This document shows, one piece after another, positions 1 through 64,000 of a stretch of 64,000 nt of DNA. Source of the DNA: Enterocloster lavalensis (GTDB lineage Bacteria > Bacillota > Clostridia > Lachnospirales > Lachnospiraceae); contig NZ_CABJCG010000006.1 of the NCBI RefSeq assembly GCF_902364025.1, positions 62,001-126,000 on the forward strand, written 5' to 3'. A program made the translations under genes and the position numbers. Under the pieces are notes generated by a model. The model saw only the letters and a program-made list of their open reading frames with translations, ran no database searches and was not told the DNA's origin. Numbering within the stretch: position 1 is the first letter of the stretch; each line of letters opens with the position of its first letter.

Positions 1-959
1 TGCCGGGTCCGCTTGTACTCCCCTGCCCCGTAGTTGTAACCCATCACCGGCTGGGCGCTGTTGGTCAGGCCGCTGACCGGCATGGAGATCACCTCCCGGA
101 CGGAGTTGATCACGGTCATGATTCCCACGTACAGATCGCCGCCCGCCTTCTGCAGCATGGCGTTGTACATGATCTGCACCGAGCTGTTGGTGATGGACAT
201 GGTGAAGCCGCTCATGCCCAGGCCTGCGATCCGCAGCACCCGCTCCCGTTCCAGCTTAAACGCCGCCCGCCTCAGCCGCAAAATGGTCCGTTTTCCGGTC
301 AAAAAGCGGACAATCCACAGTGCTGAGAGCAGCTGGGACAAAATGGTGGCAAGGGCCGCGCCCTGAACGCCCATGTGGAACACGAAAATGAAAATAGGGT
401 CCAGCACAATGTTGGTAATCGCGCCCAACAGCACGGTCATCATGCCGGTGGTTCCAAAGCCCTGGGCGTTGATGAAACTGTTCATACCCAGGCCGACCAT
501 CACAAATAGATTGCCCAGAAGATAGATGGTTATGTAACTCTCCGCGTAGGAGATGGTATCCGGGCTGGCCCCGAACAGAAACAGCATGGGCCGCTTGAAG
601 GCCAGTCCGGCCACAGTCAGGATCACCCCGGTGATCAGAAGCAGCACAAAGGAATTGCCCATAATCGCCTCTGCCTCCGCATCATTTCCCCGCCCCCGCT
701 CGATGGAAAACAGCGGCGCCCCGCCCATTCCGAACAGATTGGCAAATGCGATCACAATGGAGATAATGGGCAGGCAGAGTCCCAGCCCGGTCAGAGACAG
801 GGTGGCGTTCTCCGGAATCATGCCGATGAAAATGCGGTCCACAATGTTGTAGAGCACGTTGATCAGCTGGGCCAGGGTCATGGGCAGAGCCAGGCGCAGG
901 ATATTTCCCACAATACTGCCCTTGGAAAAATCATTTTTCGGTCTCTCGTCTCGTCTCAT
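1..959 (-). CDS. MATE family efflux transporter, 3'-truncated by window edge
   Basis: Open reading frame running off the left edge; 319 codons are visible from an ATG at 959, so about 130 C-terminal residues of a usual ~450-residue MATE protein are missing. The start region (MRRDERPKNDFSKGSIVGNI) leads into the typical first helix with LRLALPMTLAQLINVLYNIV and DRIFIG, then GLGLCLP, FGMGGAPLFS and the second-half repeat beginning GLGMSGFTMSITNSSVQIMY. This is a 12-helix inner-membrane Na+/H+-coupled drug or metabolite exporter; the substrate cannot be read from sequence. It starts 8 bp after mocA and may be read through from it. Family assignment is firm. Confidence 0.9.
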   Translation of the reverse strand, partial: MRRDERPKNDFSKGSIVGNILRLALPMTLAQLINVLYNIVDRIFIGMIPENATLSLTGLGLCLPIISIVIAFANLFGMGGAPLFSIERGRGNDAEAEAIMGNSFVLLLITGVILTVAGLAFKRPMLFLFGASPDTISYAESYITIYLLGNLFVMVGLGMNSFINAQGFGTTGMMTVLLGAITNIVLDPIFIFVFHMGVQGAALATILSQLLSALWIVRFLTGKRTILRLRRAAFKLERERVLRIAGLGMSGFTMSITNSSVQIMYNAMLQKAGGDLYVGIMTVINSVREVISMPVSGLTNSAQPVMGYNYGAGEYKRTR

Positions 960-967
960 CTCTCCGC

Positions 968-1573
968 TCACCTGCCGTCCCGCCACATCCGCAGATCTCC
1001 CGGCAGATCCACGTCCCGCAGCTCCTTCTCTCCCACCTCGTACTGCCACACGTCCTCCGGATAAGACTTCATCAGGCGGCTGCCGCCCCGGTCGCCTGTG
1101 AGCGCCGCAAGCTCTGCCCGGTACCGGCTCTGAAACGCCGCCGGATTCCCCCGGCGGCCCTGGGCGCAGACGCAGCCCATTCCCTTGCCGCAGCGCACAA
1201 AGCTTCTCAGAAAGCCGGTCAGGGAGGCGGCCTCAAGCCCAGGCTGGTCCGCCACGCAGTAAACGAAAAAGTCCGTGTCCTCCGGGGCCGCCAGGGTTCC
1301 CAGCCGCAGGGAGGAAGCGATGCCCTCCTCAGCGCCGCCGTTGTACACAGCCTCAGCTCCCAGACCCGCGGCCGTTTCCAGAATTTCCCTGTATTGGCTG
1401 ACTACGATCAGGTCGACCTGCCAGCCGTCCTCGTTCTCCAACATCCGCCCTGCCTGAAGCAGGCAGTCCATGCCGTGGCGGTACAGGGGTTTTCCCCCCA
1501 GCTCCGCCATCAGCTTATTTTCACCAAAACGGCTTCCGAAACCGGAAGCCATATAAATCCACGCTGTTTTCAT
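968..1573 (-). CDS. mocA: MocA-like molybdopterin nucleotidyltransferase (selenium-hydroxylase associated)
   Basis: 201 residues of the MobA/MocA NTP-transferase family. The N-terminus carries the nucleotide-binding signature MASGFGSRFGENK (residues 8-20), and YCVADQPGL is the usual metal/pterin-side motif. Family members attach CMP or GMP to molybdopterin in the cytoplasm; MocA-type enzymes make the cytosine dinucleotide form used by xanthine dehydrogenases. It lies 50 bp after yqeC on the same strand, the pairing expected of selenium-dependent molybdenum hydroxylase maturation loci (ygfJ/mocA with yqeB and yqeC). The start has the upstream SD AGGAGCGG. CTP versus GTP use is inferred, not seen. 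Confidence 0.85.
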   Translation of the reverse strand: MKTAWIYMASGFGSRFGENKLMAELGGKPLYRHGMDCLLQAGRMLENEDGWQVDLIVVSQYREILETAAGLGAEAVYNGGAEEGIASSLRLGTLAAPEDTDFFVYCVADQPGLEAASLTGFLRSFVRCGKGMGCVCAQGRRGNPAAFQSRYRAELAALTGDRGGSRLMKSYPEDVWQYEVGEKELRDVDLPGDLRMWRDGR

Positions 1574-1623
1574 ATCGTTCCCGCCGCTCCTTTAACCCGC
1601 TCCGATTCCACGCCCGAGGGCCG

Positions 1624-2439
1624 TCAGAAAAGTTCCACGCAGGGGTCGAACCGCAGCTGTCCGCACGCGATGCCCCGCTCCTCGCCCATGGCGTCCAACA
1701 GCCCTCTCACCGTCTGGACCTGGGCCGGCTCGTCCGCCTGGTTAAACACCGGGATCACCGGAATGGACGGGTACTTGACCCGAAGCGGATACAGGTAGGC
1801 GTGCTGCATCAGGCAGGCCACGTCCCCGGGGCGGACGATCCACTGTCCCCCGTCCTTGTAGTCCGGCCTTCCGTGAGCCTTCATGATCTCCTCCGCCTGC
1901 TCCGCGCGGAAACAAAGCTTCTCTGCGGGCTGGTCCAAGGCGGACAGGCCCAGCACGGAGAGCACCATGTGGGAGTTCTTCGGAACCACCGGCTCGTTGA
2001 CCCCGGGGACCTTTAAGGGCAGCCGCCGGGAGCCGTCCGCTTCCACCAGAACCAGATCCGCCAGCGGGCAGATCTGCTCGTAAAACCAGGTGCCCACAAA
2101 TGTAATCTTCAACTCCCCGGCTTCCTTGCCCACCACGGCGATGGACTCCTTCTGCAGCATCCTGCGCACATCCCCTTTGGACCGGGTGAGCACGCCGTAC
2201 TGTTTCGGCCGGAACATGTGGGTGGTTGTGACCACCAAAACCTTAAGCCCCCGCTTTCGTCCCTCGCAGGCCAGGCGGCGGATCAGAGACGTCTTCCCCC
2301 CCGCGCCGGTAAACGAAATCACATAGGGGGCGTTCTCCCTGACTGCGCGCAGCCGCTTCATACGCGCGTCCAGGGACAAAGCCTGCCACAGATCGCCGGA
2401 CTCCGTCCATTTATCTTCATTATAGTAATAAACCTTCAT
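1624..2439 (-). CDS. yqeC: Selenium-dependent hydroxylase accessory protein YqeC
   Basis: 271 residues. A Walker A-like loop FTGAGGKTS lies at residues 43-51, and FVGTWFYEQICPLADLVLVEADGSRRLPLK later matches the YqeC family, a P-loop protein found only in genomes with selenium-dependent molybdenum hydroxylases. The exact reaction is not established; it is thought to act in insertion of the labile selenium or final cofactor assembly. Neighbours agree: mocA follows immediately, xdhC lies upstream, and yqeB and selD are elsewhere in the window. Start chosen at the ATG with SD AAAGGGA. Confidence 0.88.
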   Translation of the reverse strand: MKVYYYNEDKWTESGDLWQALSLDARMKRLRAVRENAPYVISFTGAGGKTSLIRRLACEGRKRGLKVLVVTTTHMFRPKQYGVLTRSKGDVRRMLQKESIAVVGKEAGELKITFVGTWFYEQICPLADLVLVEADGSRRLPLKVPGVNEPVVPKNSHMVLSVLGLSALDQPAEKLCFRAEQAEEIMKAHGRPDYKDGGQWIVRPGDVACLMQHAYLYPLRVKYPSIPVIPVFNQADEPAQVQTVRGLLDAMGEERGIACGQLRFDPCVELF

Positions 2440-2612
2440 AGAGATTCCCTTTTCCAGTCACGTTATTGTTCGTAAAATGTCCGTTGCCTTCACAGGCACA
2501 GCAAATAATCCATATTTCTACTATCTTAACACAAAATGTCGGATAGGGAAAGATCTTGTCGTATAATTTCATGAGCTGAATAGGATCCGCAGCGCCCCCC
2601 GGCATCCAAAAC

Positions 2613-2643
2613 GGCAGGGCCTGCAAAACGCGCAAGCCCTGCC
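2613..2643 (-). terminator. Hairpin terminator of the 27-codon gene
   Basis: Perfect 8-bp stem GGCAGGGC/GCCCTGCC with a 15-nt loop, 30 bp past the stop of the small ORF; in the minus direction it is followed by GTTTTGG. The U-tract is weak, so this may be a partial terminator or attenuator before yqeC. Confidence 0.5.
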
Positions 2644-2672
2644 CCAAAAAGTCCTTCTGTCCGTCTTTCCGA

Positions 2673-2756
2673 TCAGTTGACCTTTTTCCCTTTCAACACT
2701 GAAACGAGATCATAACCTAAAATACCAAATACCAGAACCAGTCCCAAAACGTTCAT
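2673..2756 (-). CDS. 27-residue putative membrane micropeptide
   Basis: An ATG at 2756 opens 27 codons ending in TGA. Residues 2-16 are almost wholly hydrophobic (NVLGLVLVFGILGY), followed by a short amphipathic piece and the basic tail KGKKVN, so one membrane-spanning helix with a cytoplasmic positive tail is predicted. Support for a real gene: SD AAGAAGGA correctly placed, a strong sigma-70 promoter (2806-2834) and a hairpin after the stop (2613-2643). It sits alone between xdhC and yqeC inside the Mo/Se maturation region. I do not recognise a family; small single-helix subunits such as KdpF have this shape, but no homology is claimed. Confidence 0.6.
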   Translation of the reverse strand: MNVLGLVLVFGILGYDLVSVLKGKKVN

Positions 2757-2805
2757 ACTTTATCCTTCTTTCCGCCTCACGCATTGTTTGAAACCTTATG
2801 CCCTT

Positions 2806-2834
2806 ATTATATGGAATTGCGGCGGGAATGGCAA
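2806..2834 (-). promoter_or_regulatory. Sigma-70 promoter for the micropeptide gene
   Basis: On the minus strand, -35 TTGCCA (2829-2834), 17-bp spacer, -10 TATAAT (2806-2811); the -10 box is a perfect match. The start codon of the 27-codon ORF lies about 50 bp downstream, so the small gene is transcribed independently of xdhC. Confidence 0.7.
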
Positions 2835-2886
2835 TCTGCAGAATCTCCAATCTTTTTCCGGTATCAGGGGCTTTTTCTCACAGGTT

Positions 2887-2923
2887 ATACAAAATATTTT
2901 AGACTACCTAAAACTTTTTGTAT
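2887..2923 (-). terminator. AT-rich hairpin after xdhC
   Basis: Imperfect inverted repeat of 16 bp arms (2 mismatches) and a 5-nt loop, beginning a few bases past the xdhC stop. The right arm is U-rich on the minus-strand RNA (TCTAAAATATTTTGTAT). It probably ends the modABC-xdhC transcript. Confidence 0.5.
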
Positions 2924-2927
2924 TCCG

Positions 2928-3980
2928 TCAGCATTTCCGGCGTCCCTCCCGCAGAGCCCGGATGTGGATCAACTCCCCGGCGATGCTGACGGCGATCTCC
3001 GCAGGCGTCTCCGCGCCGATGGCGGTTCCGATGGGCATGTGGCAGTTCTCGATTTCCTCCCGGGTAAAGCCGTCCTCCAGCAGTTTTTCCGTGACCACGC
3101 GGATCTTGCTGCGGCTTCCCATGATCCCGATATAGCATGGCCCAAGCTCCATGGCCTGCTTCTGCACATAGTAGTCAAACTGGTGTCCCCTGGTCATGAC
3201 GCAAACGTAATCCTGGGGTCCTATGTCCACCCGGTCCCCGATGTGCTCCAAATCTCCCACAATGGTCTGTGCAGCCATGGGAAAGACCTGGGGATTGGCA
3301 AATTCCGCCCGGTCGTCGTAGACCACGCAGCGAAAACCCACGTGGGCCAGCACCGGCACCAGCTCCTGGGCCACGTGACCGCCCCCGAAAATGTAAACCG
3401 TGCCCGCCTGTACCAGAGGTTCACAGTAATACTTCCGGCCCATGGCCTCCACCTGCACGGCCTTAGCGGTGAAATGCGGCAGCAGCTCTGCCTCCAGCTC
3501 CCCCGGTTTTCCCGACAGAGCCAGGGCGCCCGAAAGCCCCCTGCCCGCGCAGTAAAGCCCCATGGACCAGGCCGTTTCCCGGGTGATGTCCAGGATCAGC
3601 CAGCTGTCCTCGTCCCGGTCCAGGGCCTGCGCCACTTCGGCGCAGAATTTCTGCATATCCTGATCCCCGGGATTGATGTACTGAATGTATACCACCACAT
3701 TCCCGCCACAGACCATGCCGATGTCCGCCACCTGGTTGCGGGTCAGGGTGAACCCCTTCACGCAGGACTGCCGGTTCTTTAACGCCTCCCTGGCCGCGCA
3801 CTGGGCCTGGTATTCCACGGCTCCGCCGCCAACGGTGCCCAAAAAGGTGCCGTCCTCCTTCACCAGCATGCGGGAACCGGCCCCTCTGGGCGTGGAACCG
3901 GAACTGGCGATAATGGTCGCCAGCACAGCTCCTTCCCCCCGCTCCAATGCCTCCAATAACTCCTGAAATAATCGTCTCAT
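2928..3980 (-). CDS. xdhC: XdhC-family molybdenum hydroxylase maturation factor
   Basis: 350 residues. The N-terminal XdhC/CoxI domain has VLATIIASSGSTPRGAGSRM and GTVGGGAVEY; the C-terminal Rossmann domain has YIFGGGHVAQEL and ends in the PIGTAIGAETPAEIAVSI motif. Family members bind molybdenum cofactor, present it for sulfuration (here possibly selenation) and insert it into xanthine dehydrogenase in the cytoplasm. The start ATG overlaps the stop of the preceding fusion gene by 4 bp (ATGA), so it is the last gene of a modABC-fusion-xdhC operon. The client is most likely the xanthine dehydrogenase at 51-53.7 kb. Confidence 0.92.
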   Translation of the reverse strand: MRRLFQELLEALERGEGAVLATIIASSGSTPRGAGSRMLVKEDGTFLGTVGGGAVEYQAQCAAREALKNRQSCVKGFTLTRNQVADIGMVCGGNVVVYIQYINPGDQDMQKFCAEVAQALDRDEDSWLILDITRETAWSMGLYCAGRGLSGALALSGKPGELEAELLPHFTAKAVQVEAMGRKYYCEPLVQAGTVYIFGGGHVAQELVPVLAHVGFRCVVYDDRAEFANPQVFPMAAQTIVGDLEHIGDRVDIGPQDYVCVMTRGHQFDYYVQKQAMELGPCYIGIMGSRSKIRVVTEKLLEDGFTREEIENCHMPIGTAIGAETPAEIAVSIAGELIHIRALREGRRKC

Positions 3981-4915
3981 CGCTGCTCCTCATTTCCTTG
4001 CAAAAAACAGTTCTCAAACAGCCGTTTGGCCGTCTCGTTCAATTCCTTCTCCATCTGAAAATACCGGTCTAAAAGCTCCCTTGCCTGGGGGGAAAGCCTG
4101 GAGGAACCTCCCTCCGCGCCGCCCGACTGGGTGATCAGCAGCGGGTAGCCCAGCTGCTTCTCCGCGGCCTTTAGCATCTTCCAGCCCTTGGTGTAGGACA
4201 TGTGCATTTGGCGGCAGGCGGTCTGCATGGACCCGGTGTGGTCAGTGATCTGCAGAAACCTGGCCATGGACTGGTCGAAAAACAGTTCCTCCCGGGCCAG
4301 CGCCAGCTGCACCTTGGGGTGCATGGGAATCCGCTCCCGCCCCTTGGGCGGCTCAGCCAGGCGGCCGTCGCCCTCCGCGGGCCAGAATATCCCCTCGTCC
4401 TCCACCGGAATCTCATCCATCAGGGCGTCGATCTCCGGCTGGCGCAGAGCGCCCCGCAGTCCCATGGGGCCGTCGTAGCCGGTGATCTTCCCGATCAGCT
4501 CGCCGCGGATCAGCACCGGATGCCCCCTGTGCCCGCCGCAGACCGGACAGGCCGCGGCCGCCGTGCTCTTGAGCAGTTCGTTCACCGTCCTGGTCAAAAG
4601 CAGCGGGTACTTGGCCGGAAGCACCAGGGCGCGGTCGCAGAGCCCTTCCAGGTATTGAAGCCCCATGCAGATGCTGTCGAACATCTGAGTGCGCTCATAC
4701 CGGTCGTTGCGCAGGCAGATCACCTGAAGCTTGGAAATGTGCTTTTCCAGCTCATCCCCCTGTTTTCCGGTGATCACCACCACCGGGTCCACCCCGGCCT
4801 GCTGTAAAATGATAATGATCCTGCGGATCACCGTGGTGTCCCCCACCGGCATCATCGGCCTGAACAGCGTGGGGCTCTTGTGTCCCGCCGCCACGATCAC
4901 TGCGCCTGTCCTCAT
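3977..4915 (-). CDS. Nucleotidyltransferase-ModE HTH fusion protein
   Basis: 312 residues with two parts. Residues 1-185 are a MobA/GlmU-like NTP-transferase fold (MRTGAVIVAAG, later RPMMPVGD and LVLPAKYPLL), with the usual GxxxRxGxxK loop degenerate. Residues 200-285 are a ModE-type winged helix (ITDHTGSMQTACRQMHMSYTKGWKMLKAAEKQLGYPLL, then SRLSPQARELLDRY). There is no molybdate-binding Mop domain. The gene sits between modC and xdhC (4-bp overlap with xdhC). It may both modify molybdopterin and act on DNA, or use a pterin/nucleotide site as the sensor in place of Mop; that is inference. Start ATG has SD AGGAGGG. Confidence 0.8.
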   Translation of the reverse strand: MRTGAVIVAAGHKSPTLFRPMMPVGDTTVIRRIIIILQQAGVDPVVVITGKQGDELEKHISKLQVICLRNDRYERTQMFDSICMGLQYLEGLCDRALVLPAKYPLLLTRTVNELLKSTAAAACPVCGGHRGHPVLIRGELIGKITGYDGPMGLRGALRQPEIDALMDEIPVEDEGIFWPAEGDGRLAEPPKGRERIPMHPKVQLALAREELFFDQSMARFLQITDHTGSMQTACRQMHMSYTKGWKMLKAAEKQLGYPLLITQSGGAEGGSSRLSPQARELLDRYFQMEKELNETAKRLFENCFLQGNEEQR

Positions 4916-4938
4916 ATTTTCCCTCCTGCATTCTCTTC

Positions 4939-6081
4939 TTACAACAGCTGGCCCGACAGCAGAAGCAGCGCCTGAGGCGCCACCCTGAGCCAGTCCGGCA
5001 CCACGCCGGCGGTCTCATGGGTGTGGATGGTTTTCTCCTTTTTCCACCACAGGCCGTTGTCCAGGGTGATATACCACTCAAAGGGCATCTCCGATATATC
5101 CGGATTCTGCACCCGGATCAGATTGGCCCCCGGAGTCCCTTTCAGTTCCCCGGCCCTGGCCTCGCTTAAGGGCTCAAAATCGTGGGCCCGGATGCCCACC
5201 GCCGTGATCTCATCCCCCACGGGCAGCTCTGTCTCCAGCTCCAGACCGCCCCAGTCCAGGGCCAGGACCTTCCGCTCTCCCACCCTCTGAATCCGGGAAA
5301 TGTTTTTGCAGCCCGTGAGCCTGGCCGCCTGGCAGGTCACCGGGTTCTGAAACAGCTCCCGGGTGCGCCCTTTGGCCAGCACCTGGCCCCGGTCCATGAG
5401 CAGCAGGTTGTCGCAGAGCTGGTAGGCCTCGTCCCGGTCGTGGGTCACCATGACCGCCACGCCGCCGTACCCGGCCATCACCCGCTTTAACTCCAGCCGC
5501 AGCCCCTCCCGCAGGTAGGTGTCCATGGCGGAGAACGGCTCGTCTAACAGCAGCACCTCCGGCTCGTAGGCCAGAATCCTGGCCAACGCCACCCGCTGCT
5601 GCTGGCCGCCGGAGAGCTGGCAGGGGTAGCGTTTTCCAAGCCCCTCCAGGCGGAAGCGCTTCATCATGCTCTCTGCGACCTCCCGGCGTCCGGCCAAAGT
5701 CGTGTTCCCTCCCCGGAAGTATTTCCCCGAGAGGCCGGTCATGATGTTCTCCTCCACCGTCATGTTGGGAAACAGGGCGTAGCTCTGGAATAAGTACCCT
5801 ACCCTGCGCTCCTGGGGCCTCAGATTCACCTTGAGCTGTGAATCGTAGAGCACCCGCCCGCAGGCGGCCTCCCCGGAGGCGTACTGGAGAGCGATGCGCC
5901 CGGCCCCCGGCGTCTCGATTCCGGCTATGGACTTTAAGGTCATGCTCTTTCCGCAGCCGGAAGGGCCCAGGATCCCCAGACAGCCCACCCCAGCCTCGAA
6001 GGCGATCTCCAGCTCAAAGCCCTTCAGCTTTTTTGTTATATCCACCCCTAAGCGGGGACTGTGTTCGGATTTGACAGCCAT
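4939..6081 (-). CDS. modC: Molybdate ABC transporter ATPase ModC
   Basis: 380 residues from the preferred start (MAVKSEHSPR). Walker A GPSGCGKS, Q-loop YLFQSYALFP, signature LSGGQQQRVALARIL, Walker B VLLLDEPFSAMD and switch His VMVTHDRDEA are all intact. A C-terminal TOBE/Mop-like region follows (about residues 280-340). It hydrolyses ATP to drive molybdate import with ModB. An in-frame ATG 24 bp upstream (6105) exists, but the GGAAGGAA SD lies between the two, favouring 6081. Third gene of modABC. Confidence 0.93.
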   Translation of the reverse strand: MAVKSEHSPRLGVDITKKLKGFELEIAFEAGVGCLGILGPSGCGKSMTLKSIAGIETPGAGRIALQYASGEAACGRVLYDSQLKVNLRPQERRVGYLFQSYALFPNMTVEENIMTGLSGKYFRGGNTTLAGRREVAESMMKRFRLEGLGKRYPCQLSGGQQQRVALARILAYEPEVLLLDEPFSAMDTYLREGLRLELKRVMAGYGGVAVMVTHDRDEAYQLCDNLLLMDRGQVLAKGRTRELFQNPVTCQAARLTGCKNISRIQRVGERKVLALDWGGLELETELPVGDEITAVGIRAHDFEPLSEARAGELKGTPGANLIRVQNPDISEMPFEWYITLDNGLWWKKEKTIHTHETAGVVPDWLRVAPQALLLLSGQLL

Positions 6082-6133
6082 TGATTTCCAATTCCTTCCA
6101 TGCATTGTTTCCGGACTCCGCGCCGGACAAGGC

Positions 6134-6805
6134 TCAGCGCTTCTTCCGGTCCGCCCTCAGCCCGGCCCAGTTCATCAGGATCACGGACAAGAAGGCGATC
6201 ACCACGATCACCGCCACATACCGGTAGGCTGCGTCCATATTTCCCGCCGCCACCTCGGAGTAAACGGCCATGGGCAGGGTGCGGGTCTTGCCCGCGATAT
6301 TTCCCGCGATCATGGCGGTGGCGCCGAACTCGCCCAGGCCCCTGGCAAAGGCCAGCACGCCGCCGCTGACAATCCCCGGCAGCGCGTTGGCGAACAGCAC
6401 CTTGCGGAAAATGCACCACTCGCTCATTCCCAGGGTCCGGGCCGCGGCCGGAAGATTCTCATCCACCTGCTCGAACGCGCCCCTGGCGGACCGGTACATG
6501 AGCGGAAACGACATCACCACCGCCGCCAGCACAGTGGCGATCCAGGAAAATGCGATTTTCACGCTGAAATAGTCCAGAAAGAATTTCCCCACCGGCCGCT
6601 TCACGCCGAATATATACAGCAGGAAGAACCCCGCCACGGTGGGCGGGAGAACGAGTGGAAGGGTCAGGATGCCATCCCATATCAGTTTCAGCTTTTCATT
6701 TTTCAGCCGGATCACTCTCCAGGCTGCAAAGATTCCCAAAAAGAATGTGACCAGAATCGACAGTGACGCCGTCCGCATCGAGATCAGAATCGGTGACCAG
6801 TCCAT
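6134..6805 (-). CDS. modB: Molybdate ABC transporter permease ModB
   Basis: 223 residues with about five hydrophobic segments. The first is SILVTFFLGIFAAW; TLPLVLPPTVAGFFLLYIFG is the characteristic ModB motif. The EAA-type cytoplasmic loop is present as EQVDENLPAAARTLGMSEWCIFRKVLFANALPGI, contacting ModC, and GLGEFGATAMIAG is conserved. It forms the inner-membrane channel for molybdate. The length fits the family. SD AAAAGGGGAG precedes the ATG; 30 bp separate it from modA. Confidence 0.94.
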   Translation of the reverse strand: MDWSPILISMRTASLSILVTFFLGIFAAWRVIRLKNEKLKLIWDGILTLPLVLPPTVAGFFLLYIFGVKRPVGKFFLDYFSVKIAFSWIATVLAAVVMSFPLMYRSARGAFEQVDENLPAAARTLGMSEWCIFRKVLFANALPGIVSGGVLAFARGLGEFGATAMIAGNIAGKTRTLPMAVYSEVAAGNMDAAYRYVAVIVVIAFLSVILMNWAGLRADRKKR

Positions 6806-6835
6806 GTGTTTCTCCCCTTTTCCCTGTTAATCTGC

Positions 6836-7774
6836 TCAGTTGGCCTTGGAGAAGCCGTACTTCTCAAATACCGCCATGGCCTCGTCTGTCTTTAAGAACT
6901 CCACAAACGCCCTGGCCTGGGTTTCATGCTCCGTGTTCTTTACCACCGCCACGGGGTAGAGTACCTTATTTTTCAGGCTGCCCTCCGGTGCCTCGGCCAC
7001 GATCTTCACCTGATCCGCCATGCTGTAGGCGTCCGTTGCGTACACGATGCCTGCGTCCGCGCTGGACGCCGCCACCTGATTGAGCACTTCCGTCACATTG
7101 GTGCCAAAGCTGACCTTATCCTGAATTTTATCCCAGATTCCCAGATTCGTCAATGCCTCCTCCGAATACTGGCCCACGGGAACGCTGGCCGGATCGCCCA
7201 GCGCGATGGACTCCGCCTTCTCAATGTCCTCAAACCCGGCCAGCCCGCTTTCGCTTCCGGCGGGAACAATCAGAACGATTTTATTTTCCAGCAGATCGGT
7301 GATGGTGCCGCTTTCAATCAAACCCTCTTCATCCAGAGCGTTCATCTGCTTGGGGGCTGCGGACATGAACACATCCGCCTCCAGCCCCTCTTCAATCTGG
7401 GTCTGGAGCTTGCCGGAGCTGTCGTAGGTCCCCACCACGGTCACGCCCGGGTTCTGTTCCTGGAACATGGGGATCAGCTCATCCTCATAGGCGTTCTTCA
7501 GACTGGCCGCCGCTGCAACCAGAATCTCCGCCGGTTCCAGTTCCGCCCGATCCGGCTCCCCGGCGTTTTCCCCGGTCTGTCCCTGGGCCGTTGCATCGGA
7601 CGAAGCCGGTTCCGGTGCGGCCGTGGTGGTGTCCGCCTGAGTGGTTTCCGCCGCGGCGGTGTCGGACACTGCGGCAGTGCCGGACGCGGTGGTCTGGGCT
7701 TTTCCGCCCGAGCAGCCCGCCAACATACCGGCCGCCATTGCAACTGCGAGGAACATGGTGATCTGTTTTTTCAT
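6836..7774 (-). CDS. modA: Molybdate-binding lipoprotein ModA
   Basis: 312 residues. A signal peptide with lipobox LAGC (Cys21) anchors it outside the membrane. A Thr/Ala/Glu-rich linker spans about residues 25-85. The ligand-binding domain then follows: ILVAAAASLKNAYEDELIPMF, GTYDSSGKLQTQIEEGLEADVFMSA and GDPASVPVGQYSEEAL are standard ModA motifs. The linker is much longer than in Gram-negative periplasmic ModA, as expected for a tethered lipoprotein. First gene of the operon; a ModE-like operator lies 53 bp upstream of its start codon. SD AAAAAGGAGAG. Confidence 0.94.
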   Translation of the reverse strand: MKKQITMFLAVAMAAGMLAGCSGGKAQTTASGTAAVSDTAAAETTQADTTTAAPEPASSDATAQGQTGENAGEPDRAELEPAEILVAAAASLKNAYEDELIPMFQEQNPGVTVVGTYDSSGKLQTQIEEGLEADVFMSAAPKQMNALDEEGLIESGTITDLLENKIVLIVPAGSESGLAGFEDIEKAESIALGDPASVPVGQYSEEALTNLGIWDKIQDKVSFGTNVTEVLNQVAASSADAGIVYATDAYSMADQVKIVAEAPEGSLKNKVLYPVAVVKNTEHETQARAFVEFLKTDEAMAVFEKYGFSKAN

Positions 7775-7827
7775 AAATACTTACTCTCCTTTTTCTGTGT
7801 TTGGTTTTATGATTTTTGCTGCGCTGT

Positions 7828-7851
7828 CGTTATGCTTGTGTGAGAATAACG
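7828..7851. promoter_or_regulatory. ModE-like operator upstream of modA
   Basis: 24-bp inverted repeat CGTTAT-N12-ATAACG with perfect 6-bp arms, 53 bp upstream of the modA start codon. The architecture (CGTTAT, 12-bp gap, ATAACG) is the same as I recall for the E. coli modA operator bound by ModE, and recurs at 12020-12043 and, with one change, at 46790-46813. Repression of molybdate uptake when molybdenum is plentiful is the expected role. Confidence 0.75.
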
Positions 7852-8083
7852 GAGGCGCACAAAATCTCGATGATAGGGGAGGTATAGGGGCGGGATGGAG
7901 AGGGGGATAAAATGGGAATTCCTCATGCAGATGACTCTGTGCTGGCTTTTGTTGGTGGATTTCACCCACTTTGATGGTTTAGATCAGGGTTATTCGTTTA
8001 TACAGTCCCACCTTTGCATACTTATATGCGTTTTTCGCGTTATATATCCCCACTTTTTCATTTTTATGAGCGTCTCTATATAT

Positions 8084-8275
8084 CAGTTCCAACCACCTGG
8101 TTGTTCTTATGAGCGCTTTCATACACCAGTTCCAACCACCTGATTGTTCTTATGAGCGCTTCCATACACCAGTTCCAACCACCTGGTTGCTCTTATGAGC
8201 GCTTCCATACACCAGTTCCAACCACCTGGTTGTTCTTACGAGCGTTTCCATACACCAGTTCCAACCACCTGGTTA
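8084..8275. repeat. 43-bp tandem repeat, five copies (last partial)
   Basis: Copies begin at 8084, 8127, 8170, 8213 and 8256, exactly 43 bp apart, with only a few substitutions between copies. Each contains the dyad CAACCA-CC-TGGTTG (copy 2 reads TGATTG on the right) and most a second small palindrome AGCGCT. A degenerate half unit (TTTTTATGAGCG) precedes copy 1 at 8061. There are no spacers, so it is not a CRISPR array. Confidence 0.9.
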
Positions 8276-8320
8276 TTCCCGCATAGATTCGCCCACAAGT
8301 TTCATTCCCCATCCGTCCCG

Positions 8321-8414
8321 CCATTCCATACAGCCGGGCGGAGCTTTTCACGTACCACTCCGCTCCGCCATTCCACGCAACCGGGCGGAGCTTTTCACAT
8401 ACCGCTCCGCCCCG
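8321..8414. repeat. 47-bp direct repeat, two copies
   Basis: Copies begin at 8321 and 8368. Both contain CCATTCCA, CCGGGCGGAGCTTTTCAC and a CCGCTCCG/CACTCCGCTCCG end, with about five differences. It lies just past the stop of the MOSC-MogA gene and directly before the 43-bp array. Function unknown. Confidence 0.8.
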
Positions 8415-8431
8415 CCGCCGTTTTATTTCCC

Positions 8432-9403
8432 CTACTGCCTGGCGCACTCCGAGGCGCTGCCGCGCAGAATCTTCAGCCCGTGCTCCAGGCTGTCCAGCAC
8501 AAATCCCAGGCTCTCCCGCACGGCCTTGGGGCTGCCGGGCAGATTGACGATCAGGGTCTTTTTGCGGATCACGGACACCCCGCGGCTGAGCATGGCACGG
8601 TTGGTAATCTTCATGGACTCATAGCGGATGGCCTCCGCGATGCCCGGCGCGTTGCGGTCCGCCACCGCCAGGGTCGCCTCGGGCGTCTGGTCCCGCAGCG
8701 AAAATCCGGTTCCCCCGCTGGTGAGAATCAAATCCACCTGCCGTCCGTCCGCCAGGCGGATCAGCTGCTTTTTCAACTGTTCCGGCTCGTCGGGCAGAAT
8801 CAGGCATTCCACCACCTCGTAGCCCGCTTCCTCCAGCATGGTCTTTGCCGCCGGGCCGCTCTCGTCCTTGCGCTCGCCCTTCGCCCCCTTGTCGCTGAGG
8901 GTGATCACTGCAGCCGTAAAGGGCCGGTCCCCGTCGGGAAGAACGGCCTCCATCACGTCGCCGGGACGGATCACGCCCTCCTTTTTCACCTCCGCAAACA
9001 CGCCCTGGGTAGGCATGATGCACTCTCCCATGCGCTTGTAGATGGCGCAGTGGCTGTGGCACTCCTTGCCGATCTGGGTCATCTCCAGTTCCACGGTTCC
9101 CGCGTACAGGCGGGTTCCCACCGGAAGGCGGCGGAAATCCAGCCCCTCCACCACCAGGTTCTCGCCGAAGGCTCCGTCGATCACATTGGCCCCCCGCTCG
9201 TTAAAATCTTTTACCTTATCATAGGATAACAGGCTCACCTGCCGGTGCCATTTTCCCCCGTGCGCGTCGCCCTCGATGCCGAAATCCGGCATAAAATGAC
9301 CTTCCTCCACGGAATGCTTCTCAATCCCTCTGCGGTCGCTGATGCAGATCGCGCGCACCGTGCCTTTCAGACTCAAGCCGCTGTTATTTCCATTTGTTTC
9401 CAT
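8432..9403 (-). CDS. MOSC-MogA/MoaB fusion protein (molybdopterin adenylyltransferase with MOSC domain)
   Basis: 323 residues. Residues 1-150 are a MOSC domain (GDAHGGKWHRQVSLLSYDKVKDF, FGENLVVEGLDF, GKECHSHCAIY with the conserved Cys). Residues 160-315 are a MogA/MoaB domain (AAVITLSDKGAKGERKDESGP, LTSGGTGFSLRDQTPEAT, IVNLPGSPKAVRE). The MogA half adenylates molybdopterin ahead of metal insertion; MOSC domains handle sulfur/selenium carrier chemistry or cofactor binding. Last gene of the moa operon. An in-frame TTG at 9421 overlaps the moaA stop, but the ATG at 9403 with SD GGAGG fits better. Confidence 0.9.
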   Translation of the reverse strand: METNGNNSGLSLKGTVRAICISDRRGIEKHSVEEGHFMPDFGIEGDAHGGKWHRQVSLLSYDKVKDFNERGANVIDGAFGENLVVEGLDFRRLPVGTRLYAGTVELEMTQIGKECHSHCAIYKRMGECIMPTQGVFAEVKKEGVIRPGDVMEAVLPDGDRPFTAAVITLSDKGAKGERKDESGPAAKTMLEEAGYEVVECLILPDEPEQLKKQLIRLADGRQVDLILTSGGTGFSLRDQTPEATLAVADRNAPGIAEAIRYESMKITNRAMLSRGVSVIRKKTLIVNLPGSPKAVRESLGFVLDSLEHGLKILRGSASECARQ

Positions 9404-9410
9404 TTTCTTG

Positions 9411-10418
9411 TCATCCTCCAATACTGCTCATATTGTGCCCTTCCGTAATCCGCTCCGGCTCCTCGAAGCAGTGGGCCCCCGGTTTCCCGTAAATCGTCTG
9501 TTCCATCACATGGCAGAGCTCCTGACCGCCGCCGTCCGGGCCATCCTCCGCTCCCGTGTCCGCGCCCCGCAGAACGGGCCGCAGGTCCACGCCGTCCTCA
9601 TAACAGAGGCAGGTTTTCAGATAACCCGTGCTGGTCAACCGCACCCGGTTGCACTGCCCGCAGAATTTTCCGTGGATGGCGCTGATCAGTCCAAGGCTTC
9701 CCTGAAAGCCCGGCACCCGGTAATAGACCGCGGGGCCGAACCCATGCTTTGCAGTGTCCGTTTCCATGTCTGGAAATACCTGCCGCATCTGCTCCAGCAG
9801 CTTCTGATGGTCCACCGTCTCAAACTGTTTGCCGTAGCCGATGGGCATCATCTCGATAAAGCGTACGTCCAGGGGGTACTCCCTGGCCAGACCGGCCAGC
9901 CGCTCCCAGCCGTAGCTACCGTCCCCGTCCCTGTCCAGCTTTAGGGACACCGCGTTCACCTTCACCTTAAAACCCGCGTCCACAGCGCGCCTGATCCCGC
10001 TAAGCACCTGATCCAGGCGGTCAAAGCCGGTGAGATCCGCAAACTGCCGCCGGTCCAGGGTGTCCAGGCTCACGTTGATGCCGTCCACCCCGGCAAGCTT
10101 CAGGCGGTCCAGATGCTGCTCCAGCAAAATGCCGTTGGTGGTGATGGTCACCGCCTCGATGCCCGGGATGGTTTTTAAAGACCCGATCAGCTCCGGGCAG
10201 CCCTTTCGCACCAGCGGCTCCCCGCCGGTGATCTTCAGATGGCGGATTCCCAGACGGGCCGCGGCCTGGCAGACCCGCCCGATCTCCTCGTAGCTCAAAA
10301 TGTCCGCCATGGGCAGCCATTCCACACCGTCGGGCATGCAGTAGCGGCAGCGCAGATTGCACCGGTCCGTGATGGAAATCCGCATATAGTCGATATTTCT
10401 TCCAAATGAGTCAATCAT
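9411..10418 (-). CDS. moaA: GTP 3',8-cyclase MoaA
   Basis: 335 residues. The radical-SAM cluster CNLRCRYC (CxxxCxxC) follows MRISITDR, and TGGEPLVRKG binds SAM. The C-terminal second [4Fe-4S] cluster is visible as KFCGQCNRVRLTSTGYLKTCL. The protein ends in Gly-Gly, needed for activity in known MoaA enzymes. It converts GTP to the cyclic intermediate that MoaC turns into precursor Z, the first step of molybdopterin synthesis. Lies 5 bp after moaC and overlaps the possible upstream start of the next gene. Confidence 0.97.
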   Translation of the reverse strand: MIDSFGRNIDYMRISITDRCNLRCRYCMPDGVEWLPMADILSYEEIGRVCQAAARLGIRHLKITGGEPLVRKGCPELIGSLKTIPGIEAVTITTNGILLEQHLDRLKLAGVDGINVSLDTLDRRQFADLTGFDRLDQVLSGIRRAVDAGFKVKVNAVSLKLDRDGDGSYGWERLAGLAREYPLDVRFIEMMPIGYGKQFETVDHQKLLEQMRQVFPDMETDTAKHGFGPAVYYRVPGFQGSLGLISAIHGKFCGQCNRVRLTSTGYLKTCLCYEDGVDLRPVLRGADTGAEDGPDGGGQELCHVMEQTIYGKPGAHCFEEPERITEGHNMSSIGG

Positions 10419-10423
10419 AAACT

Positions 10424-10912
10424 TTATTCCCCGTTATGTCTGGGATTGTGAAAATCCCCGCTCTTGCCCCCGGATTTGCGCTCCAGGTACACATTGCCGA
10501 TCTCCATGGACTTGTCCACGGCCTTGCACATGTCGTAGATGGTCAGCAGCGCCACGGTCGCGCCGGTCAGCGCCTCCATCTCCACGCCGGTTTTGCCGGT
10601 GGTTCTGGCCGTGCAGACCGCCTCAATCCCACTCATCTCTTCTTTTATTGTAAAATCCACATTCAGCTTGGTCAGGTTCAGGATATGGCAGAGGGGAATC
10701 AGCTCCGAGGTGCGCTTTGCGCCCATGATCCCGGCCACCCTGGCCACCCCCAGCACGTCGCCCTTGGCCATAGTCCCCCGGCTCACCATGTCAAGGCACT
10801 GGGGGCTCATGAAAATGGTTCCCCTGGCCACGGCCTCCCGCTTTGTGTCCGCCTTGTCCCCCACATCCACCATGCGGGCGTTTCCCTGTTCGTCAAAATG
10901 GGTAAATTCCAT
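10424..10912 (-). CDS. moaC: Cyclic pyranopterin monophosphate synthase MoaC
   Basis: 162 residues, the full family length. [18 protein letters not shown] at the N-terminus, [23 protein letters not shown] and [27 protein letters not shown] are diagnostic and include the catalytic Lys/His region. It rearranges the MoaA product to precursor Z. Second gene of the moa operon, 18 bp after the moeA-like gene. MoaD and MoaE, needed for the next step, are not in this window. Confidence 0.97.
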
Positions 10913-10930
10913 TGTTCCGTTCCGTCCTTC

Positions 10931-11977
10931 CTACATTCCTTTTCCGAATCCGCAGTTGGGATACGTGCACACCGGGCAGTTGAGGCACAGCCCGCCCTGT
11001 CCCAGGGCCGCCAAGTCCTCCGGCGTAACGGGATCGTCCGCCATCACCCTGGGCAGCACCAGGTCGAAAATGGTCCGCTTGGCATACATCACGCAGCCCG
11101 GCAGGCCCATGACAGCCACCGTGCGGTCCCCGGCCTCATAGTAGGCCAAAAGGAACATCGCTCCAGGAAGCACCGGCGCGCCGTAGGAAACGATCCTCGC
11201 CCCGGTATTTTTGATGGCCAGGGGCGTTTTGTCGTCCGGGTCCACACTCATGCCCCCGGTACAGACCACCACGTCCGCGCCCTTTTCGATCATCTCCAAG
11301 ATGCTGGCCGTCACCTTCTGGTCGTCGTCGTTCCAGGTCACATGGTCGATGACCTCTGCGTCGAACTCCGAAAGCTTCTCCTCGATCACCGGCGTGAAGG
11401 TGTCCTGAATCCGTCCGTAAAACACCTCATTTCCCGTGGTCACGATGCCCACCTTCTTATGTACAAAGGGCTTCAGCTCCAGGATCGGCTTTCCGCCGGT
11501 GACCTTTGCCGCGGCTTCCCGTGCCGCCTCCATCTTCTCCTCCTCGATCACCAGGGGAATGATCCGGGTGCCCGCCAGCTTATCCCCCTGTTTCACCGGG
11601 AAATTGCCGTGGCGGGTGGCGATCATCATCTGACCCAGGCCGTTGACAGTCTTAAGCGCCTCGTTGTTCACCTTCAGCAGGCCGTCGCAGGCCGCCTTCA
11701 GCTCGATCTTGCCCTCTTTCGCCTGGGTGCGCTCCATATTGCCGCCCTTGCACATGTCGCAGAGAATCTCCGCCGCGTCGTTCTCGTGGAGCATCCCCTC
11801 CTCCTTCTCCCAGACGTAGAGCTGGTCCTTGCCCACGCTCAGGAGCACGGGGATGTCCTCCTTCGTCACCACATGTCCTTTGCGGAACACCGCATCCTTT
11901 GTGACGCCTTTTATAATCTGTGTAATGTCATGGCAGAGCACGGCCCCTTCCGCGTCCACGGTCCGAATTAATTTCAT
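10931..11977 (-). CDS. MoeA-like molybdopterin-binding protein with C-terminal Cys cluster
   Basis: 348 residues. The MogA/MoeA-type domain (about 165-330) shows KVGIVTTGNEVFYGRIQDTF, DVVVCTGGMSVDPDDKTPLAI and VMGLPGCVMYAKRTIFDLVLP. The N-terminal half is shorter than in classical ~400-residue MoeA and contains CDMCKGG. The C-terminus ends in CLNCPVCTYPNCGFGKG (C-x2-C-x2-C-x4-C), able to bind zinc or an Fe-S cluster and absent from classical MoeA. Likely role: molybdate insertion into adenylated molybdopterin, or a sensor of it. First gene of the moa operon, directly behind a ModE-like operator. Confidence 0.85.
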   Translation of the reverse strand: MKLIRTVDAEGAVLCHDITQIIKGVTKDAVFRKGHVVTKEDIPVLLSVGKDQLYVWEKEEGMLHENDAAEILCDMCKGGNMERTQAKEGKIELKAACDGLLKVNNEALKTVNGLGQMMIATRHGNFPVKQGDKLAGTRIIPLVIEEEKMEAAREAAAKVTGGKPILELKPFVHKKVGIVTTGNEVFYGRIQDTFTPVIEEKLSEFDAEVIDHVTWNDDDQKVTASILEMIEKGADVVVCTGGMSVDPDDKTPLAIKNTGARIVSYGAPVLPGAMFLLAYYEAGDRTVAVMGLPGCVMYAKRTIFDLVLPRVMADDPVTPEDLAALGQGGLCLNCPVCTYPNCGFGKGM

Positions 11978-12019
11978 AGTATGTAACCAACCTCCAACCT
12001 GTATTTTTACAATCCTTTT

Positions 12020-12043
12020 CGTTATTTATATATATGAATAACG
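12020..12043. promoter_or_regulatory. ModE-like operator upstream of the moa operon
   Basis: Perfect 6-bp arms CGTTAT-N12-ATAACG with an all A/T core except one G, 42 bp upstream of the moeA-like start and 8 bp downstream of the -10 box at 12052. It covers the predicted transcription start, a classic repressor position. Same architecture as the modA site. Confidence 0.78.
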
Positions 12044-12051
12044 CTATGGAT

Positions 12052-12080
12052 AGCATAGCACTTTTCCACTTTTTTGTAAA
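12052..12080 (-). promoter_or_regulatory. Sigma-70 promoter of the moa operon
   Basis: Minus strand: -35 TTTACA (12075-12080), 17-bp spacer, -10 TATGCT (12052-12057). The ModE-like operator starts 8 bp further downstream. Confidence 0.65.
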
Positions 12081-12110
12081 TAGCCTATTTCCTGTTTTTG
12101 ACACAGAAAT

Positions 12111-12148
12111 GCCCCCGGCCAGGACGTCTCTCTCATCCTGCCAGGGGC
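12111..12148 (-). terminator. GC-rich hairpin after the thiolase gene
   Basis: Inverted repeat GCCCCTGGCAGGA / TCCTGGCCGGGGGC (slightly imperfect) 24 bp past the thiolase stop; followed in the minus direction by ATTTCTGTG. It probably terminates the large catabolic island before the moa promoter. Confidence 0.6.
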
Positions 12149-12171
12149 TGTCTCTAAGCTCTGTTCAATTT

Positions 12172-13359
12172 TTAAACATCTGCACACTTGGTGAAGTACA
12201 TGGAGATGGCCTGTCCACCACCGATACACATGCTGATCATGGCGTCCTTCTTTTCCGTGCGCATCAGCTCGTACAGCACCTTCACCGTCAGGATCGCTCC
12301 GGTGGCTCCGATGGGATGGCCAATAGAAATGCCGCCGCCGTAAATATTCACCCTGTCTTTATCCAACCCCAAATCCCTGGCCACCGCGCAGGCCTGGCTG
12401 GCAAACGCCTCGTTGATCTCAAACATGTCCACACTTTTTAAATCGATTCCCAGCTTGACTGCCAGCTTTTCGCTGGAGAATTTGGGCGTATAGCCCATCA
12501 GCTCCGCATCAAAGCCTGCAATGGCAAAACCCCCGATCTTCAGCTTAGGCTGTACGCCCAGTTCCTTTGCCTTGTCCGCGGACATGACCACAACCGCGGC
12601 AGCTCCGTCGTTTAAGCTGGAGGAATTGCCGGCCGTAACACTGCCCCCCTTTACGAAGCAGGGGCGCAACTTTGCCAGCTTCTCGATGGTCTGCCCGTCC
12701 CTGGGGCCCTCGTCCGTATCGAACACCGTGATGTTTCCCTTCCGGTCTTTCAGCTCCACAGGAAGGATCTCATCCACGAATTTGCCTGCCTTAATAGCAG
12801 CGCACGCCTTCTGATGGCTCTCCAGGGCGAACTGGTCCTGCTCCTCCCTGGTTACGTGGTATTTTTCAGCCACGTTCTCAGCCGTAACGCCGTTGTGGTT
12901 CCCGTCCAGAGGCCAGGTCAGAATGTCGATTACTCCATCCTCAAAGTTCTTGTGACCCATACGGGCGCCCCATCTGGCGTCCTTTACATAGTAGGGCAGC
13001 TGAGAGATATTCTCCGCTCCGCCCGCCACCACCACGTCGGCCTGGCCCGTCTGGATTTCCATCACAGCGTCGGCGATGGACTGAAGGCCAGAGCCGCACT
13101 GGCGGTTCACCGAGTAGGCTGTAGCCTCTTTTGGAAGCCCTGCCTTCAGGCTGATGGCCCTGGCCACAAAGCCGTTTTCCGCAATTTGCCCCACCTGACC
13201 GATGATCACCTCGTCCACGTCGGAGGGCGCGATCCCCGCCCGGTGCACCGCTTCCTTTACCACCATTGCGCCCATGTCGATAGCGGAGATATCCTTCAGG
13301 CTGCCGCCGTAGCTTCCTACAGGAAGCCTGACCCCGCTTACAATTACAACTTCTTTCAT
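12172..13359 (-). CDS. Acetyl-CoA acetyltransferase (thiolase)
   Basis: 395 residues from MKEVVIVSGVRLPVG. The nucleophile Cys is in SVNRQCGSGLQ, the substrate His in NEAFASQA and GHPIGATGA, and the second Cys in CIGGGQA, so all catalytic residues are present. It either condenses two acetyl-CoA or cleaves a 3-ketoacyl-CoA; with the adjacent SDR, CoA-transferase and acyl-CoA synthetase, cleavage of an island-derived ketoacyl-CoA is plausible. Start chosen at 13359 because SD AGGAGGAG stands 4-5 bp upstream; a 27-bp longer frame lacks one. Last gene of the island. Confidence 0.93.
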   Translation of the reverse strand: MKEVVIVSGVRLPVGSYGGSLKDISAIDMGAMVVKEAVHRAGIAPSDVDEVIIGQVGQIAENGFVARAISLKAGLPKEATAYSVNRQCGSGLQSIADAVMEIQTGQADVVVAGGAENISQLPYYVKDARWGARMGHKNFEDGVIDILTWPLDGNHNGVTAENVAEKYHVTREEQDQFALESHQKACAAIKAGKFVDEILPVELKDRKGNITVFDTDEGPRDGQTIEKLAKLRPCFVKGGSVTAGNSSSLNDGAAAVVVMSADKAKELGVQPKLKIGGFAIAGFDAELMGYTPKFSSEKLAVKLGIDLKSVDMFEINEAFASQACAVARDLGLDKDRVNIYGGGISIGHPIGATGAILTVKVLYELMRTEKKDAMISMCIGGGQAISMYFTKCADV

Positions 13360-13386
13360 CCTGCTCCTCCTCTTCTCTTCACTCAA

Positions 13387-14127
13387 TCAGACAATCATTC
13401 CGCCGCCCACGTTGATCACTTCCGAGGTCACATACCCCGCCTCGTCCGACGCCAGAAAGGCCACCATGTTGCCCACATCCTCCGGCTTTCCGGCGTATCC
13501 GGCCGGAATTCGCTGCATCATACTCTCCCAGGCGGCTCCGTCCTTAACCTCCTTCAGCTTCAATGTCATGTCCGTCTCGATAAATCCCGGGCAGATGACG
13601 TTGCAGGTAATACCCTTACGGGCATTTTCCCTAGCCGCTGTCTTGGTCAGGCCCACCACGCCAGCCTTGGCGGCCGCATAATTGGCCTGTCCGATATTGC
13701 CAAGCCAGCTTCCTGAGGAGATGTTGATGATTCTGCCATAGCCCTTGTCCCGCATATACTTGATCGCCTCCTGAGTACCGTAGAAGGTGCCGGTCAAGTC
13801 CACGTCGATGACAATATTCCAATTTTCAACCGGCATCTTGTGCAGCATGCCGTCCCGGTTGATTCCTGCGTTATTCACCATGATATCCAGGGTTCCGTAA
13901 GTATCCACAGCGTATTTCACCAGCGCCTGGACCTCCCCCTGCCTGGCCACGTTCACCACGTAGCTTGCGGCGGTTCCGCCAAACGCCTCGATCTCCCTCA
14001 CGGTCTCCTCCGCCGGGGTCATGTCCGCAGCCACAACCTTCGCTCCCTCTTTCGCCAGCTTCACCGCGATCCCACGTCCCAGCCCTCTGCCTGCTCCTGT
14101 GACGATAGCAACCTTATTTTCCAATCT
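13387..14127 (-). CDS. SDR family 3-oxoacyl reductase (FabG/PhaB-like)
   Basis: 246 residues. N-terminal TGAGRGLGRGIA (cofactor loop), NNAG, catalytic Ser in IINISSGSWLGN and YAAAK (Tyr-x3-Lys), and a C-terminus GYVTSEVINVGGGMIV typical of acetoacetyl-CoA/ACP reductases. Position between the CoA-transferase and thiolase suggests it oxidises or reduces a 3-hydroxy/3-ketoacyl-CoA. ATG at 14127 has SD GGTGAGG. Substrate is inferred from context only. Confidence 0.88.
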   Translation of the reverse strand, partial: RLENKVAIVTGAGRGLGRGIAVKLAKEGAKVVAADMTPAEETVREIEAFGGTAASYVVNVARQGEVQALVKYAVDTYGTLDIMVNNAGINRDGMLHKMPVENWNIVIDVDLTGTFYGTQEAIKYMRDKGYGRIINISSGSWLGNIGQANYAAAKAGVVGLTKTAARENARKGITCNVICPGFIETDMTLKLKEVKDGAAWESMMQRIPAGYAGKPEDVGNMVAFLASDEAGYVTSEVINVGGGMIV

Positions 14128-14154
14128 CATAACGTCCTCACCTTTCTTTTCCAA

Positions 14155-15726
14155 TTAAAATGTCCTTTTGATCCCCACCGGACCATCGTTATACAGATTC
14201 CCGTCCATAATCTTCAGATCCCCACTGATAATCGGTTTGAAATCCATCAGATCCAGCACCTGGGTCTGCAAATCGATGCCCGGTGCGATCTCGATGAGCA
14301 TGACGCCCTGCTCCCCCAGCTTGAACACCGCCCGCTCCGTCACGATGTACACCTGCTGGCCCCTGGCTCTCGCCAGTTTGCCGTTGAAGGAATACTGGGC
14401 CACCTCAGAGACCATCTTGCGGATTTTCCCCTCATTCACGATGGTCAGCTTTCCATCCGTGAAATCAAACCCGCAGCCGCTGGCTGTAAAGGTACCACAG
14501 AACACCACCTTTTTGGCGTTCTGGGTAATATCGATAAATCCGCCGCAGCCCGTGCAGCGCACACCCATTTTCGTGGCGTTGACATTCCCCTCCCCGTCCA
14601 GCTCGCCGAAGCCCATAAAGGTCACATCCACGCCCGCTCCGTTGTAATAGTCCATCTGCTCGTGGTGCCCGATCATGGCGTAGAGGTTCTGGCCAATTCC
14701 GAAGTCGATTCCCCCGGCCTGCACGCCGCCGTAGATGCCAGACTCCACGATGATCATGATATCATCGTTTATGCCCTCCTCGTTGCAGATACTGCCGATC
14801 ACGTCGTTGGGAATACCGGTTCCCAGATTGATCACGCAGCCAGGATACACTTCCTGCACCGCTCTGCGGCCGATGAACTTTCTGACGCTCATGGGAAGGG
14901 GCTTAATCGCATTCTGCGGCACCCTGGCCTGGCCGCTGTAGGAGGGGTCGTACACCCAGGAGGAGGTCTGACGGTGGTCCACATCGGGATTCTCGCAGAC
15001 CACGATCCCATCGATGAACACGCCCGGAACCGTCACCTCCTTAGGGTTTAAGGTGCCCGTCATCACCACCCGCTTCACCTGGGCGATGACCTTTCCGCCG
15101 TAGCGCCTGGCGGCCAGCACCGCCGGCAGGATCTCCAGCTTCATGGCCTCCTCCGTGGTGGTCAGATTTCCCATCTCGTCGCACTCCGTCCCCCGGATCA
15201 GACAGACGTCGATGGGCTGCTCCTGGTAAAAGAGATACTCCTGGCCGTGGTAATCCATGACCTCCACGATATCCCCCAGAGCCTTTGTGCGGCTGTTCAT
15301 CTTGCCGCCCTCATACCGCGGGTCCACAAAGGTCCCAAGGCCTACCTTTGACATTTTCCCCGGCAGGCCGCAGGCCATGCTCCGGTAAAGCTGGGCGATC
15401 TGCCCCTGAGGCAGGCAGTAGGCTTCCACCTGATCCCGGGAGATCAGCTCCATCCAGCGGGGCTGCAGACCCCAGTGAGAGCCCACGATCCGTTTTACCA
15501 GGCCCTCGTGAGCCAGATGCTGAATCCCGTCCTTTCTGTCACTCTGCCCGCAGGAGTGAAGGAGTGTGATTCCCGCCGGATGCCCCGTCTCCAAAAACGA
15601 CTTCTCAATAGCTTTTAAAACCGCCTCGCTGGCTCCGACCAGGGTCATACCGATGGGGCAGACCGTCATACCGTCCTTTACCAGCGCGGCCGCCTGGTCC
15701 GCCGTCATAAAATTCCCTCTCATCAT
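14155..15726 (-). CDS. Acyl-CoA:carboxylate CoA-transferase (fused alpha/beta, YdiF-like)
   Basis: 523 residues, the length of single-chain family I CoA-transferases. The alpha half has TLLHSCGQSDRK and SHWGLQPRWMELI; the beta half has PGCVINLGTGIPNDVIG and the catalytic Glu in VESGIYGGVQAGG, with MGFGELDGEGNVN after it. It moves CoA between an acyl-CoA and a free acid in the cytoplasm. Together with the neighbouring acyl-CoA synthetase and thiolase it forms an acid-activation/beta-ketolysis module at the 3' end of the island. SD GGAGGA. Confidence 0.9.
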   Translation of the reverse strand: MMRGNFMTADQAAALVKDGMTVCPIGMTLVGASEAVLKAIEKSFLETGHPAGITLLHSCGQSDRKDGIQHLAHEGLVKRIVGSHWGLQPRWMELISRDQVEAYCLPQGQIAQLYRSMACGLPGKMSKVGLGTFVDPRYEGGKMNSRTKALGDIVEVMDYHGQEYLFYQEQPIDVCLIRGTECDEMGNLTTTEEAMKLEILPAVLAARRYGGKVIAQVKRVVMTGTLNPKEVTVPGVFIDGIVVCENPDVDHRQTSSWVYDPSYSGQARVPQNAIKPLPMSVRKFIGRRAVQEVYPGCVINLGTGIPNDVIGSICNEEGINDDIMIIVESGIYGGVQAGGIDFGIGQNLYAMIGHHEQMDYYNGAGVDVTFMGFGELDGEGNVNATKMGVRCTGCGGFIDITQNAKKVVFCGTFTASGCGFDFTDGKLTIVNEGKIRKMVSEVAQYSFNGKLARARGQQVYIVTERAVFKLGEQGVMLIEIAPGIDLQTQVLDLMDFKPIISGDLKIMDGNLYNDGPVGIKRTF

Positions 15727-15729
15727 GGC

Positions 15730-17355
15730 TCAGTCCTCCATTAACATTTCCTTGATCCTTCTCTTGTCCACTTTCCCGTTCAGGGTCAGCGGGATGCTCT
15801 CCACCAGCTTAATTCTGACCGGAATCTTGTATTTGGCCATCCGCTGCGCCAGATACCGCTGAATCTCCTCCGCGGTGATATGACAGCCGCTTTCCAGCTC
15901 CGCCACCGCGGCTGCGGATTCCCCGTACACCTCGTCTGGTATCCCCACCACGGCTGCGCTCTGGATTCCCTCCATGTGCTCCATCTCATTTTCCACGTCA
16001 TAGCACCAGATCTTCTCACCGCCCCGGTTGATCATATCCTTCTTGCGATCGACTATGTAGAGATACTGCTCTTCATTGAAATACCCGATGTCGCCGGTAT
16101 ACAACCAGCCATTCTCCAGCTCATTGACCGTCTTTTTATAATAGCCCTCCAGCACACAACTGCCGGACAGGGCGATTTCGCCCGGGATTCCCTGGGGAAG
16201 TTCCTTCCGGTTCTCATCCACGATCTTCACCCGGACTCCCGGAACGGGCCGCCCCGCCGCCCCGATATAAGGGCTGACCGCCGAGTCTCCCGGAAATATG
16301 GCCGCCGGGGAACTGGTCTCTGTGAGGCCGTACACGGTATGGAACTGCGCATTTGGAAGCCACCGGTGAAGCCTTCGTATTTTGTCCGCGCTCATATTCC
16401 CACTTCCGCAGGCCAGGGTAGTCAGGCTGGGAATCTCCGGCATACCCTCCCCCGCCTTTAAAATCAGGTTGAACACCGTGGGAGAGGCGTGGAAAAAGGT
16501 AAAGCCATGGATTCCGGCCTCCTGGATCACCCTGACTGCGTCGAACCGCTTGTGCAGATACAGGGTGCCTCCCGCCCGGATAAATAGACCTAAAAGGGCC
16601 ACCAGACCCGTAATGTGATAGATCGGGGTCACGATCACCGACACGTCCCGGTGGGTGACGCCCAAAATCCTGCGGTACACCTCCACGGCGTGCATAATAT
16701 TGTAATTCTTTAACAGAACGCCCTTACTCCTGGACGTGGTCCCGGAGGTAAACATGATCAGGGCTTCCTCCCCGGGCAGACCCGGCGGAAAGCTACGGAT
16801 GAAGGCGGTGTCCGGCTCACGGTTCTCCCAATTCTTGTAAAGGTGGTCAAAGCCGGTTCTCCCAATGCCTTCTGTTGACGACAGAACGCGGTCTGCCGGG
16901 TATTTCTCCAGAAACCAATCCCTGTACATTTCGTCGCAGACCACCAGCTCCACCTCCGCCTTCTCCGCCAGAGACAGCACTTCCTTCTGCTTAAATTTGC
17001 TTGGGAGCGCCACCATCACCGCGCTGATTTTAGAGAGGGCCAGAAAGGCGACGCAGTATTCCACCGTATTGTGCATCATTACACCTGCATGGGCCCCCCT
17101 TTTAAGCTTACACACACAGTACAGATAGGCCGCGAACTCCTCACAGCGCCGATAAAGCTCCCAATAGGAACACGGGGTTCCTGCGTCGTCCACCAGTGCG
17201 GTATGTTCGGGGTATCGGGAAGCGGACTCTTCCAGAGCCAGAAACAGCGTGTCCGGCCCATCCGGGAAGGTAAGCGCGGTCCGGCCCTCATGGATCCGCC
17301 TCTCCTTCATCCCTTTGGTAATCTCTCCGCCCCACAACCTGTAGCCGTCCACCAT
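15730..17355 (-). CDS. AMP-forming acyl-CoA synthetase
   Basis: 541 residues of the ANL superfamily. A3-type P-loop MFTSGTTSRSKGVLL, A5 YGLTETSSP, A7 GWLYTGDIGYF, A8 DRKKDMINRGGEKIW and A10 Lys in LTLNGKVDKRRIKEML are all present, so the enzyme should be active. Related to medium-chain or aryl acyl-CoA ligases; the acid is unknown. It lies between the IclR regulator and the CoA-transferase. A GTG 12 bp upstream is possible, but the ATG at 17355 has the better SD (GGTGAGG). Confidence 0.9.
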   Translation of the reverse strand: MVDGYRLWGGEITKGMKERRIHEGRTALTFPDGPDTLFLALEESASRYPEHTALVDDAGTPCSYWELYRRCEEFAAYLYCVCKLKRGAHAGVMMHNTVEYCVAFLALSKISAVMVALPSKFKQKEVLSLAEKAEVELVVCDEMYRDWFLEKYPADRVLSSTEGIGRTGFDHLYKNWENREPDTAFIRSFPPGLPGEEALIMFTSGTTSRSKGVLLKNYNIMHAVEVYRRILGVTHRDVSVIVTPIYHITGLVALLGLFIRAGGTLYLHKRFDAVRVIQEAGIHGFTFFHASPTVFNLILKAGEGMPEIPSLTTLACGSGNMSADKIRRLHRWLPNAQFHTVYGLTETSSPAAIFPGDSAVSPYIGAAGRPVPGVRVKIVDENRKELPQGIPGEIALSGSCVLEGYYKKTVNELENGWLYTGDIGYFNEEQYLYIVDRKKDMINRGGEKIWCYDVENEMEHMEGIQSAAVVGIPDEVYGESAAAVAELESGCHITAEEIQRYLAQRMAKYKIPVRIKLVESIPLTLNGKVDKRRIKEMLMED

Positions 17356-17375
17356 ACTAATCCTCACCCCTGCTT

Positions 17376-18119
17376 CTAGCAGCCCAGTTCTCTGCTAATT
17401 TTCGCGGCCGCCCTGCTTAGCTTATCCACATACCCTTTTACCTTATGATCCGGCATCTGGCTGGCCAGAAGGGAGATACCGATGCTGTAGCGCACTTGGT
17501 TTCCATAGCTGAAAATGGGCACTGCCACGCAACGGATTCCCACGGACACCTCCTCGTCATCCAGGGCGTATCCCTGCCGCTTGATTTTGGCCAGTTCCCG
17601 CATCAGGGAGTCCTGGTCCTGAATCGTTTTCTCTGTGAATTTCACAAAATCGTAGTGGTTCAGCATCTGCCTCAGGGAGTGCTCCGGGCGATAGGCCAGG
17701 ATACATTTTCCCACAGAGGAGGCGTGCATGGGCTCGATCATACCGATGGTCGCAGAGATGGAATATCCCGAGTCCCGGACCACCTGGTCGATCACATACG
17801 CCATGGTATTGTTAAATGCGCACAGGTGGACATTTTCGCTTAGCTTCTCGGAAACATCCCTTAAGATCGGCCGTGCGATATCAATGATGTTCAAATTTTT
17901 TTCCAGTGTCTTTCCAAAATGAAGAACTCTGAAACCCATCCTGTACTTTTTGGTGCTCTTGTTGAGCTGAACCATATCGTGCTGGCGCAGGGTCTCCACC
18001 AGCCGGGAGACCGTGCTTTTGTCCACGTCCAGCATATCAGCCAGCTCCGTAATGGACATTTCCGTCTGTTCGGACAAAATCTCTAAAATCCGAAGTCCTC
18101 TGTCCAATGCCTGAACCAT
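17376..18119 (-). CDS. IclR family transcriptional regulator
   Basis: 247 residues. N-terminal winged helix: VQALDRGLRILEILSE, then the helix-turn-helix MSITELADMLDVDKSTVSRLVETLRQHDMV. The C-terminal effector domain has MEPMHASSVGKCILAYRP and DDEEVSVGIRCVAVPIFSYG, the usual small-molecule pocket motifs. Encoded inside the island between the RpiB-like isomerase and the acyl-CoA synthetase, it is the natural candidate to bind the two GTTGCG-N5-CGCAAC palindromes found upstream of the two island promoters. Confidence 0.93.
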   Translation of the reverse strand: MVQALDRGLRILEILSEQTEMSITELADMLDVDKSTVSRLVETLRQHDMVQLNKSTKKYRMGFRVLHFGKTLEKNLNIIDIARPILRDVSEKLSENVHLCAFNNTMAYVIDQVVRDSGYSISATIGMIEPMHASSVGKCILAYRPEHSLRQMLNHYDFVKFTEKTIQDQDSLMRELAKIKRQGYALDDEEVSVGIRCVAVPIFSYGNQVRYSIGISLLASQMPDHKVKGYVDKLSRAAAKISRELGC

Positions 18120-18134
18120 GTAATCTCACCTTTC

Positions 18135-18764
18135 TCACTTTAATATCTGGCAGATTTCCGCAGCCAGCCGGTTGTCCCGGCCGTGCGCCTCCAATACCGC
18201 CAGAAAATCTTTGCGCCTGCGGATTGACTCTAAGGCCGCCGGGTCCAGATCTCTCAAACTATCCGCCAAAGGCTTGTGGGACTGTGCAGAGATGCCCTTT
18301 AACAGCTCCCTGCTGCTGCCCTGGCTCTCCGCCCGCTCTCTGGGATATCCCTGGCCCGCCGGGTCCTGGAACAGCCGCTCAAAAATGTATTTCAGATTTA
18401 CGTTGGCCGCCCACCCATAGCCCTTGTTCAGCGCCAGGGAGATACAGTTTCCGCCGTTGATTTGTGAAAAGAGCCAAGCGTCCAGCGGCTCTTGAACCAG
18501 CCCGCAGAACACGCCAGGAAACTGCATCACCACGTTCAAATAGCCCTGGCCCGTGCCGCAGCCGCCCACCACCATATCGCAGATTCCACAGTTTAACAGG
18601 ATTGCGCTCATGATACCCGTCTGGATGTAGGTGATGGGGTTTTCCTCGGAGGGGTCCTTCATGCCCAGATTGAGAATTTCCAGACCGTCAAAGGGCTCCA
18701 GTGCCTTCAAAATGTCCTGATTTCTGGCGCACGCGCTCACTTCATTCACAATTCCAATTCTCAT
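18135..18764 (-). CDS. RpiB/LacAB-family sugar-phosphate isomerase-like protein
   Basis: 209 residues. MRIGIVNEVSACARNQDI at the start, and MVVGGCGTGQGYLNV in place of the usual GSGNG loop, with Cys67-region residues typical of RpiB catalysis; about 60 extra C-terminal residues compared with ~150-residue RpiB. Members interconvert aldose and ketose phosphates. Within the island it could isomerise the product of the FGGY kinase. The start is one base after the Gfo/Idh stop (TGAC ATG), so it is translationally coupled. Function beyond the family is unknown. Confidence 0.75.
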   Translation of the reverse strand: MRIGIVNEVSACARNQDILKALEPFDGLEILNLGMKDPSEENPITYIQTGIMSAILLNCGICDMVVGGCGTGQGYLNVVMQFPGVFCGLVQEPLDAWLFSQINGGNCISLALNKGYGWAANVNLKYIFERLFQDPAGQGYPRERAESQGSSRELLKGISAQSHKPLADSLRDLDPAALESIRRRKDFLAVLEAHGRDNRLAAEICQILK

Positions 18765-18765
18765 G

Positions 18766-19890
18766 TCAATTCGCTCCCTTTTTATAATCGTCCATGGAGT
18801 CCACCTCCACCGGCCGTTTAAGCTCCGCTGCCCGGATGGCTGCCAGGGAGAATTTCAGCACTTCCCGGCCGTCCTCGCCGGTGAGAACCGGATCACGGTC
18901 GTTCTTGATGGCCTCGATAAAGTCCCTGGTGGAATCGATAAAGGAATCCGCCCAGTCGTCCCGCAGATTGTTGTACTCGGTGGTGCTTCCGTCCTTGTAG
19001 AGAATCAGAGTGGGCACCTGAAGCATTTTGCCGGTGCAGCGGGTGATCCAGATGACGCCCTTGGACCCTGTGATCTCCACCCGCTCGTCGCAGGCATAAT
19101 AATCGGTATGGATCTCCATATCCTTGGACCAGGAAATGTCGAACACGCCGCAGCGGTTTCCATCCTTGCAGGTCCAGGTGATCACGGAGGGGGCATCCTG
19201 GTAGAACTGGATCTTAGTCCCGTCCTTTTTCTCATAGACCACGCCCTCCATGTCGGTCCGGCCGATAAATGCGAACACACTGTCCGGCTCTCCCATGAAA
19301 TAACGTGCGATGGAGAACTTATGGTTGCCGTCGTCAAAAACCAATTCTCCGCCGCCGCTGGTGCTCTCCTCCATTCTCCAGGCCCAGGTATCCGGGGACA
19401 CCTTCCAGCCGCTTTTATTGACCCCGGCATTCATCTTGATTCGGATGGACTGCAGGTCCCCGATCACTCCCTGGTCGATCATCGCCTTAGCCTTCACATA
19501 GGGCGGATAGAAGATGAAATTTTCGTAAACCTTTAGCTTGACGCCTGCCTTTTTGGCAGCCCCAATCATGATGTCGCACTCTTCCAGGGACATGGCCATG
19601 GGCTTCTGCACGGAAACGTGTTTTCCAGCCTCGCAGGCCTGTACGGTCATTTTGCAGTGCAGGTGGTGGGGAACCAGCAGATCGACCACCTGTATTTCCG
19701 GGTCCTGTAAAACCTCCGCGTAATCGCAGTATACCTTTGTCGCGCCGTGTTCCGCCGCAAAGGCCTGGGCGCGCTCGCGGTTCAGATCGCAGACCGCGTA
19801 CAGCTCCGCGTCAGGATTGTCCTTGTACCCCAATACATTCAATGTAGCGATCCTTCCGCACCCCACCAGACAAACTTTGATCTTGCTCAT
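18766..19890 (-). CDS. Gfo/Idh/MocA family NAD(P)-dependent dehydrogenase
   Basis: 374 residues. Rossmann start KIKVCLVGCGRIATLNVLGY, and the family EKP-equivalent QKPMAMSLEECDIM with the catalytic Lys; SGGGELVFDDGNHKFSIARYFMG carries the GG..D..H substrate motif. These enzymes oxidise ring or chain hydroxyls of sugars, inositols and related polyols. Start set at 19890 by SD AACAGGAGG; longer frames upstream overlap the TPP gene without a site. Substrate unknown; position between TPP enzyme and RpiB-like gene suggests a carbohydrate derivative. Confidence 0.9.
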   Translation of the reverse strand: MSKIKVCLVGCGRIATLNVLGYKDNPDAELYAVCDLNRERAQAFAAEHGATKVYCDYAEVLQDPEIQVVDLLVPHHLHCKMTVQACEAGKHVSVQKPMAMSLEECDIMIGAAKKAGVKLKVYENFIFYPPYVKAKAMIDQGVIGDLQSIRIKMNAGVNKSGWKVSPDTWAWRMEESTSGGGELVFDDGNHKFSIARYFMGEPDSVFAFIGRTDMEGVVYEKKDGTKIQFYQDAPSVITWTCKDGNRCGVFDISWSKDMEIHTDYYACDERVEITGSKGVIWITRCTGKMLQVPTLILYKDGSTTEYNNLRDDWADSFIDSTRDFIEAIKNDRDPVLTGEDGREVLKFSLAAIRAAELKRPVEVDSMDDYKKGAN

Positions 19891-19918
19891 TTTTGCTACC
19901 TCCTGTTTTGATGTGTGG

Positions 19919-21727
19919 TTATACAGTTTCCTCCGCTCTCGCGGCCACAAATTTCTCTCTCCTGTCTTCCATGTAGGCCGGAACCGGCATATCCCACCAG
20001 CCGTAAGCCACGCCGCCCGACTCGGGGTAATCCCGATGCACGGTCACCTCCACCAGGGCCGGCTTCCCGGATGCAATGGCCCTCTCAATGGCCCCCTCCA
20101 CGTCTTTCTTTTTGTCCACCTTCTCAGCGTGCAGCCCGAAATTCTCCGCGATCTCGGCAAATTTCGGGGAGTAGAGCGCTCCGTCCTTCATAAAGTCGTT
20201 GCCGAACATATACTCCTGGCCGAACACATCCGCCTGGAGATCCTTGATCGCCATCCATGCGCTGTTGTTTAACAGCACCACCACCACCGGGATATCGTAC
20301 TGCGCCATCACGGACATTTCCTGCATGGTCATCATGAAATCTCCGTCCCCCAAAAGCGCTACCACCGGCGCCTCAGGCTTTGCCAGCTTAGCTCCGATGG
20401 CCGCGGGCATGGCCCAGCCCATGGTGGAGAATCCGCCTGTGGTCAAATGCTTCTGGCCATTCTTAAAGCAGTATTCCTGGAACAGCTGGGCCTGGGTATT
20501 TCCGGAGGAGGTGGCAATAATGGTATTCTCCGGCAGGCACTCGTTCATAATTCCAATCACCTGGGAAATAGTGGGATGTTCAAACTCCACGGAGCGCTTC
20601 TTCGTCAGAATCTCAGCCCACTCCTGCTTTAAGGCCAGAATCTCCTTGGTATACGGACGATCCATATAATCGCGGTCCACGGACACCGTTTCCCGGTACG
20701 CCTTGATCAACTGTCCGGCCACCACACTCACATCTCCGATAATGCCGCAGGCGCAGGGGTAGTTTTTACCGATCTCCGCACTCTCTATATCCACCTGAAT
20801 CAGCTTGGTTCTGGAGAAGGAGAAGCCCACGCCCTCCCGGTAGGAGCTGGTAGTCTCGTCCGCGAAACGAGTGCCAAGAGCCAGGATCACATCGGCCTCC
20901 CTGGTGAGCTTCAGGCCTACAGGCGTGCCCTTTGAACCGGTGTGGAAGCCGTTTAAGGGATGATCCTCCGGAAACGCGCTCTTACCGGCCATAGTGGTCA
21001 CAACCGCGGCCCCCCACAACTCGGCCAGCTCGATCAGCTGATCCTCCATATTGCTGCGCAGTACCGATCCGCCAACGATGATCACGGGGCGCTTGGCCTC
21101 CTTCATCATCTCCACCGCCGTGTCAATGTATTCCTGCTGGCCCGCCGGCTTCGCACCGGTCCGCCTGGTTCCAATCTCGTCGAAGTTGACTTCTGTCACA
21201 TCGGCCGCCACATCCATGGGAAGTCCGATCACAACAGGACCTTTTCTCCCGGTGGTCATCTGATTAAAAGCCCGCTGCATCATTCTGGGCAGCTGGTTGA
21301 CGGACTCCGCGCGCCAGCAGCGCTTGGTCACCGGCTCCATAACCCTGATAAAGTTGGAATCCTGAGCCCGCTCGATTTCCTGAAGGACCCCGACCCCCTT
21401 CATATTGGTGTGTGTGTCGCCGTTTACCTGAAATACGGGTACGGAATCCACATATGCGGTCCCCAGTCCAATCACCGTATTCAGCGCGCCGGGGCCGATG
21501 GACGTAAAGGTGGCCAGGGGCTCGCCCTTTATCCGGTAGTACCCGTCCGCAATATGTACGGCAGTCTGCTCGTGTTTTACCTGGATATATTTTACATTTC
21601 CCGCCTGCTCGGATTCCTTCAGCGCGTCAAAGAAGCTTAAAATGCCGTGGCCGGGAATCCCCAGCACATAGGGTACCTTCTCCTTCTCCAAATATTTCAT
21701 CACAATCTGTCCGCCTGATAGTTTCAT
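19919..21727 (-). CDS. Thiamine diphosphate-dependent enzyme (acetolactate synthase superfamily)
   Basis: 602 residues from MKLSGGQIVMKYLEKEKVPY. Catalytic Glu53 in VKHEQTAVHIADGYY, PFAM-type middle domain (KRPVIIVGGSVLRSN), and the ThDP/Mg motif GDGDFMMTMQEMSVMAQYDI ending in LLNNSAW. Superfamily members ligate or cleave 2-ketoacids, and IolD hydrolyses a cyclic dione; this protein fits the length of IolD and of glyoxylate carboligase but I cannot assign it. In the island it could cleave an oxidised polyol. SD AATTGGAGGAAA sets the start; frame extends upstream without a site. Confidence 0.88.
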   Translation of the reverse strand: MKLSGGQIVMKYLEKEKVPYVLGIPGHGILSFFDALKESEQAGNVKYIQVKHEQTAVHIADGYYRIKGEPLATFTSIGPGALNTVIGLGTAYVDSVPVFQVNGDTHTNMKGVGVLQEIERAQDSNFIRVMEPVTKRCWRAESVNQLPRMMQRAFNQMTTGRKGPVVIGLPMDVAADVTEVNFDEIGTRRTGAKPAGQQEYIDTAVEMMKEAKRPVIIVGGSVLRSNMEDQLIELAELWGAAVVTTMAGKSAFPEDHPLNGFHTGSKGTPVGLKLTREADVILALGTRFADETTSSYREGVGFSFSRTKLIQVDIESAEIGKNYPCACGIIGDVSVVAGQLIKAYRETVSVDRDYMDRPYTKEILALKQEWAEILTKKRSVEFEHPTISQVIGIMNECLPENTIIATSSGNTQAQLFQEYCFKNGQKHLTTGGFSTMGWAMPAAIGAKLAKPEAPVVALLGDGDFMMTMQEMSVMAQYDIPVVVVLLNNSAWMAIKDLQADVFGQEYMFGNDFMKDGALYSPKFAEIAENFGLHAEKVDKKKDVEGAIERAIASGKPALVEVTVHRDYPESGGVAYGWWDMPVPAYMEDRREKFVAARAEETV

Positions 21728-21770
21728 AAGATTTTCCTCCAATTCTTTGATTGCCTTCCGACCGCCCTCT

Positions 21771-22535
21771 CTATTTTCCCAGATAGCCGCCGTCCACCGG
21801 GACCACAATGCCGCTGATGTAGTCTGAGGCCTCCGAGGCCAGGAATACCACAACACCCTTCAGGTCCTCCGGCTCCCCCCATCTTCCCATGGGAATCCGC
21901 CCGCTGATCTCCTCGTACTGGGTGGGATTCACGAGCTTCATATCCCGGGTCAGCTCCGTGTTCATGTAGCCCGGGGCAATAGCGTTCACGCAGATGCCCT
22001 TTCCGGCCCACTCGTTGGACAGCGCCTTGGTGATCTGGGCCACCCCCGCCTTACTGGCCGCATAAGCCGGGATCATGACGCTGGCCATGAAACTGGTCAT
22101 GGACGCCACGTTGATGATCTTCCCACGGCCCTGCTTTAACATCTGCTTTCCGATCTCCTGGGACATGAAAAACACCGCGCTCAAATTGATATCCAGAATC
22201 CTGCGCCATCTATCCTCCGGGAAATCCTCCGCCGGGCAGCGGTACTGGATTCCCGCTCCGTTTAACAGGATGTCCACCCGGCCGCCCAGCAACGCCACAG
22301 ACTCGCCGCAGGCTTCCCTCAGCCGCGCCGTGTCGCTCAGGTCCGCCTTCACCGCGTACACGGGGGCTCCGCATGCCCCCAGGCGCGCCGCTGACTCCTC
22401 CACCAGATCCAGCACATCCACCAGGACGACAACGGCTCCTGCCTCGTGAAGGGCTTCCGCCATACTGTAGCAGAGCCCCTTTGCGCCTCCTGTCACGATT
22501 GCGGTCTTATGTTCCAATGAAAACTTTGAAATCAT
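21771..22535 (-). CDS. SDR family oxidoreductase
   Basis: 254 residues. Cofactor loop TGGAKGLCYSMAEAL, LLNGAG in place of NNAG, catalytic Ser in NVASMTSFMASVMIPAYAASKAG with Tyr-x3-Lys, and PMGRWGEPEDLKGVVVFLASEASDYISG. Similar to gluconate 5-dehydrogenase and other sugar-acid dehydrogenases. Start at 22535 is fixed by SD AGAAGGAGAG; the longer frame would run into the promoter. First gene behind the internal island promoter at 22573-22601. Confidence 0.9.
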   Translation of the reverse strand: MISKFSLEHKTAIVTGGAKGLCYSMAEALHEAGAVVVLVDVLDLVEESAARLGACGAPVYAVKADLSDTARLREACGESVALLGGRVDILLNGAGIQYRCPAEDFPEDRWRRILDINLSAVFFMSQEIGKQMLKQGRGKIINVASMTSFMASVMIPAYAASKAGVAQITKALSNEWAGKGICVNAIAPGYMNTELTRDMKLVNPTQYEEISGRIPMGRWGEPEDLKGVVVFLASEASDYISGIVVPVDGGYLGK

Positions 22536-22572
22536 CTTTTCTCTCCTTCTGAAATGCCTCTCTTTGATTATA

Positions 22573-22601
22573 ACTATAGGCATACTTTCCGCCGTTTTCA
22601 A
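22573..22601 (-). promoter_or_regulatory. Internal promoter of the catabolic island
   Basis: Minus strand: -35 TTGAAA (22596-22601), 17-bp spacer, -10 TATAGT (22573-22578). It drives the SDR-TPP-Gfo-RpiB-IclR-acyl-CoA genes. The palindrome at 22619-22635 ends exactly 17 bp upstream of its -35 box, as at the second island promoter. Confidence 0.7.
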
Positions 22602-22618
22602 TTTGTTATGCAGCACTC

Positions 22619-22635
22619 GTTGCGCATTACGCAAC
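22619..22635. promoter_or_regulatory. Predicted IclR-type operator, copy 1
   Basis: GTTGCG-CATTA-CGCAAC, a perfect 6-5-6 palindrome 17 bp upstream of a -35 box. An identical-arm copy is at 35588-35604. I saw no third copy in the window. Confidence 0.7.
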
Positions 22636-22671
22636 ACATGTTGTTTATTAGTCTAATTAGCTAAATTTTTT

Positions 22672-23685
22672 TTATTTTTTTGTATACTTCGCACTGCGCA
22701 GCCGTGCTGTGAGCTCCGGTAAAATCTCCTCTACATCCCCTACGATGCCGTAGTCAGCTGCCTGGAAAACCGGCGCTTTGGGGTCACGGTTGACTGCGAT
22801 CACCGTACCCGCCCGGGCGATGCCGGTTAAGTGCTGCACCGCCCCTGAGATGCCGCAGGCGATGTAGAGGTCCGGGCTGACCGTGATTCCTGTCTGCCCC
22901 ACCTGGCATTCCCTGGGAGCCAGCCCGGCCTCGACCGCCCCCCGGCTGGCGCCCACCACTCCGCCCAGCAGCTCCGCCAGCTCCCGGATCATCTCAAATC
23001 CCCCCGGACCTGCCGCACCCCGTCCACCCGCGACGATCACCCGGGCGGCCATGAGTTCCCGGACCGCGTCCATTTTCCGCTCCATAAACTGCAATACCTC
23101 CGTGCGGATGCGCTGGGATGGCACGTGGATATCCTCTCTGATGACAACAGCCCTGGGAAAGGGGGCCGGGGCCGCCTTCTGAAAGACGCCTCCGCGCACC
23201 GTGCCCATCTGCGGACGGCACTCCGGGCAGAGGATGGCAGCCAGCAGATTACCTCCTAGGGCCGGGCGCGTCCATCTGACGAGACCGCTCTCCCCGTCAT
23301 ACTCCACCCCGGTACAGTCGGCGGTCAGGCCCGTTTTCAGGCGGCAGGCCAGCCTTGGAGCCAGATCCCGCCCCGCTCTGGTGGCACCGGCCAGGATTAC
23401 AGCCGGTTCATATTTCCGTGCCAGGGCGTACAGGGCGCAGACATAGGCGTCGGTGGTGTAGACCGCGTACTCCGGGCCTTCAACCACAAAGACCCGGTCC
23501 GCTCCATACAGACCGGCGGCCCTGACGGCCTTCTCCGTACTGTTTCCAATGACGATTCCCACCAGATCGGCGGCTTTCTGATCCGCCAGAGCGCGGCCCG
23601 CTCCCAGAAGCTCCAGCCCCGTCTCCCTTGCCGCGCCGTCGCGCGCGGTTTCTATCCACACCCAAATGTCCCCATTTTGTCCCAT
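22672..23685 (-). CDS. etfA: Electron transfer flavoprotein alpha subunit (set 1)
   Basis: 337 residues. The N-terminal alpha/beta domain (DIWVWIETARDGAARETGLELLGAGRALAD) and a C-terminal FAD domain with VIVAGGRGAAGPGGFEMIRELAELLGG, GASRGAVEAGLAPRECQVGQTGITVSPDLYIACGISGAVQH and VIAVNRDPKAPVFQAADYGIVGD are complete. With its EtfB it accepts electrons from a flavoprotein dehydrogenase. No N-terminal ferredoxin domain of the LctC/CarE type is present. ATG at 23685 preferred over a GTG 9 bp upstream because of SD GAGGTG. Confidence 0.93.
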   Translation of the reverse strand: MGQNGDIWVWIETARDGAARETGLELLGAGRALADQKAADLVGIVIGNSTEKAVRAAGLYGADRVFVVEGPEYAVYTTDAYVCALYALARKYEPAVILAGATRAGRDLAPRLACRLKTGLTADCTGVEYDGESGLVRWTRPALGGNLLAAILCPECRPQMGTVRGGVFQKAAPAPFPRAVVIREDIHVPSQRIRTEVLQFMERKMDAVRELMAARVIVAGGRGAAGPGGFEMIRELAELLGGVVGASRGAVEAGLAPRECQVGQTGITVSPDLYIACGISGAVQHLTGIARAGTVIAVNRDPKAPVFQAADYGIVGDVEEILPELTARLRSAKYTKK

Positions 23686-23695
23686 CCGACACACC

Positions 23696-24505
23696 TCAAA
23701 CAGCTCCTATGCGGTGCAAAATATCCATCAGCTTCTCTGCCGCCTCTCCCCCGCTTTCGGCCTGAAGGATTTGGGGCCTGCGGCAAAATTCCGGCGTCTC
23801 CACACCTTTGACCTTTGTGGGCGACCCCCGCTGCCCCACTTTTGAAAGATCGATCTCCAGCTCTTCCGGACGGATCACATGGACCGCGGCCCGTCGCGCT
23901 GCGATTCTGTCCTTCACTGTGGGGCAGCGCAGGCTATAGCCCAGCTCTGCCACTGTGACCAGACAGGGAAGGGGCGAGCCCACAAGCTCAGTACCCTCGT
24001 CCGTCTCCCTCCACGCTTCGACTCTGTCCGGACCGACGATCAGGCCGACCGCGCCGGTGATCTGCGGTATATCCAGATACTCCGCCAACTCCGGCCCCAC
24101 CTGGGCGGTTTCCCCGTCTGCGCTCTTCATCCCACACAAAATCAGACTGATCTCTCCCGCTCGGGCGCTCAGATACCGGACGGCGCAGCTGAGCGCATAG
24201 CTGGTGGCCAGGGTATCGGAACCGCCAAAGACCTCTCCGCAAAGCAGAAACACCTCATCTGCCCCCGCAGCCAGGCATTCTCTCAGAAGCCCAGCCGCGC
24301 TCTCCATTCCCATGGACAGTGCCAGCACCCTGCATCCGCTGCTGGAATCCCTGATCCGCAGGGCCAGCTCAAGGGCCCCCGCATCCAGAGGATTGACCGT
24401 GCAGGGCACGCCTGCACGCACCAGATTCCCTGTCCTCTCGTCGATCCTGATCTTTTCCACGTCCGGCACCGCTTTAAGACAGACCAGGATATTCCTCAGC
24501 TCCAT
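23696..24505 (-). CDS. etfB: Electron transfer flavoprotein beta subunit (set 1)
   Basis: 269 residues. LVCLKAVPDVEKIRIDERTGNLVR and NPLDAGALELALRIRD at the start, GGSDTLATSYALSCAVRY, the signature KSADGETAQVGPELAEYLDIPQITGAV, and a C-terminal VKDRIAARRA/PTKVKGVETPE segment are all standard EtfB. Overlaps neither gene; 10 bp separates stop from etfA start. It follows the FGGY kinase by only 4 bp. The dehydrogenase partner is probably one of the two FAD oxidases upstream. Confidence 0.93.
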   Translation of the reverse strand: MELRNILVCLKAVPDVEKIRIDERTGNLVRAGVPCTVNPLDAGALELALRIRDSSSGCRVLALSMGMESAAGLLRECLAAGADEVFLLCGEVFGGSDTLATSYALSCAVRYLSARAGEISLILCGMKSADGETAQVGPELAEYLDIPQITGAVGLIVGPDRVEAWRETDEGTELVGSPLPCLVTVAELGYSLRCPTVKDRIAARRAAVHVIRPEELEIDLSKVGQRGSPTKVKGVETPEFCRRPQILQAESGGEAAEKLMDILHRIGAV

Positions 24506-24509
24506 GTCC

Positions 24510-25973
24510 TCACCTGGCCACCAGGTCTTCCCCGCCGTTAAAGATGTGGTAGGTCTTTTTTAAAATCTCGTCCGTGTAATTGGTGATATCCCGGTAAATC
24601 CCGTCGTTGATCCTGGTGTAAAGGGCGTGGTTCTCCATATTGGGCGTGAAGGTGTCGCGGATGCGCACCATCCCTCTGGCAGCTGCCTCAAAGCTGGGAT
24701 ACACACCGGTAGCCACCGCCGCACAGATGGCCGCGCCCAGACCGGCAGCGCCGTTCATCTCGTTGCGGACCGCCGGAACGCCGAACACATCTGCGAAAAT
24801 CTGCATGAACAGATCCCCGTTGGAGCCGCCGCCAGACACGATAATCTTGTCCGGTTTCACGGAAAGCTCTGCGCACATGGCCTCGAACCGGTTGCGCATA
24901 GTCATGGCAATACCCTCCAGAATGGATCGGTAGATGTGAGCCGCCCCATGGCGGACGTCAAAGCCCAGCATGATGCCCTTTTTATAAGCCTTGTCCTTAG
25001 TGCTCAGCCATTCCATGACCGTCAGGAGCCCGTCGCTTCCCGCCGGAACCTCCGCTGCCAGCTCATTCAAGTATTCCTCCGGTGAAATGCCCCGGGCCGC
25101 GGCCTTATTGGCGGCCTCCTCGCCCAGAAGATTCTTCCACCAGCTGACCGTCCACATGCCGCGGCGGATGCCGAAGCTCTCGTATAGGTATTTGCCCGGA
25201 ACGCTGGCAAAATTAGTCCAGAAATTCTCCGTGGGTTCCCGGTAGCCCTCCCCGCAGACCATAGAGGTAATGTAGGTCCCCAGGGACACCAGGCCCGTGT
25301 TCCCGCTCTGGGCCAGGCCTGCTCCCAGACCTTCCACCGCCTTGTCGTTGGCTGTGGCCACCACGGGTATGCCCGCCGGTATCCCGGTCTCCCGGGCGGC
25401 GGCCTCCGTCACATATCCCAGAATATCCCCCGGCATATGGGCTTCCATCATCAACTCCCGCCGGGTATTAAATGCCTCAAAGGCTTTGTCGTCGCTACTC
25501 CAGCACCACCGTTCCATATCCGTAGGCCACTGGCGGAAAGTGCAGTTTGCGATGGTATCCTTAAACCGGCCCGTTAGCCGGTGAGTGGTATAGCCCGTGG
25601 TGGTGGTAGCGTAGGCAATATCCTCCACCGGATAGACAAAGGGGCCGTAGGCCCGCGGGTCCATCCAGTCGATGGCCGGGTACGCCAGGGAGCCGTCCGC
25701 CTTTAAAAAGACCCGGCAGCAGCGGATCGTGCAGAGGCCCACCCCCACGATCTCCTCCGGCTTGCCGGAAAATCCCGCCATGGCCTCCCGGCTCGCCGAC
25801 TTAAGCGAATCCCAGAGGTCGTCGTCCGGGTGCTCCACATATCCTACCCTGGGAGCCTCTGTGGGGCGGAGTACCTTTGTGCCCTTGCTGACCACATTTC
25901 CCTGAAAATCAAAAATCAGGACCTTAGTGCTCTGTGTTCCGCCATCGATCGCCATGATATATTTGCCGTTCAT
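24510..25973 (-). CDS. FGGY family carbohydrate kinase
   Basis: 487 residues. N-terminal phosphate loop IMAIDGGTQSTKVLIFDFQG, adenosine-side motifs SLGTYITSM and IIVSGGGSNGDLFMQIFADVFG, and PAIDWMDPRA. Xylulokinase-like length. It phosphorylates a sugar, polyol or sugar acid in the cytoplasm, trapping what the ABC transporter brings in; the exact substrate is not readable. Start at 25973 set by SD AACGGAGGA; a much longer upstream frame overlaps the FAD oxidase and is not used. Confidence 0.92.
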   Translation of the reverse strand: MNGKYIMAIDGGTQSTKVLIFDFQGNVVSKGTKVLRPTEAPRVGYVEHPDDDLWDSLKSASREAMAGFSGKPEEIVGVGLCTIRCCRVFLKADGSLAYPAIDWMDPRAYGPFVYPVEDIAYATTTTGYTTHRLTGRFKDTIANCTFRQWPTDMERWCWSSDDKAFEAFNTRRELMMEAHMPGDILGYVTEAAARETGIPAGIPVVATANDKAVEGLGAGLAQSGNTGLVSLGTYITSMVCGEGYREPTENFWTNFASVPGKYLYESFGIRRGMWTVSWWKNLLGEEAANKAAARGISPEEYLNELAAEVPAGSDGLLTVMEWLSTKDKAYKKGIMLGFDVRHGAAHIYRSILEGIAMTMRNRFEAMCAELSVKPDKIIVSGGGSNGDLFMQIFADVFGVPAVRNEMNGAAGLGAAICAAVATGVYPSFEAAARGMVRIRDTFTPNMENHALYTRINDGIYRDITNYTDEILKKTYHIFNGGEDLVAR

Positions 25974-26011
25974 AAATCTATCCTCCGTTATATGATTTGC
26001 GCCCCAGCCTG

Positions 26012-27388
26012 TTATGCCTGATGGTCCAGTTCTTCCCGCAGCCTCTTTTTGATCCGGCCGCAGCCGTGTTCCTGCGAGAACGCACAGCCAAATTCCTTCA
26101 GTATGCCCTCCACGGCGGCCCCGGCCCGGTGCCGCCGCCCGCCGTCCAGGATCCTGAGGGAACAGTGTCCACTCAGGAGATGTCCCATCAAAAGATACGG
26201 GAGCGCTTCCCGCTCCATACATTTCCCCACCTGTACCGCGCAGGCCAGCCCGGCCCCGCCGCCAAGTTTCCAGTCATAGGGCGGGACCTGAGAACAGGGG
26301 CTCTTACAATTCGCAATCTCAATAAGCACGTGTCTCATCGCGCCCAGCCGCTCTAAGTTCACCTCGTCCGTGGCGGCCAGGGCCTGATCCGGGAACTGCC
26401 CGGCCTCCTCCAGAAATTCCAGAGCGCAGCCTAACAGATCAAACAGCGAATCCTCGCTCTCTCCGGAAAATTCCATCCACAGCGCCGCGGCCGCCCCTCT
26501 AGGAAATTCTGGAAGAAATGTAGCTGCCGCCTGGTTCCGCTCCTGCTTAAGCACCTGGCCGCAGGAGGCCGAAAACCACTCCGCCGCGGCGCATACCATT
26601 TCCCCGCAGCTGCTAACTGTTTCCCTCATCCGGGCAAAGAAATCCAGTAGCGCATCATATGTGTGAAAATAGCAGAGCAGCCCACAGGCCAGCCGCGGCT
26701 TTACGTTCAGCTTCAGGGTCAGGGCTGTGACCGCTCCGTATGCGCCCTCGCTACCGCAGAGCGCCTCCAGGGCGCCCCGTCCGCCGTCCGTGCAGTCTGG
26801 AAGGACATCCCACGCCCGCATCCCCTTCTGTACCAGAACCACCGTTCCGTCCGGCTTGACCAACTCCATGGACAAAATGTAATCCACCAGGGTTCCCGGC
26901 TCCAGGCTGTGGGGCCCCACGGCGGCGGTTGCCGCCACTCCGCCCAACGTTGCGGTCTCCTCCGTGGGATTTGGGTAAAACTCCAGCGTTTCACCTGAGG
27001 CTGCATAGGCCTTCCAGTGGCTGGCCGCCTGAATTCCAAACCGGACGGTGTTCGCGTGCTTTTTCTCCAGCGCGTTTTTAAGCTTCTCCAGTGTCATCCC
27101 GGACTGAACGGTAATGGCCGCCTCTCCCGGCCGGTACGAAAAATCCAGGATGTCCATCATGCGGGACAGATTGAGGATCAGTCCCCCGTCAGGCACCGCC
27201 CCGGCGCACAGGCCGGTCCTGGCGCCCTGCACCGTAACGTGTTCCCCCGCCGTCCAGGCCGCGGCCATGGCCGACTGAACCTCCTTTGTGCTGCGCGGAA
27301 ACGCCACGCCTTTTGCATTTCCCACAAGGCCGCTCTCATCGCTGCAGCAGGCCTCCACTCCCAGGCTTCCAAACATCTCTAAGCTCAT
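26012..27388 (-). CDS. GlcD-like FAD-dependent oxidase/dehydrogenase
   Basis: 458 residues. The PCMH-type FAD-binding domain is at residues 20-210 (VTVQGARTGLCAGAVPDGGLILNLSRM, then ATLGGVAATAAVGPHS and a SEGAYGAVTALTLKL stretch). The C-terminal substrate domain is shorter and less conserved; it ends near LLMGHLLSGHCSLRIL. Relatives include glycolate and D-lactate dehydrogenases, some of which pass electrons to EtfAB (LctD type). It lies directly downstream of EtfAB set 2 (9 bp), so an Etf partnership is likely. No Fe-S cluster motif is seen. Confidence 0.85.
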   Translation of the reverse strand: MSLEMFGSLGVEACCSDESGLVGNAKGVAFPRSTKEVQSAMAAAWTAGEHVTVQGARTGLCAGAVPDGGLILNLSRMMDILDFSYRPGEAAITVQSGMTLEKLKNALEKKHANTVRFGIQAASHWKAYAASGETLEFYPNPTEETATLGGVAATAAVGPHSLEPGTLVDYILSMELVKPDGTVVLVQKGMRAWDVLPDCTDGGRGALEALCGSEGAYGAVTALTLKLNVKPRLACGLLCYFHTYDALLDFFARMRETVSSCGEMVCAAAEWFSASCGQVLKQERNQAAATFLPEFPRGAAAALWMEFSGESEDSLFDLLGCALEFLEEAGQFPDQALAATDEVNLERLGAMRHVLIEIANCKSPCSQVPPYDWKLGGGAGLACAVQVGKCMEREALPYLLMGHLLSGHCSLRILDGGRRHRAGAAVEGILKEFGCAFSQEHGCGRIKKRLREELDHQA

Positions 27389-27397
27389 GCCACACTC

Positions 27398-28333
27398 CTA
27401 TTCTCCGGCGGCCTCTGCCTCCGCCAGTCCAAGCAGCTCTTCCAGCACAGCCCTGCAGTCCCCCACGATCCCCACATCGCTGTATCGGAAAATCGGCGCG
27501 CCGGGATCCCGATTTACCGCAATCACTTTTCCGCTCTTCTCCACGCCCTTCATAAAAGCCGGACAGCCGGACACGCCGAAAGCAATGCATAACTGCGGCG
27601 CTATCTGCGCCCCGGACAGCCCCACCAGCTTCTCCCGGGGCAGCCAGCCGTTTTGCACCACGGGCCTGGTGCCTCCCACTCCCGCTTTCAGATACCGGCC
27701 AAGCCGTTCCAGCGTTTCCACTGCCCCCCGGCCTCCCATGCCGCGGCCCGCCACCAATACCACGGGATAGTCCGTCAGCTTCTCCTCCTGATCCCTGCGG
27801 ACCTCCCTGTAGTCCTCATACCAGCGATTGGCCTGCAAACAGGAAGGAAAAGTGAGAACTAACGGCCGCCCTTCTCCTGTCTCCGGCCGCCACATTTCCA
27901 GGGCCAGCGAGCAGACGCAGGGTGTTTTCAGCACATATTCCGCGCTCATGTGGCAGCCATATACGCGGCGAACCGCCCGGAATCCTTCCTGCACGGGGTC
28001 CAGGCCCGTCAGCTTCAGGGCGCAGACCGCCCGGGTCCGGTAAGCCAGCCGCACCGCGATCCCGTCCCCCAGGGCGTCGGAGGGAAACAGCACGGCCTCG
28101 GGCAGTTCCTCCTCATAAAGGAGCCGTACCGTGTAAAGGTAGTCCTCCGGCAACTCCATCCCCTCCGGCGAAATTACCTTTATGTCATCCACAGGCAGAC
28201 GTCTGAAACAGTCCCCGGTAACCGAGAATTTCCACAGAGAAATACGCTCTGCGCCTGCCCTGCGGGCGGCGAAGACCAGCCGCCTCACCTGGTCCAGCGA
28301 CGTGTCTTTCAGCGCCGCCACTACTATTCTCAC
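27398..28333 (-). CDS. Electron transfer flavoprotein alpha subunit-like (set 2, divergent)
   Basis: 311 residues starting at GTG 28333, whose bases overlap the EtfB-like stop (GTGA). The C-terminal FAD domain is recognisable: VVLVAGRGMGGRGAVETLERLGRYL, LPREKLVGLSGAQIAPQLCIAFGVSGCPAFM and VIAVNRDPGAPIFRYSDVGIVGD. The N-terminal half (RIVVAALKDTSLDQVRRLVFAARRAG) is strongly divergent from set 1. SD GGGGAGGA supports the GTG start. Probable partner of the GlcD-like protein that follows it. Confidence 0.85.
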   Translation of the reverse strand: MRIVVAALKDTSLDQVRRLVFAARRAGAERISLWKFSVTGDCFRRLPVDDIKVISPEGMELPEDYLYTVRLLYEEELPEAVLFPSDALGDGIAVRLAYRTRAVCALKLTGLDPVQEGFRAVRRVYGCHMSAEYVLKTPCVCSLALEMWRPETGEGRPLVLTFPSCLQANRWYEDYREVRRDQEEKLTDYPVVLVAGRGMGGRGAVETLERLGRYLKAGVGGTRPVVQNGWLPREKLVGLSGAQIAPQLCIAFGVSGCPAFMKGVEKSGKVIAVNRDPGAPIFRYSDVGIVGDCRAVLEELLGLAEAEAAGE

Positions 28334-29199
28334 GATTTTATTCCTCCCCGCAGATATTCGTTCCACAAGATTCCGGCCTGGCTCCCCGGGCCGTCCCCCT
28401 CCGGGAAATGGCATTGCCGGGGCGTGTATTCATACAGTAGGCGGGATATGGCCAGCTCCGGAAAGCGATTATTCCCATCCCAGTTCAGACACATCTCATT
28501 CGGGCACTTCCCATCCGGGCTCATCCCGCCTGAACGCTTCCCTGTTAAACATTCCCGGACCGGTCTCCACATCTCCGCCTCTTGGTTTTGCACCGCAAGC
28601 TTCTCCCGCAGGGTGGCTGCCCGCAAAAAGGCGTGAACTCTGTCCCCCACGGCGCATACGGCCCGGCCCTTTACCTGAAGAGAGGCGCTTCCCCTGTCCG
28701 TGTCCATCTGCACGGACAGCCCCCGCTCTACCACGGACAGGTCCGTCACATTTGAAAGGCAGGGGCAGTCCAGCATCTGCGCCAGCAGGACCGGCGTCTG
28801 CCCGTGCTCCTCCGGTTCGTCCTGCATACCGGTCAGAATCAGATCGCCGCCCGTGGCCCTGATATATCCGGCCAGCAGGGCCGCTTCCTCCATAGGCTTA
28901 TTCCGGCCGGGCATGTTTGCCTCCAGGACCGTTACCCCGGAGAAACCGACCGCGTACAGGTTTTTGACAGTTCCGCCATCCACAGCGTCCATTGTCACCG
29001 CCACGGTTTCGCATTCCATTCCCGCACGCCGGACCTCATCCGCCGCCCACAGGGCGGTCTCCAGCGCCGCCTCGTCCCAGCTTCCGATGCCCCGCCGGAA
29101 TACGGACAGGTTCAGGGCCCTGTCCCGCAGCAAAAACAGTTCCTCCGGTGTGATCTGTTCCAGGTCATACTCCATTTTAAAGCAAGCAATAATCCGCAT
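28330..29199 (-). CDS. Electron transfer flavoprotein beta subunit-like (set 2, divergent)
   Basis: 289 residues. Begins RIIACFKMEYDLEQITPEEL and keeps the EtfB layout (WDEAALETALWAADEVRRAG; NKPMEEAALLAGYIRATGGDLILTGMQ; LLAQMLDCPCLSNVTDL), but the AMP/FAD-loop ADGETAQVGP of set 1 is replaced by DEPEEHGQTP. Start ATG at 29199 is one base after the GldA-like stop. Coupled to the EtfA-like gene by a 4-bp overlap. The divergence suggests a dedicated, non-housekeeping Etf. Confidence 0.8.
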   Translation of the reverse strand: MRIIACFKMEYDLEQITPEELFLLRDRALNLSVFRRGIGSWDEAALETALWAADEVRRAGMECETVAVTMDAVDGGTVKNLYAVGFSGVTVLEANMPGRNKPMEEAALLAGYIRATGGDLILTGMQDEPEEHGQTPVLLAQMLDCPCLSNVTDLSVVERGLSVQMDTDRGSASLQVKGRAVCAVGDRVHAFLRAATLREKLAVQNQEAEMWRPVRECLTGKRSGGMSPDGKCPNEMCLNWDGNNRFPELAISRLLYEYTPRQCHFPEGDGPGSQAGILWNEYLRGGIKS

Positions 29200-29200
29200 T

Positions 29201-30286
29201 CTAAAAGCGTTCTCCCAGAGAGTCCACAGTTTTAAGGGCAGCCACAATCATCTCCTCGTCCAGAGGGAAGGCGTGGTTCGTAAGCGGCTTCGGCCGCTCC
29301 AAAGCGCGCCTTGCCACCTTGCAGAGCTTCGTCTCCACAGGCTCTGCGATTCCGATCCCGGCCAGGGTGGTGGGCAGCCCCACCCGGCGGTAATAATCCA
29401 TCACCGTGCGAAGCTCCTCCTCCGGCGCGTTCTCCAGTATCAGCTGGACTAACAGGCCGATGGCTACCTTCTCGCCGTGCATGGCCCCGTGGGTCTCCTC
29501 CAGCACGGTCAGGGCGTTATGGATGCCATGGGCCGCCGCGCAGCCTACACTCTCAAATCCGATTCCGCTGAGATAAAGATTAGCCTCGATGATATTTTCC
29601 AGGGCAGGCGTCACTACGCTGTGCTCACACGCCTCCAGTGCCTTCACGCTGTCCTCCAAAAGGACGTCGCGGCACAGCCGGGCCATTTGCCAGGCGGCCT
29701 GGGTATAGAGCCCGCCCGCGTAGTTGAACGCGCAGCTTCGCACACAGGCCCGGGCCTCGTAGTAGGTCGCGAAGGCGTCGCCCATGCCCGCCACCAGAAA
29801 ACGTTTGGGCGCGTTTGCAATCACCTCCGAGTCCGCAAGCACAATATCCGGGCTCTTAACCATGGTCTCGCTTCCGATCATCACATGGTCGTCGCTGTAC
29901 AGAATCAGCAGCGCACTACAGGGCGCGTCGGTGGAGGCGATGGTAGGCACGATAATCAGGGGCTTATTGACCCGTCTGGATACCGCCTTGGCCGTGTCCA
30001 GAGCCTTGCCTCCTCCCAGTCCCACGATCACGTCAAATGCCTCTCCCTGGCATTCGCGGATGATCCGGTCAATCTCTGACATACAGCACTCCCCGCAAAA
30101 TCCGGTCTCCACAAAGCCCACGCCGGAGCGCGCCGCCTTGTCCAGTCCATACCGGACGCGCTCCGCGTCCTCCTTCAGCGCGATCAAAAGCGCCTTACCT
30201 CCATAGGGAAGAATGTATTCCGACAGATTGCCGATCTCCCCCCGTCCCACTATAAATTTCCCCGGTGTCCTGAGAATCCGTTTCAT
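29201..30286 (-). CDS. GldA-like iron/zinc alcohol dehydrogenase
   Basis: 361 residues. VIVGLGGGKALDTAKAV binds NAD; IVPTIASTDAPCSALLILYSDD is nearly diagnostic for glycerol dehydrogenase; metal ligands lie in AGMGDAFATYYEAR (Asp), AAHGIHNALT (His) and THGAMHGEKVAIG (His). It should oxidise a vicinal diol to a hydroxyketone with NAD+, or the reverse. Start at 30286 (SD GAGGAGGAG). The hairpin at 30332-30357 separates it from the FAD oxidase upstream. Substrate may be a glycerol-like polyol. Confidence 0.9.
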   Translation of the reverse strand: MKRILRTPGKFIVGRGEIGNLSEYILPYGGKALLIALKEDAERVRYGLDKAARSGVGFVETGFCGECCMSEIDRIIRECQGEAFDVIVGLGGGKALDTAKAVSRRVNKPLIIVPTIASTDAPCSALLILYSDDHVMIGSETMVKSPDIVLADSEVIANAPKRFLVAGMGDAFATYYEARACVRSCAFNYAGGLYTQAAWQMARLCRDVLLEDSVKALEACEHSVVTPALENIIEANLYLSGIGFESVGCAAAHGIHNALTVLEETHGAMHGEKVAIGLLVQLILENAPEEELRTVMDYYRRVGLPTTLAGIGIAEPVETKLCKVARRALERPKPLTNHAFPLDEEMIVAALKTVDSLGERF

Positions 30287-30331
30287 TGCTACTCCTCCTC
30301 GCATCAAATCGTCATTGTTCCATTGATCAGT

Positions 30332-30357
30332 TGCACCGGCTGTTTTCAGTCGGTGCA
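30332..30357 (-). other. Intercistronic hairpin between FAD oxidase and GldA-like gene
   Basis: Stem TGCACCGACTG/CAGCCGGTGCA (one G-U pair) with a 4-nt loop, in the 93-bp gap. No U-tract follows on the minus strand, so partial termination or an mRNA stability element is more likely than a full stop. Confidence 0.5.
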
Positions 30358-30379
30358 CTCAGGGTTCCTGTGAACGATT

Positions 30380-31822
30380 TTACTTTTTTGCCACCAGGGC
30401 TCCAGGGTTCATGATGCCGTTGGGGTCCATCATCTCTTTTAAGCTGCGAATCAGTTCATAGGAATTTCCGTGCTCGCGCTCCGCCAGGTGCAGGCGCATT
30501 TTGCCCATACTGTGGTGATGTACGCAGCTGCCGGTGGGCAGTTTTAGCACCTCGTCGCAGATGGCGTCGATAATTCTGCGATGCTCCCCTAGATACGCCT
30601 CAGGGGAGAACACCTTGAATTCATATACAAAATAAATGTTCGTGCCGTTCTGATAACTGTGGGACACGTGTCCGCCGAACACGGTCAGATTGTCGATCTC
30701 TCTGGGCAGCCGCTCCATAACATTTTTGTATATTTCCTGAATATCCGTCCAGCTGGCGGAAATCTCTGTGGTGGCGTAAAAGGTCTTTTTCTGGCGGTAT
30801 CCCTCCCGCCGCTTCTCGGTCCCGAAAATCGCGCAGCGGTCATTGCGGTGCTTCAGCCAGTGGGCCACCGCCTCAGTTCCCACATAGCGTCCGCCTCTCT
30901 CCCTGGCGATGCGGTCGATGCCGCTTCCCACAGCCCGGGCAACCTCCCCGGGACCTTCGGCCGTAAAGAACATAAAAGCCTCGCCCTCGTTCAGCTCGAT
31001 GCTGCCGAAGTTGTAGTCGAAATCGGGCTTGTCGTACAGGCGGACCACAGAGGGCTTGTATCCGGCCGTAATGATCTCGCGGCAGGCCTCAAGGCCCTCC
31101 CCGAAGCTCTTCATCACATATCCGCCCAGCCACATATCTTCCGGATAGTAGCGGAAAATCTTTACCGTGACCTCCGTGACAAAGGCCAGTGCGCCCTCAC
31201 AGCCCAGGAACAGATGGCGCAGATCCGGGCCCGCCGCTCTCCGGGGCACATTGCGGATCCGAACCACTTTTCCGTCGGGCAAAACCGCCTCCAGGCCGCA
31301 GAGCAGATCCTCGATACCTCCGTAATAGGTGGAGAACTGTCCGATGCTGCGGGTTGCCACCAGCCCACCCATCTGAGCCAGCGGCTGGGACTGGGGGCTG
31401 TGTCCGGTGGTATATCCCTGGGCCTGAAGCAGTTCCTCCAGCGCGATCAGCGGAACGCCGCACTGGCAGGTTGCCATCATGTTGTCATAGTCAATCTTAA
31501 TGATCTCCTTCATCCCGGAGGCGTCGATGACGATACAGTCCCCGTCCACCGCCGTGAGAAGCAGCTCGTAGGAAGAGGAGCCGGTGCGTGGGATCACGCC
31601 CACCCCGTTCTCATTACAGTACACAAGGGCCTTTGCTACCTCACCTGTGGAACATACATTCAGAATGCACATGGGCAACGGGCTTAAAAATGCGCCGAAG
31701 GCCTTTGCGTAGACATTGTTGTCCCCGTCGTAGTTCATTACCGCATTTTCCTCAGTGATCACCCTGGACTCCCCGAATAATCCCCTCAGATCCGTCAAAA
31801 CCTGCTCTCTCGTCTTTTTCAT
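30380..31822 (-). CDS. FAD-binding oxidase, alkyl-DHAP synthase-like
   Basis: 480 residues. FAD domain (1-210) with NGVGVIPRTGSSSYE, TGHSPQSQPLAQMGGLVATRSIGQFSTYYGGIEDLLCG and FLGCEGALAFVTEVTVKI; the C-terminal domain ends with GSCVHHHSMGKMR and MDPNGIMNPGAL. The HHHSMG stretch and the ATRSIGQFSTYYGG stretch are typical of the AGPS-like branch rather than GlcD. Cytoplasmic flavoenzyme, likely a 2-hydroxy-acid or polyol oxidising dehydrogenase feeding an Etf. Follows the permease by 19 bp. SD GAGGGAGG. Confidence 0.85.
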   Translation of the reverse strand: MKKTREQVLTDLRGLFGESRVITEENAVMNYDGDNNVYAKAFGAFLSPLPMCILNVCSTGEVAKALVYCNENGVGVIPRTGSSSYELLLTAVDGDCIVIDASGMKEIIKIDYDNMMATCQCGVPLIALEELLQAQGYTTGHSPQSQPLAQMGGLVATRSIGQFSTYYGGIEDLLCGLEAVLPDGKVVRIRNVPRRAAGPDLRHLFLGCEGALAFVTEVTVKIFRYYPEDMWLGGYVMKSFGEGLEACREIITAGYKPSVVRLYDKPDFDYNFGSIELNEGEAFMFFTAEGPGEVARAVGSGIDRIARERGGRYVGTEAVAHWLKHRNDRCAIFGTEKRREGYRQKKTFYATTEISASWTDIQEIYKNVMERLPREIDNLTVFGGHVSHSYQNGTNIYFVYEFKVFSPEAYLGEHRRIIDAICDEVLKLPTGSCVHHHSMGKMRLHLAEREHGNSYELIRSLKEMMDPNGIMNPGALVAKK

Positions 31823-31841
31823 ACTTGCTTTTCCTCCCTCA

Positions 31842-32789
31842 TTATCTTTTCCGCTTACGGTCCATAAACACTGCTACAATAATAATCAGTCCCTGTATAA
31901 TCTGCTTGTAGAACGTGGAGACGTGCATGAGATCCAGACCGTTGCTGATCACGCCCATGATCAGCGTTCCGACCAGGGCGCCGAATACGGTTCCAACGCC
32001 GCCTGCAAAGCTGGTTCCGCCGATTACGGAGGCGGAGATGGCTTCCAGCTCGTAACCCTGGCCGATGCCGGGCTGTCCCGACTGCACACGGGCTGCCAAC
32101 ACAAGACCGGAAACGCCTACCAGGACGCCGTGGATCAAATAAATCTTGATCTTGCACCAGTCCACGTTGATGCCGGACAGTCGGGCCGCCTCCTGGTTGC
32201 CGCCGATGGCGTATGTATAACGGCCCAGGCGGGTTTTGTTTAAAAAGACCCAGGCGAATATAATCGCTATGGCATATACATACACAGACGAGGGAATCCC
32301 CAGCCAGGAACCGCTGCCGAATTTCACGAAGGACTCGGGAAGGCTGCCGATGGGCATGCCGTTGGACCAGATCAGCGTGACTCCGCGGACTACCTGGGCC
32401 ACGCCCAGGGTCACAATAAAGGCTGGCAGTTTTCCCTTTGCCACGATGGTGCCGGTAATGGCGGAGACAACCACGGACACCGCAATACCCGCGAGCAGGG
32501 CCACCGGAACGGACATACCCCACTGCCCCATGGCCAAGGCCGCCACAACACCGGTCAGCGCCAGAGTGGAGCCAGCCGCCAGGTCGTTATTTCCACTGAT
32601 TACCAGAAACGTCATTCCCAGTGCCAGGATACCGTTGGTGGACACCTGCCGCAGGATGATGATGGCGTTGCGCGCGGTAAAGTACGTGTCCGTGGTGAGG
32701 GAAAAGAAAATACACAGCAGTAACAGTACATATATCGTAATTCGGTTTCGATTAAAAAGAAATTGCCTAATCTTGCTTGTATTATCCAT
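31842..32789 (-). CDS. Ribose-type ABC transporter permease
   Basis: 315 residues with 8-10 hydrophobic segments. NGILALGMTFLVISGNNDLAAGSTLALTGVVAA and GRYTYAIGGNQEAARLSGINV are RbsC-family motifs; SASVIGGTSFAGGVGTVFGALVGTLIMG is the conserved cytoplasmic loop region. It forms the inner-membrane channel with the neighbouring ATPase and binding protein. Start at 32789 has SD AGGGAG; a possible ATG at 32831 overlaps the ATPase stop without a site. Confidence 0.93.
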   Translation of the reverse strand: MDNTSKIRQFLFNRNRITIYVLLLLCIFFSLTTDTYFTARNAIIILRQVSTNGILALGMTFLVISGNNDLAAGSTLALTGVVAALAMGQWGMSVPVALLAGIAVSVVVSAITGTIVAKGKLPAFIVTLGVAQVVRGVTLIWSNGMPIGSLPESFVKFGSGSWLGIPSSVYVYAIAIIFAWVFLNKTRLGRYTYAIGGNQEAARLSGINVDWCKIKIYLIHGVLVGVSGLVLAARVQSGQPGIGQGYELEAISASVIGGTSFAGGVGTVFGALVGTLIMGVISNGLDLMHVSTFYKQIIQGLIIIVAVFMDRKRKR

Positions 32790-32820
32790 CAGATCACTCC
32801 CTATCAGAATCGATTTTCTA

Positions 32821-34308
32821 TTAGAATGCATATTGCAGGATCAGCTCCTGGGTGGCCTCCTCCCGGGCCAGCTCTCCCTTGACCCTGCCCTCTTTCAGCA
32901 CAAGAATCCTATCGCTCATCCCCATAACTTCCGCCATTTCAGACGAAATCATAATGATGCCCTTGCCCTCCTGAGCAAGCTTTGAAATCATCAGATGGAT
33001 CTCCGATTTGGTCATAACGTCGATTCCCCGCGTGGGCTCGTCCAAAATAATGATATTTGGATCTGTAAACAATGCCTTTGCCACAACCACCTTCTGCTGG
33101 TTGCCGCCTGACAGGGAATTCACAGGGTTCCGAAAATCAGAGGTTTTGATCTGGACCTGCTCGATCTTTTCCTGTGCGTTCTTCTGCTCCTTGGCCTTGC
33201 TGATCAAAATCCCCGTCTGACACTTGTCGATCCGGGACATGATTATATTGTCCAGGATACTCAGCTTCAGCACCACACCATGGTTCTTCCGGTCCTCCGG
33301 CACCATGGCGATGTGATTTTTAATCGCATCCTCAGGAGAATCGATCCGAACCTTTTTGCCTTCGATCAGGATCTCCCCCGCGGTCTTGGGGCGCGCCCCA
33401 TATATGGCCTCCGCCACCTCCGTGCGACCGGCGCCCATCAGGCCAGCCAGCCCCAGGATCTCCCCCTTGTGAAGGGTGAAGCTCACGTCGTTTACGTCCT
33501 CAGCGCAGAGCCCCCGAACCTCCAGAAGGGGCTCCCCGATCTCAGCCTCCAGCTTCGGGAATATCTCCGTCACCTCCCGGCCCACCATCATAGAGATCAG
33601 CTTCTGCTTGTCGATCTCCTTCAAATCTCCGCTTCCGATGAAATTTCCGTCGCGCAGCACGGTCACGCTGTCACAGATCTGGTAAATCTCATCCAGCTTG
33701 TGGGAGATATAGATAATCGTAACCTGCCGTTTTCTGAGGATCCCGATGGTTTTAAAGAGCTTTTCCACCTCGATGTCCGATAGGGCACTGGTAGGCTCGT
33801 CCATAATCACGATGTCCGCGTCGTAGGATACAGCTTTGGCGATCTCCGCCAACTGGGTGCGGGCCACGGAAAGCTCGCTCATCATAGCTCTGGGAGGCAG
33901 ATCCAGGTCCAGGGACTGGTAGAACTCGGCCGCCTTCTGATACATTGTTTTGTGATCTACCAAATTCAGTCCCAGATAGCGTTTCATCGGCTCACGCCCC
34001 AGATACATGTTCTCGGCCACGGTCATCTTTTCGATGGGATTGAGTTCCTGATGGATCATGGAGATACCCGCATCCAGAGCGTCCTGTGTGGACTTGAACT
34101 GTGTTTTCTCCCCACGGAGGTAAATCTCGCCCTCCACCGGCTGGTAAATGCCCTGGAGAATTTTCATCAACGTGGATTTTCCCGCTCCGTTCTCCCCCAT
34201 TAGGGCGTGCACCTCGCCTTTTTTCACCTTCAAATGTACGTTTTTCAGCGCCTGAACGCCGCCAAAATTCATGGATATATTTCTCATATCCAGGATATAA
34301 TCTGACAA
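32821..34308 (-). CDS. Ribose-type ABC transporter ATPase (two nucleotide-binding domains)
   Basis: 495 residues, RbsA/MglA layout. Domain 1: GENGAGKSTLMKIL, LSVARTQLAEIAKAV, IVIMDEPTSAL. Domain 2: GLMGAGRTEVAEAIYG (degenerate Walker A as usual), SGGNQQKVVVAKALF, IILDEPTRGIDV. Both signatures are present. The reading frame opens with TTG at 34308 behind a strong SD (GGGAGGAAAT), so a TTG start is proposed. Energises uptake of a sugar-like solute; specificity lies in the binding protein. Confidence 0.93.
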   Translation of the reverse strand: MSDYILDMRNISMNFGGVQALKNVHLKVKKGEVHALMGENGAGKSTLMKILQGIYQPVEGEIYLRGEKTQFKSTQDALDAGISMIHQELNPIEKMTVAENMYLGREPMKRYLGLNLVDHKTMYQKAAEFYQSLDLDLPPRAMMSELSVARTQLAEIAKAVSYDADIVIMDEPTSALSDIEVEKLFKTIGILRKRQVTIIYISHKLDEIYQICDSVTVLRDGNFIGSGDLKEIDKQKLISMMVGREVTEIFPKLEAEIGEPLLEVRGLCAEDVNDVSFTLHKGEILGLAGLMGAGRTEVAEAIYGARPKTAGEILIEGKKVRIDSPEDAIKNHIAMVPEDRKNHGVVLKLSILDNIIMSRIDKCQTGILISKAKEQKNAQEKIEQVQIKTSDFRNPVNSLSGGNQQKVVVAKALFTDPNIIILDEPTRGIDVMTKSEIHLMISKLAQEGKGIIMISSEMAEVMGMSDRILVLKEGRVKGELAREEATQELILQYAF

Positions 34309-34332
34309 AGTATTTCCTCCCTTCCCAGAAGC

Positions 34333-35364
34333 TTACTTTAAGTACTTATTGAGAATGGCATCGCGCTCCTCGGCAGTGGCCAGGAAGTCATCGATAGAAT
34401 CCGCGTCAATACGGATGAACTCCACAAACTTATCTTCGACCTGTTTTCCCTCGATGGCGTCGATGGCAAGACGGACGCCCCACTCCCCCTGCTCCAAGGC
34501 ATTCTGGTCAAAGGTGACTGCAATTTTGCCGGCCTTGACCATGTTCAGGGCATCGGCGATGGCGTCGATGCCCACCACCTGGATCTGACCGGTCTTACCG
34601 GAGGCCTCGATGGCGTTGGCCGCTCCCATCGCTATGGTGTCGTTGTTGCAGACAATGGCGTCCAGATCCATGTCGGACTGGATCCAGTTCTCCGTGATCG
34701 TCTGGGCGATGTCTGTCTTCCACTTGCTGTCCTGATCCGCCACGATCTTAGCCCCCTCGGTGGCGTTCACAACATCCTGATAAGCCGCCCATCTGGTCAC
34801 CTGCGCGGAGTGTCCCAGTGTTCCGTGCAGCACGGCCACGTTGCCGGTGCCACCGATCAGCTCCAGGGCCGCCTGCATCTGGAGCGTGCCCGCCTCATAG
34901 TCGTCTGCTCCCACATGGGCGGTGACCAGGTCCTGGTTTTCCACCATGGTATTCACCGTGATCACCGGAATACCTGCATCCACACATGCCTGGATACATG
35001 GGGCGGAACCCACCTTGTCCACAGGGTTGATGACGATAGCTGCGGCGCCGTCGGAAATCATGGTCTCCACCTGGCTGACCTGCAGGTCGGCTTTCTGCTC
35101 CGCGTTCAGGATCACTACCTCATACTGATCCGGCAACTCACCATCGGCGTAGCTTTGGATACCCGCCATCATGTAGAGCGGGAACGCCGACTGTAAATTC
35201 TGCAGGCTGACTCCAATTTTAATTTTGCCTCCCCCGCTGGCCTGGATGTCTGCCTGCGTGTCCGAGGACTGCTCCGCTGCCTTTTTGCTGCCGCAACCTG
35301 CCATGGCAGAAATAGCAAGTACCAGACTAAGCCCCAATGCAACCATCTTTTTCACGTTTTTCAT
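34333..35364 (-). CDS. Ribose-type substrate-binding lipoprotein
   Basis: 343 residues. Signal peptide and lipobox MAGC (Cys24). Periplasmic-binding-protein type 1 fold: KIGVSLQNLQSAFPLYMMAGIQSYADG, ISDGAAAIVINPVDKVG, VTAHVGADDYEAGTLQMQAA, DAIVCNNDTIAMGAANAIEASGK and VVGIDAIADALNMVKAG. Closest in style to ribose/allose/inositol binding proteins; the ligand is not deducible. First gene of the island. Start at 35364 with SD AAAAGGAGAGG; the longer frame reads into the leader. Confidence 0.93.
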   Translation of the reverse strand: MKNVKKMVALGLSLVLAISAMAGCGSKKAAEQSSDTQADIQASGGGKIKIGVSLQNLQSAFPLYMMAGIQSYADGELPDQYEVVILNAEQKADLQVSQVETMISDGAAAIVINPVDKVGSAPCIQACVDAGIPVITVNTMVENQDLVTAHVGADDYEAGTLQMQAALELIGGTGNVAVLHGTLGHSAQVTRWAAYQDVVNATEGAKIVADQDSKWKTDIAQTITENWIQSDMDLDAIVCNNDTIAMGAANAIEASGKTGQIQVVGIDAIADALNMVKAGKIAVTFDQNALEQGEWGVRLAIDAIEGKQVEDKFVEFIRIDADSIDDFLATAEERDAILNKYLK

Positions 35365-35430
35365 GGTAATACCTCTCCTTTTTGTGTTGTTTGCTCGTTG
35401 GGATTTTATCACCGGCTCTATGCGGGACCT

Positions 35431-35529
35431 TCAGTGCGCGGCAATGGATGGCGCCCCTACTTTCCCTGCCCGCTTTGGGAATACAACATCCCTGGTCTCC
35501 TCCCACATATCGCCAAAAATCCGGGTCAT
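35431..35529 (-). CDS. Possible 32-codon leader ORF
   Basis: ATG at 35529 to TGA at 35431, in the 5' leader of the island mRNA (begins MTRIFGDMWEETRD). There is no Shine-Dalgarno and the ATG lies only about 6 nt past the predicted transcription start, so it would be leaderless. Codon choice looks gene-like, but chance is likely. No family recognised. Confidence 0.2.
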   Translation of the reverse strand: MTRIFGDMWEETRDVVFPKRAGKVGAPSIAAH

Positions 35530-35541
35530 CTTGATGATTTT

Positions 35542-35570
35542 AGTTTAATCGTTATATTGCAACCATTCAA
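35542..35570 (-). promoter_or_regulatory. Main promoter of the catabolic island
   Basis: Minus strand: -35 TTGAAT (35565-35570), 17-bp spacer, -10 TAAACT (35542-35547). The palindrome at 35588 begins after exactly 17 bp, the same geometry as at the internal promoter 22573-22601. Confidence 0.6.
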
Positions 35571-35587
35571 GCAAGTCGTGAACCTCC

Positions 35588-35604
35588 GTTGCGCGATACG
35601 CAAC
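35588..35604. promoter_or_regulatory. Predicted IclR-type operator, copy 2
   Basis: GTTGCG-CGATA-CGCAAC, perfect 6-5-6 palindrome with the same arms as 22619-22635, 17 bp upstream of the island's main -35 box. Confidence 0.7.
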
Positions 35605-35713
35605 AACTGTTTGAATTTAGGCAAAAATGACAAGATTATGTCACTCTTTTTATATATTATGCCTCATTTTATGAATAACTGATTGTCGACATCCATGTTC
35701 CGTTGGGAGTAAC

Positions 35714-35769
35714 ATAACAAGGGACAGGATTTGAAATTCGATTGAATTCCAAATCCTGTCCCTTGTTAT
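35714..35769. repeat. 20-bp perfect inverted repeat (terminator or palindromic element)
   Basis: Arms 35714-35733 and 35750-35769 are exact complements (ATAACAAGGGACAGGATTTG and its reverse), loop 16 nt that itself nearly pairs (AAATTC/GAATTC). It lies about 60 bp past the YoaK-like stop. No U-run follows on either strand; the arm length is unusual for an intrinsic terminator, so a small palindromic repeat or MITE relic is possible. Confidence 0.75.
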
Positions 35770-35830
35770 TGAATGCAATAGGCCACTGACACAGCCTGTT
35801 GATTGCGTTGATTGTTTTACCGATACCCTC

Positions 35831-36538
35831 TTACATTTCCCCCTCTTCCTCAATCTGCTCGTGGACGAACATAATGAAGAAGCTGACCAGCAGCATGGCG
35901 CAGCTGAACCAGATGGTCTTAACGCCGAAACGCTCGGTGAGCACGCTGCCCAGGGTGGCTCCCAGGGCGAAAATGATGATTACGATGTAGTAGCGCAGGC
36001 ATTTGTCCAGAATTTTTTTGTCCTTGCTGTGCCGGTAAGCATAGAAGGACGCCGTGGCGTTGCGCAGGTTGCCGATGCACATGGTGCTGGCGTAGGGGCT
36101 GCCCTTGATCTTGCGGAAGGCGTTCACCTGCATGGAACAGACGAAGGATACCAGAATGTTGGCCGCCATATTCATGGTCTCGGGCATGAAGCCCACCGCA
36201 AACAGCACCACAATCTCGATGGCCACCACGATCTGCCGCCAGTGCAGAAAACAGTCCGTCCTGTCTTTGTACACCCGCCGGATATGCTCCGCCACGTAAA
36301 CTCCGGCCACAAAGGCCAGCACCGGCGCAAGATACCGCATCGCCAGGCCCCACTCCCGGTTGGCCATGTGGGTTCCCAGCAGCACGATGTTGCCCGTCTG
36401 GGCGTTGGCAAACACGTTCCCTCTGCTGAAATATGTATAGGCGTCCTGAAATCCGCCCGAAAGCGTCAAAAACATCCCCGTTGGAATAGCTTCCGACATC
36501 TGGATTTTCCCCGCTCTGCGCGGATTGTTCTGACTCAT
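35831..36538 (-). CDS. YoaK-family (DUF1275) membrane protein
   Basis: 235 residues with about six hydrophobic segments. FLTLSGGFQDAYTYFSRGNVFANAQTGNIVLLG is the family hallmark, and LVSFVCSMQVNAFRKIKGSPYASTMCIGNLRNA the second conserved block. Function of the family is unknown; it is a putative inner-membrane transporter or carrier. Start at 36538 chosen by SD AGGGGAGC; the longer frame overlaps the end of icd. Stands 80 bp after icd on the same strand. Confidence 0.85.
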   Translation of the reverse strand: MSQNNPRRAGKIQMSEAIPTGMFLTLSGGFQDAYTYFSRGNVFANAQTGNIVLLGTHMANREWGLAMRYLAPVLAFVAGVYVAEHIRRVYKDRTDCFLHWRQIVVAIEIVVLFAVGFMPETMNMAANILVSFVCSMQVNAFRKIKGSPYASTMCIGNLRNATASFYAYRHSKDKKILDKCLRYYIVIIIFALGATLGSVLTERFGVKTIWFSCAMLLVSFFIMFVHEQIEEEGEM

Positions 36539-36618
36539 ACGCTCTTTGCTCCCCTTCTCTCGCTTTTTTCTTGTGAATTTTATCACACTTTGAAGAAAAA
36601 GGGAAGCCCCTTTACGTT

Positions 36619-37830
36619 TCAATCCAGGCGCTTTGCCAGCCGTTTTTGCACAATATCGATAAACTGAAGTCCCGTAACCACATGAGGCGAGGGGTTGACG
36701 GCCACCTTTTCCAGGTCCGCGGTCATGATTCCGCTCTCCACGGTCTGGATGGATTCCTCCTCCAGAGCCGCGCCAAACGCCGAGAGCGCCTCATTTCCAT
36801 CCAGCTCTCCCCTCTTTTTCAGACCTCCGCTCCAGGCCATAATAATCGCCAGCGGGTTGGTGGAGGCCACACCGCCTTCCAGATACTGGTAATAATGGCG
36901 GCGGACCGTGCCGTGGGCCGCCTCGTACTCGTAGACGCCGTCCGGGGACACCAGCACGGAGGTCATCATAGCCGCTGAGCCGTAGGCGGTGGCCAGCATG
37001 TCGCTCATCACGTCGCCGTCGTAGTTCTGGCAGGCCCAGACGTAACCGCCGCTGTTTTTGATCACACGGGACACCGCGTCGTCAATGAGGCAGTATTCAT
37101 ATTTCAGCCCGGCGTGCCGGAACTGTTCCATATACTCCTCCATGAACACCTGCTTGAAAATCTCCCGGAAATTCCGGTCGTAGACCTTGGAAATGGTGTC
37201 CTTGGCGGAAAAGATCAGATCCTGCTTCACATCCAGGGCGTAGGACATACAGCAGCGGGCAAAGCTGCGGATGGAGTTGTCCAGGTTGTGGATGCCCTGG
37301 GCCACGCCCGGGGAGGTAAAATTGTGAATCAGCTCCCTGCGCTCGGTCCCGTCTTCAGCGGTAAATACCAGCTCGCATTTTCCCGGGCCGTCGATCTTCA
37401 TCTCCGTGGCCCGGTAGAGGTCGCCGTAAGCGTGGCGGGCCAGGGTGATGGGCTTCTCCCAGGTTTTTACATAGGGCTCGATGCCCTTGATCAGAATCGG
37501 CGCGCGGAACACCGTGCCGTCCAGAGCCGAGCGGATGGTCGCATTGGGGCTCTTCCACATTTTTTTCAGGTTGTACTCCCGGATGCGCTCTAAGTTGGGC
37601 GTGATGGTGGCGCATTTTACCGCAACGCCGTGCCGCCTGGCCGCCTCCGCGGAGTCGATCGTCACCTGATCGTCCGTGTTATCCCGGTTGCGGATGCTCA
37701 GATCGTAGTAATCCACCTTCAGATCCACGAATGGCAGCACCAGCTTTTCCTTGGTCTCCCGCCAGAGAATCGCGGCCATCTCATCCCCGTCCATCTCCAC
37801 CAGGGGGGTGGTCATTTTAATCTTATCCAT
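36619..37830 (-). CDS. icd: NADP-dependent isocitrate dehydrogenase
   Basis: 403 residues of the homodimeric, eukaryote-like type II isocitrate dehydrogenase. TPLVEMDGDEMAAILW at the N-terminus, substrate motif KSPNATIRSALDGTVFR (phosphate-contacting Ser), metal ligands in CLIDDAVSRVIKNSGGYVWACQNYDGDVMSD, and the NADP-side AAHGTVRRHYYQY. Makes 2-oxoglutarate and NADPH in the cytoplasm. SD CGTGGAGGA. Divergent from the cupin gene, with 155 bp between. Confidence 0.95.
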   Translation of the reverse strand: MDKIKMTTPLVEMDGDEMAAILWRETKEKLVLPFVDLKVDYYDLSIRNRDNTDDQVTIDSAEAARRHGVAVKCATITPNLERIREYNLKKMWKSPNATIRSALDGTVFRAPILIKGIEPYVKTWEKPITLARHAYGDLYRATEMKIDGPGKCELVFTAEDGTERRELIHNFTSPGVAQGIHNLDNSIRSFARCCMSYALDVKQDLIFSAKDTISKVYDRNFREIFKQVFMEEYMEQFRHAGLKYEYCLIDDAVSRVIKNSGGYVWACQNYDGDVMSDMLATAYGSAAMMTSVLVSPDGVYEYEAAHGTVRRHYYQYLEGGVASTNPLAIIMAWSGGLKKRGELDGNEALSAFGAALEEESIQTVESGIMTADLEKVAVNPSPHVVTGLQFIDIVQKRLAKRLD

Positions 37831-37915
37831 ACAAAATCCTCCACGTTTTCAGAATCGTTCCATTTGTACTAGAGTATCATAAATTCTACCGTGATACAAC
37901 GTTCTCTCCCCCTTA

Positions 37916-37944
37916 TTGACAAAATCTTTCAACGCTGTTACAGT
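37916..37944 (+). promoter_or_regulatory. Sigma-70 promoter of the cupin gene
   Basis: -35 TTGACA (37916-37921, perfect), 17-bp spacer, -10 TACAGT (37939-37944); start codon 41 bp downstream with SD CAGGAGGA. Confidence 0.65.
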
Positions 37945-37985
37945 AAATTCAGCTTCAAACATTTCAGATTCAGGAGGACTTTCAA

Positions 37986-38327
37986 ATGGGTACACAAAAA
38001 GGGGCAAATTGGGTATTTGGCAGGGACGTGAAGGGCGTCGAGGCGTCTCCGGGCGTGGAGCGCAGGGTGTTGGCCTACTGCGACGAGCTGATGTGCGTGG
38101 AGAATGTGTTTCAGAAGGGTTCCATCGGCGCCATGCATCATCATCCCCACACGCAGATCACCTACGTGGCTTCCGGCCGCTTCCGCTTCACCATCGGGGA
38201 TCAGACCCGCGAGGTCGTTGCCGGAGACACTCTGCTTAAGCAAAACGACATCCCCCACGGCTGCGAATGCATTGAGGACGGAATTCTGGTGGATTTCTTC
38301 ACGCCCATGCGGGAGGATTTCGTGTAA
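37986..38327 (+). CDS. Cupin-domain protein
   Basis: 113 residues, a single small beta-barrel. Metal-binding motif 1 is GAMHHHPHTQITYVASGRFRF (residues about 48-68) and motif 2 GDTLLKQNDIPHGCEC, so His/His/Gln-type ligands and a metal site are expected. Such single-domain cupins act as sugar or acid isomerases, regulators or storage modules; no specific role can be assigned. Own promoter, divergent from icd. Confidence 0.85.
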   Translation: MGTQKGANWVFGRDVKGVEASPGVERRVLAYCDELMCVENVFQKGSIGAMHHHPHTQITYVASGRFRFTIGDQTREVVAGDTLLKQNDIPHGCECIEDGILVDFFTPMREDFV

Positions 38328-38475
38328 AACGGTGCTGCGGCTTTTGGCGGGCCGCCTGGATGAACCTTCTCCGGGCGGCCCGAATATTTTTCCCCGGACC
38401 GGCCGGGCTTTGTTGTCCTCTCTCCTCTTATACTCCCTGCATTTTCTTATTTTTTCTCAATAATCAAATTTCCTC

Positions 38476-38504
38476 TGGACAAACGCACAGGACTGTCGTA
38501 TAAT
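38476..38504 (+). promoter_or_regulatory. Sigma-70 promoter of the DUF2325 gene
   Basis: -35 TGGACA (38476-38481), 17-bp spacer, -10 TATAAT (38499-38504, perfect). The operator-like palindrome at 38515 begins 10 bp after the -10 box. Confidence 0.65.
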
Positions 38505-38514
38505 TCCATACATA

Positions 38515-38532
38515 TTAGTTAGTTTTAACTAA
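38515..38532. promoter_or_regulatory. Iron-box-like palindrome (DtxR/IdeR type) over the start site
   Basis: TTAGTTA-GTTT-TAACTAA, a 7-4-7 inverted repeat covering the predicted transcription start of the DUF2325 gene. It resembles the TTAG..CTAA boxes bound by DtxR-family metal repressors; identity is inferred from shape only. Confidence 0.5.
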
Positions 38533-38591
38533 CCGCTTAAAACGCACCCCCACCACAAATGAATCCAACACTACATACAAGGAGGTTCTCT

Positions 38592-38888
38592 ATGAGCGTT
38601 GTCATTATCGGAGGTCACGACCGTATGGTCCGCCAATACAAGAAAATCTGCAAGGACTATCAATGTAAGGCAAAGGTTTTCACCCAGATGTGCGCGGGCC
38701 TGGACAAACAGATCGGGCGGCCGGATTTGCTGGTGCTGTTCACCAACACCGTGTCCCACAAAATGATCCGCTGCGCCCTGGACGAAGTCAACGAGGGCGA
38801 AACCCAGGTCGTCCGCTGCCACACCAGCAGCGGCACCGCGCTGAGCGGGATCCTGGAGGAGCAGTGCAGGCACTGCCGGATGGCGTAG
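38592..38888 (+). CDS. DUF2325 domain protein
   Basis: 98 residues. MSVVIIGGHDRMVRQYKKICK, LVLFTNTVSHKMIRCALDE and the small-residue run TSSGTALSGIL match the DUF2325 family, a Rossmann-like fold of unknown function; the C-terminus has CRHC. ATG at 38592 set by SD AAGGAGG. In Clostridia such proteins often sit near metal-homeostasis genes; the palindrome upstream supports metal control here, which is inference. Confidence 0.75.
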   Translation: MSVVIIGGHDRMVRQYKKICKDYQCKAKVFTQMCAGLDKQIGRPDLLVLFTNTVSHKMIRCALDEVNEGETQVVRCHTSSGTALSGILEEQCRHCRMA

Positions 38889-38988
38889 AATCCCGGGACG
38901 CCCGGGAGGCGGACGAACTGACGCCGCCGGGAGCAATTCCGCCCAAAGCGACCGCCAACATGCTGCGCCAGCGGACCATTGCATCCAA

Positions 38989-39026
38989 TAATGCCGCCTG
39001 AAGCGCCATGGCTCCAGGCGGCATTA
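38989..39026. terminator. Bidirectional terminator-like hairpin
   Basis: Perfect 12-bp stem TAATGCCGCCTG/CAGGCGGCATTA with a 14-nt loop between the convergent DUF2325 (+) and molybdoenzyme (-) genes. U-tracts are short on both sides. Confidence 0.6.
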
Positions 39027-39047
39027 CTCCGTGATCGTTTATTCGAG

Positions 39048-39118
39048 CGGCATTACAACCGATTCCAGCTCAGTTCCTTTGCTCCGGGCGGCACTACAAC
39101 CGGTTCCGGCTCAGTTCC
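39048..39118. repeat. 30-bp direct repeat, two copies
   Basis: Copies at 39048-39077 and 39089-39118 (41-bp period) differ at only three positions, all transitions; each begins CGGCAYTACAACCG and ends CTCAGTTCC. The second copy includes the stop codon of the molybdoenzyme gene. A shorter relative (GGCGGCATTACTCC) lies at 39017, in the hairpin. Confidence 0.75.
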
Positions 39119-42008
39119 CCGCCCGTTGCACCTCCACCAGATTGGTATGCTGGGGATTTCCTTTGGCCAGAGGCGACGGGTGGTCCCCGTCCGTCAGCAC
39201 GTTGATGCTCCCCCGGGTATCCGTGCCCTGCCGGTCCGGCCGGTACCATCCGCCCTGGGACATGGCGGTGACCCCTCTCATGATCCGTTCGGTCACAAGG
39301 GCCGGAATCCGCACTTTTCCTCTGTCATTGAACACTTCCACCAGGTCGCCCTGGCCGATTCCCCTGGCCCCGGCGTCCTCCGGGTGAATCCACAGCGCCG
39401 GAGCCTCCACCTCGTCCATCCACTGGTTGTTGTCGTGGATGGAGTGGCAGCGCCTTCTGGTATGCCAGCCCACCAGCTGCAGGGGATAACGCTGGGCCAA
39501 CGGATCTTCCGGCCCCTCCAGGCAGGGCATGTGCCGTGGGATCGCTGGAATCTCCTCCGGCCTGCCCAACCTGTATAGGTCGGGGGAAAATATCTCAATC
39601 TTGCCTGAATGCGTTGGAAATGGGTGATTCTCCGGGTCCGCGATCTGCTCCCGGAAGGCCACATGGACCCGGCCGTCCCGGTAACGCCAACCGCCTGCGG
39701 CTGAGAAAGTCTCGTAATCCGGCAGCTCCGGCTCCCGCCTGCGCATGATCTCGTAATTCTCCCGCAGCCAGCTCTCCGTCTCCTCTTTTCCGTCCACAAA
39801 CTCCCGGTAATACCCCAGGCGGTCCGCCACCTCCTTCAGCCACTCCCACTCAAACCGGCAGCCAAACAGCGGTTCGATCACCTGGTTGTTGCGCAGCAGG
39901 TAGCTGCCGCCGATCCAGGGATTGACAATGTTGTCGCCCTCAAACACCGATGTTGCAGGCAGCAGCAGGTCCGCGTACCGGGCGCTGGGCGTCATGAACA
40001 GATCGGAGCAGAGAATAAACTCACATTTCGTCTCATCCCTCAGCAGCCGGGTGGTTTGGTTGATATCCGAGTGCTGGTTCACCAGGGTATTTCCGGCCAG
40101 GTTCAGAATCATTTTGATGTTGCTCTCCAGCCGTGAAACTCCGGTCAGACCGTCGTGCTCCCGGTCGAACTCTGTCCCCCGCTCCACCGCCTTGGCCCAC
40201 TGGAACACCGGAATCCGCCCCGGATAGGGGTTCGCCGGTTGGTTGAACAGGCCGATGCCGCCGTGCTCCCGAATCCAGCCCGATCCCGCCGCCCCGCCTC
40301 CCGGCCGGCCCACATTGCCGGTAAGGCAGGCCAGCATGATCTGACCTCTGACCACCTGTTCTCCATTGCCGGTGCGCTGGGCCCCCAGACCGGCCAGAAG
40401 GCAGGCGGGCTTCGCTGCAGCATACTGCCGGGCCAGACTGCGGATGGTCTGGGCGGGCACGCCGGTGATCCGCTCCGCCCACTCCGGCGTCCTGTGGATA
40501 CCGTCCTTCTTCCCGAAAAGATAGGACGTGTAGCTCTCCCCCTCCGGAAATCCCTCCGGCATGTGCTCCTCGTCAAAACCCAGGCAGTACCGGTCCATAA
40601 AGGCCCGGTCCTCCAGGCCCTCGGACAAGATCACGTAGGCCATTCCGTCCGCCAGCGCGCTGTCCGTGGACGGTCTGATGGGGATCCAGCAGTCTGCAAA
40701 AGCAGCCGCCGTGTTGCTCAGCCGCGGATCGATGACCGTGATGGGGACGCCTTTTCGCTTCAACTGCCCCAGGTACCCGTTCAGCTCCGGTCCGAAAATG
40801 GTTTCCGCCGGGTTGTGGCCCCACAGAATCAGAAAATTCGTGTTCAGCAGGTCCGCCGGACTGTTTCCGCTGAACGCCGTGCCGTACAGATAGGGCGTCA
40901 CGTAGTTGGCGCAGGCGCTGCTGTAGGAATTGTAATAGCCCAGATAACCGCCATCCAGAGCCAGCAGGCGCATTGCCAGCCGTCCGGGCCGCATAATGCC
41001 GGTCACGCCGGTGGCATAATTCACATACCGGGAACCCACGCCGTATGTATCCTTAATCCGCTTCCACTGACCGGCCGCCAGGTCCGCGGCCTCCTGCCAG
41101 CTGATCCGCGCAAACTTGCCGCCTCCCCGCTCCCCGATGCGCTTCATCGGGTATTTTAAGCGGCTCCCGGACAGAAACGTGTTCCGGTAGCCCCTTCCCC
41201 TGACGCAGGCTCTGAGCTGCGGGCTGTTTCCCGGCGTGTCCGTCTCGATGCGCAGCAGGCAGCCCTCCCGGACTACGGCCCGGATCACGCAGCAGCCCCC
41301 GCAGTTGTTGATGCCCGCCGTGTTGACGGTCCGCTCTTCTTCCAGAGGGATGGGCGGATTGAGGCCGCGGCGGATCACCTCCGGGAATACGGAGGTAACG
41401 GCGGGGTCCTCGAAGAAGGCCGGATCGGAACCGGCCTCAGACCGTTCCAAATCCCCCGCCTCCACTCCGTCCGCATCCTCCAACGCCCGGGCCAGCCGCT
41501 CCACCACCGCCAAAAAAGGGCTATCCTTCCTGCAGGCGCGGATGCACCCGGCCACGGTTACGGCGGTACTCAACACATAGTTCCGGATAAACGCTTCCGC
41601 GGCCGCCAACGGACCGGCGGGGTCCTCCCCCTGTTTCTGGCAGTGGATCCCCGCGCTGGTCAGATAAGCAAGGAAGCGAAACATTTCCCCCAGATAGTCC
41701 GGCGGGTTCCCCTCCATTTTCACCGGGCGGTAACCCCAGCTGTAATAAGTTTTTATCACTTCAAGGGTAGTGCCGTCCCAGAGAATATTTCCCCTGCCGC
41801 TGCATCCGGAGGCCCACAGGACCATCTCCACATCCGCGTCCGTGCCCCGGAACAGGAAGTCGTACTCAAGCACAAATTCCTCCCGGTCCATTTCAGGGAA
41901 ATACCGCCGGAACCCGGGCTGGTCCCAGGCCTCCCCGGGACCGGCAAAGAAAACGGCTCCCGCCTGGTAAATCCTCAGCATCCGCTGCAGCCGCTCCATC
42001 CCGCTCAT
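39111..42008 (-). CDS. TorD-DmsA fusion: chaperone domain joined to a DMSO-reductase-family molybdoenzyme
   Basis: 965 residues. Residues 1-190 look like a TorD/DmsD/NarJ chaperone (helical; EEFVLEYDFLFRGT, GNPPDYLGEMFRFLAYL). From residue 230 a full molybdopterin oxidoreductase follows: Fe-S cysteines NNCGGCC (236, 239, 240) and a later RACVRG; Ser ligand region YYNSYSSACANY; FLILWGHNPAETIF; ITVIDPRLSNTAAAFAD; C-terminal dinucleotide-binding domain with LQLVGWHTRRRCHSIHD and the MSQGGWY..DRQGTD end typical of DmsA. There is no Tat signal, so it is cytoplasmic. Last gene of the selD operon; 4-bp overlap with its ferredoxin. Reductase of an S- or N-oxide, or of selenate-like oxyanions, is possible; substrate unknown. 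Confidence 0.85.
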   Translation of the reverse strand: MSGMERLQRMLRIYQAGAVFFAGPGEAWDQPGFRRYFPEMDREEFVLEYDFLFRGTDADVEMVLWASGCSGRGNILWDGTTLEVIKTYYSWGYRPVKMEGNPPDYLGEMFRFLAYLTSAGIHCQKQGEDPAGPLAAAEAFIRNYVLSTAVTVAGCIRACRKDSPFLAVVERLARALEDADGVEAGDLERSEAGSDPAFFEDPAVTSVFPEVIRRGLNPPIPLEEERTVNTAGINNCGGCCVIRAVVREGCLLRIETDTPGNSPQLRACVRGRGYRNTFLSGSRLKYPMKRIGERGGGKFARISWQEAADLAAGQWKRIKDTYGVGSRYVNYATGVTGIMRPGRLAMRLLALDGGYLGYYNSYSSACANYVTPYLYGTAFSGNSPADLLNTNFLILWGHNPAETIFGPELNGYLGQLKRKGVPITVIDPRLSNTAAAFADCWIPIRPSTDSALADGMAYVILSEGLEDRAFMDRYCLGFDEEHMPEGFPEGESYTSYLFGKKDGIHRTPEWAERITGVPAQTIRSLARQYAAAKPACLLAGLGAQRTGNGEQVVRGQIMLACLTGNVGRPGGGAAGSGWIREHGGIGLFNQPANPYPGRIPVFQWAKAVERGTEFDREHDGLTGVSRLESNIKMILNLAGNTLVNQHSDINQTTRLLRDETKCEFILCSDLFMTPSARYADLLLPATSVFEGDNIVNPWIGGSYLLRNNQVIEPLFGCRFEWEWLKEVADRLGYYREFVDGKEETESWLRENYEIMRRREPELPDYETFSAAGGWRYRDGRVHVAFREQIADPENHPFPTHSGKIEIFSPDLYRLGRPEEIPAIPRHMPCLEGPEDPLAQRYPLQLVGWHTRRRCHSIHDNNQWMDEVEAPALWIHPEDAGARGIGQGDLVEVFNDRGKVRIPALVTERIMRGVTAMSQGGWYRPDRQGTDTRGSINVLTDGDHPSPLAKGNPQHTNLVEVQRAGN

Positions 42009-42469
42009 GGACAGACCTCCTCTCTCTGATCCCGGGCCGCAAAACGCAGGCAGTTTACCGGGCAGGCCAGCACGCAGACCGGCTCTTCCCCCCGCTGCCT
42101 GCGCTCATAACAGCCGTCGCAGCGGTAAATTCCAGGCTGCGGCCGCGCGGGGTAAATCTGTCCGAAGGGGCAGGCGTTCCCGCATCTTCCGCAGCCGCTG
42201 CAAAGCTCCCGCTGGTACCCTACGGTCCCGTCCGCCCGAAAAAAAAGCGCGCCCGACAAACAGGCCCGGGCGCAGGGGGCGTTTCTGCATTGACGGCAGG
42301 CCTCCGGCTGAAAACACACCGTAATTTGTCCATTTTCCCGCGTCTCACGGCATCGAACCTTCAGCAGATTGACGCCCAGCGGCAGATCGTGGGCGTCCTT
42401 GCAGGCGATCTGGCAGGCGTTGCAGCCCATGCAGATCCCCCACTCCGTATACAAACCAACTTTTCTCAT
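42005..42469 (-). CDS. DmsB-like four-cluster ferredoxin subunit
   Basis: 154 residues with about 16 cysteines in four [4Fe-4S] motifs: CMGCNACQIACK, CRQCRNAPCARAC, CSGCGRCGNACPFG and CDGCYERRQ..CVLACP. Electron-transfer subunit for the molybdoenzyme whose start it overlaps by 4 bp. No DmsC membrane anchor is encoded nearby, so electrons must come from a soluble donor. A GTG at 42478 is an alternative start; SD GGAGG lies between 3 and 12 bp from the two. Confidence 0.88.
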   Translation of the reverse strand: MRKVGLYTEWGICMGCNACQIACKDAHDLPLGVNLLKVRCRETRENGQITVCFQPEACRQCRNAPCARACLSGALFFRADGTVGYQRELCSGCGRCGNACPFGQIYPARPQPGIYRCDGCYERRQRGEEPVCVLACPVNCLRFAARDQREEVCP

Positions 42470-42504
42470 GTTCCGCACAATCCTCCGATTTTCACGTGGT
42501 CCCC

Positions 42505-43665
42505 CTAATATCCGGCCAGAGCCGCCGCCGCCTGCCGCGCCTCCTCCACCGTGTTAAAGGGCGAGAAGCTGAAGCGGACCGCACCCTGGCGCTCCGTCCC
42601 CAGCGCCCGATGCATGAGCGGCGCGCAGTGCCCGCCGCCCCGGGTGTAGATCTCATGCTCCTGCGCCAGGAAATCGCTGACCTCCCCGGAATCCTCGTCC
42701 CCCAGATTCAGCGCCACGATGGCCGCCCGCTCCGGCTGGTCGAAATCCCCGTACAGCTTCACCCCGAGTATCTCCCGCACCCGCTCCAAAAAGGCGTCCA
42801 TGGCCGCCCGCTCCCGCCTGCGCAGGGAATCCGGCCCCTGCTCCTTCAGGTAGCCCAGGGCCGCCCTAAGGCCGGCGATGCCGTGACCGTTTAAGGTCCC
42901 AGCCTCCAGGGCCGTGGGCATCACCCGCGGATGCTCCCGGGAAAAGGTCATGATGCCGCTGCCCCCGGTGAGAAGCGGCTCGACCTCGATCCCCTCTCCC
43001 AGGCAGATTCCCCCCGTGCCCTGGGGCCCCATAAGGCCCTTGTGACCGGTAAAACACAGGATATCGATGCAGTCCCGCTCCATGTCAATGGGAATAATGC
43101 CCGCCGTCTGGGAGGCGTCCACGATGAAAATCACCCCGGCCCGGCGGCACCACTGCCCGATGCGCCGGATGTCCACCAGATTGCCGGTCAGGTTGGAAGC
43201 GTGGGTGCAGACCAGGGCGCGCACGCCTCCCTCCAGGATCGTTTTCAGCGCCTGGTAATCCAGAAGCCCTTTTCTGCGCAGGGGATCCCCGGGAGGCCGT
43301 TCTGCTCCCACACAGCCCACAATCTCCAGCACCGCGCCCTCGGCTTCCATCTGATACAGGGGGCGCAGCACGCTGTTGTGTTCCAGCGCCGTAACCGCCA
43401 CCCGGTCCCCCGGGCGCACCACGCCCTTGATGGCCATATTCAGGCTTTCCGTGGAGTTGGCGGTAAATGCCACCCGGTCCGGCCCCGGCGCGTGAAACAG
43501 CTCCGCCAAAAGCTCCCTTGTCTCATAAATCACTCTGGCGCCCGCCAATGCCGCAGGGTGGGTTCCCCTGGAACCGTTGCCCATGGTGCGGATCGCCCCG
43601 GCCACCGCCTCCGCCACCGAGTCGGGCCGGTAGTAGGAGGTGGCGGCGCTGTCCAAATAGATCAT
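42505..43665 (-). CDS. Class V aminotransferase, cysteine desulfurase/selenocysteine lyase-like
   Basis: 386 residues. MIYLDSAATSYYRPDSV start, THASNLTGNLVDI, the PLP Lys in CFTGHKGLMGPQGTGGI, and a C-terminal RFSFSPFNTVEE. A Cys in the flexible loop region (GGGHCAPLMHRALG) is in the position of the sulfur-accepting Cys. It mobilises sulfur or selenium from (seleno)cysteine. Lying between yqeB and the ferredoxin in the selD operon, delivery of selenium to the labile cofactor is the likely job. Start 43665 directly follows the yqeB stop. Confidence 0.9.
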   Translation of the reverse strand: MIYLDSAATSYYRPDSVAEAVAGAIRTMGNGSRGTHPAALAGARVIYETRELLAELFHAPGPDRVAFTANSTESLNMAIKGVVRPGDRVAVTALEHNSVLRPLYQMEAEGAVLEIVGCVGAERPPGDPLRRKGLLDYQALKTILEGGVRALVCTHASNLTGNLVDIRRIGQWCRRAGVIFIVDASQTAGIIPIDMERDCIDILCFTGHKGLMGPQGTGGICLGEGIEVEPLLTGGSGIMTFSREHPRVMPTALEAGTLNGHGIAGLRAALGYLKEQGPDSLRRRERAAMDAFLERVREILGVKLYGDFDQPERAAIVALNLGDEDSGEVSDFLAQEHEIYTRGGGHCAPLMHRALGTERQGAVRFSFSPFNTVEEARQAAAALAGY

Positions 43666-43667
43666 TT

Positions 43668-44498
43668 TTAAACCTGCTTTCCCTGCTTTCTCTCCAGATA
43701 CAGAAGCCCTTCCAGAACGGAACCGGCGATGCACCGGGCCTTGTCTGAGATGGTGAAACAGTTCTCGTACTCTTCCTCCCGCGGATCGATATCCGCGATC
43801 TTAAATCCCTCCGTCACCGGATAGCAGTCCCGGATGATCCCGCGGATGATCCCGGTCAGGGTGGCGTTCACCGGCACCTCGCCGTGGCCGGTGACCACCT
43901 TCGCGATCTGCTGGTCCTTTTTCACCTTGTCGCCGATCTGCACGCCGCCCATGAAAATGCCTCTGGCAGGCGAGTGGATCACCCGCTCCTTTCCGTAACC
44001 GCCGATGGTGCCCGGCACCCCGGTGTTGGGCAGGGCGCTCCCACTGCCGATGATCCGTCCCAGGTTGTGGCCGCGCATGGTCTCAACCACCAGGTCCACA
44101 TCCTTTCCGGCCTCAAATCCCGGCCCCAGCCCGATGGTCTTAGGAGCCATGTCCCGGGTGGTTCCAAGATTCTTCTTGGCCAGAATGGCGTCCACCAGGG
44201 CCCACGGCCGGACCTCGTCCAGCACCCGGCATTCCGGGTCCACTAACAGCGCCACGTCCCCGCGCTCCATAATTGCCATGGCCTCCTGAACGCCCGAGGC
44301 CTTCACGCAGACCGTTCCCTCCACTTCGGCGACGCCGTCGTAGACCGCCTCCGAGAAAGCCACATGGCGGCGGATAGCCGACGGGAACCCCGTCTCCAGT
44401 ACCAGTACCGGGTAACCGCAGCGGTTCAGCTTGTGAATCGTTCCGGTCGCCAGATCGCCGCCTCCTCTGACAATAATCAAATGCTTCTGCTCTTCCAT
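43668..44498 (-). CDS. yqeB: Selenium-dependent molybdenum cofactor protein YqeB
   Basis: 276 residues. LIIVRGGGDLATGTIHKLNRCGYPVLVLE is the N-terminal Rossmann-like motif; GLGPGFEAGKDVDLVVETMRGHNLGRIIGSG and TGVPGTIGGYGKERVIHSPARG are the family core. YqeB co-occurs with selD, yqeC, mocA and xdhC in genomes with selenium-dependent hydroxylases; biochemistry is not settled. In the third-to-fourth position of the ModE-selD operon with 22 bp to yedF. Confidence 0.92.
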   Translation of the reverse strand: MEEQKHLIIVRGGGDLATGTIHKLNRCGYPVLVLETGFPSAIRRHVAFSEAVYDGVAEVEGTVCVKASGVQEAMAIMERGDVALLVDPECRVLDEVRPWALVDAILAKKNLGTTRDMAPKTIGLGPGFEAGKDVDLVVETMRGHNLGRIIGSGSALPNTGVPGTIGGYGKERVIHSPARGIFMGGVQIGDKVKKDQQIAKVVTGHGEVPVNATLTGIIRGIIRDCYPVTEGFKIADIDPREEEYENCFTISDKARCIAGSVLEGLLYLERKQGKQV

Positions 44499-44520
44499 TT
44501 CGATTTCCGCGCTTCCTTTC

Positions 44521-45294
44521 CTATGGGCGGACCAGCAGCCTGGCGCCGGTCATCCGCTCCGCAATTTCGTACATGTTCGTCACCCCGCCGACCTGCAGCT
44601 TTCCCTCCAGGCCGTAGTGGTTTAAGCAGGTGCCGCAGGTGAGAATCTCCACCCCCTGGGCCTCCAGCTCCCGCAAATCCTCCACGCTGTCCGAGCCCTC
44701 GCAGGAGAGAAACGCCCCGCCGTTGTATAACAGCACGGTCCGCGGCAGCTGTTCCTGCTGGCTCAGGGCATAGATGAAACCCTTCATCAGAAGCTTCCCC
44801 AGGGTGTCGTCCCCCTGGCCCATGCAGTTGGAGGAGATCACCGCCACAATGCCGCCGTCCGCAGCAGGCGGACAGCAGGCTGGGGCGGGACAACCGTCTG
44901 AACGGCCGGACGCCTGGGCCGCCGCCGCCGCCGGCTCTCCGGCTACCTGGCTCGCAGCCGTTCCCGACCTTCCGGCTCCCTGGCCCTCTGCCGCACCCGG
45001 CTCCCCGGCCCCCTGTCCTGCCGCCGCACCCGGCTCCCCGGTTCCCTGGCCCGCTAACGCCGCTGCCGCCGTTCTGCCCTCTGCCGCCCGGACCCACGCC
45101 GTAAACTCGCGCTCGCCGGTTTTCTCAGACCGGAACTCCAGCCCCTTGTGATCCGCCATCTTGCGCAGGTTCTGAACCGCGATCTCATTGTCCACCACCA
45201 CCTCGATGGTCTCTCCCGGTCCGGCCGCCTCCAGCGCTTTCCTGGTCTCCACCACCGGCAGCGGACACTGCTTCCCTCTCTCATCCAATCTCAT
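44521..45294 (-). CDS. yedF: Sulfurtransferase-like selenium metabolism protein YedF with long linker
   Basis: 257 residues. Residues 1-75 are a TusA domain (DERGKQCPLPVVETRKAL with active Cys10); residues 135-257 are the DsrE-like domain (GGIVAVISSNCMGQGDDTLGKLLMKGFIYAL, LTCGTCLNHYGLEGKLQVG). Between them is a ~55-residue Gly/Ala/Glu/Pro/Gln-rich, repeat-derived linker that ordinary ~200-residue YedF lacks. Predicted selenium/sulfur carrier for selenophosphate-dependent chemistry, next to selD. Confidence 0.9.
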   Translation of the reverse strand: MRLDERGKQCPLPVVETRKALEAAGPGETIEVVVDNEIAVQNLRKMADHKGLEFRSEKTGEREFTAWVRAAEGRTAAAALAGQGTGEPGAAAGQGAGEPGAAEGQGAGRSGTAASQVAGEPAAAAAQASGRSDGCPAPACCPPAADGGIVAVISSNCMGQGDDTLGKLLMKGFIYALSQQEQLPRTVLLYNGGAFLSCEGSDSVEDLRELEAQGVEILTCGTCLNHYGLEGKLQVGGVTNMYEIAERMTGARLLVRP

Positions 45295-45318
45295 CTCGGC
45301 ACTCCTCCTTTTTGCTAT

Positions 45319-46344
45319 TTATTTCACAATAACAGTGTAATCACACCGCTCCGTCACTTCTCCCACCACATCGCAGGGTAATCCCAGCGCCTTTAACTCG
45401 TCAAGGGCCGCCCCGGCGTCCGCCGGGTCCATGGAAACCAGAAGCCCGCCGGAGGTCTGGGGGTCAAACAAAACCTCTTCCAATACAAAGGGGACATGTT
45501 CAAAAACCACTTTGTTCTGCAAATGATTGCGGTTGCGCTGGGCGGCCGCCGTCAGATAGAAGTCCTCCACATACTCCTCGCAGGCCGGGATATAGGGAAT
45601 CCGATCCCGGTAGACCGTGGCGCTGAACTTCTCTCCCATCATCTCGCAAAGATGCCCCAGAAACCCAAAACCCGTCACGTCGGTACAGCCGTGGGTCCTG
45701 TACCGGCGCACCACCTCCGAGGCGTAGCGGTTTAAGGCCGTCATGGAACGGACCGCCAGGTCCATGGCCTCAGCCGAGGCCGCGCCCATTCTGGCCGCGG
45801 TGCACACGATGCCCACGCCCAGCGGTTTGGTCAGAATCAGCACATCCCCCGCCCGGCAGGAGTTGTTGGCAAACACCCGGTCCGGGTGAATCACCCCGGT
45901 GACGGACAGACCGTACTTTACATCCGTATCCATGATGGAGTGGCCCCCAGCCAGGATTCCCCCGGCCTCCCGCACCTTTTCGCTGCCGCCCTTAAGAATC
46001 CTTCCCAGGATGTTCAGATCCATGGCCTCCGGGAAACAGACGATGTTTAACGCCGTCCTCACATCCCCGCCCATGGCGTAAATATCGCTCAGCGCATTGG
46101 CTGCCGCGATCTGACCGAACACATAAGGATCCTCCACCATGGGCGGAAAAAAGTCCAGAGTCTGCACAATGGCTAACTCGTCCGTCAGCCTGTAAACCGC
46201 CGCGTCGTCCGAAGCGTCGAACCCAACCAGCAGATTGGGGTCGTCAAAGCGCGGAAGCTTTTCCAGCACATGGGACAGCGCTCCCGGCCCCAGTTTGGCC
46301 GTGCAGCCTCCCCCTTTACAAAATACAATCGGTTCCTCTCCCAT
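45319..46344 (-). CDS. selD: Selenophosphate synthetase SelD
   Basis: 341 residues. Active-site loop GGGCTAK (Cys14, Lys17), so a Cys- rather than selenocysteine-type enzyme; ATP-site [32 protein letters not shown] and [16 protein letters not shown] are textbook. It makes selenophosphate from selenide and ATP. No selA, selB or selC is in this window, so here its product most likely serves the labile selenium cofactor. SD AAAAGGAGGAG; second gene of the operon. Confidence 0.96.
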
Positions 46345-46377
46345 CGTTCTCCTCCTTTTCCCGTATCCGTCCGCAGG

Positions 46378-46767
46378 TCATTTCCGGCTCCCGGCCCGCT
46401 CCCTCAGTCCGCGCAGCCATTCTCCCGAAAAATGCCGCTCAAAAATTTCGCCGGTAGACTGCCGGGTCTCCGCCATAAACGCCTCGTAGTGCTCCAGAAT
46501 CTCCCGGGCCTCAGGCGTCAGCGTGGAGCCGCCTCCGTCCCGCCCGCCGGTCTCCCGGTCCGTGAGCGACAAGCCCCACTCCTTCTCAGCGCCCTTTAAA
46601 ATCTTCCAGGCCTTGCTGTAGGCCATATTCATGGACTGAGCGGCCCCCTGAAGGGACCCTTCTTTCTCCACATTGCGCAGCAGCTCGGCGATTCCCGGCC
46701 CAAAGGCCTTGTCCTCCCCGTACAGCTTGATGGACATGCCGTATCTGAGTTGATCCACCACTCCCAT
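46378..46767 (-). CDS. ModE-like winged-helix regulator without molybdate-binding domains
   Basis: 129 residues. ModE/LysR-type winged helix: FGPGIAELLRNVEKEGSLQGAAQSMNMAYSKAWKILKGAEKEWG, then DGGGSTLTPEAREILEHYEAF. It lacks the C-terminal Mop/DiMop domains that sense molybdate in E. coli ModE (~262 residues). It heads the selD operon, and its own promoter region contains a ModE-like operator 22 bp before the start, implying autoregulation. An ATG at 46776 is possible; 46767 has the better SD spacing (AAAGGGG). Confidence 0.88.
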   Translation of the reverse strand: MGVVDQLRYGMSIKLYGEDKAFGPGIAELLRNVEKEGSLQGAAQSMNMAYSKAWKILKGAEKEWGLSLTDRETGGRDGGGSTLTPEAREILEHYEAFMAETRQSTGEIFERHFSGEWLRGLRERAGSRK

Positions 46768-46789
46768 CCTCACCATCCCCTTTCCGTTT

Positions 46790-46813
46790 CGTTGTATTTT
46801 TCAGAAAATAACG
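46790..46813. promoter_or_regulatory. ModE-like operator upstream of the modE-selD operon
   Basis: CGTTGT-N12-ATAACG, the same 24-bp architecture as the sites at 7828 and 12020 with one arm mismatch. A weak TTGTCT box lies just upstream (46823-46828, minus strand), so the site would sit inside the promoter. Confidence 0.7.
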
Positions 46814-46862
46814 TTCTCAGACAATAGGCCGCAGGCTGCGCCGGCGGCCTATTACATCCAAC

Positions 46863-46911
46863 AAAAAAGCCGTTCTGCCCGCGAAAACGATCAGGACAAA
46901 CAACGGCTTTT
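46863..46911 (-). terminator. Terminator of the membrane-protein gene
   Basis: Stem AAAAGCCGTT/AACGGCTTTTTT with a long loop, in the minus direction ending in six T. A second perfect hairpin with arms AATAGGCCGC/GCGGCCTATT follows at about 46823-46853, just before the selD-operon promoter region. Confidence 0.75.
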
Positions 46912-47040
46912 ATGATATACGCATAAAGCTCCAAAATGCATCGGTATAATCTGCTTCTATTATAACAGATTTTCAGCCCGATGCAACTATTTTGGCCGAA
47001 CTGGACGAAAAAATCAAACGAAAAAATCCCCGCAGATTCG

Positions 47041-47772
47041 TCAGCGCGCTCCCATGGCCTCGCAGTACAGCCTGGCTGCCTGCTTCGGCTCCTTGATGCA
47101 ATCCACCAGTTTGCCGTCCACCTTGAAACAGCGTGAACAGATAAGCCCGGGATTGCGCTTTTTGAGCTCCTGGATCAGGTCCATAGCGTATTCTTCCTTG
47201 CACTGCTGATGGACCAGCTCTCCGTGGGACAGGAGCACAAACATCACATGCTCCCATTTATTGCTGGCGTAGGCCACCTCGTCCGCATAGAAGGCCACCG
47301 CCACATCCGTCACCCGAACCGGCTCGTGGATGGCCATGGACAGCCAGTTTCTGGTCACCAGATCGCAGGCCAGTGCGGAATTACTCCGCAGCTTTCCGTC
47401 CGTCGTACTGTAAAGGGAGTCCGGCAAAAGCACCTCCCGGTCAAAGGCCTCCAGCTCTTCCCTGGAATAACCGGTGTGCTTGACGAAATATTCCATATAA
47501 CCGGCTCTGCGCTTTTTGTTCATAAAGATCCCCAGCAGGATAAATGCAAGACAGAACAGACTGATTCCTCCGCCCAGCACCACACCCATCACAATCAGAT
47601 CCGCGTTCCCGGAGGCCGCCATCATCAGCAACAGCAGAATCGCCGCCGCCAAAAGCACCGCGCTCCCTGCCACAATCCCCGCTCCTACTCCTCCGATGGA
47701 GCGCCGCTTTTCCAGATAACTGCCCCCTTTGGAAATACACTTTTTCCTAAACGCCTCGTCCATCTGCTTCAT
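47041..47772 (-). CDS. Two-helix membrane protein of unknown function
   Basis: 243 residues. A short basic N-terminus, then two hydrophobic helices (about 29-54 and 60-83: VGAGIVAGSAVLLAAAILLLLMMA and MGVVLGGGISLFCLAFILLG), a basic stop (NKKRRAGY) and a ~155-residue cytoplasmic C-terminal domain with CSRCFKVDG. I recognise no family. It has its own promoter (47851-47879) and terminator, so it is a separate transcription unit divergent from the larA homologue. Confidence 0.8.
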   Translation of the reverse strand: MKQMDEAFRKKCISKGGSYLEKRRSIGGVGAGIVAGSAVLLAAAILLLLMMAASGNADLIVMGVVLGGGISLFCLAFILLGIFMNKKRRAGYMEYFVKHTGYSREELEAFDREVLLPDSLYSTTDGKLRSNSALACDLVTRNWLSMAIHEPVRVTDVAVAFYADEVAYASNKWEHVMFVLLSHGELVHQQCKEEYAMDLIQELKKRNPGLICSRCFKVDGKLVDCIKEPKQAARLYCEAMGAR

Positions 47773-47850
47773 CGTTTGTTTCCCCCTTCATCTCGGCTGC
47801 CCGGCCCCTTGGCTCAGGCGCTTCTTCCATATTTTGTGAATTGTGAACCT

Positions 47851-47879
47851 ATTATATCGTATTTTCCTGTAACTTTCAA
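47851..47879 (-). promoter_or_regulatory. Sigma-70 promoter of the membrane-protein gene
   Basis: Minus strand: -35 TTGAAA (47874-47879), 17-bp spacer, -10 TATAAT (47851-47856). Confidence 0.7.
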
Positions 47880-47899
47880 GAAATACTACATTTAAATTA

Positions 47900-47918
47900 T
47901 ACTTTGGTATTCAAAGTA
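47900..47918. promoter_or_regulatory. Palindrome between divergent promoters
   Basis: TACTTTG-GTATT-CAAAGTA, a perfect 7-5-7 inverted repeat, 22 bp upstream of the larA-homologue -35 box and 20 bp upstream of the opposite -35. A regulator site for one or both genes; the regulator is unknown. Confidence 0.5.
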
Positions 47919-47940
47919 GTTTCACAGCTTGCGGCAGCTA

Positions 47941-47969
47941 TTGACTTTGTAAAGAAGTACAACTATGCT
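47941..47969 (+). promoter_or_regulatory. Sigma-70 promoter of the larA homologue
   Basis: -35 TTGACT (47941-47946), 17-bp spacer, -10 TATGCT (47964-47969); start codon 46 bp further with SD CGGAGG. Confidence 0.65.
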
Positions 47970-48015
47970 ATGTTTAAGACACCCACCGCGCTACACGCGC
48001 AGAACGGAGGTAATC

Positions 48016-49266
48016 ATGAAACTTGAGATCGGTTTCGGCAGCTGTCCCCAGACAGTGGAGCTGCCGGACGAAACTGTACTGGATGTGCTCTACCCCAATG
48101 GGATCGAGGCCCCAAAGGACAGCGCGGCGGAGGTGGCCCGCGCCCTCCGGGACCCCATCGGCACGCCGCCCCTGGCGGAACTGGCAAAGGGAAAGCAGAA
48201 AGTCGCCATTGTGACCAGCGATATCACCCGCCCCATGCCCTCTGCGGTGGTGCTGCCCCTGGTATTAGACGAGCTGTACCGGGCAGGCGTCCGCCCCGAA
48301 TCCATCACCGTGGTGTTCGCCCTGGGCAGCCACCGCAAGCAGACCGAGGAGGAGAAAATGCGCCTGGCGGGCGAAGAAGTCTACCGGCAGGTGAACTGCG
48401 TGGATTCCCTGGACTTCGACTTCGTACATATGGGAGACACAAAGCGCGGCACCCCGGTAGACATCTGCCGCCCGGTGGCGGAGGCGGATCTGCGCATTTG
48501 TCTGGGCAACATTGAATACCACTATTTTGCCGGATACTCCGGCGGCGCCAAGGCCATTATGCCCGGCGTTTCCACCCGGGCCGCGATCCAGGCCAACCAC
48601 TCCTACATGGTCAGGCCCGACGCCTGCGCCGGCGTTCTGGAGGGCAATCCCCTCCGGGAGGACCTGGAGGACGCCTTAAACTGCTGTCCGGTGGACTTCA
48701 TCGTAAACGCGGTGCTGGACGAACACAAGAAGATCGTGCACTGCGTCTGCGGCGACGTAATCGCAGCCCACAGGGCCGGCTGCCGCCTGCTGGACCGCTA
48801 TTACCGGAAGGATATCCGCCAAAAGGCCGATATCGTGCTGGTCAGCCAGGGCGGACACCCCAAGGACCTGAATCTCTACCAGACCCAGAAGGCCCTGGAA
48901 AACGCAAAGTATGCGGTCCGGGACGGCGGAATCATCATCCTGGCAGGTTCCTGCCACGAAGGCATGGGGGAGGCGACCTTTGAAGAGTGGATGCGCTGCG
49001 CCAAGGAGCCCCGCGACCTGATCCGCCGGATTGAAACCGACTTCCGCCTTGGCGGCCACAAGGCCGCGGCCATCGCTATGGTGCTGGAGCGGGCTTCCAT
49101 CTATCTGGTGTCCGACATGGAACCGGATTTTGTGCGGCAGATTTTCATGACGCCGTTTCACTCCGTCCAGGAAGCGCTGGATCAGGCCTTCCGGGTGATG
49201 GGCTCCGGCGCGGGCGTGATCGTGATGCCCTACGGCGGTTCCACGCTGCCCTGTGTGACGGCGTAA
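48016..49266 (+). CDS. LarA-family (DUF2088) nickel-pincer-type racemase/epimerase homologue
   Basis: 416 residues. LGSHRKQT (His106), IEYHYFAGYSGGAKAIMPGVST (His169, Lys179) and ANHSYM (His195) correspond to the residues that hold the nickel-pincer cofactor and do proton/hydride transfer in lactate racemase. Family members racemise or epimerise 2-hydroxy acids. No larB, larC or larE is in the window, so the cofactor must be made elsewhere. Start 48016 by SD CGGAGG; 51 bp of upstream frame lack a site. Own promoter, terminator shared with the hydantoinase gene. Confidence 0.88.
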   Translation: MKLEIGFGSCPQTVELPDETVLDVLYPNGIEAPKDSAAEVARALRDPIGTPPLAELAKGKQKVAIVTSDITRPMPSAVVLPLVLDELYRAGVRPESITVVFALGSHRKQTEEEKMRLAGEEVYRQVNCVDSLDFDFVHMGDTKRGTPVDICRPVAEADLRICLGNIEYHYFAGYSGGAKAIMPGVSTRAAIQANHSYMVRPDACAGVLEGNPLREDLEDALNCCPVDFIVNAVLDEHKKIVHCVCGDVIAAHRAGCRLLDRYYRKDIRQKADIVLVSQGGHPKDLNLYQTQKALENAKYAVRDGGIIILAGSCHEGMGEATFEEWMRCAKEPRDLIRRIETDFRLGGHKAAAIAMVLERASIYLVSDMEPDFVRQIFMTPFHSVQEALDQAFRVMGSGAGVIVMPYGGSTLPCVTA

Positions 49267-49312
49267 GGGAGAGAGCGCCGCTCGCTCCCGCAATTTTCCC
49301 TCTTATAACTGC

Positions 49313-49362
49313 AAAAACGGCTGTGCAGCGCCGGTGTTTAACCGATGCTGTACAGCCGTTTT
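49313..49362. terminator. Bidirectional terminator, larA homologue / hydantoinase
   Basis: Arms AAAACGGCTGT/ACAGCCGTTTT perfectly complementary with inner GCAGC/GCTGT pairing; A-run before and T-run after, so it works for both convergent genes. Confidence 0.85.
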
Positions 49363-49433
49363 CAGTCCTTCGTTTTCCGATTTGGGTTTCCCGGTTTGGT
49401 TTTCCGGCCTGCGGCGAGAAGCTTACGCCCTCT

Positions 49434-50819
49434 CTACAGGTTGTGTTTCCCGCGATTTACAAATCTCCCCGCGCGCTCCACCGCCACCCGGCCGTCCTTC
49501 ACCACCTGGGTTCCACGAAGGAACACCTGCTCGACCCTGGCCGTGACCTTCATGCCCTCAAAGGGCGCGTAGTCCACGTTCTGGAGCTGGCCGTCCGCGG
49601 TGATCACATCCTCCACCCCGGTGCGCAGCACGGCGATATCCGCGTCGCTTCCCGGCGCGATCAGGCCCTTCTCAGGGAACATCCCGTAAAGTCTGGCCGG
49701 GTTCTCAGACAAAACCTGGCACATTTTCTCCAGGGAAATGCGTCCCTGGTCCACGCCGCAGGTGTACAGCAGCACGCCCCTGGTCTCCACCCCCGGCATC
49801 CCGCCGGGAATCTTTGTGAAATCGTCCTTCCCCAAAAGCTTCTGCTCCGTCGTAAAGCTGCAATGGTCCGTGGACACGGTCTGGATATCCCCGGCGGCCA
49901 GGGCGCGCCACAGGCACTCCTGATCCGCTTTTCCACGCAGAGGCGGGGCGCACACGTACTTAGCCCCCTCCATTCCGGGCAGCCGGTAAAGGCTGTCGTC
50001 CATCAGGAGGTACTGGGGACAGGTCTCGGCGTAAACCTTCTGCCCTCTTCTCCTGGCCTCCATGATCACGTCGTAGCCCTCCCGGCAGGTCAGATGAACC
50101 ACCACCACCGGGATATCCACCACCTCCGCCAGGCGCAGCAGGCGGCCGATGGCCTCAGCCTCCGCGGCCGCGGGCCGGGTTGCCGGATGGCTGGACACGC
50201 CCATGCGCCCCGCCGCTTTGGCCTCGGCCTGGAGGGCGGCGATCATACCGCTGTTCTCGCAGTGCACCCCGGTGATCCCCCCGGCCTCCTTCAAGCGGCG
50301 CAGGATGGCGAAAATAGTCTCATCGTCCACCTGGGTGTCGTATGTCATGTAGAGTTTGAAGGAGGAGACGCCCTGCTCCATCATGTCGTCGATCTCCCGG
50401 CTCACCGACGGATTCCAGTCCGTGATGGACATGTGGAAGCCGTAGTCGCAGGAGCATTTCCCGTCCGCCTTCTCATGCCAGTTTTTAAGGCCGTCGGCCA
50501 GGGTCTCACCGGGATACTGGGTGCCGAAATCCACGATGGTGGTGGTTCCGCCCCGGACGGCCGCCCGGGTGCCGGTCTCAAAGTCGTCCGCCGTCACCGT
50601 GCCCGCCACGTGCAGGTCAAAATGGGTGTGGGCGTCGATAAAACCCGGAAACAGCAGGCAGCCGGACACGTCCACAACCTCCGTATCCCCGTCCGCCAGA
50701 CGCCCGATCTCCTCCCCGGTTCCCACCGCGGCGATTTTCTCTCCCTCTATGAGCACGTCCGCGGGAACGCTCCCGCTCCCGGACACCACCGTGCCGCCCT
50801 TCAACAATTTACGATTCAT
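49434..50819 (-). CDS. Dihydropyrimidinase/hydantoinase-type cyclic amidase
   Basis: 461 residues, full length for the D-hydantoinase family. Metal site GFIDAHTHFDLH, carbamylated Lys in SSFKLYMTYDTQ, further ligand His in VVVVHLTCREGYD and VSTDHCSF with the catalytic Asp region GSDADIAVL. Opens cyclic amides; in this setting an imidazole- or ureide-type intermediate of purine breakdown is expected (hyuA-like). About 230 bp downstream of the xanthine dehydrogenase on the same strand. SD AAAGGAATG. Confidence 0.92.
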   Translation of the reverse strand: MNRKLLKGGTVVSGSGSVPADVLIEGEKIAAVGTGEEIGRLADGDTEVVDVSGCLLFPGFIDAHTHFDLHVAGTVTADDFETGTRAAVRGGTTTIVDFGTQYPGETLADGLKNWHEKADGKCSCDYGFHMSITDWNPSVSREIDDMMEQGVSSFKLYMTYDTQVDDETIFAILRRLKEAGGITGVHCENSGMIAALQAEAKAAGRMGVSSHPATRPAAAEAEAIGRLLRLAEVVDIPVVVVHLTCREGYDVIMEARRRGQKVYAETCPQYLLMDDSLYRLPGMEGAKYVCAPPLRGKADQECLWRALAAGDIQTVSTDHCSFTTEQKLLGKDDFTKIPGGMPGVETRGVLLYTCGVDQGRISLEKMCQVLSENPARLYGMFPEKGLIAPGSDADIAVLRTGVEDVITADGQLQNVDYAPFEGMKVTARVEQVFLRGTQVVKDGRVAVERAGRFVNRGKHNL

Positions 50820-51050
50820 CTCAGTACATTCCTTTCTAAAAAATCACGGTTCAAGCCGCCTGCCGCGGCTGTCCTCCAAAAGACCGCCAGCTCATCCCGT
50901 CCAATCATTCGCCCGCAGGCTGCGCCAGACGTCCATTTCAAACAATAAACCGAAGAACCAGAAGATTTCCCTCTGGTTCCCCGTTTCAGACCCAGGCCCG
51001 GGCGTTCACACGCCGCCCGGCCTGACCCTTTTCATTCATTTTCCGGCAAA
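50820..51050 (-). other. 231-bp gap with hairpins between xanthine dehydrogenase and hydantoinase
   Basis: Two stem-loops on the minus strand: 50989-51027 (GGTCAGGCC-GGGCG paired with CGCCC-GGGCCTGGGTC) and 50955-50979 (GAACCAGA/TCTGGTTC). Neither is followed by a good U-tract, so partial termination or RNA processing is possible. No clear promoter for the hydantoinase gene was found. Confidence 0.5.
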
Positions 51051-53744
51051 TTACGCCTTTTTCTTCGCGTAGGGCGTTCCCTCGAGGGGGAGCGCGGTCT
51101 GGAACTGTCCGTTCCACTTGTAGTAGGCTCCTGCGATGGCCGGAGCCGTGGGGATCGAGGTGATCTCCCCGATGCCGATGGCCCCGAAGGCCACGTCCAC
51201 GCCGGGCTTCTCCACGATAATGCTCTCGATCTCCGGCGCTTTGTCCGCCCGGAACAGCCCCAGGGTGCCGAACTTGGCCGTGGGCACGCAGTCTTTTAAG
51301 GGGTACTGCTCGGTCAGCGCGTAACCGCAGGACATCAGCACGCCGCCCTCGATCTGGCCCTCCACGCTCATGGGGTTCACCGCTTTACCCACGTCGTGGG
51401 CGGCCACGATCTTATCCACCGTGCCGTCCTCGTTGAGCAGGCACATCTGGGTGGCGTAACCGTAAGCCACATGGGATACCGGGTTGGGAAGGTCCGCGCC
51501 CATCTTGTCGGTCTTGGCGTAATACTCTTCGTAGTATTCCCTGCCGTTTAACAGCGCCAGCTCCTCTCCCGTGAAGGTCACGGCCGCAGTTTCGGGTGAT
51601 TCCTCCTCCACCACCACGTTCTCCAGGTAGCGCTTGTCAAAGGTCCGGCACTCATAGCTGCGGCCGGTGAGCGCAAACAGTTCCTTGCGCAGGTCCTTGG
51701 AAGCCCGTCTGGCCGCCTCGCCGGTGATCAGGGTCTGGCGGGAACCGGAGGTGGTGCCGGAATCCGGGGCCATGGAGGTGTTGGGGTTGTGGTAGACGAT
51801 GTCGTCCATGCTGACCCCGGCGCTCTCCGCCACCATCTGCACCAGCACGGTGCCCAGGCCCTGGCCGATGCAGGATGCGCCCGCGTGGATGTGGATCTTG
51901 CCGTCCTCCACGATCAGACGCGCCCGGCCCTTGTCGGGAAGGCCCACGCCCACGCCCGCGTTCTTTAACGCGCAGCCAAGGCCCACCGGTTTACCGGCGT
52001 TGTACGCCTCATAGAACTGATCCTTCACCGCCTCCAGGGTTTCCACCAGGCCGGTGGCCGGGTCCGCGATCTGCCCGTTGGGCAGCACCTGTCCGGGACG
52101 GATGGCGTTGCGGTAGCGCATCTCCCAGGGATCCAGACCGGCCATCTCAGCCAGCAGGTTGAGGTTCATCTCCGTCGCAAAGATCGTCTGGGTCACGCCG
52201 AAACCGCGGAACGCGCCTGCCGGCGGGTTGTTGGTATAAACAGCGGTGCCGTCGATGTCGATATTCTGGTAATTGTAGGGGCCTGCCGCATGGGTGCAGG
52301 CTCTCTGGAGCACCGGGCCGCCTAAGGAAGCGTACGCGCCGGTGTCGGCTACCACCACCGCCTTCATGGCGGTCAGATAACCGTTCTCGTCGCAGGCTGT
52401 GGTCAGGTCGATGCTCATGGGATGGCGCTTGGGATGGATGATCAGGCTCTCCTTGCGGGTCAGCTTGCATTTTACGGTCCGCTTGGTCAGATAGGCGATC
52501 AGAGCCGCCTGGTGCTGCACGGTCACATCCTCCTTGCCGCCGAAGCCGCCGCCCACCAGTTTATTCTCCACGATCACCTTGTCGGGATCCAGACCCAGAA
52601 GGATCGAGGTCTCGTGGCGGGTGTCGTAGGTTCCCTGGTCCGTGGAGTAGATGAATACGCCGTCCCCAAAGGGCATTGCGATGGCGCACTCCGGCTCCAG
52701 GAATGCGTGCTCGGTCCAGGGCGTCTCATAGTGTTTCGTCACTTTATATTTGGAATTTGCGATCACTTCCTCCGCGTTTCCGCGCACCAGGTGCTCGTGG
52801 CTCAACACGTTTCCGGTGGAATGCACCAGGGGAGCGCCCTCCGCCAGGGCCTCGGCCGGGCAGGTCACGGGCCTTAACTCCTCGTAATCCACCTCCACCA
52901 GGGCCTTGGCCTGCTCCAGAATCTCCGGAGTCTCAGCCGCCACAATGGCGATGGCGTCGCCCAGATACCGGGTGGTTCCCCCCACCGGAATCATGGTGTC
53001 CCAGTCCTGCTTCAGATGGCCCACCTTATTCTTGCCCGGCACGTCCTCGGCGGTCAGCACGCAGACCACGCCCGGAAGAGCTTTGGCCTTCTCCGTGCGG
53101 ATACTTTTCACCAGCGCCCGCGGATACTTGGCCCGCACCGCGCTGCCGTATACCAGCCCGGGTAAGTCCACCTGATCCATGTCGTCCACGTACTGGCCGG
53201 TGCCAAGCACCTTGCCCTCCACGTCGATGCGGTGCATCCGGGAGCCGACCTTGACCATCTTCTCCTGCTCATCCAGCCGGGTGTCCTCCCGCAGCATCTT
53301 TGCCGCAAGCTCAATGGCGTCGATGATCTTCTTGTAGCCCGTGCACCGGCAGTAGTTGTTGCGGATGGCGTGGGCGATCTCCACACGGCTGGGGTTAGGA
53401 TTCACATCCAGCAGCCCCTTGGCGCAGATCACCATGCCGGGAATACAGAAACCGCACTGTACCGCTCCGGCCTGACCGAAGGCGTATACATACACATCCT
53501 TCTCACGCTGGCTGAACCCCTCCACGGTGAGAATGTGCTTTCCCTCCATGCGCCCCATCTTCTGCACGCAGGCCTTGGTGGCTTTTCCGTCCACCAGCAC
53601 CGTACAGGTTCCGCAGGCGCCCTCGCTGCAGCCGTCCTTCACGGACTTTAAGCGGCAGTCGTTTCTCAGCACGTCGATCAGCTTGCGGTCCGCGTCCGCT
53701 TCGATCTCCTGGCCGTTAATCCACACTTTACAATAAGAACTCAT
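51051..53744 (-). CDS. xdhD: Selenium-dependent xanthine dehydrogenase, fused [2Fe-2S]/Mo subunit
   Basis: 897 residues. Residues 1-155 are the [2Fe-2S] domain with Cys39, 44, 47, 59 and Cys97, 100, 132, 134. From residue 165 the molybdopterin subunit follows: GTGQYVDDMDQVDLPGLVYGSAVRA, VGGGFGGKEDVTVQHQAAL, GAFRGFGVTQTIFATE, GASCIGQGLGTVLVQM, DVGKAVNPMSVEGQIEGG and the active-site Glu in FGAIGIGEITSIPTAPAI. There is no FAD domain, so electrons must leave through another protein, probably YgfK. The maturation genes around it (yqeB, yqeC, mocA, selD, yedF) mark it as the labile-selenium type, acting on xanthine/urate-level purines. Confidence 0.92.
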   Translation of the reverse strand: MSSYCKVWINGQEIEADADRKLIDVLRNDCRLKSVKDGCSEGACGTCTVLVDGKATKACVQKMGRMEGKHILTVEGFSQREKDVYVYAFGQAGAVQCGFCIPGMVICAKGLLDVNPNPSRVEIAHAIRNNYCRCTGYKKIIDAIELAAKMLREDTRLDEQEKMVKVGSRMHRIDVEGKVLGTGQYVDDMDQVDLPGLVYGSAVRAKYPRALVKSIRTEKAKALPGVVCVLTAEDVPGKNKVGHLKQDWDTMIPVGGTTRYLGDAIAIVAAETPEILEQAKALVEVDYEELRPVTCPAEALAEGAPLVHSTGNVLSHEHLVRGNAEEVIANSKYKVTKHYETPWTEHAFLEPECAIAMPFGDGVFIYSTDQGTYDTRHETSILLGLDPDKVIVENKLVGGGFGGKEDVTVQHQAALIAYLTKRTVKCKLTRKESLIIHPKRHPMSIDLTTACDENGYLTAMKAVVVADTGAYASLGGPVLQRACTHAAGPYNYQNIDIDGTAVYTNNPPAGAFRGFGVTQTIFATEMNLNLLAEMAGLDPWEMRYRNAIRPGQVLPNGQIADPATGLVETLEAVKDQFYEAYNAGKPVGLGCALKNAGVGVGLPDKGRARLIVEDGKIHIHAGASCIGQGLGTVLVQMVAESAGVSMDDIVYHNPNTSMAPDSGTTSGSRQTLITGEAARRASKDLRKELFALTGRSYECRTFDKRYLENVVVEEESPETAAVTFTGEELALLNGREYYEEYYAKTDKMGADLPNPVSHVAYGYATQMCLLNEDGTVDKIVAAHDVGKAVNPMSVEGQIEGGVLMSCGYALTEQYPLKDCVPTAKFGTLGLFRADKAPEIESIIVEKPGVDVAFGAIGIGEITSIPTAPAIAGAYYKWNGQFQTALPLEGTPYAKKKA

Positions 53745-53967
53745 AAATATCCTCCAGTTCTATCCCCGTCGTCTCCAACAGAGATTCTAATTGGCCCCGG
53801 GCTTCCACCGGCGCGCTCCAGGCCATGCCGCAGCCCGCCCGGATCGCCGACGGTACGGGAATCAGACGTCCGGCAAGTCCGCGCTCCCGCGCTTCCTTCT
53901 CCATGCGCAGCGCCTGGGTGGTCCCCGGAAATGTTATCACAACCTTCATGGTTTTCACGCGCGCCAC
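53728..53967 (-). CDS. DUF3343 putative Se/S carrier-like protein
   Basis: 79 residues from GTG 53967 (SD GGAGGGG, 6-7 bp); MKVVITFPGTTQALRMEKEA begins at the ATG 53949. PVPSAIRAGCGMAWSAPVEA contains the single conserved Cys of this family, which is predicted to carry selenium or sulfur. Its 3' end overlaps the start of the xanthine dehydrogenase gene by 17 bp, so the two are translationally coupled, fitting a role in loading selenium on that enzyme. Confidence 0.8.
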   Translation of the reverse strand: MARVKTMKVVITFPGTTQALRMEKEARERGLAGRLIPVPSAIRAGCGMAWSAPVEARGQLESLLETTGIELEDIYEFLL

Positions 53968-54003
53968 AGCGGTCCCCTCCTCTCCCGGCCAATCCCAATC
54001 CAA

Positions 54004-54245
54004 TTTACAGTGGCTTCAGAAATTCTATCATTCTATGGCTTAAACAGACCGCCCCCGGGCGGCCCGTATCGTTCTCCACAGCTATGTTCCGTCTCGAAAA
54101 AGTTTTGTTATTTTTTTAACGTGTTCCTGCGTAAACTGCCCGGGAGACTCTGCCTTGCGGCAAAAAACTCCCGAGCCTGTTCCAAATATGCGGCGGGACC
54201 CGGCCTTTTTTCAGAAGGCCGGTCAACGCCGCTCAAAACCAGTCT
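54004..54245 (-). other. 242-bp gap after ygfK with terminator-like hairpins
   Basis: On the minus strand the ygfK stop is followed by a strong stem (54190-54232: GCGGCG..GACCGGCC paired with GGCCGGGTC..CGCCGC, A-rich loop), then CTCGGGAG/CTCCCGGG (54137-54175) and a short GC stem near 54050. The first may terminate part of the ssnA-ygfK message. I could not identify a convincing promoter for DUF3343-xdhD here. Confidence 0.55.
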
Positions 54246-57230
54246 TTACAGCATATAGGCGTAATCCCGGATCACGGTCCCGATGATCTTTGCAATTCCC
54301 TCCGGCACCACATCGCTTGCGGTTCCGGCCACATAATCCGTCACCTTGCCTTGCAGGCGCACCTTGCAGGCCCCGGTCTCCCGGTCTAACACCACGAAGC
54401 CCTGGTTCTTGCTGTCCTCCATGTCCTTCTCGTTGGCGAACAGGGTGAACTTATCCAAGTAGGGGGCGCTGTCCCAGGGACAAAAGCTCTTGCAGTTGCC
54501 GCACTCGTTGCACATGTAGTCCACGTGAATGATCTGGTGGCGCTCCATGCCCGGCACGGTCAGGGTGATATTGGCCCGGTTGGGACATACCTCCACGCAG
54601 TTCTCGCAGTAGCTGTTGCAGGACAGGCAGCGCTTGCTGTCCACGTCCTTCCCGTCCTCCTCCATCAGGTTGCCCTTGCGGCCGTAAATCTTCTCCTCGT
54701 CGGACAGGCTGAACAGATCCTCAGCTACGGCACGGCCCAGAATAGCCTCGGCCGCCTTCATGCCATCGCGGATTCCCTCCACCACGGTAGCGGGTCCGTA
54801 GAGCCCATCGCCCGCAGCGTAAACGCCCGCAACGCTGGTCTCCAAGGTCTCCTGATCCGCCTGCACCCGGCCTCTGTTGTCCAGAGCGATGCCGTTGGCC
54901 TCGTAAAATGCCCCCGGAACCTTCTCGCCCACAGCGGCGATCACCGTGTCGGCGGGAACCTCAACCACCTCGTCGGTCTCCACCACGCCCCGGCGTCCGC
55001 TGGCGTCGTAGTCGCCCAGCACCATCTTCTTGCAGTAGAGCACGCCGTTCTCCAGCTTCACAGGGCTGAGCAGCTCCGCGAACTCCACGCCGTCCTCAAT
55101 GGCCATCTCCAGCTCCTCGGCGTCGGCCGGCATATAGCGCTTGGTCCGGCGGTATACCAGGGAAACCTTCTTCACGCCCTTGTTGCGCTTGGCAGCGCGG
55201 GCGGTATCCATAGCGGTGTTTCCTCCGCCGATGACCACCACGTTCTCTCCCAGGTCCAGATTTCCGTCCGTAGCCTTAAACTGTGCCAGGAATTCCAGCG
55301 CGTTCATGGCTTCGCCCTTCTCCAGACGCAGTACGCCCGGCGTGGAAGCGCCCAGGGCCAGAACCACGTAGTCGTAGTCCTTCTTCACTTCGTCCACGGA
55401 GCCGATCTCCCGGCCGGTGACGATCTCCACGCCCATAGCCTCGATCAGCTTCGCGTCGTTGTCGATGGCCTCGTCGGAGATACGGAAGCCCGGAATCACG
55501 TTGCGGACCACGCCGCCCAGCTTCTCTTCCTTCTCAAACAGCGTCGTTTTTACGCCGCCTCTGGCCAGGAAATAGGCGGCCGCCATACCGGCCGGGCCTC
55601 CGCCCACCACGGCTGCGGTCTTGCCGCTTGTGATCTCCGGCTTTTTGAGCTTCGCCATCACGGCCTCGAATCCGCCCTCAGCGGCCTCCAGCTTGGTTCT
55701 GCGGATGTTCACCGGGGTCTCGTAGAAGTTACGGGTACATTTGCTCATGCAGTTGTGGGCGCAGATGGTGCCGGTGATAAAGGGCAGGGGGTTCTTAAGC
55801 AGAATGACCTCCAGGGCCTCCTCAGCCTTGCCCGCTCCCATGAGCTTCAAATACGTGGTGATATCCTGGTGGATGGGGCAGCCCTCCTCGCAGGGAGCCA
55901 CGAAACAGTCGGTCAGGGGCACCGGACGTTTGATCTTTCTGGAGGGAAGGGGCTTCACGGCCTTCACATGATGCTTGTCGGTCTTAGCCGCTTCCACCAG
56001 CTGGGCCACACGCTGGGCATCCACGCCCTCAAAAGCTTTGGCCTCGTCCTTTGCGAAAATCTGTCCGATCTGCTCCAGTCTCTGGTAGCCGCCGGGCTTT
56101 AACATGGTGGTGGCCATGGTCACAGGCCAGATGCCCGCGTCCACGATATCCTTAATATTGAAATAGTCGGCTCCACCGGAGTAGGAGATGCGCAGCTTTC
56201 CGCCGAAATCCTTCGCCAGCTTCATGGCGACGGACATGGACAGCGGGTACAGGCTCTTGCCGGACATGTACATTTCCTCGCTGGGAAGCTCTCCCGCCTT
56301 CACGTCCACGGGGAAGGTGTTGGTGATCTTCACGCCGAACTCCAGGCCCTTCTCGCCGGCCAGAGCCTGTAAACGCTCCAGCATGGGCACCGCGTCGCTG
56401 TACTGTAAATCGTCCTTGAAATGGAAATCGCCGAAGGCCACATAGTCGTAGCCCATGGAATCCATCATATCCCTTGCGTACTCGTAACCCAGCAGGGTGG
56501 GGTTGCACTTGATAAAGGTGTGAACCTTCTTCTCCTCGATCAGGTAGCGGGCGATGCGCTCGATCTCCTGGGGCGGGCAGCCGTGAAGGGTGGACAGGGT
56601 TGCGCAGTTGCAGACTTCCGGAGAAATGCCCTCGATGTCCTCTTTCGTCACCTTCTCAAACAGGTCCGCGTTGTCCAACAGCCACTGGCGGCACTCCTTG
56701 AAAATAGCTGTCTCGGAGGCGTCCTTCATGCCCTCGATAAATTTGTCAATCTTTTCCAGTTTAATGCCCTCCAGGTCGTAACCCACGGACATGTTGAACT
56801 GGAAGCCGTCCATGGCGCCCAGGCCGTACTCCTTGGCCACCACCTGGCAGGCGAACCAGGCCTTCACGTACTCGTCAAACGCCTGGGGCACGTACAGCTC
56901 GGTGGACCACTCGCAGTTGTAGCACTCGTCGTCGGCCTTGATACAGGGCTTGTTCACCGGAAGGTCCTCGCCGTCCAGCTTCTGCACGGTCTTCAGCTCG
57001 AAGAACCGGCTGCCTGCCACGTAGGAAGCCACAATGTTCTGTGCCAGCTGGGTGTGGGGGCCAGCCGCGGGTCCGAAGGGAGTCTCCAGCTTGCGGCCGA
57101 AAATCTCGTATGTATGGGACGGATCCGCCACAAAGGGACGGCGCACGCCGAAGATGGCGCCCTTCTTATGTTCCTTCAAAATCCAGTTCATCAGATTCCC
57201 AAAGGGAATCGGGGTCATTCTATCGCTCAT
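54246..57230 (-). CDS. ygfK: YgfK: flavin/Fe-S oxidoreductase of the purine module
   Basis: 994 residues. Residues 1-420 resemble a dihydroorotate dehydrogenase-like barrel; then GltD-type N-terminal Fe-S cysteines (CFVAPCEEGCPIHQD, CAHNCMSKC), FAD loop AAVVGGGPAGMAAAYFLARGG, NAD(P) loop VVVIGGGNTAMDTARAA, and two C-terminal [4Fe-4S] sets (CLSCNSYCENCVEVCPN; CNECGNCKSFCPWD). Annotated historically as a selenate reductase subunit; in gut purine degraders it belongs to the conserved anaerobic purine/urate cluster. Likely electron acceptor of the FAD-less xanthine dehydrogenase or reductase of a purine-derived intermediate. SD AGGAGGAAAA. Confidence 0.95.
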   Translation of the reverse strand: MSDRMTPIPFGNLMNWILKEHKKGAIFGVRRPFVADPSHTYEIFGRKLETPFGPAAGPHTQLAQNIVASYVAGSRFFELKTVQKLDGEDLPVNKPCIKADDECYNCEWSTELYVPQAFDEYVKAWFACQVVAKEYGLGAMDGFQFNMSVGYDLEGIKLEKIDKFIEGMKDASETAIFKECRQWLLDNADLFEKVTKEDIEGISPEVCNCATLSTLHGCPPQEIERIARYLIEEKKVHTFIKCNPTLLGYEYARDMMDSMGYDYVAFGDFHFKDDLQYSDAVPMLERLQALAGEKGLEFGVKITNTFPVDVKAGELPSEEMYMSGKSLYPLSMSVAMKLAKDFGGKLRISYSGGADYFNIKDIVDAGIWPVTMATTMLKPGGYQRLEQIGQIFAKDEAKAFEGVDAQRVAQLVEAAKTDKHHVKAVKPLPSRKIKRPVPLTDCFVAPCEEGCPIHQDITTYLKLMGAGKAEEALEVILLKNPLPFITGTICAHNCMSKCTRNFYETPVNIRRTKLEAAEGGFEAVMAKLKKPEITSGKTAAVVGGGPAGMAAAYFLARGGVKTTLFEKEEKLGGVVRNVIPGFRISDEAIDNDAKLIEAMGVEIVTGREIGSVDEVKKDYDYVVLALGASTPGVLRLEKGEAMNALEFLAQFKATDGNLDLGENVVVIGGGNTAMDTARAAKRNKGVKKVSLVYRRTKRYMPADAEELEMAIEDGVEFAELLSPVKLENGVLYCKKMVLGDYDASGRRGVVETDEVVEVPADTVIAAVGEKVPGAFYEANGIALDNRGRVQADQETLETSVAGVYAAGDGLYGPATVVEGIRDGMKAAEAILGRAVAEDLFSLSDEEKIYGRKGNLMEEDGKDVDSKRCLSCNSYCENCVEVCPNRANITLTVPGMERHQIIHVDYMCNECGNCKSFCPWDSAPYLDKFTLFANEKDMEDSKNQGFVVLDRETGACKVRLQGKVTDYVAGTASDVVPEGIAKIIGTVIRDYAYML

Positions 57231-57263
57231 GGAATTTTCCTCCTAAATTATATACAGATATTG

Positions 57264-58595
57264 TCAGCCGTTGATGGAGCGCTCCAGCTTCTTAGCCTCC
57301 GCTCTCACTTCCGCCATCACCTTCTCCTCGTCGATGCCGATCAGCTCACGGTCCTTCATCAGCACTTTACCGTTGCAGACCGTGGTCACCACGCTGCGTC
57401 CGGTCATACCGAAGAGGATGTGGCCGTTGATATTACTTGCATCCATAGGGGTCAGCGGGATGTAGTCAGTGACGATCACATCCGCGGCCGCTCCCTCCTT
57501 CAGAACGCCCAGCTGCTTCTTGAAGTAGCGGTTTGCGATCTGCGGGTTGCCCTCAAAGAGCATCTGCGGAACCTCGCCCCAGGCCGCGTTCGGGTCGCAG
57601 AGGTGGTGTTTGTGCAGCACGTTGGCCACTTTGTAGGACTCCAGCACGTCGTGGGTGTAGCCGTCCGTGCCAAGGCCGGTTAAGATTCCCCGGTGCACGA
57701 TCTCCATGGTGGGCGGGCAGCCGCAGGCGTTGCCCATGTTGGACTCAGGATTGTGTACCACCATGGTATCCGTTTCCTTAATTAATTCCATCTCGTGGGG
57801 ATTCACGTAGATGCAGTGTCCAAGCAAGGTCTTGCTTCCCAGGATATTGCAGTCGTAGAGGCGGTCCACAATGCGCTTGCCGTATTTCTTCAGGCAGTCG
57901 TGCAGGTCCTCGATGCCCTCGGCCACATGAATGTGGTAGCCCACCTCAGCGGGCTTGTTGGCCGCGGCCAGCTCCATGGTGGCGTCGGAGATGGTGAACT
58001 GGGCGTGCATGCCCATCATTCCGGCAATCATGTCCGTGTCGTCAGCCAGGGCATGTTTGATCCAGGCCGCGTTCTCCATCACAGCTTCCTTCGCCTTGTC
58101 CATCCCGTCGCGGTCAGAAACCTCATAACACAGGCAGGTGCGGATTCCCAGTTCCTTAGCCGCGTCCTCGATGGCGAACAGGCTGTCGTGAATCTCGCCG
58201 AAGCTGGCGTGGTGATCGAACACCGTGGTGACGCCGTTCTTGATGGAGTCAATATAGGTAGCCCGGGCGCTCTGGCGGGTCTGCTCGTTGGTCAGGTGGC
58301 GGTCGATGGTCCACCACATTCCGTCCAGAATCTCCAGAAAGCCGTTGGGGTTGTATCCATTAATCGAAAGTCCTCTCGCCATGGCGCTGTAGATGTGCTC
58401 ATGGGTGTTGATGAACGCAGGCATGATCACGCCCCCCCTGGCGTCTATGTACTCTGCCTCCGGGAATTCCCTGCGGACGTCCTCCGCGGTTCCGACCCGC
58501 ACGATGGTTCCGCCGTCCATTGCTACCGCGCCGTTCTCATAAAATGGAACCGCCGGATCCCTTGTCACTAACCGTCCATTGCCAATTACTAACAT
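57264..58595 (-). CDS. ssnA: SsnA-type amidohydrolase
   Basis: 443 residues, full length. Metal-binding MPAFINTHEHIYSAMARG, YHIHVAEGIEDLHDCLKKYG, LLGHCIYVN and GLGTDGYTHDVLESYK (final Asp) are the deaminase-type amidohydrolase ligands. Co-occurs with ygfK, xdhD and ygeW/X/Y in selenium-linked purine clusters; probably hydrolyses an amino- or ring-amide purine derivative. First gene of the minus-strand arm, with a promoter at 58715-58743. SD AAGGAGAGAGG. Confidence 0.94.
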   Translation of the reverse strand: MLVIGNGRLVTRDPAVPFYENGAVAMDGGTIVRVGTAEDVRREFPEAEYIDARGGVIMPAFINTHEHIYSAMARGLSINGYNPNGFLEILDGMWWTIDRHLTNEQTRQSARATYIDSIKNGVTTVFDHHASFGEIHDSLFAIEDAAKELGIRTCLCYEVSDRDGMDKAKEAVMENAAWIKHALADDTDMIAGMMGMHAQFTISDATMELAAANKPAEVGYHIHVAEGIEDLHDCLKKYGKRIVDRLYDCNILGSKTLLGHCIYVNPHEMELIKETDTMVVHNPESNMGNACGCPPTMEIVHRGILTGLGTDGYTHDVLESYKVANVLHKHHLCDPNAAWGEVPQMLFEGNPQIANRYFKKQLGVLKEGAAADVIVTDYIPLTPMDASNINGHILFGMTGRSVVTTVCNGKVLMKDRELIGIDEEKVMAEVRAEAKKLERSING

Positions 58596-58714
58596 AACCT
58601 CTCTCCTTTACTCGATGATGGTTTTCTTCCTGTTTCTGAATCACATTTCCGATCGGTCACACTCTGCCATTCATATCTCTGCTTTTTAAGCAGAATGTGC
58701 CTCCCTGTACCCCT

Positions 58715-58743
58715 ATACTAACACCTGTAACCGGCATTTGCAA
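58715..58743 (-). promoter_or_regulatory. Promoter of ssnA-ygfK arm
   Basis: Minus strand: -35 TTGCAA (58738-58743), 17-bp spacer, -10 TAGTAT (58715-58720). Confidence 0.6.
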
Positions 58744-58794
58744 GCACAAAATGCAAAATTTTTTAGATATCAAAAATTTTTTTGTAAAAAAGTA

Positions 58795-58822
58795 TTGCAA
58801 TTCCATTTTTTTGTGATATGAT
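58795..58822 (+). promoter_or_regulatory. Promoter of the regulator-ygeXYW arm
   Basis: -35 TTGCAA (58795-58800), 16-bp spacer, -10 TATGAT (58817-58822), in a strongly A/T-rich stretch. The -10 overlaps the palindrome ATGAT-GGA-ATCAT. Confidence 0.6.
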
Positions 58823-58909
58823 GGAATCATAAACAACGAGGCAAAATTAACAATCGTGTTTATTGTACAAAGTTACCTAATTTTGAAGAATCCTGAAGGA
58901 AAGGAGAAA

Positions 58910-59575
58910 ATGCTTATGACTTACACATTAGGGCTCCTGACTCAGATAGCCGACGGCCTTTCCAGACAGTTCGGTCCTGATTGTGAAGTGGTGATCCATG
59001 ATTTGAAAAAGCATGACATGGAGCATTCCATCGTATACATTACCAATGGACATATCACCAACCGTCAGGTCGGCGACGGCCCGTCCAAGGTCGTGCTGGA
59101 AACCCTTCACAACAAGGACGCGGCTTCTCTCAAAGACCATCTGGGTTATCTGACCCGCTCAGCCAACGGGCGGATCTTAAAATCCAGCACCTTCTATATT
59201 CATAATGAGGAAGGCGACGCCATCGACTACATACTGGCGATCAACTTCGACATCACCGGGCTGATGACGGTGGACCGGGCGATCAAAGCGCTGATCGATA
59301 CCGAACCCCAATCGGATGCGAAAAAGCAGCCGGATCAGATCGTTACCAACGTCACCGACCTGCTCGACAGCCTGATCGAACAGTCCGTGCTTATGATTGG
59401 AAAGCCGGCCGCTCTTATGAATAAAGAGGAAAAGGTGGCGGCGATCCAGTTCTTAAACGACGCGGGAGCGTTCCTGATTACCAAGTCCGGCGACAAGATC
59501 TCCAAGTACTTCGGGATCTCAAAATTCACTTTGTACAGTTATATCGATGTGAACAGCCGCAAAACGGACAATTAA
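58910..59575 (+). CDS. YheO-type PAS/HTH transcriptional regulator
   Basis: 221 residues. N-terminal PAS-like domain of the YheO family (LGLLTQIADGLSRQFGPDCEVVIHDL, then NEEGDAIDYILAINFDITGL), and a C-terminal HTH (VAAIQFLNDAGAFLITKSGDKISKYFGISKFTLYSYI). This regulator type is regularly found beside ygeX. It heads the plus-strand arm, 66 bp before ygeX, and is the prime candidate to control both arms. Start at 58910 has SD GAAAGGAGAAA. Confidence 0.88.
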   Translation: MLMTYTLGLLTQIADGLSRQFGPDCEVVIHDLKKHDMEHSIVYITNGHITNRQVGDGPSKVVLETLHNKDAASLKDHLGYLTRSANGRILKSSTFYIHNEEGDAIDYILAINFDITGLMTVDRAIKALIDTEPQSDAKKQPDQIVTNVTDLLDSLIEQSVLMIGKPAALMNKEEKVAAIQFLNDAGAFLITKSGDKISKYFGISKFTLYSYIDVNSRKTDN

Positions 59576-59641
59576 ACAATCCTGTTAACAATTCTATTCC
59601 TATTAAAACAAACGCATGATTATAAGGAGGATTTTATAACA

Positions 59642-60847
59642 ATGGAACAGATCAAGTGGGCGGTAAATAAAATGCCCAAAACTGCGGATACGAATCTGCC
59701 GATTATGGGATTGGAAGAGATCAAGAAGGCCAGAACCTTCCATGAGAGCTTCCCCCAGTACAGCAAAACCCCTCTCACCAAGCTGGACCAGATGGCCGCT
59801 TACCTGGGAGTGAAGGAAGTTTACATCAAGGACGAGTCCTACCGGTTCGGATTAAACGCATTCAAGGTGCTGGGCGGTTCCTTCGCAATGGCCCGCTTCA
59901 TCGCCAGTGAGACCGGAAAGGACGTTTCCGAACTGCCCTACGCGGTGCTCACCTCCGACAAACTCCGTGAGGAATTCGGTCAGGCCACCTTCTTCACCGC
60001 CACCGACGGCAACCACGGCCGCGGCGTCGCCTGGTCCGCCAACCGCTTAGGCCAGAAGGCGGTCGTACATATGCCCAAGGGCTCCACTCAGACCCGCCTT
60101 GAGAACATCGCAAAGGAAGGCGCTCAGGTTGACATTCAGGAAATGAACTATGACGACTGCGTGCGTCTGGCCGCAAAGGAAGCGGATGAGACCGAGCGGG
60201 GCGTGATCGTTCAGGATACCGCCTGGGACGGCTACGAGGAGATCCCCTCCTGGATCATGCAGGGCTACGGCACCATGGCAATGGAGGCCGGCGAACAGCT
60301 GAAAGATTACGGCTGTGACCGCCCCACCCACGTGTTCGTTCAGGCCGGCGTAGGCTCCCTTGCCGGCGCGGTTGTGGGATATTTCACCAACCTTTACCCC
60401 GACAATCCTCCCACCTTCGTAGTGGTGGAGGCCGATGTGGCGGCCTGCCTGTATAAGGGCGCGGCAGCCGGAGACGGAGATCCCCGCATTGTGGACGGCG
60501 ACATGCAGACCATTATGGCCGGTCTCGCCTGCGGAGAGCCCAACACCATCTCCTGGGATATCTTAAAGAACCACGTAACCGTATTCATCGCAGCTCCCGA
60601 CTGGGTAGCCGCAAAGGGTATGCGCATGCTGGCCGCTCCCATCAAGGGCGACGCGCCTGTGACCTCCGGCGAATCCGGAGCCGCTCCCTTCGGAGCCCTG
60701 GCCGCCATGACCACCATGGACGATTACAAGGATCTGCGCCAGGCCATCGGTCTGGATGAGAATTCCAGGGTACTGCTCTTCTCCACCGAGGGCGACACCG
60801 ATCCGGACCGCTACAAGAACATCGTTTGGGAAGGCAAAGAGAAATAA
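59642..60847 (+). CDS. ygeX: Diaminopropionate ammonia-lyase YgeX
   Basis: 401 residues, PLP fold-type II. KDESYRFGLNAFKVLGGSFA holds the PLP Lys, TATDGNHGRGVAWSANRLG the Asn/Gly loop, and FVQAGVGSLAGAVVG the phosphate-binding glycines. Converts 2,3-diaminopropionate to pyruvate and ammonia. In purine degraders it is a core member of the anaerobic urate cluster, releasing nitrogen and a C3 skeleton. Codon use is more uniform than in the island genes, suggesting high expression. SD AAGGAGG. Confidence 0.96.
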   Translation: MEQIKWAVNKMPKTADTNLPIMGLEEIKKARTFHESFPQYSKTPLTKLDQMAAYLGVKEVYIKDESYRFGLNAFKVLGGSFAMARFIASETGKDVSELPYAVLTSDKLREEFGQATFFTATDGNHGRGVAWSANRLGQKAVVHMPKGSTQTRLENIAKEGAQVDIQEMNYDDCVRLAAKEADETERGVIVQDTAWDGYEEIPSWIMQGYGTMAMEAGEQLKDYGCDRPTHVFVQAGVGSLAGAVVGYFTNLYPDNPPTFVVVEADVAACLYKGAAAGDGDPRIVDGDMQTIMAGLACGEPNTISWDILKNHVTVFIAAPDWVAAKGMRMLAAPIKGDAPVTSGESGAAPFGALAAMTTMDDYKDLRQAIGLDENSRVLLFSTEGDTDPDRYKNIVWEGKEK

Positions 60848-60906
60848 ACATCATAATCCTATAAAATAAAAACCATTCACAAAATATTATTATGGAGGAA
60901 ATCAAA

Positions 60907-62223
60907 ATGAGCCTGGATTACGGCAAAATCAAGGAAGCTGCACAGAACTACGAGAAAGACATGACCAAATTTTTACGGGACATCGTAAAATTCCCCGGCG
61001 AGAGCTGCGATGAGAAAGCTCACATCGACCGCATTGCGGAGGAGATGAGAAAGCTCGATTTCGACAAGGTTGAGATCGATCCCATGGGCAACGTGCTGGG
61101 ATATATGGGAACCGGCAAGACCTTAATCGGTTTTGACGCCCACATCGACACCGTTGGCATCGGCAACAAGAACAACTGGAACTTCGATCCCTACGAGGGC
61201 TACGAGAACGACACCGAGATCGGCGGACGCGGCGTGTCCGACCAGTGCGGCGGTATCGTCAGCGCGGTTTACGGCGCTAAGATCATGAAGGATCTGGGAC
61301 TGCTCTCCGACAAGTACACCGTTCTGGTAACCGGTACAGTTCAGGAAGAGGACTGCGACGGCCTGTGCTGGCAGTACATCATCAACGAGGATAAGGTCCG
61401 CCCGGACTTCGTGGTTTCCACCGAGCCCACCGACGGCGGCATCTACCGCGGCCAGAGAGGCCGTATGGAGATCCGTGTGGACGTCAAGGGCGTTTCCTGC
61501 CACGGTTCCGCTCCTGAGCGCGGCGACAACGCCATCTACAAGATGGCCGACATCCTTCAGGACGTGCGCGCTCTGAACGAGAACGACGCTGCCGACGACA
61601 AGGAAGTAAAGGGCCTTGTGAAAATGCTGGATGAGAAATACAACCCCGAGTACAAGGAAGCCAACTTCCTGGGCCGTGGAACCGTTACGGTTTCCGAAAT
61701 CTTCTTCACCTCCCCCAGCCGCTGCGCAGTGGCCGACTCCTGCTCTGTTTCCCTGGACCGCAGAATGACCGCAGGCGAGACCTGGGAGAGCTGCCTGGAT
61801 GAGATCCGTGCTCTGCCCGCAGTACAGAAGTACGGCGACGACGTGAAGGTTTCCATGTACGAGTATTCCCGTCCTTCCTACAAGGGCCTTACATACCCCA
61901 TCGAGTGTTACTTCCCCACCTGGGTCATCCCGGAGGATCACGATGTGACCAAGGCTCTGGAGGAGTCCTACAAGAACCTGTTCGGCGAGGCCCGCATCGG
62001 CGCAGAGGAGACTCTGGAGATGAGAACCGCCCGCCCGCTGACCGACAAGTGGACCTTCTCCACCAACGGCGTATCCATCATGGGCCGCAACGGAATCCCC
62101 TGCATCGGCTTTGGACCTGGCGCTGAGGCTCAGGCTCACGCTCCCAACGAGAAGACCTGGAAACAGGATCTGGTAACCTGCGCTGCCGTTTACGCCGCTC
62201 TGCCCACTGTTTACTGCAAGTAA
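60907..62223 (+). CDS. ygeY: YgeY M20-family hydrolase (selenium metabolism-linked)
   Basis: 438 residues. M20 metallopeptidase ligands: [15 protein letters not shown] (His/Asp), [27 protein letters not shown] (catalytic Glu), [16 protein letters not shown], and the dimerisation segment [17 protein letters not shown]. Probably removes an amide/ureido group from a purine-derived diamino acid to make the YgeX substrate; this order is inferred from cluster conservation. Start 60907 has SD TGGAGGAAA. Strongly biased codons. Confidence 0.95.
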
Positions 62224-62422
62224 TTTGACATTTTCCCGAAATCCGACTCCTAGAATGCCGCGCTGAAAGCTCTTGCCAATTTTCTTTCAGCGCACCGTCT
62301 CAGACGATATCCGGCGGTTTTGTGCTGAATTGACCGCCGGAACATCCGGACGGAGCCGGTTTTCCGTATCAATATCACGTTACCCATAAAAATTAACATA
62401 CAATTTTAAAGGAGTTAAAATC
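62224..62422 (+). other. 199-bp leader of ygeW with consecutive hairpins
   Basis: Two perfect stems: GCGCTGAAAG/CTTTCAGCGC (62260-62293) and CCGGCGGT/ACCGCCGG (62311-62340), followed by a third weak CCGGA-rich element. No U-run follows the first two, so they look like structured leader RNA or transcript-processing signals rather than terminators. Confidence 0.5.
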
Positions 62423-63616
62423 ATGAAAACATTACAGGATTACATTGATAAGCTGAACAAACTCAACTTCAAGGAAATGTACGAGGGAGACTTCTTCCTG
62501 ACCTGGGAGAAATCCGACGACGAGCTGGAGGCCGTTTGGACCGTAGCTGACGCGCTGCGCTTCATGCGTGAGAACAACATTTCCACCAAGGTGTTCGAGA
62601 GCGGACTGGGCATCTCCTTATTCCGCGACAACTCCACCCGCACCCGTTTCTCCTTTGCTTCCGCCTGCAACCTGTTAGGCCTTGAGGTTCAGGATCTGGA
62701 CGAGGGCAAATCCCAGGTAGCTCACGGCGAGACCGTGCGTGAGACCGCCAACATGATCTCCTTCATGGCTGACGTCATCGGTATCCGCGACGACATGTAC
62801 ATCGGCAAGGGCAACGCTTACATGCACGAGGTTGTGGACGCTGTTTCCCAGGGCTACAAGGACGGCATCTTAGAGCAGAAGCCCACCCTGGTGAACTTAC
62901 AGTGCGATATCGACCATCCCACCCAGTGTATGGCCGACATGCTGCACATCATCCATGAGTTCGGCGGCGTGGAGAATCTGAAGGGCAAAAAGCTGGCTAT
63001 GACCTGGGCTTACTCTCCCTCCTACGGCAAACCCCTCTCCGTTCCCCAGGGAGTTGTTGGCCTGATGACCAGAATGGGTATGGAAGTTGTTCTGGCTCAT
63101 CCGGAAGGCTACGAGATCATGCCTGAGGTTGAGGAAGTTGCAAGACAGAACGCTGAGAAGTCCGGCGGTTCCTTCCGCGTATCCCACGACATGGCCGACG
63201 CTTTCAAGGACGCCGACATCGTTTACCCGAAGAGCTGGGCTCCCTTCGCAGCTATGGAGAAGAGAACCAACCTGTACGGCGAGGGCGACACCGAGGGCAT
63301 CAAGGCTCTGGAGAAAGAGCTGCTGGCTCAGAACGCACAGCACAAAGACTGGTGCTGCACCGAGGAGCTGATGAAGACCACCAAGGACGGCAAGGCTCTG
63401 TATCTGCACTGTTTACCGGCCGACATCAACGATGTGAGCTGCAAGGACGGCGAGGTTGAGGCTTCCGTATTCGACCGCTACCGCGATCCGCTGTACAAAG
63501 AAGCCAGCTTCAAACCTTACGTGATCGCCGCTATGATCATGCTGGCTAAGTTTGCCGATCCGGCTGAAGTGTTAAAGAAGCTGGAAGAGAAGGGAACTCC
63601 CCGCGTATTCAAGTAA
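62423..63616 (+). CDS. ygeW: YgeW carbamoyltransferase
   Basis: 397 residues, longer than OTCase/ATCase as usual for YgeW. Carbamoyl-phosphate motif FRDNSTRTRFSFASACNLLG, the second-subunit loop SQVAHGETVRE, carbamoyl motif HPTQCMADML and the HCLPAD loop (LYLHCLPADINDVSCKDGE). It transfers carbamoyl between phosphate and an amino compound whose identity is debated; here probably phosphorolysis of a carbamoylated purine fragment to carbamoyl phosphate. SD AAAGGAG. Highly biased codon use. Confidence 0.96.
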   Translation: MKTLQDYIDKLNKLNFKEMYEGDFFLTWEKSDDELEAVWTVADALRFMRENNISTKVFESGLGISLFRDNSTRTRFSFASACNLLGLEVQDLDEGKSQVAHGETVRETANMISFMADVIGIRDDMYIGKGNAYMHEVVDAVSQGYKDGILEQKPTLVNLQCDIDHPTQCMADMLHIIHEFGGVENLKGKKLAMTWAYSPSYGKPLSVPQGVVGLMTRMGMEVVLAHPEGYEIMPEVEEVARQNAEKSGGSFRVSHDMADAFKDADIVYPKSWAPFAAMEKRTNLYGEGDTEGIKALEKELLAQNAQHKDWCCTEELMKTTKDGKALYLHCLPADINDVSCKDGEVEASVFDRYRDPLYKEASFKPYVIAAMIMLAKFADPAEVLKKLEEKGTPRVFK

Positions 63617-63640
63617 TCCACAATAAATGATTTTTATTCC

Positions 63641-63683
63641 GGGCTGCCGGGCATTCGGCCTGGCGGCCCTTTTCATCTTTTTT
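63641..63683 (+). terminator. Intercistronic terminator/attenuator between ygeW and arcC
   Basis: Stem GGGCTGCC..GGGC / GCCT..GGCGGCCC (two G-U pairs) with loop ATTCG, followed by TTTTCATCTTTTTTT. A complete intrinsic terminator 27 bp before the carbamate kinase start, with no new promoter seen, so it likely sets arcC level by partial read-through. Confidence 0.75.
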
Positions 63684-63709
63684 TGCAAAAACTCAAAGGG
63701 GAAATTACT

Positions 63710-64000
63710 ATGGAAAACAAGAAAAAACGTATCGTCATCGCCCTGGGCGGAAATGCCCTGGGCAACACGCTGCCCGAGCAGATGACGGCTGTGAAGATCA
63801 CCGCCAAGGCGATCGTGGATCTGATCGAGGAGGGCTGTGAGGTTATCGTAGCCCACGGAAACGGCCCCCAGGTGGGCATGATCAACAACGCCATGGCCGC
63901 TCTCAGCCGCGAGGACGCCAGCCAGCCCAACACCCCTCTCTCCGTCTGCGTCGCCATGAGCCAGGCTTACATCGGCTATGACCTGCAGAACGCCCTGCGG
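63710..64000 (+). CDS. arcC: Carbamate kinase, 3'-truncated by window edge
   Basis: 97 codons visible of ~310. MENKKKRIVIALGGNALGN is the N-terminal nucleotide motif and IVAHGNGPQVGMINNAM the carbamoyl-phosphate motif; SVCVAMSQAYIGYDLQNALR is also standard. It makes ATP from carbamoyl phosphate, the energy-yielding last step of the module (yqeA/arcC type). SD AAAGGGG precedes the ATG. Confidence 0.95.
   Translation, partial: MENKKKRIVIALGGNALGNTLPEQMTAVKITAKAIVDLIEEGCEVIVAHGNGPQVGMINNAMAALSREDASQPNTPLSVCVAMSQAYIGYDLQNALR

Follow-up and report, generated by a model that had tools for sequence, protein, structure and literature searches.

The 64,000-nucleotide stretch of Enterocloster lavalensis DNA analyzed here (the window) carries a catabolic island whose core, consisting of an AGPS-like oxidase, a divergent Etf pair, a GlcD protein, and an FGGY kinase, was shown by sequence comparison to be a distant relative of the Escherichia coli ygc locus. 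The core is a GldA-type relative of a widespread, functionally orphan ygc module. Because the key flavoenzyme is closest to an ether-lipid-making enzyme, breakdown of glycerol ethers is possible, and the island may degrade such compounds.

An island gained or lost as a single unit

In the nearest genome compared, G001, window positions 12084 to 35826 (23.7 kb) are missing at the same site and ~110 bp are found instead. As G001 aligns on both sides of this site, the island is one physical unit, gained or lost as a whole. The flanks (window 1-12083 and 35827-47924, the compared G001 stretch aligning only up to 47924) match in five pieces with 92.7 to 95.7% identity, and the alignment has two further small gaps (window 7895-8382 and 38935-39080). 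The empty site bears out the single catabolic unit proposed in the initial annotation, whose limits, 12172 and 35604, lie 88 and 222 bp inside the island edges. Its description of about 20 closely spaced minus-strand genes also held: there are 20, all on the minus strand between those limits, and Pfam and NCBI profile models placed them in the same families.

12084-35826, no strand: whole island as gain/loss unit; absent from G001, flanks 92.7-95.7% identical
12084-12171, minus: terminator-like hairpin after the last gene (left edge); RNA fold -34.9 kcal/mol, z -4.44
12172-13359, minus: thiolase, BktB-like; PF00108/PF02803
13387-14154, minus: SDR2, FabG-like 3-oxoacyl reductase family; NF004198 303.7 bits (cutoff 296)
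14155-15726, minus: fused CoA-transferase, FadX-like; PF01144; FadX model 424 bits, under cutoff 750
15730-17367, minus: acyl-CoA synthetase; PF00501, PF13193
17376-18119, minus: IclR regulator; PF01614, PF09339
18135-18764, minus: RpiB-family isomerase, closest to DhuI; NF006753 210 bits (cutoff 137); PDB 4u8e
18766-19890, minus: Gfo/Idh/MocA dehydrogenase; PF01408; IolG model 141 bits (cutoff 355)
19919-21727, minus: TPP enzyme, acetolactate-synthase family; profile models
21771-22535, minus: SDR1, KduD-like; TIGR01832 270 bits (cutoff 339)
22672-23694, minus: EtfA set 1; PF01012, PF00766
23696-24505, minus: EtfB set 1, bifurcating type by sequence; PDB matches 4kpu, CarD, LctB
24510-25973, minus: FGGY kinase, YgcE type; 49% to E. 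coli YgcE
26012-27388, minus: GlcD/LctD-like FAD dehydrogenase; PDB profile matches D-LDH, LctD
27398-28333, minus: EtfA set 2, YgcQ type; 32% to YgcQ
28330-29199, minus: EtfB set 2, YgcR type; 29% to YgcR
29201-30286, minus: GldA-like glycerol dehydrogenase; NF006941 445 bits (cutoff 336)
30380-31822, minus: AGPS-like flavoenzyme, YgcU family; 44% to YgcU
31842-32831, minus: CUT2 importer permease; PF02653
32821-34308, minus: CUT2 importer ATPase; PF00005, two stretches
34333-35364, minus: CUT2 lipoprotein, substrate-binding family; PF13407; best PDB match 4yo7
35718-35765, no strand: 20-pair inverted repeat (hairpin), right edge

Gene starts were picked by ribosome-binding site (FGGY kinase, EtfA2, EtfB2, GldA, SDR1, TPP enzyme, Gfo/Idh, thiolase, and lipoprotein), several open reading frames becoming shorter and the earlier lipoprotein coordinates staying unchanged. 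Neighboring genes then show small overlaps or gaps of no more than 136 bp, the widest separating SDR1 from EtfA1. Under the rule used, no ribosome-binding site precedes the first start of IclR or of EtfB1, and later starts would still keep the gaps below 136 bp. The thiolase scored under the cutoff of the BktB subfamily model (477 bits versus 565) and over that of TIGR01930 (441.5 versus 240.55).

Kinship with the E. coli ygc locus

Across 480 aa, the FGGY kinase and E. coli YgcE are 49% identical and have an active-site signature (R, W, D-K) in common; the island kinase also retains the glycerol-kinase residues R, W, and D. The AGPS-like flavoenzyme is 44% identical to YgcU over 487 aa and forms its own branch (5 rows, 100/99) beside a 20-row YgcU branch (100/100) in a tree whose outgroups are too distant for rooting. 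Etf set 2 is divergent, with 32% identity between EtfA2 and YgcQ, 29% between EtfB2 and YgcR, and weak PDB matches for EtfB2 (best 1.5e-6). No protein at least 50% identical to YgcW was found within the window. SDR1, at 39%, has a long branch of unsure placement, separate from the YgcW group of 18 rows (94/93), and is probably not a YgcW orthologue. Three YgcP queries gave no tblastn match at 1e-15 in window 9001-39000, and the island regulator is of the IclR type.

Both the island and the E. coli locus (ygcN-O-P, ygcQ-R-S-U-W, yqcE-ygcE) thus have an FGGY kinase, an AGPS-like flavoenzyme, and a divergent Etf pair, whereas the SDR YgcW, the transporters YgcS and YqcE, YgcP, and YgcN/YgcO are found only in E. 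coli, and GldA, the CUT2 importer, GlcD, a second Etf pair, and the TPP/acyl-CoA half only in the island. Matches to ygcU-ygcE DNA were present in 5,350 of 5,426 E. coli genomes (at least 80% covered in 5,005), and our literature search found no paper giving the ygc locus a function. The initial annotation had left this kinship unremarked.

Among 29 related clusters, 25 were of the YgcW type (one of these cut off) and 4, including the island, of the GldA type. The clusters with GldA all lacked a YgcW of at least 50% identity in the stretch examined, and 24 had YgcW without GldA, a pattern in which two unrelated dehydrogenases seem to replace each other. A quaternary-ammonium transporter was present in 19 of the 25 YgcW-type clusters and in none of the 4 GldA-type clusters. 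The conserved gene order to which the initial annotation had looked stood in part: the AGPS-like oxidase, Etf, GlcD, FGGY kinase, and a dehydrogenase recur in relatives, but the whole order does not, and a close TPP gene was found in 0 of 17 genomes of the genus and 0 of 392 of the order.

It is also worth pointing out that the transporter partners of ygc-type clusters are convergent (BCCT, OpuC-type, and ProX-type), and that the YgcW-type branch adjoins betaine transporters and, in some cases, demethylases of the MttB type. Pfam identifies the YgcP-type regulator of L014 as a G3P-antiterminator protein, and it is annotated likewise in L046, L047, and L050. A third group of AGPS-like genes lies beside glycerol-kinase-like FGGY and/or DUF1667 genes, in a glp-operon-like setting.

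The AGPS-like flavoenzyme and possible ether cleavage

Against the PDB, the AGPS-like family profile matched AGPS (1.5e-69 for guinea pig, 7.5e-66 for Dictyostelium) ahead of glycolate oxidase (1e-43) and LctD (2e-31); the GlcD profile showed the reverse ranking (D-LDH 1e-40, AGPS 4e-12). A His triad (HHH, H435-437), Y397, and R261 are invariant in 17 of 17 sequences, and glycolate oxidase 9qgz has EHG at the triad position. The variant columns of PDB entries 4bca (Tyr578Phe mutant) and 4bc7 (Arg419His) likewise correspond to residues invariant in all 17. Three residues of Dictyostelium AGPS are reported to be important, R352 and Y508 among them (PMC3509576). Equivalents of these two of the three are kept, with positions counted by hand along the alignment: the catalytic Tyr (508/578) is window Y397, and the Arg (352/419) is R261. 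As for the third catalytic Arg (R447), the island protein and its E. coli counterpart have an Arg close by, but not all relatives do, and the alignment is gapped at this point. The predicted structure has a VAO-type fold with an FAD domain (pLDDT 77.7, pTM 0.78); Foldseek ranks 1 to 29 were all AGPS, and VIA-align scored D-LDH close to AGPS. The island protein has the fold, catalytic Tyr, Arg419/R352, and His triad in common with AGPS/ADPS of eukaryotic ether-lipid synthesis but, unlike AGPS, is encoded alongside a kinase in a catabolic cluster linked to Etf.

For GlcD, the best PDB profile matches were D-LDH (1e-40) and LctD (6e-38), and the matches listed hold three proteins of at least 61% identity, its own sequence counted. 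EtfB1 matched 4kpu (6e-52), CarD (4e-44), and LctB (2e-42), placing Etf set 1 by sequence in the bifurcating type. GlcD and EtfB1 thus resemble LctD and LctB of the Acetobacterium LctBCD lactate dehydrogenase-Etf complex (7qh2), a pairing predicted from sequence, although, unlike in LctBCD, a kinase gene sits between GlcD and Etf set 1. These matches support the Etf-linked flavoenzymes of the initial annotation and its LctD-like partner for a bifurcating-type Etf. Its importer of polyol or sugar type agrees with the family match and with the PDB ranking of the CUT2 lipoprotein (4yo7 at 1.8e-51, then 5hko, 4rs3, and 4rsm).

We tentatively propose that a glyceryl ether is oxidized, phosphorylated, and split by the AGPS-like enzyme, in effect ether-lipid synthesis reversed, with the remaining genes processing the released part; the substrates, the sequence of steps, and what becomes of the released part (X) are all inferred. 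Besides the AGPS-type residues, this reading draws on the glycerol-type partners described above (GldA or YgcW, the G3P-antiterminator regulator, and the glycerol-kinase-like FGGY and DUF1667 genes) and on the residues that the kinase has in common with glycerol kinase. The CUT2 importer would take up a neutral glyceryl ether (glycerol-O-X), GldA would oxidize the middle hydroxyl to a ketone, and the YgcE-type kinase would phosphorylate the free end to give X-O-dihydroxyacetone phosphate. The AGPS-like flavoenzyme could then cleave the C-O bond via flavin-bound dihydroxyacetone phosphate, yielding X-OH and triose phosphate, with Etf set 2 as the electron acceptor if cleavage is oxidative. GlcD and Etf set 1 may act together on a 2-hydroxy acid as a second unit resembling LctBCD. 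Conversion of X to an acid would fall to the Gfo/Idh protein, DhuI-like isomerase, SDR1, and TPP enzyme, and the acid would go on to acyl-CoAs through the CoA-transferase or synthetase, SDR2, and thiolase.

Alternatively, the AGPS-like protein could be a conventional dehydrogenase that acts on a phosphorylated polyol or hydroxy-ketone and passes electrons to Etf set 2, with no ether bond involved, which we regard as nearly as likely. The AGPS-like gene adjoins or lies near Etf genes in most relatives, D-LDH folds score equally well, the CUT2 binding protein is closest to sugar/polyol binders, and the kinase comes from a sugar-kinase family; moreover, the AGPS reaction proceeds without net redox change (PMC3509576). 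However, the AGPS-specific His triad, Tyr, and Arg are invariant in 17 of 17 sequences, a plain sugar fits poorly with the quaternary-ammonium transporters that accompany this kinase type in 19 of 25 YgcW-type clusters, and some clusters (Streptomyces, Vibrio, and Priestia plasmids) are without any listed Etf gene. As the residues kept are those of an enzyme that both makes and breaks a C-O bond on dihydroxyacetone phosphate, plain polyol oxidation by this protein, as initially annotated, appears less likely.

The TPP, isomerase, and acyl-CoA half

This half lies outside the conserved core. Its TPP enzyme retains the catalytic Glu, in contrast to glyoxylate carboligase. Close TPP genes occur in 2 of 398 genomes of the phylum (G542 and G760), neither of them listed among the 3 of 398 with an AGPS-like gene. 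The other GldA-type genomes (G490, G808, and G809) have the ygc-type half and no close TPP gene; their TPP family members are at most 37% identical, and none is on the ygc-type contig stretch. Such separate occurrence of the halves would fit two independent pathways that travel together, a ygc-type one (22672-31822 plus the importer) and a TPP/Gfo-Idh/DhuI/acyl-CoA one (12172-22535), each with its own substrate. Likewise, there are 3,685 TPP homologues at E<=1e-100, among 7,996 proteins scored, versus three listed GlcD proteins of at least 61%, the 136-bp gap falls at the joint between the halves, and three plasmid TPP relatives (Thalassospira and Ensifer) keep HisD-like and GMC neighbors. We nevertheless consider this unlikely, given the single gain/loss unit, one importer, one regulator, common strand, and short gaps; in addition, GlcD protein P0003 (61%) and TPP protein P0069 (88%) share a longest-contig value of 32,263 bases, which suggests a shared contig elsewhere.

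The RpiB-family protein is closest in the PDB to 4u8e (gbs1892; E 4.5e-49), identified as DhuI, an isomerase of nonphosphorylated keto-uronates (PMC6837340). Phosphorylation before isomerization, as in the initial annotation, is consequently not the best order. A DhuI-like isomerase and KduD-like SDR1 recall the streptococcal DhuI/DhuD uronate pathway, but no KDG kinase, KDPG aldolase, or lyase appears among the Pfam matches of the 20 genes.

The binding protein's top match is 4yo7, whose ligand is myo-inositol; the Gfo/Idh protein matches the IolG model (141 bits) and the TPP protein the IolD model (310 bits). It is improbable all the same that the island is a variant pathway for inositol or another cyclitol, with accessory ygc genes, as both scores are far under the curated cutoffs (355 and 715), the TPP protein scores higher with acetolactate-synthase models than with IolD, and the 20 genes include no IolB-type Pfam match and no IolE-like gene. 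The Anaerostipes inositol-to-propionate pathway also has a CoA-transferase, Etf, and an inositol-dehydrogenase-like gene, but the acyl-CoA dehydrogenase and enoyl-CoA hydratase of its oxcT-ecdH-acaD genes are absent from the island Pfam matches, and the portion of the source available holds no mention of YgcE or YgcU types (PMC8355322).

In line with the initial annotation, our literature search found no described pathway with this exact gene set. It is conceivable, if rather speculative, that the whole ygc family, the E. coli locus included, carries out catabolic ether cleavage that reverses the peroxisomal ether-lipid route (kinase, C2 dehydrogenase, and AGPS-like flavoenzyme). The YgcW-type branch would then act on glyceryl ethers with a trimethylammonium group, for example glyceryl-trimethylhomoserine, the head group of betaine lipids, and the GldA-type branch in this island on a neutral glyceryl ether, with further genes of its own to process what is released. 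The convergent transporter partners and the apparent swap of unrelated dehydrogenases offer ygc a substrate class and a chemistry that can be tested: quaternary ammonium compounds that contain a glyceryl part, and C-O cleavage of the AGPS type. If true, this would add a way in which gut and sediment bacteria degrade ether-linked glycerol compounds.

Extent and origin of the island

The island comprises 20 genes at window 12172-35364, all on the minus strand and each with a family match. Neighboring genes are separated by at most 136 bp or overlap slightly when starts are picked by ribosome-binding site. They are listed here in order of transcription.

Genes 1-3, minus strand: CUT2 lipoprotein, ATPase, and permease
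Genes 4-9, minus strand: AGPS-like flavoenzyme (30380-31822), GldA, EtfB2, EtfA2, GlcD (26012-27388), and FGGY kinase
Genes 10-15, minus strand: EtfB1, EtfA1, SDR1, TPP enzyme, Gfo/Idh, and RpiB-like protein
Genes 16-20, minus strand: IclR, acyl-CoA synthetase, CoA-transferase, SDR2, and thiolase

A strong hairpin lies 3' of the last gene and a 20-pair hairpin at the right edge of the island, and the GC content is 57.3% within the island and 59.3% and 59.1% in its flanks.

This 23.7-kb block was gained or lost as a single unit, because the nearest relative in our collection, G001, aligns with both flanks (window 1-12083 and 35827-47924, where the alignment of its fetched stretch ends) in five pieces of 92.7 to 95.7% identity and carries ~110 bp in place of the island. 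Small extra gaps in this alignment fall at 7895-8382 and 38935-39080. The limits that the initial annotation had drawn from the sequence alone come close to the edges of the block absent from G001. Rarity of the island's genes nearby favors gain over loss without proving it: the kinase has matches in 12 of 392 genomes of the order (E ≤ 1e-90) and the AGPS-like gene in 3 of 398 genomes of the phylum (E ≤ 1e-100), with G001 lacking both, while none of 17 genus genomes matches the TPP gene (E ≤ 1e-80). A mobile-element reading was rejected, as no tRNA gene was found in the window and the longest direct repeat common to both ends is 10 bp. A small dispersed repeat lies at ~38922-38994, short parts of which match 11 other sites in G001 at 76 to 91% identity. 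Further right, 39111-64000 resembles a region for purine degradation that depends on selenium and molybdenum, with genes that by eye look SelD-, SufS-, xanthine-dehydrogenase-, YgfK-, SsnA-, and YgeX/Y-like.

The ygc-like core and its partners

By sequence comparison, the island core is ygc-like. E. coli YgcE matches the window kinase at 49% over 480 aa and YgcU matches the AGPS-like oxidase at 44% over 487 aa, with lower values for YgcQ and EtfA2 (32%), YgcR and EtfB2 (29%), and YgcW and SDR1 (39%); a tree did not favor SDR1 as a YgcW ortholog, with the caution due to long branches. In the E. coli locus, the place that GlcD has in anaerobes is taken by YgcN/YgcO, whose annotations read FAD/NAD(P)-binding oxidoreductase and 4Fe-4S protein. 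Of 5,426 E. coli genomes, 5,350 match a 5.4-kb ygcU-ygcE stretch of this locus, and in 5,005 the match covers 80% or more of that stretch. Among the matches listed for the window GlcD-like protein (7,992 candidates scored, 5.8-billion-protein database), only three, itself included, are at least 61% identical, and the next are 40% identical. A GlcD-family scan of species genomes gave 18 loci, seven of which (L013, L014, L016, L017, L018, L022, and L025) combine an AGPS-like gene, Etf genes, GlcD, and an FGGY kinase; their hosts are a Planctomycetaceae member, Geosporobacter, Desulfopila, Sporomusa, a Firmicutes MAG, and two Deltaproteobacteria.

We retrieved loci either together with their annotation or by genome position and counted partners in a single tblastn census; genes of the GC-rich loci L013, L019, L020, and L025 were likewise called by tblastn. 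Duplicates (L050, L051, L021, L086, and L088) and short loci repeating longer ones (L032-L041, L043, L044, L063-L065, L069-L071, and L077-L084) were left out. L048, with a kinase at 41% (census limit, 45%), was counted because the annotation of that locus places an FGGY kinase next to the oxidase. In L042, L052, L053, L056, and L061, the oxidase gene either fell beyond the retrieved sequence or could not be located.

Among 29 clusters with a YgcE-type kinase, 24 carry YgcW (≥50% identity), and L061, which is cut by a contig end, is grouped with them as YgcW type. GldA occurs in four: the window, Planctomycetaceae L013 (oppositely oriented and several kb away), G490 (two contigs, L066 and L085, counted as one cluster), and Deltaproteobacterium L022. 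Within the fetched stretches, none of the 29 combines YgcW with GldA, unless window SDR1 (39%) is accepted as the counterpart of YgcW. A BCCT or glycine-betaine-type (OpuAC) transporter lies within the fetched stretch of 19 of 25 YgcW-type clusters (on the opposite strand for BCCT in L048 and OpuAC genes in L016), the exceptions being E. coli, L025, truncated L042, Ilyobacter, Streptomyces, and Priestia. None of the four GldA-type clusters has one in its fetched stretch; the importers there are CUT2 (two) or BMP type (one). Pfam confirmed all five BCCT proteins that were tested, along with two OpuAC proteins, one G3P antiterminator, and two MttB proteins. Within 10 kb of the kinase lie 12 of 27 BCCT genes, against 0.18 expected (14 genomes, 15 clusters), and the binomial figure of 1e-19 is not a true probability, because the 14 genomes, picked for holding the cluster, are related to each other; two of them have no BCCT gene.

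MttB-type genes stand near four YgcW-type clusters (L014, L016, L017, and L025), with methyltransferases at L014 17918-20685 (Geosporobacter), L017 16816-21014 (Sporomusa), and L025 2042-7949 (Deltaproteobacterium); L014 additionally has a corrinoid protein, a pterin-binding enzyme, and an octopine-dehydrogenase-like protein. In a third group (L092 3724-15062, L093, L094, L020, and L024), the AGPS-like genes have DUF1667 genes, glycerol-kinase-like FGGY genes, or a combination of the two as neighbors, along with GlcD and, mostly, Etf genes. We read this group as resembling glp operons; its L092 member also includes confirmed DAO and Pyr_redox proteins next to these genes. Two megaplasmids of 0.9 to 1 Mb, from Enterococcus raffinosus and E. 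gilvus (L046 and L050), each carry a ygc-type cluster that includes a G3P-type antiterminator and an ABC transporter for osmoprotectants.

In the AGPS-like tree, which its overly remote outgroups leave effectively unrooted, BCCT, OpuC-type, ProX-type, and MFS clusters are intermixed in one branch of 20 (100/100), and the window sits in another, with five members (100/99). We found no paper describing this pathway among the best matches listed from the open-licence literature for ygc names, betaine-lipid head-group catabolism, and AGPS with Etf and operon. A passage in a 2026 study of EHEC (PMC13012123) reports that ygcU is slightly induced by D-serine and that its deletion did not lift the D-serine effect under study.

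The TPP/acyl-CoA half

The RpiB-like protein is closest to DhuI, a relative identified as such in PMC6837340. With 3,685 homologs at E ≤ 1e-100 among 7,996 scored, the family of the TPP enzyme is large; at the limits used, it was found in 0 of 17 genus, 0 of 392 order, and 2 of 398 phylum genomes. The best matches in other GldA-type genomes (G490, 37%; G808, 29%; G809, 32%) lie on other contigs or ~0.7 Mb from the kinase. A glyoxylate carboligase role was rejected, since the catalytic Glu is kept where the E. coli carboligase has Val. Relatives at 42 to 43% in L107, L108, and L109 (Thalassospira and Ensifer plasmids) stand beside histidinol-dehydrogenase-like and GMC oxidoreductase genes, a different and uncharacterized context. 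The acyl-CoA genes would activate an acid, oxidize it, and cleave it. This half was not seen beside ygc-type clusters in the loci examined, although one GlcD homolog and one TPP homolog list an identical longest contig of 32,263 bases; the two halves may therefore be joined only in this lineage.

A proposed ether cleavage

In the chemistry that we propose, the middle carbon of a glyceryl ether would be oxidized, phosphorylation would follow, and a C-O cleavage of the AGPS type would yield triose phosphate and X-OH, where X is the released ether part. The Etf linkage is the main weakness of this proposal: a redox-neutral AGPS would have no need of it, unlike an oxidative split or a plain dehydrogenase. 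Fold comparison did not separate AGPS from D-lactate dehydrogenase, and two structure comparisons differ in their top row.

Of the glycerol kinase residues, the FGGY kinases retain R, W, and D, whereas Gln246 is replaced by Lys and Tyr135 is missing, so that a glycerol-like acceptor is more likely than glycerol itself.

For clusters of the YgcW type, we propose an X that bears a trimethylammonium group. Glyceryl-trimethylhomoserine, the betaine-lipid head group, is a glyceryl ether with such a group, and the MttB-type genes by L014, L016, L017, and L025 fit a later demethylation of X. In the window type, X is probably neutral, given the CUT2 importer and a binding protein whose closest PDB entries are 4yo7, 5hko, 4rs3, and 4rsm. 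The ligand of 4yo7 is myo-inositol; an inositol pathway was rejected on model scores that were too low and absent companion genes. Ribitol and xylitol coordinates were drawn from a four-entry set including 4RS3, according to a passage in PMC10935332.

Taken together, several features point to a ygc-type pathway that would handle a glyceryl part through dihydroxyacetone phosphate chemistry: glycerol dehydrogenase apparently replacing YgcW, an antiterminator of the G3P type, the glycerol-operon-like surroundings of third-group genes, and AGPS-type residues.
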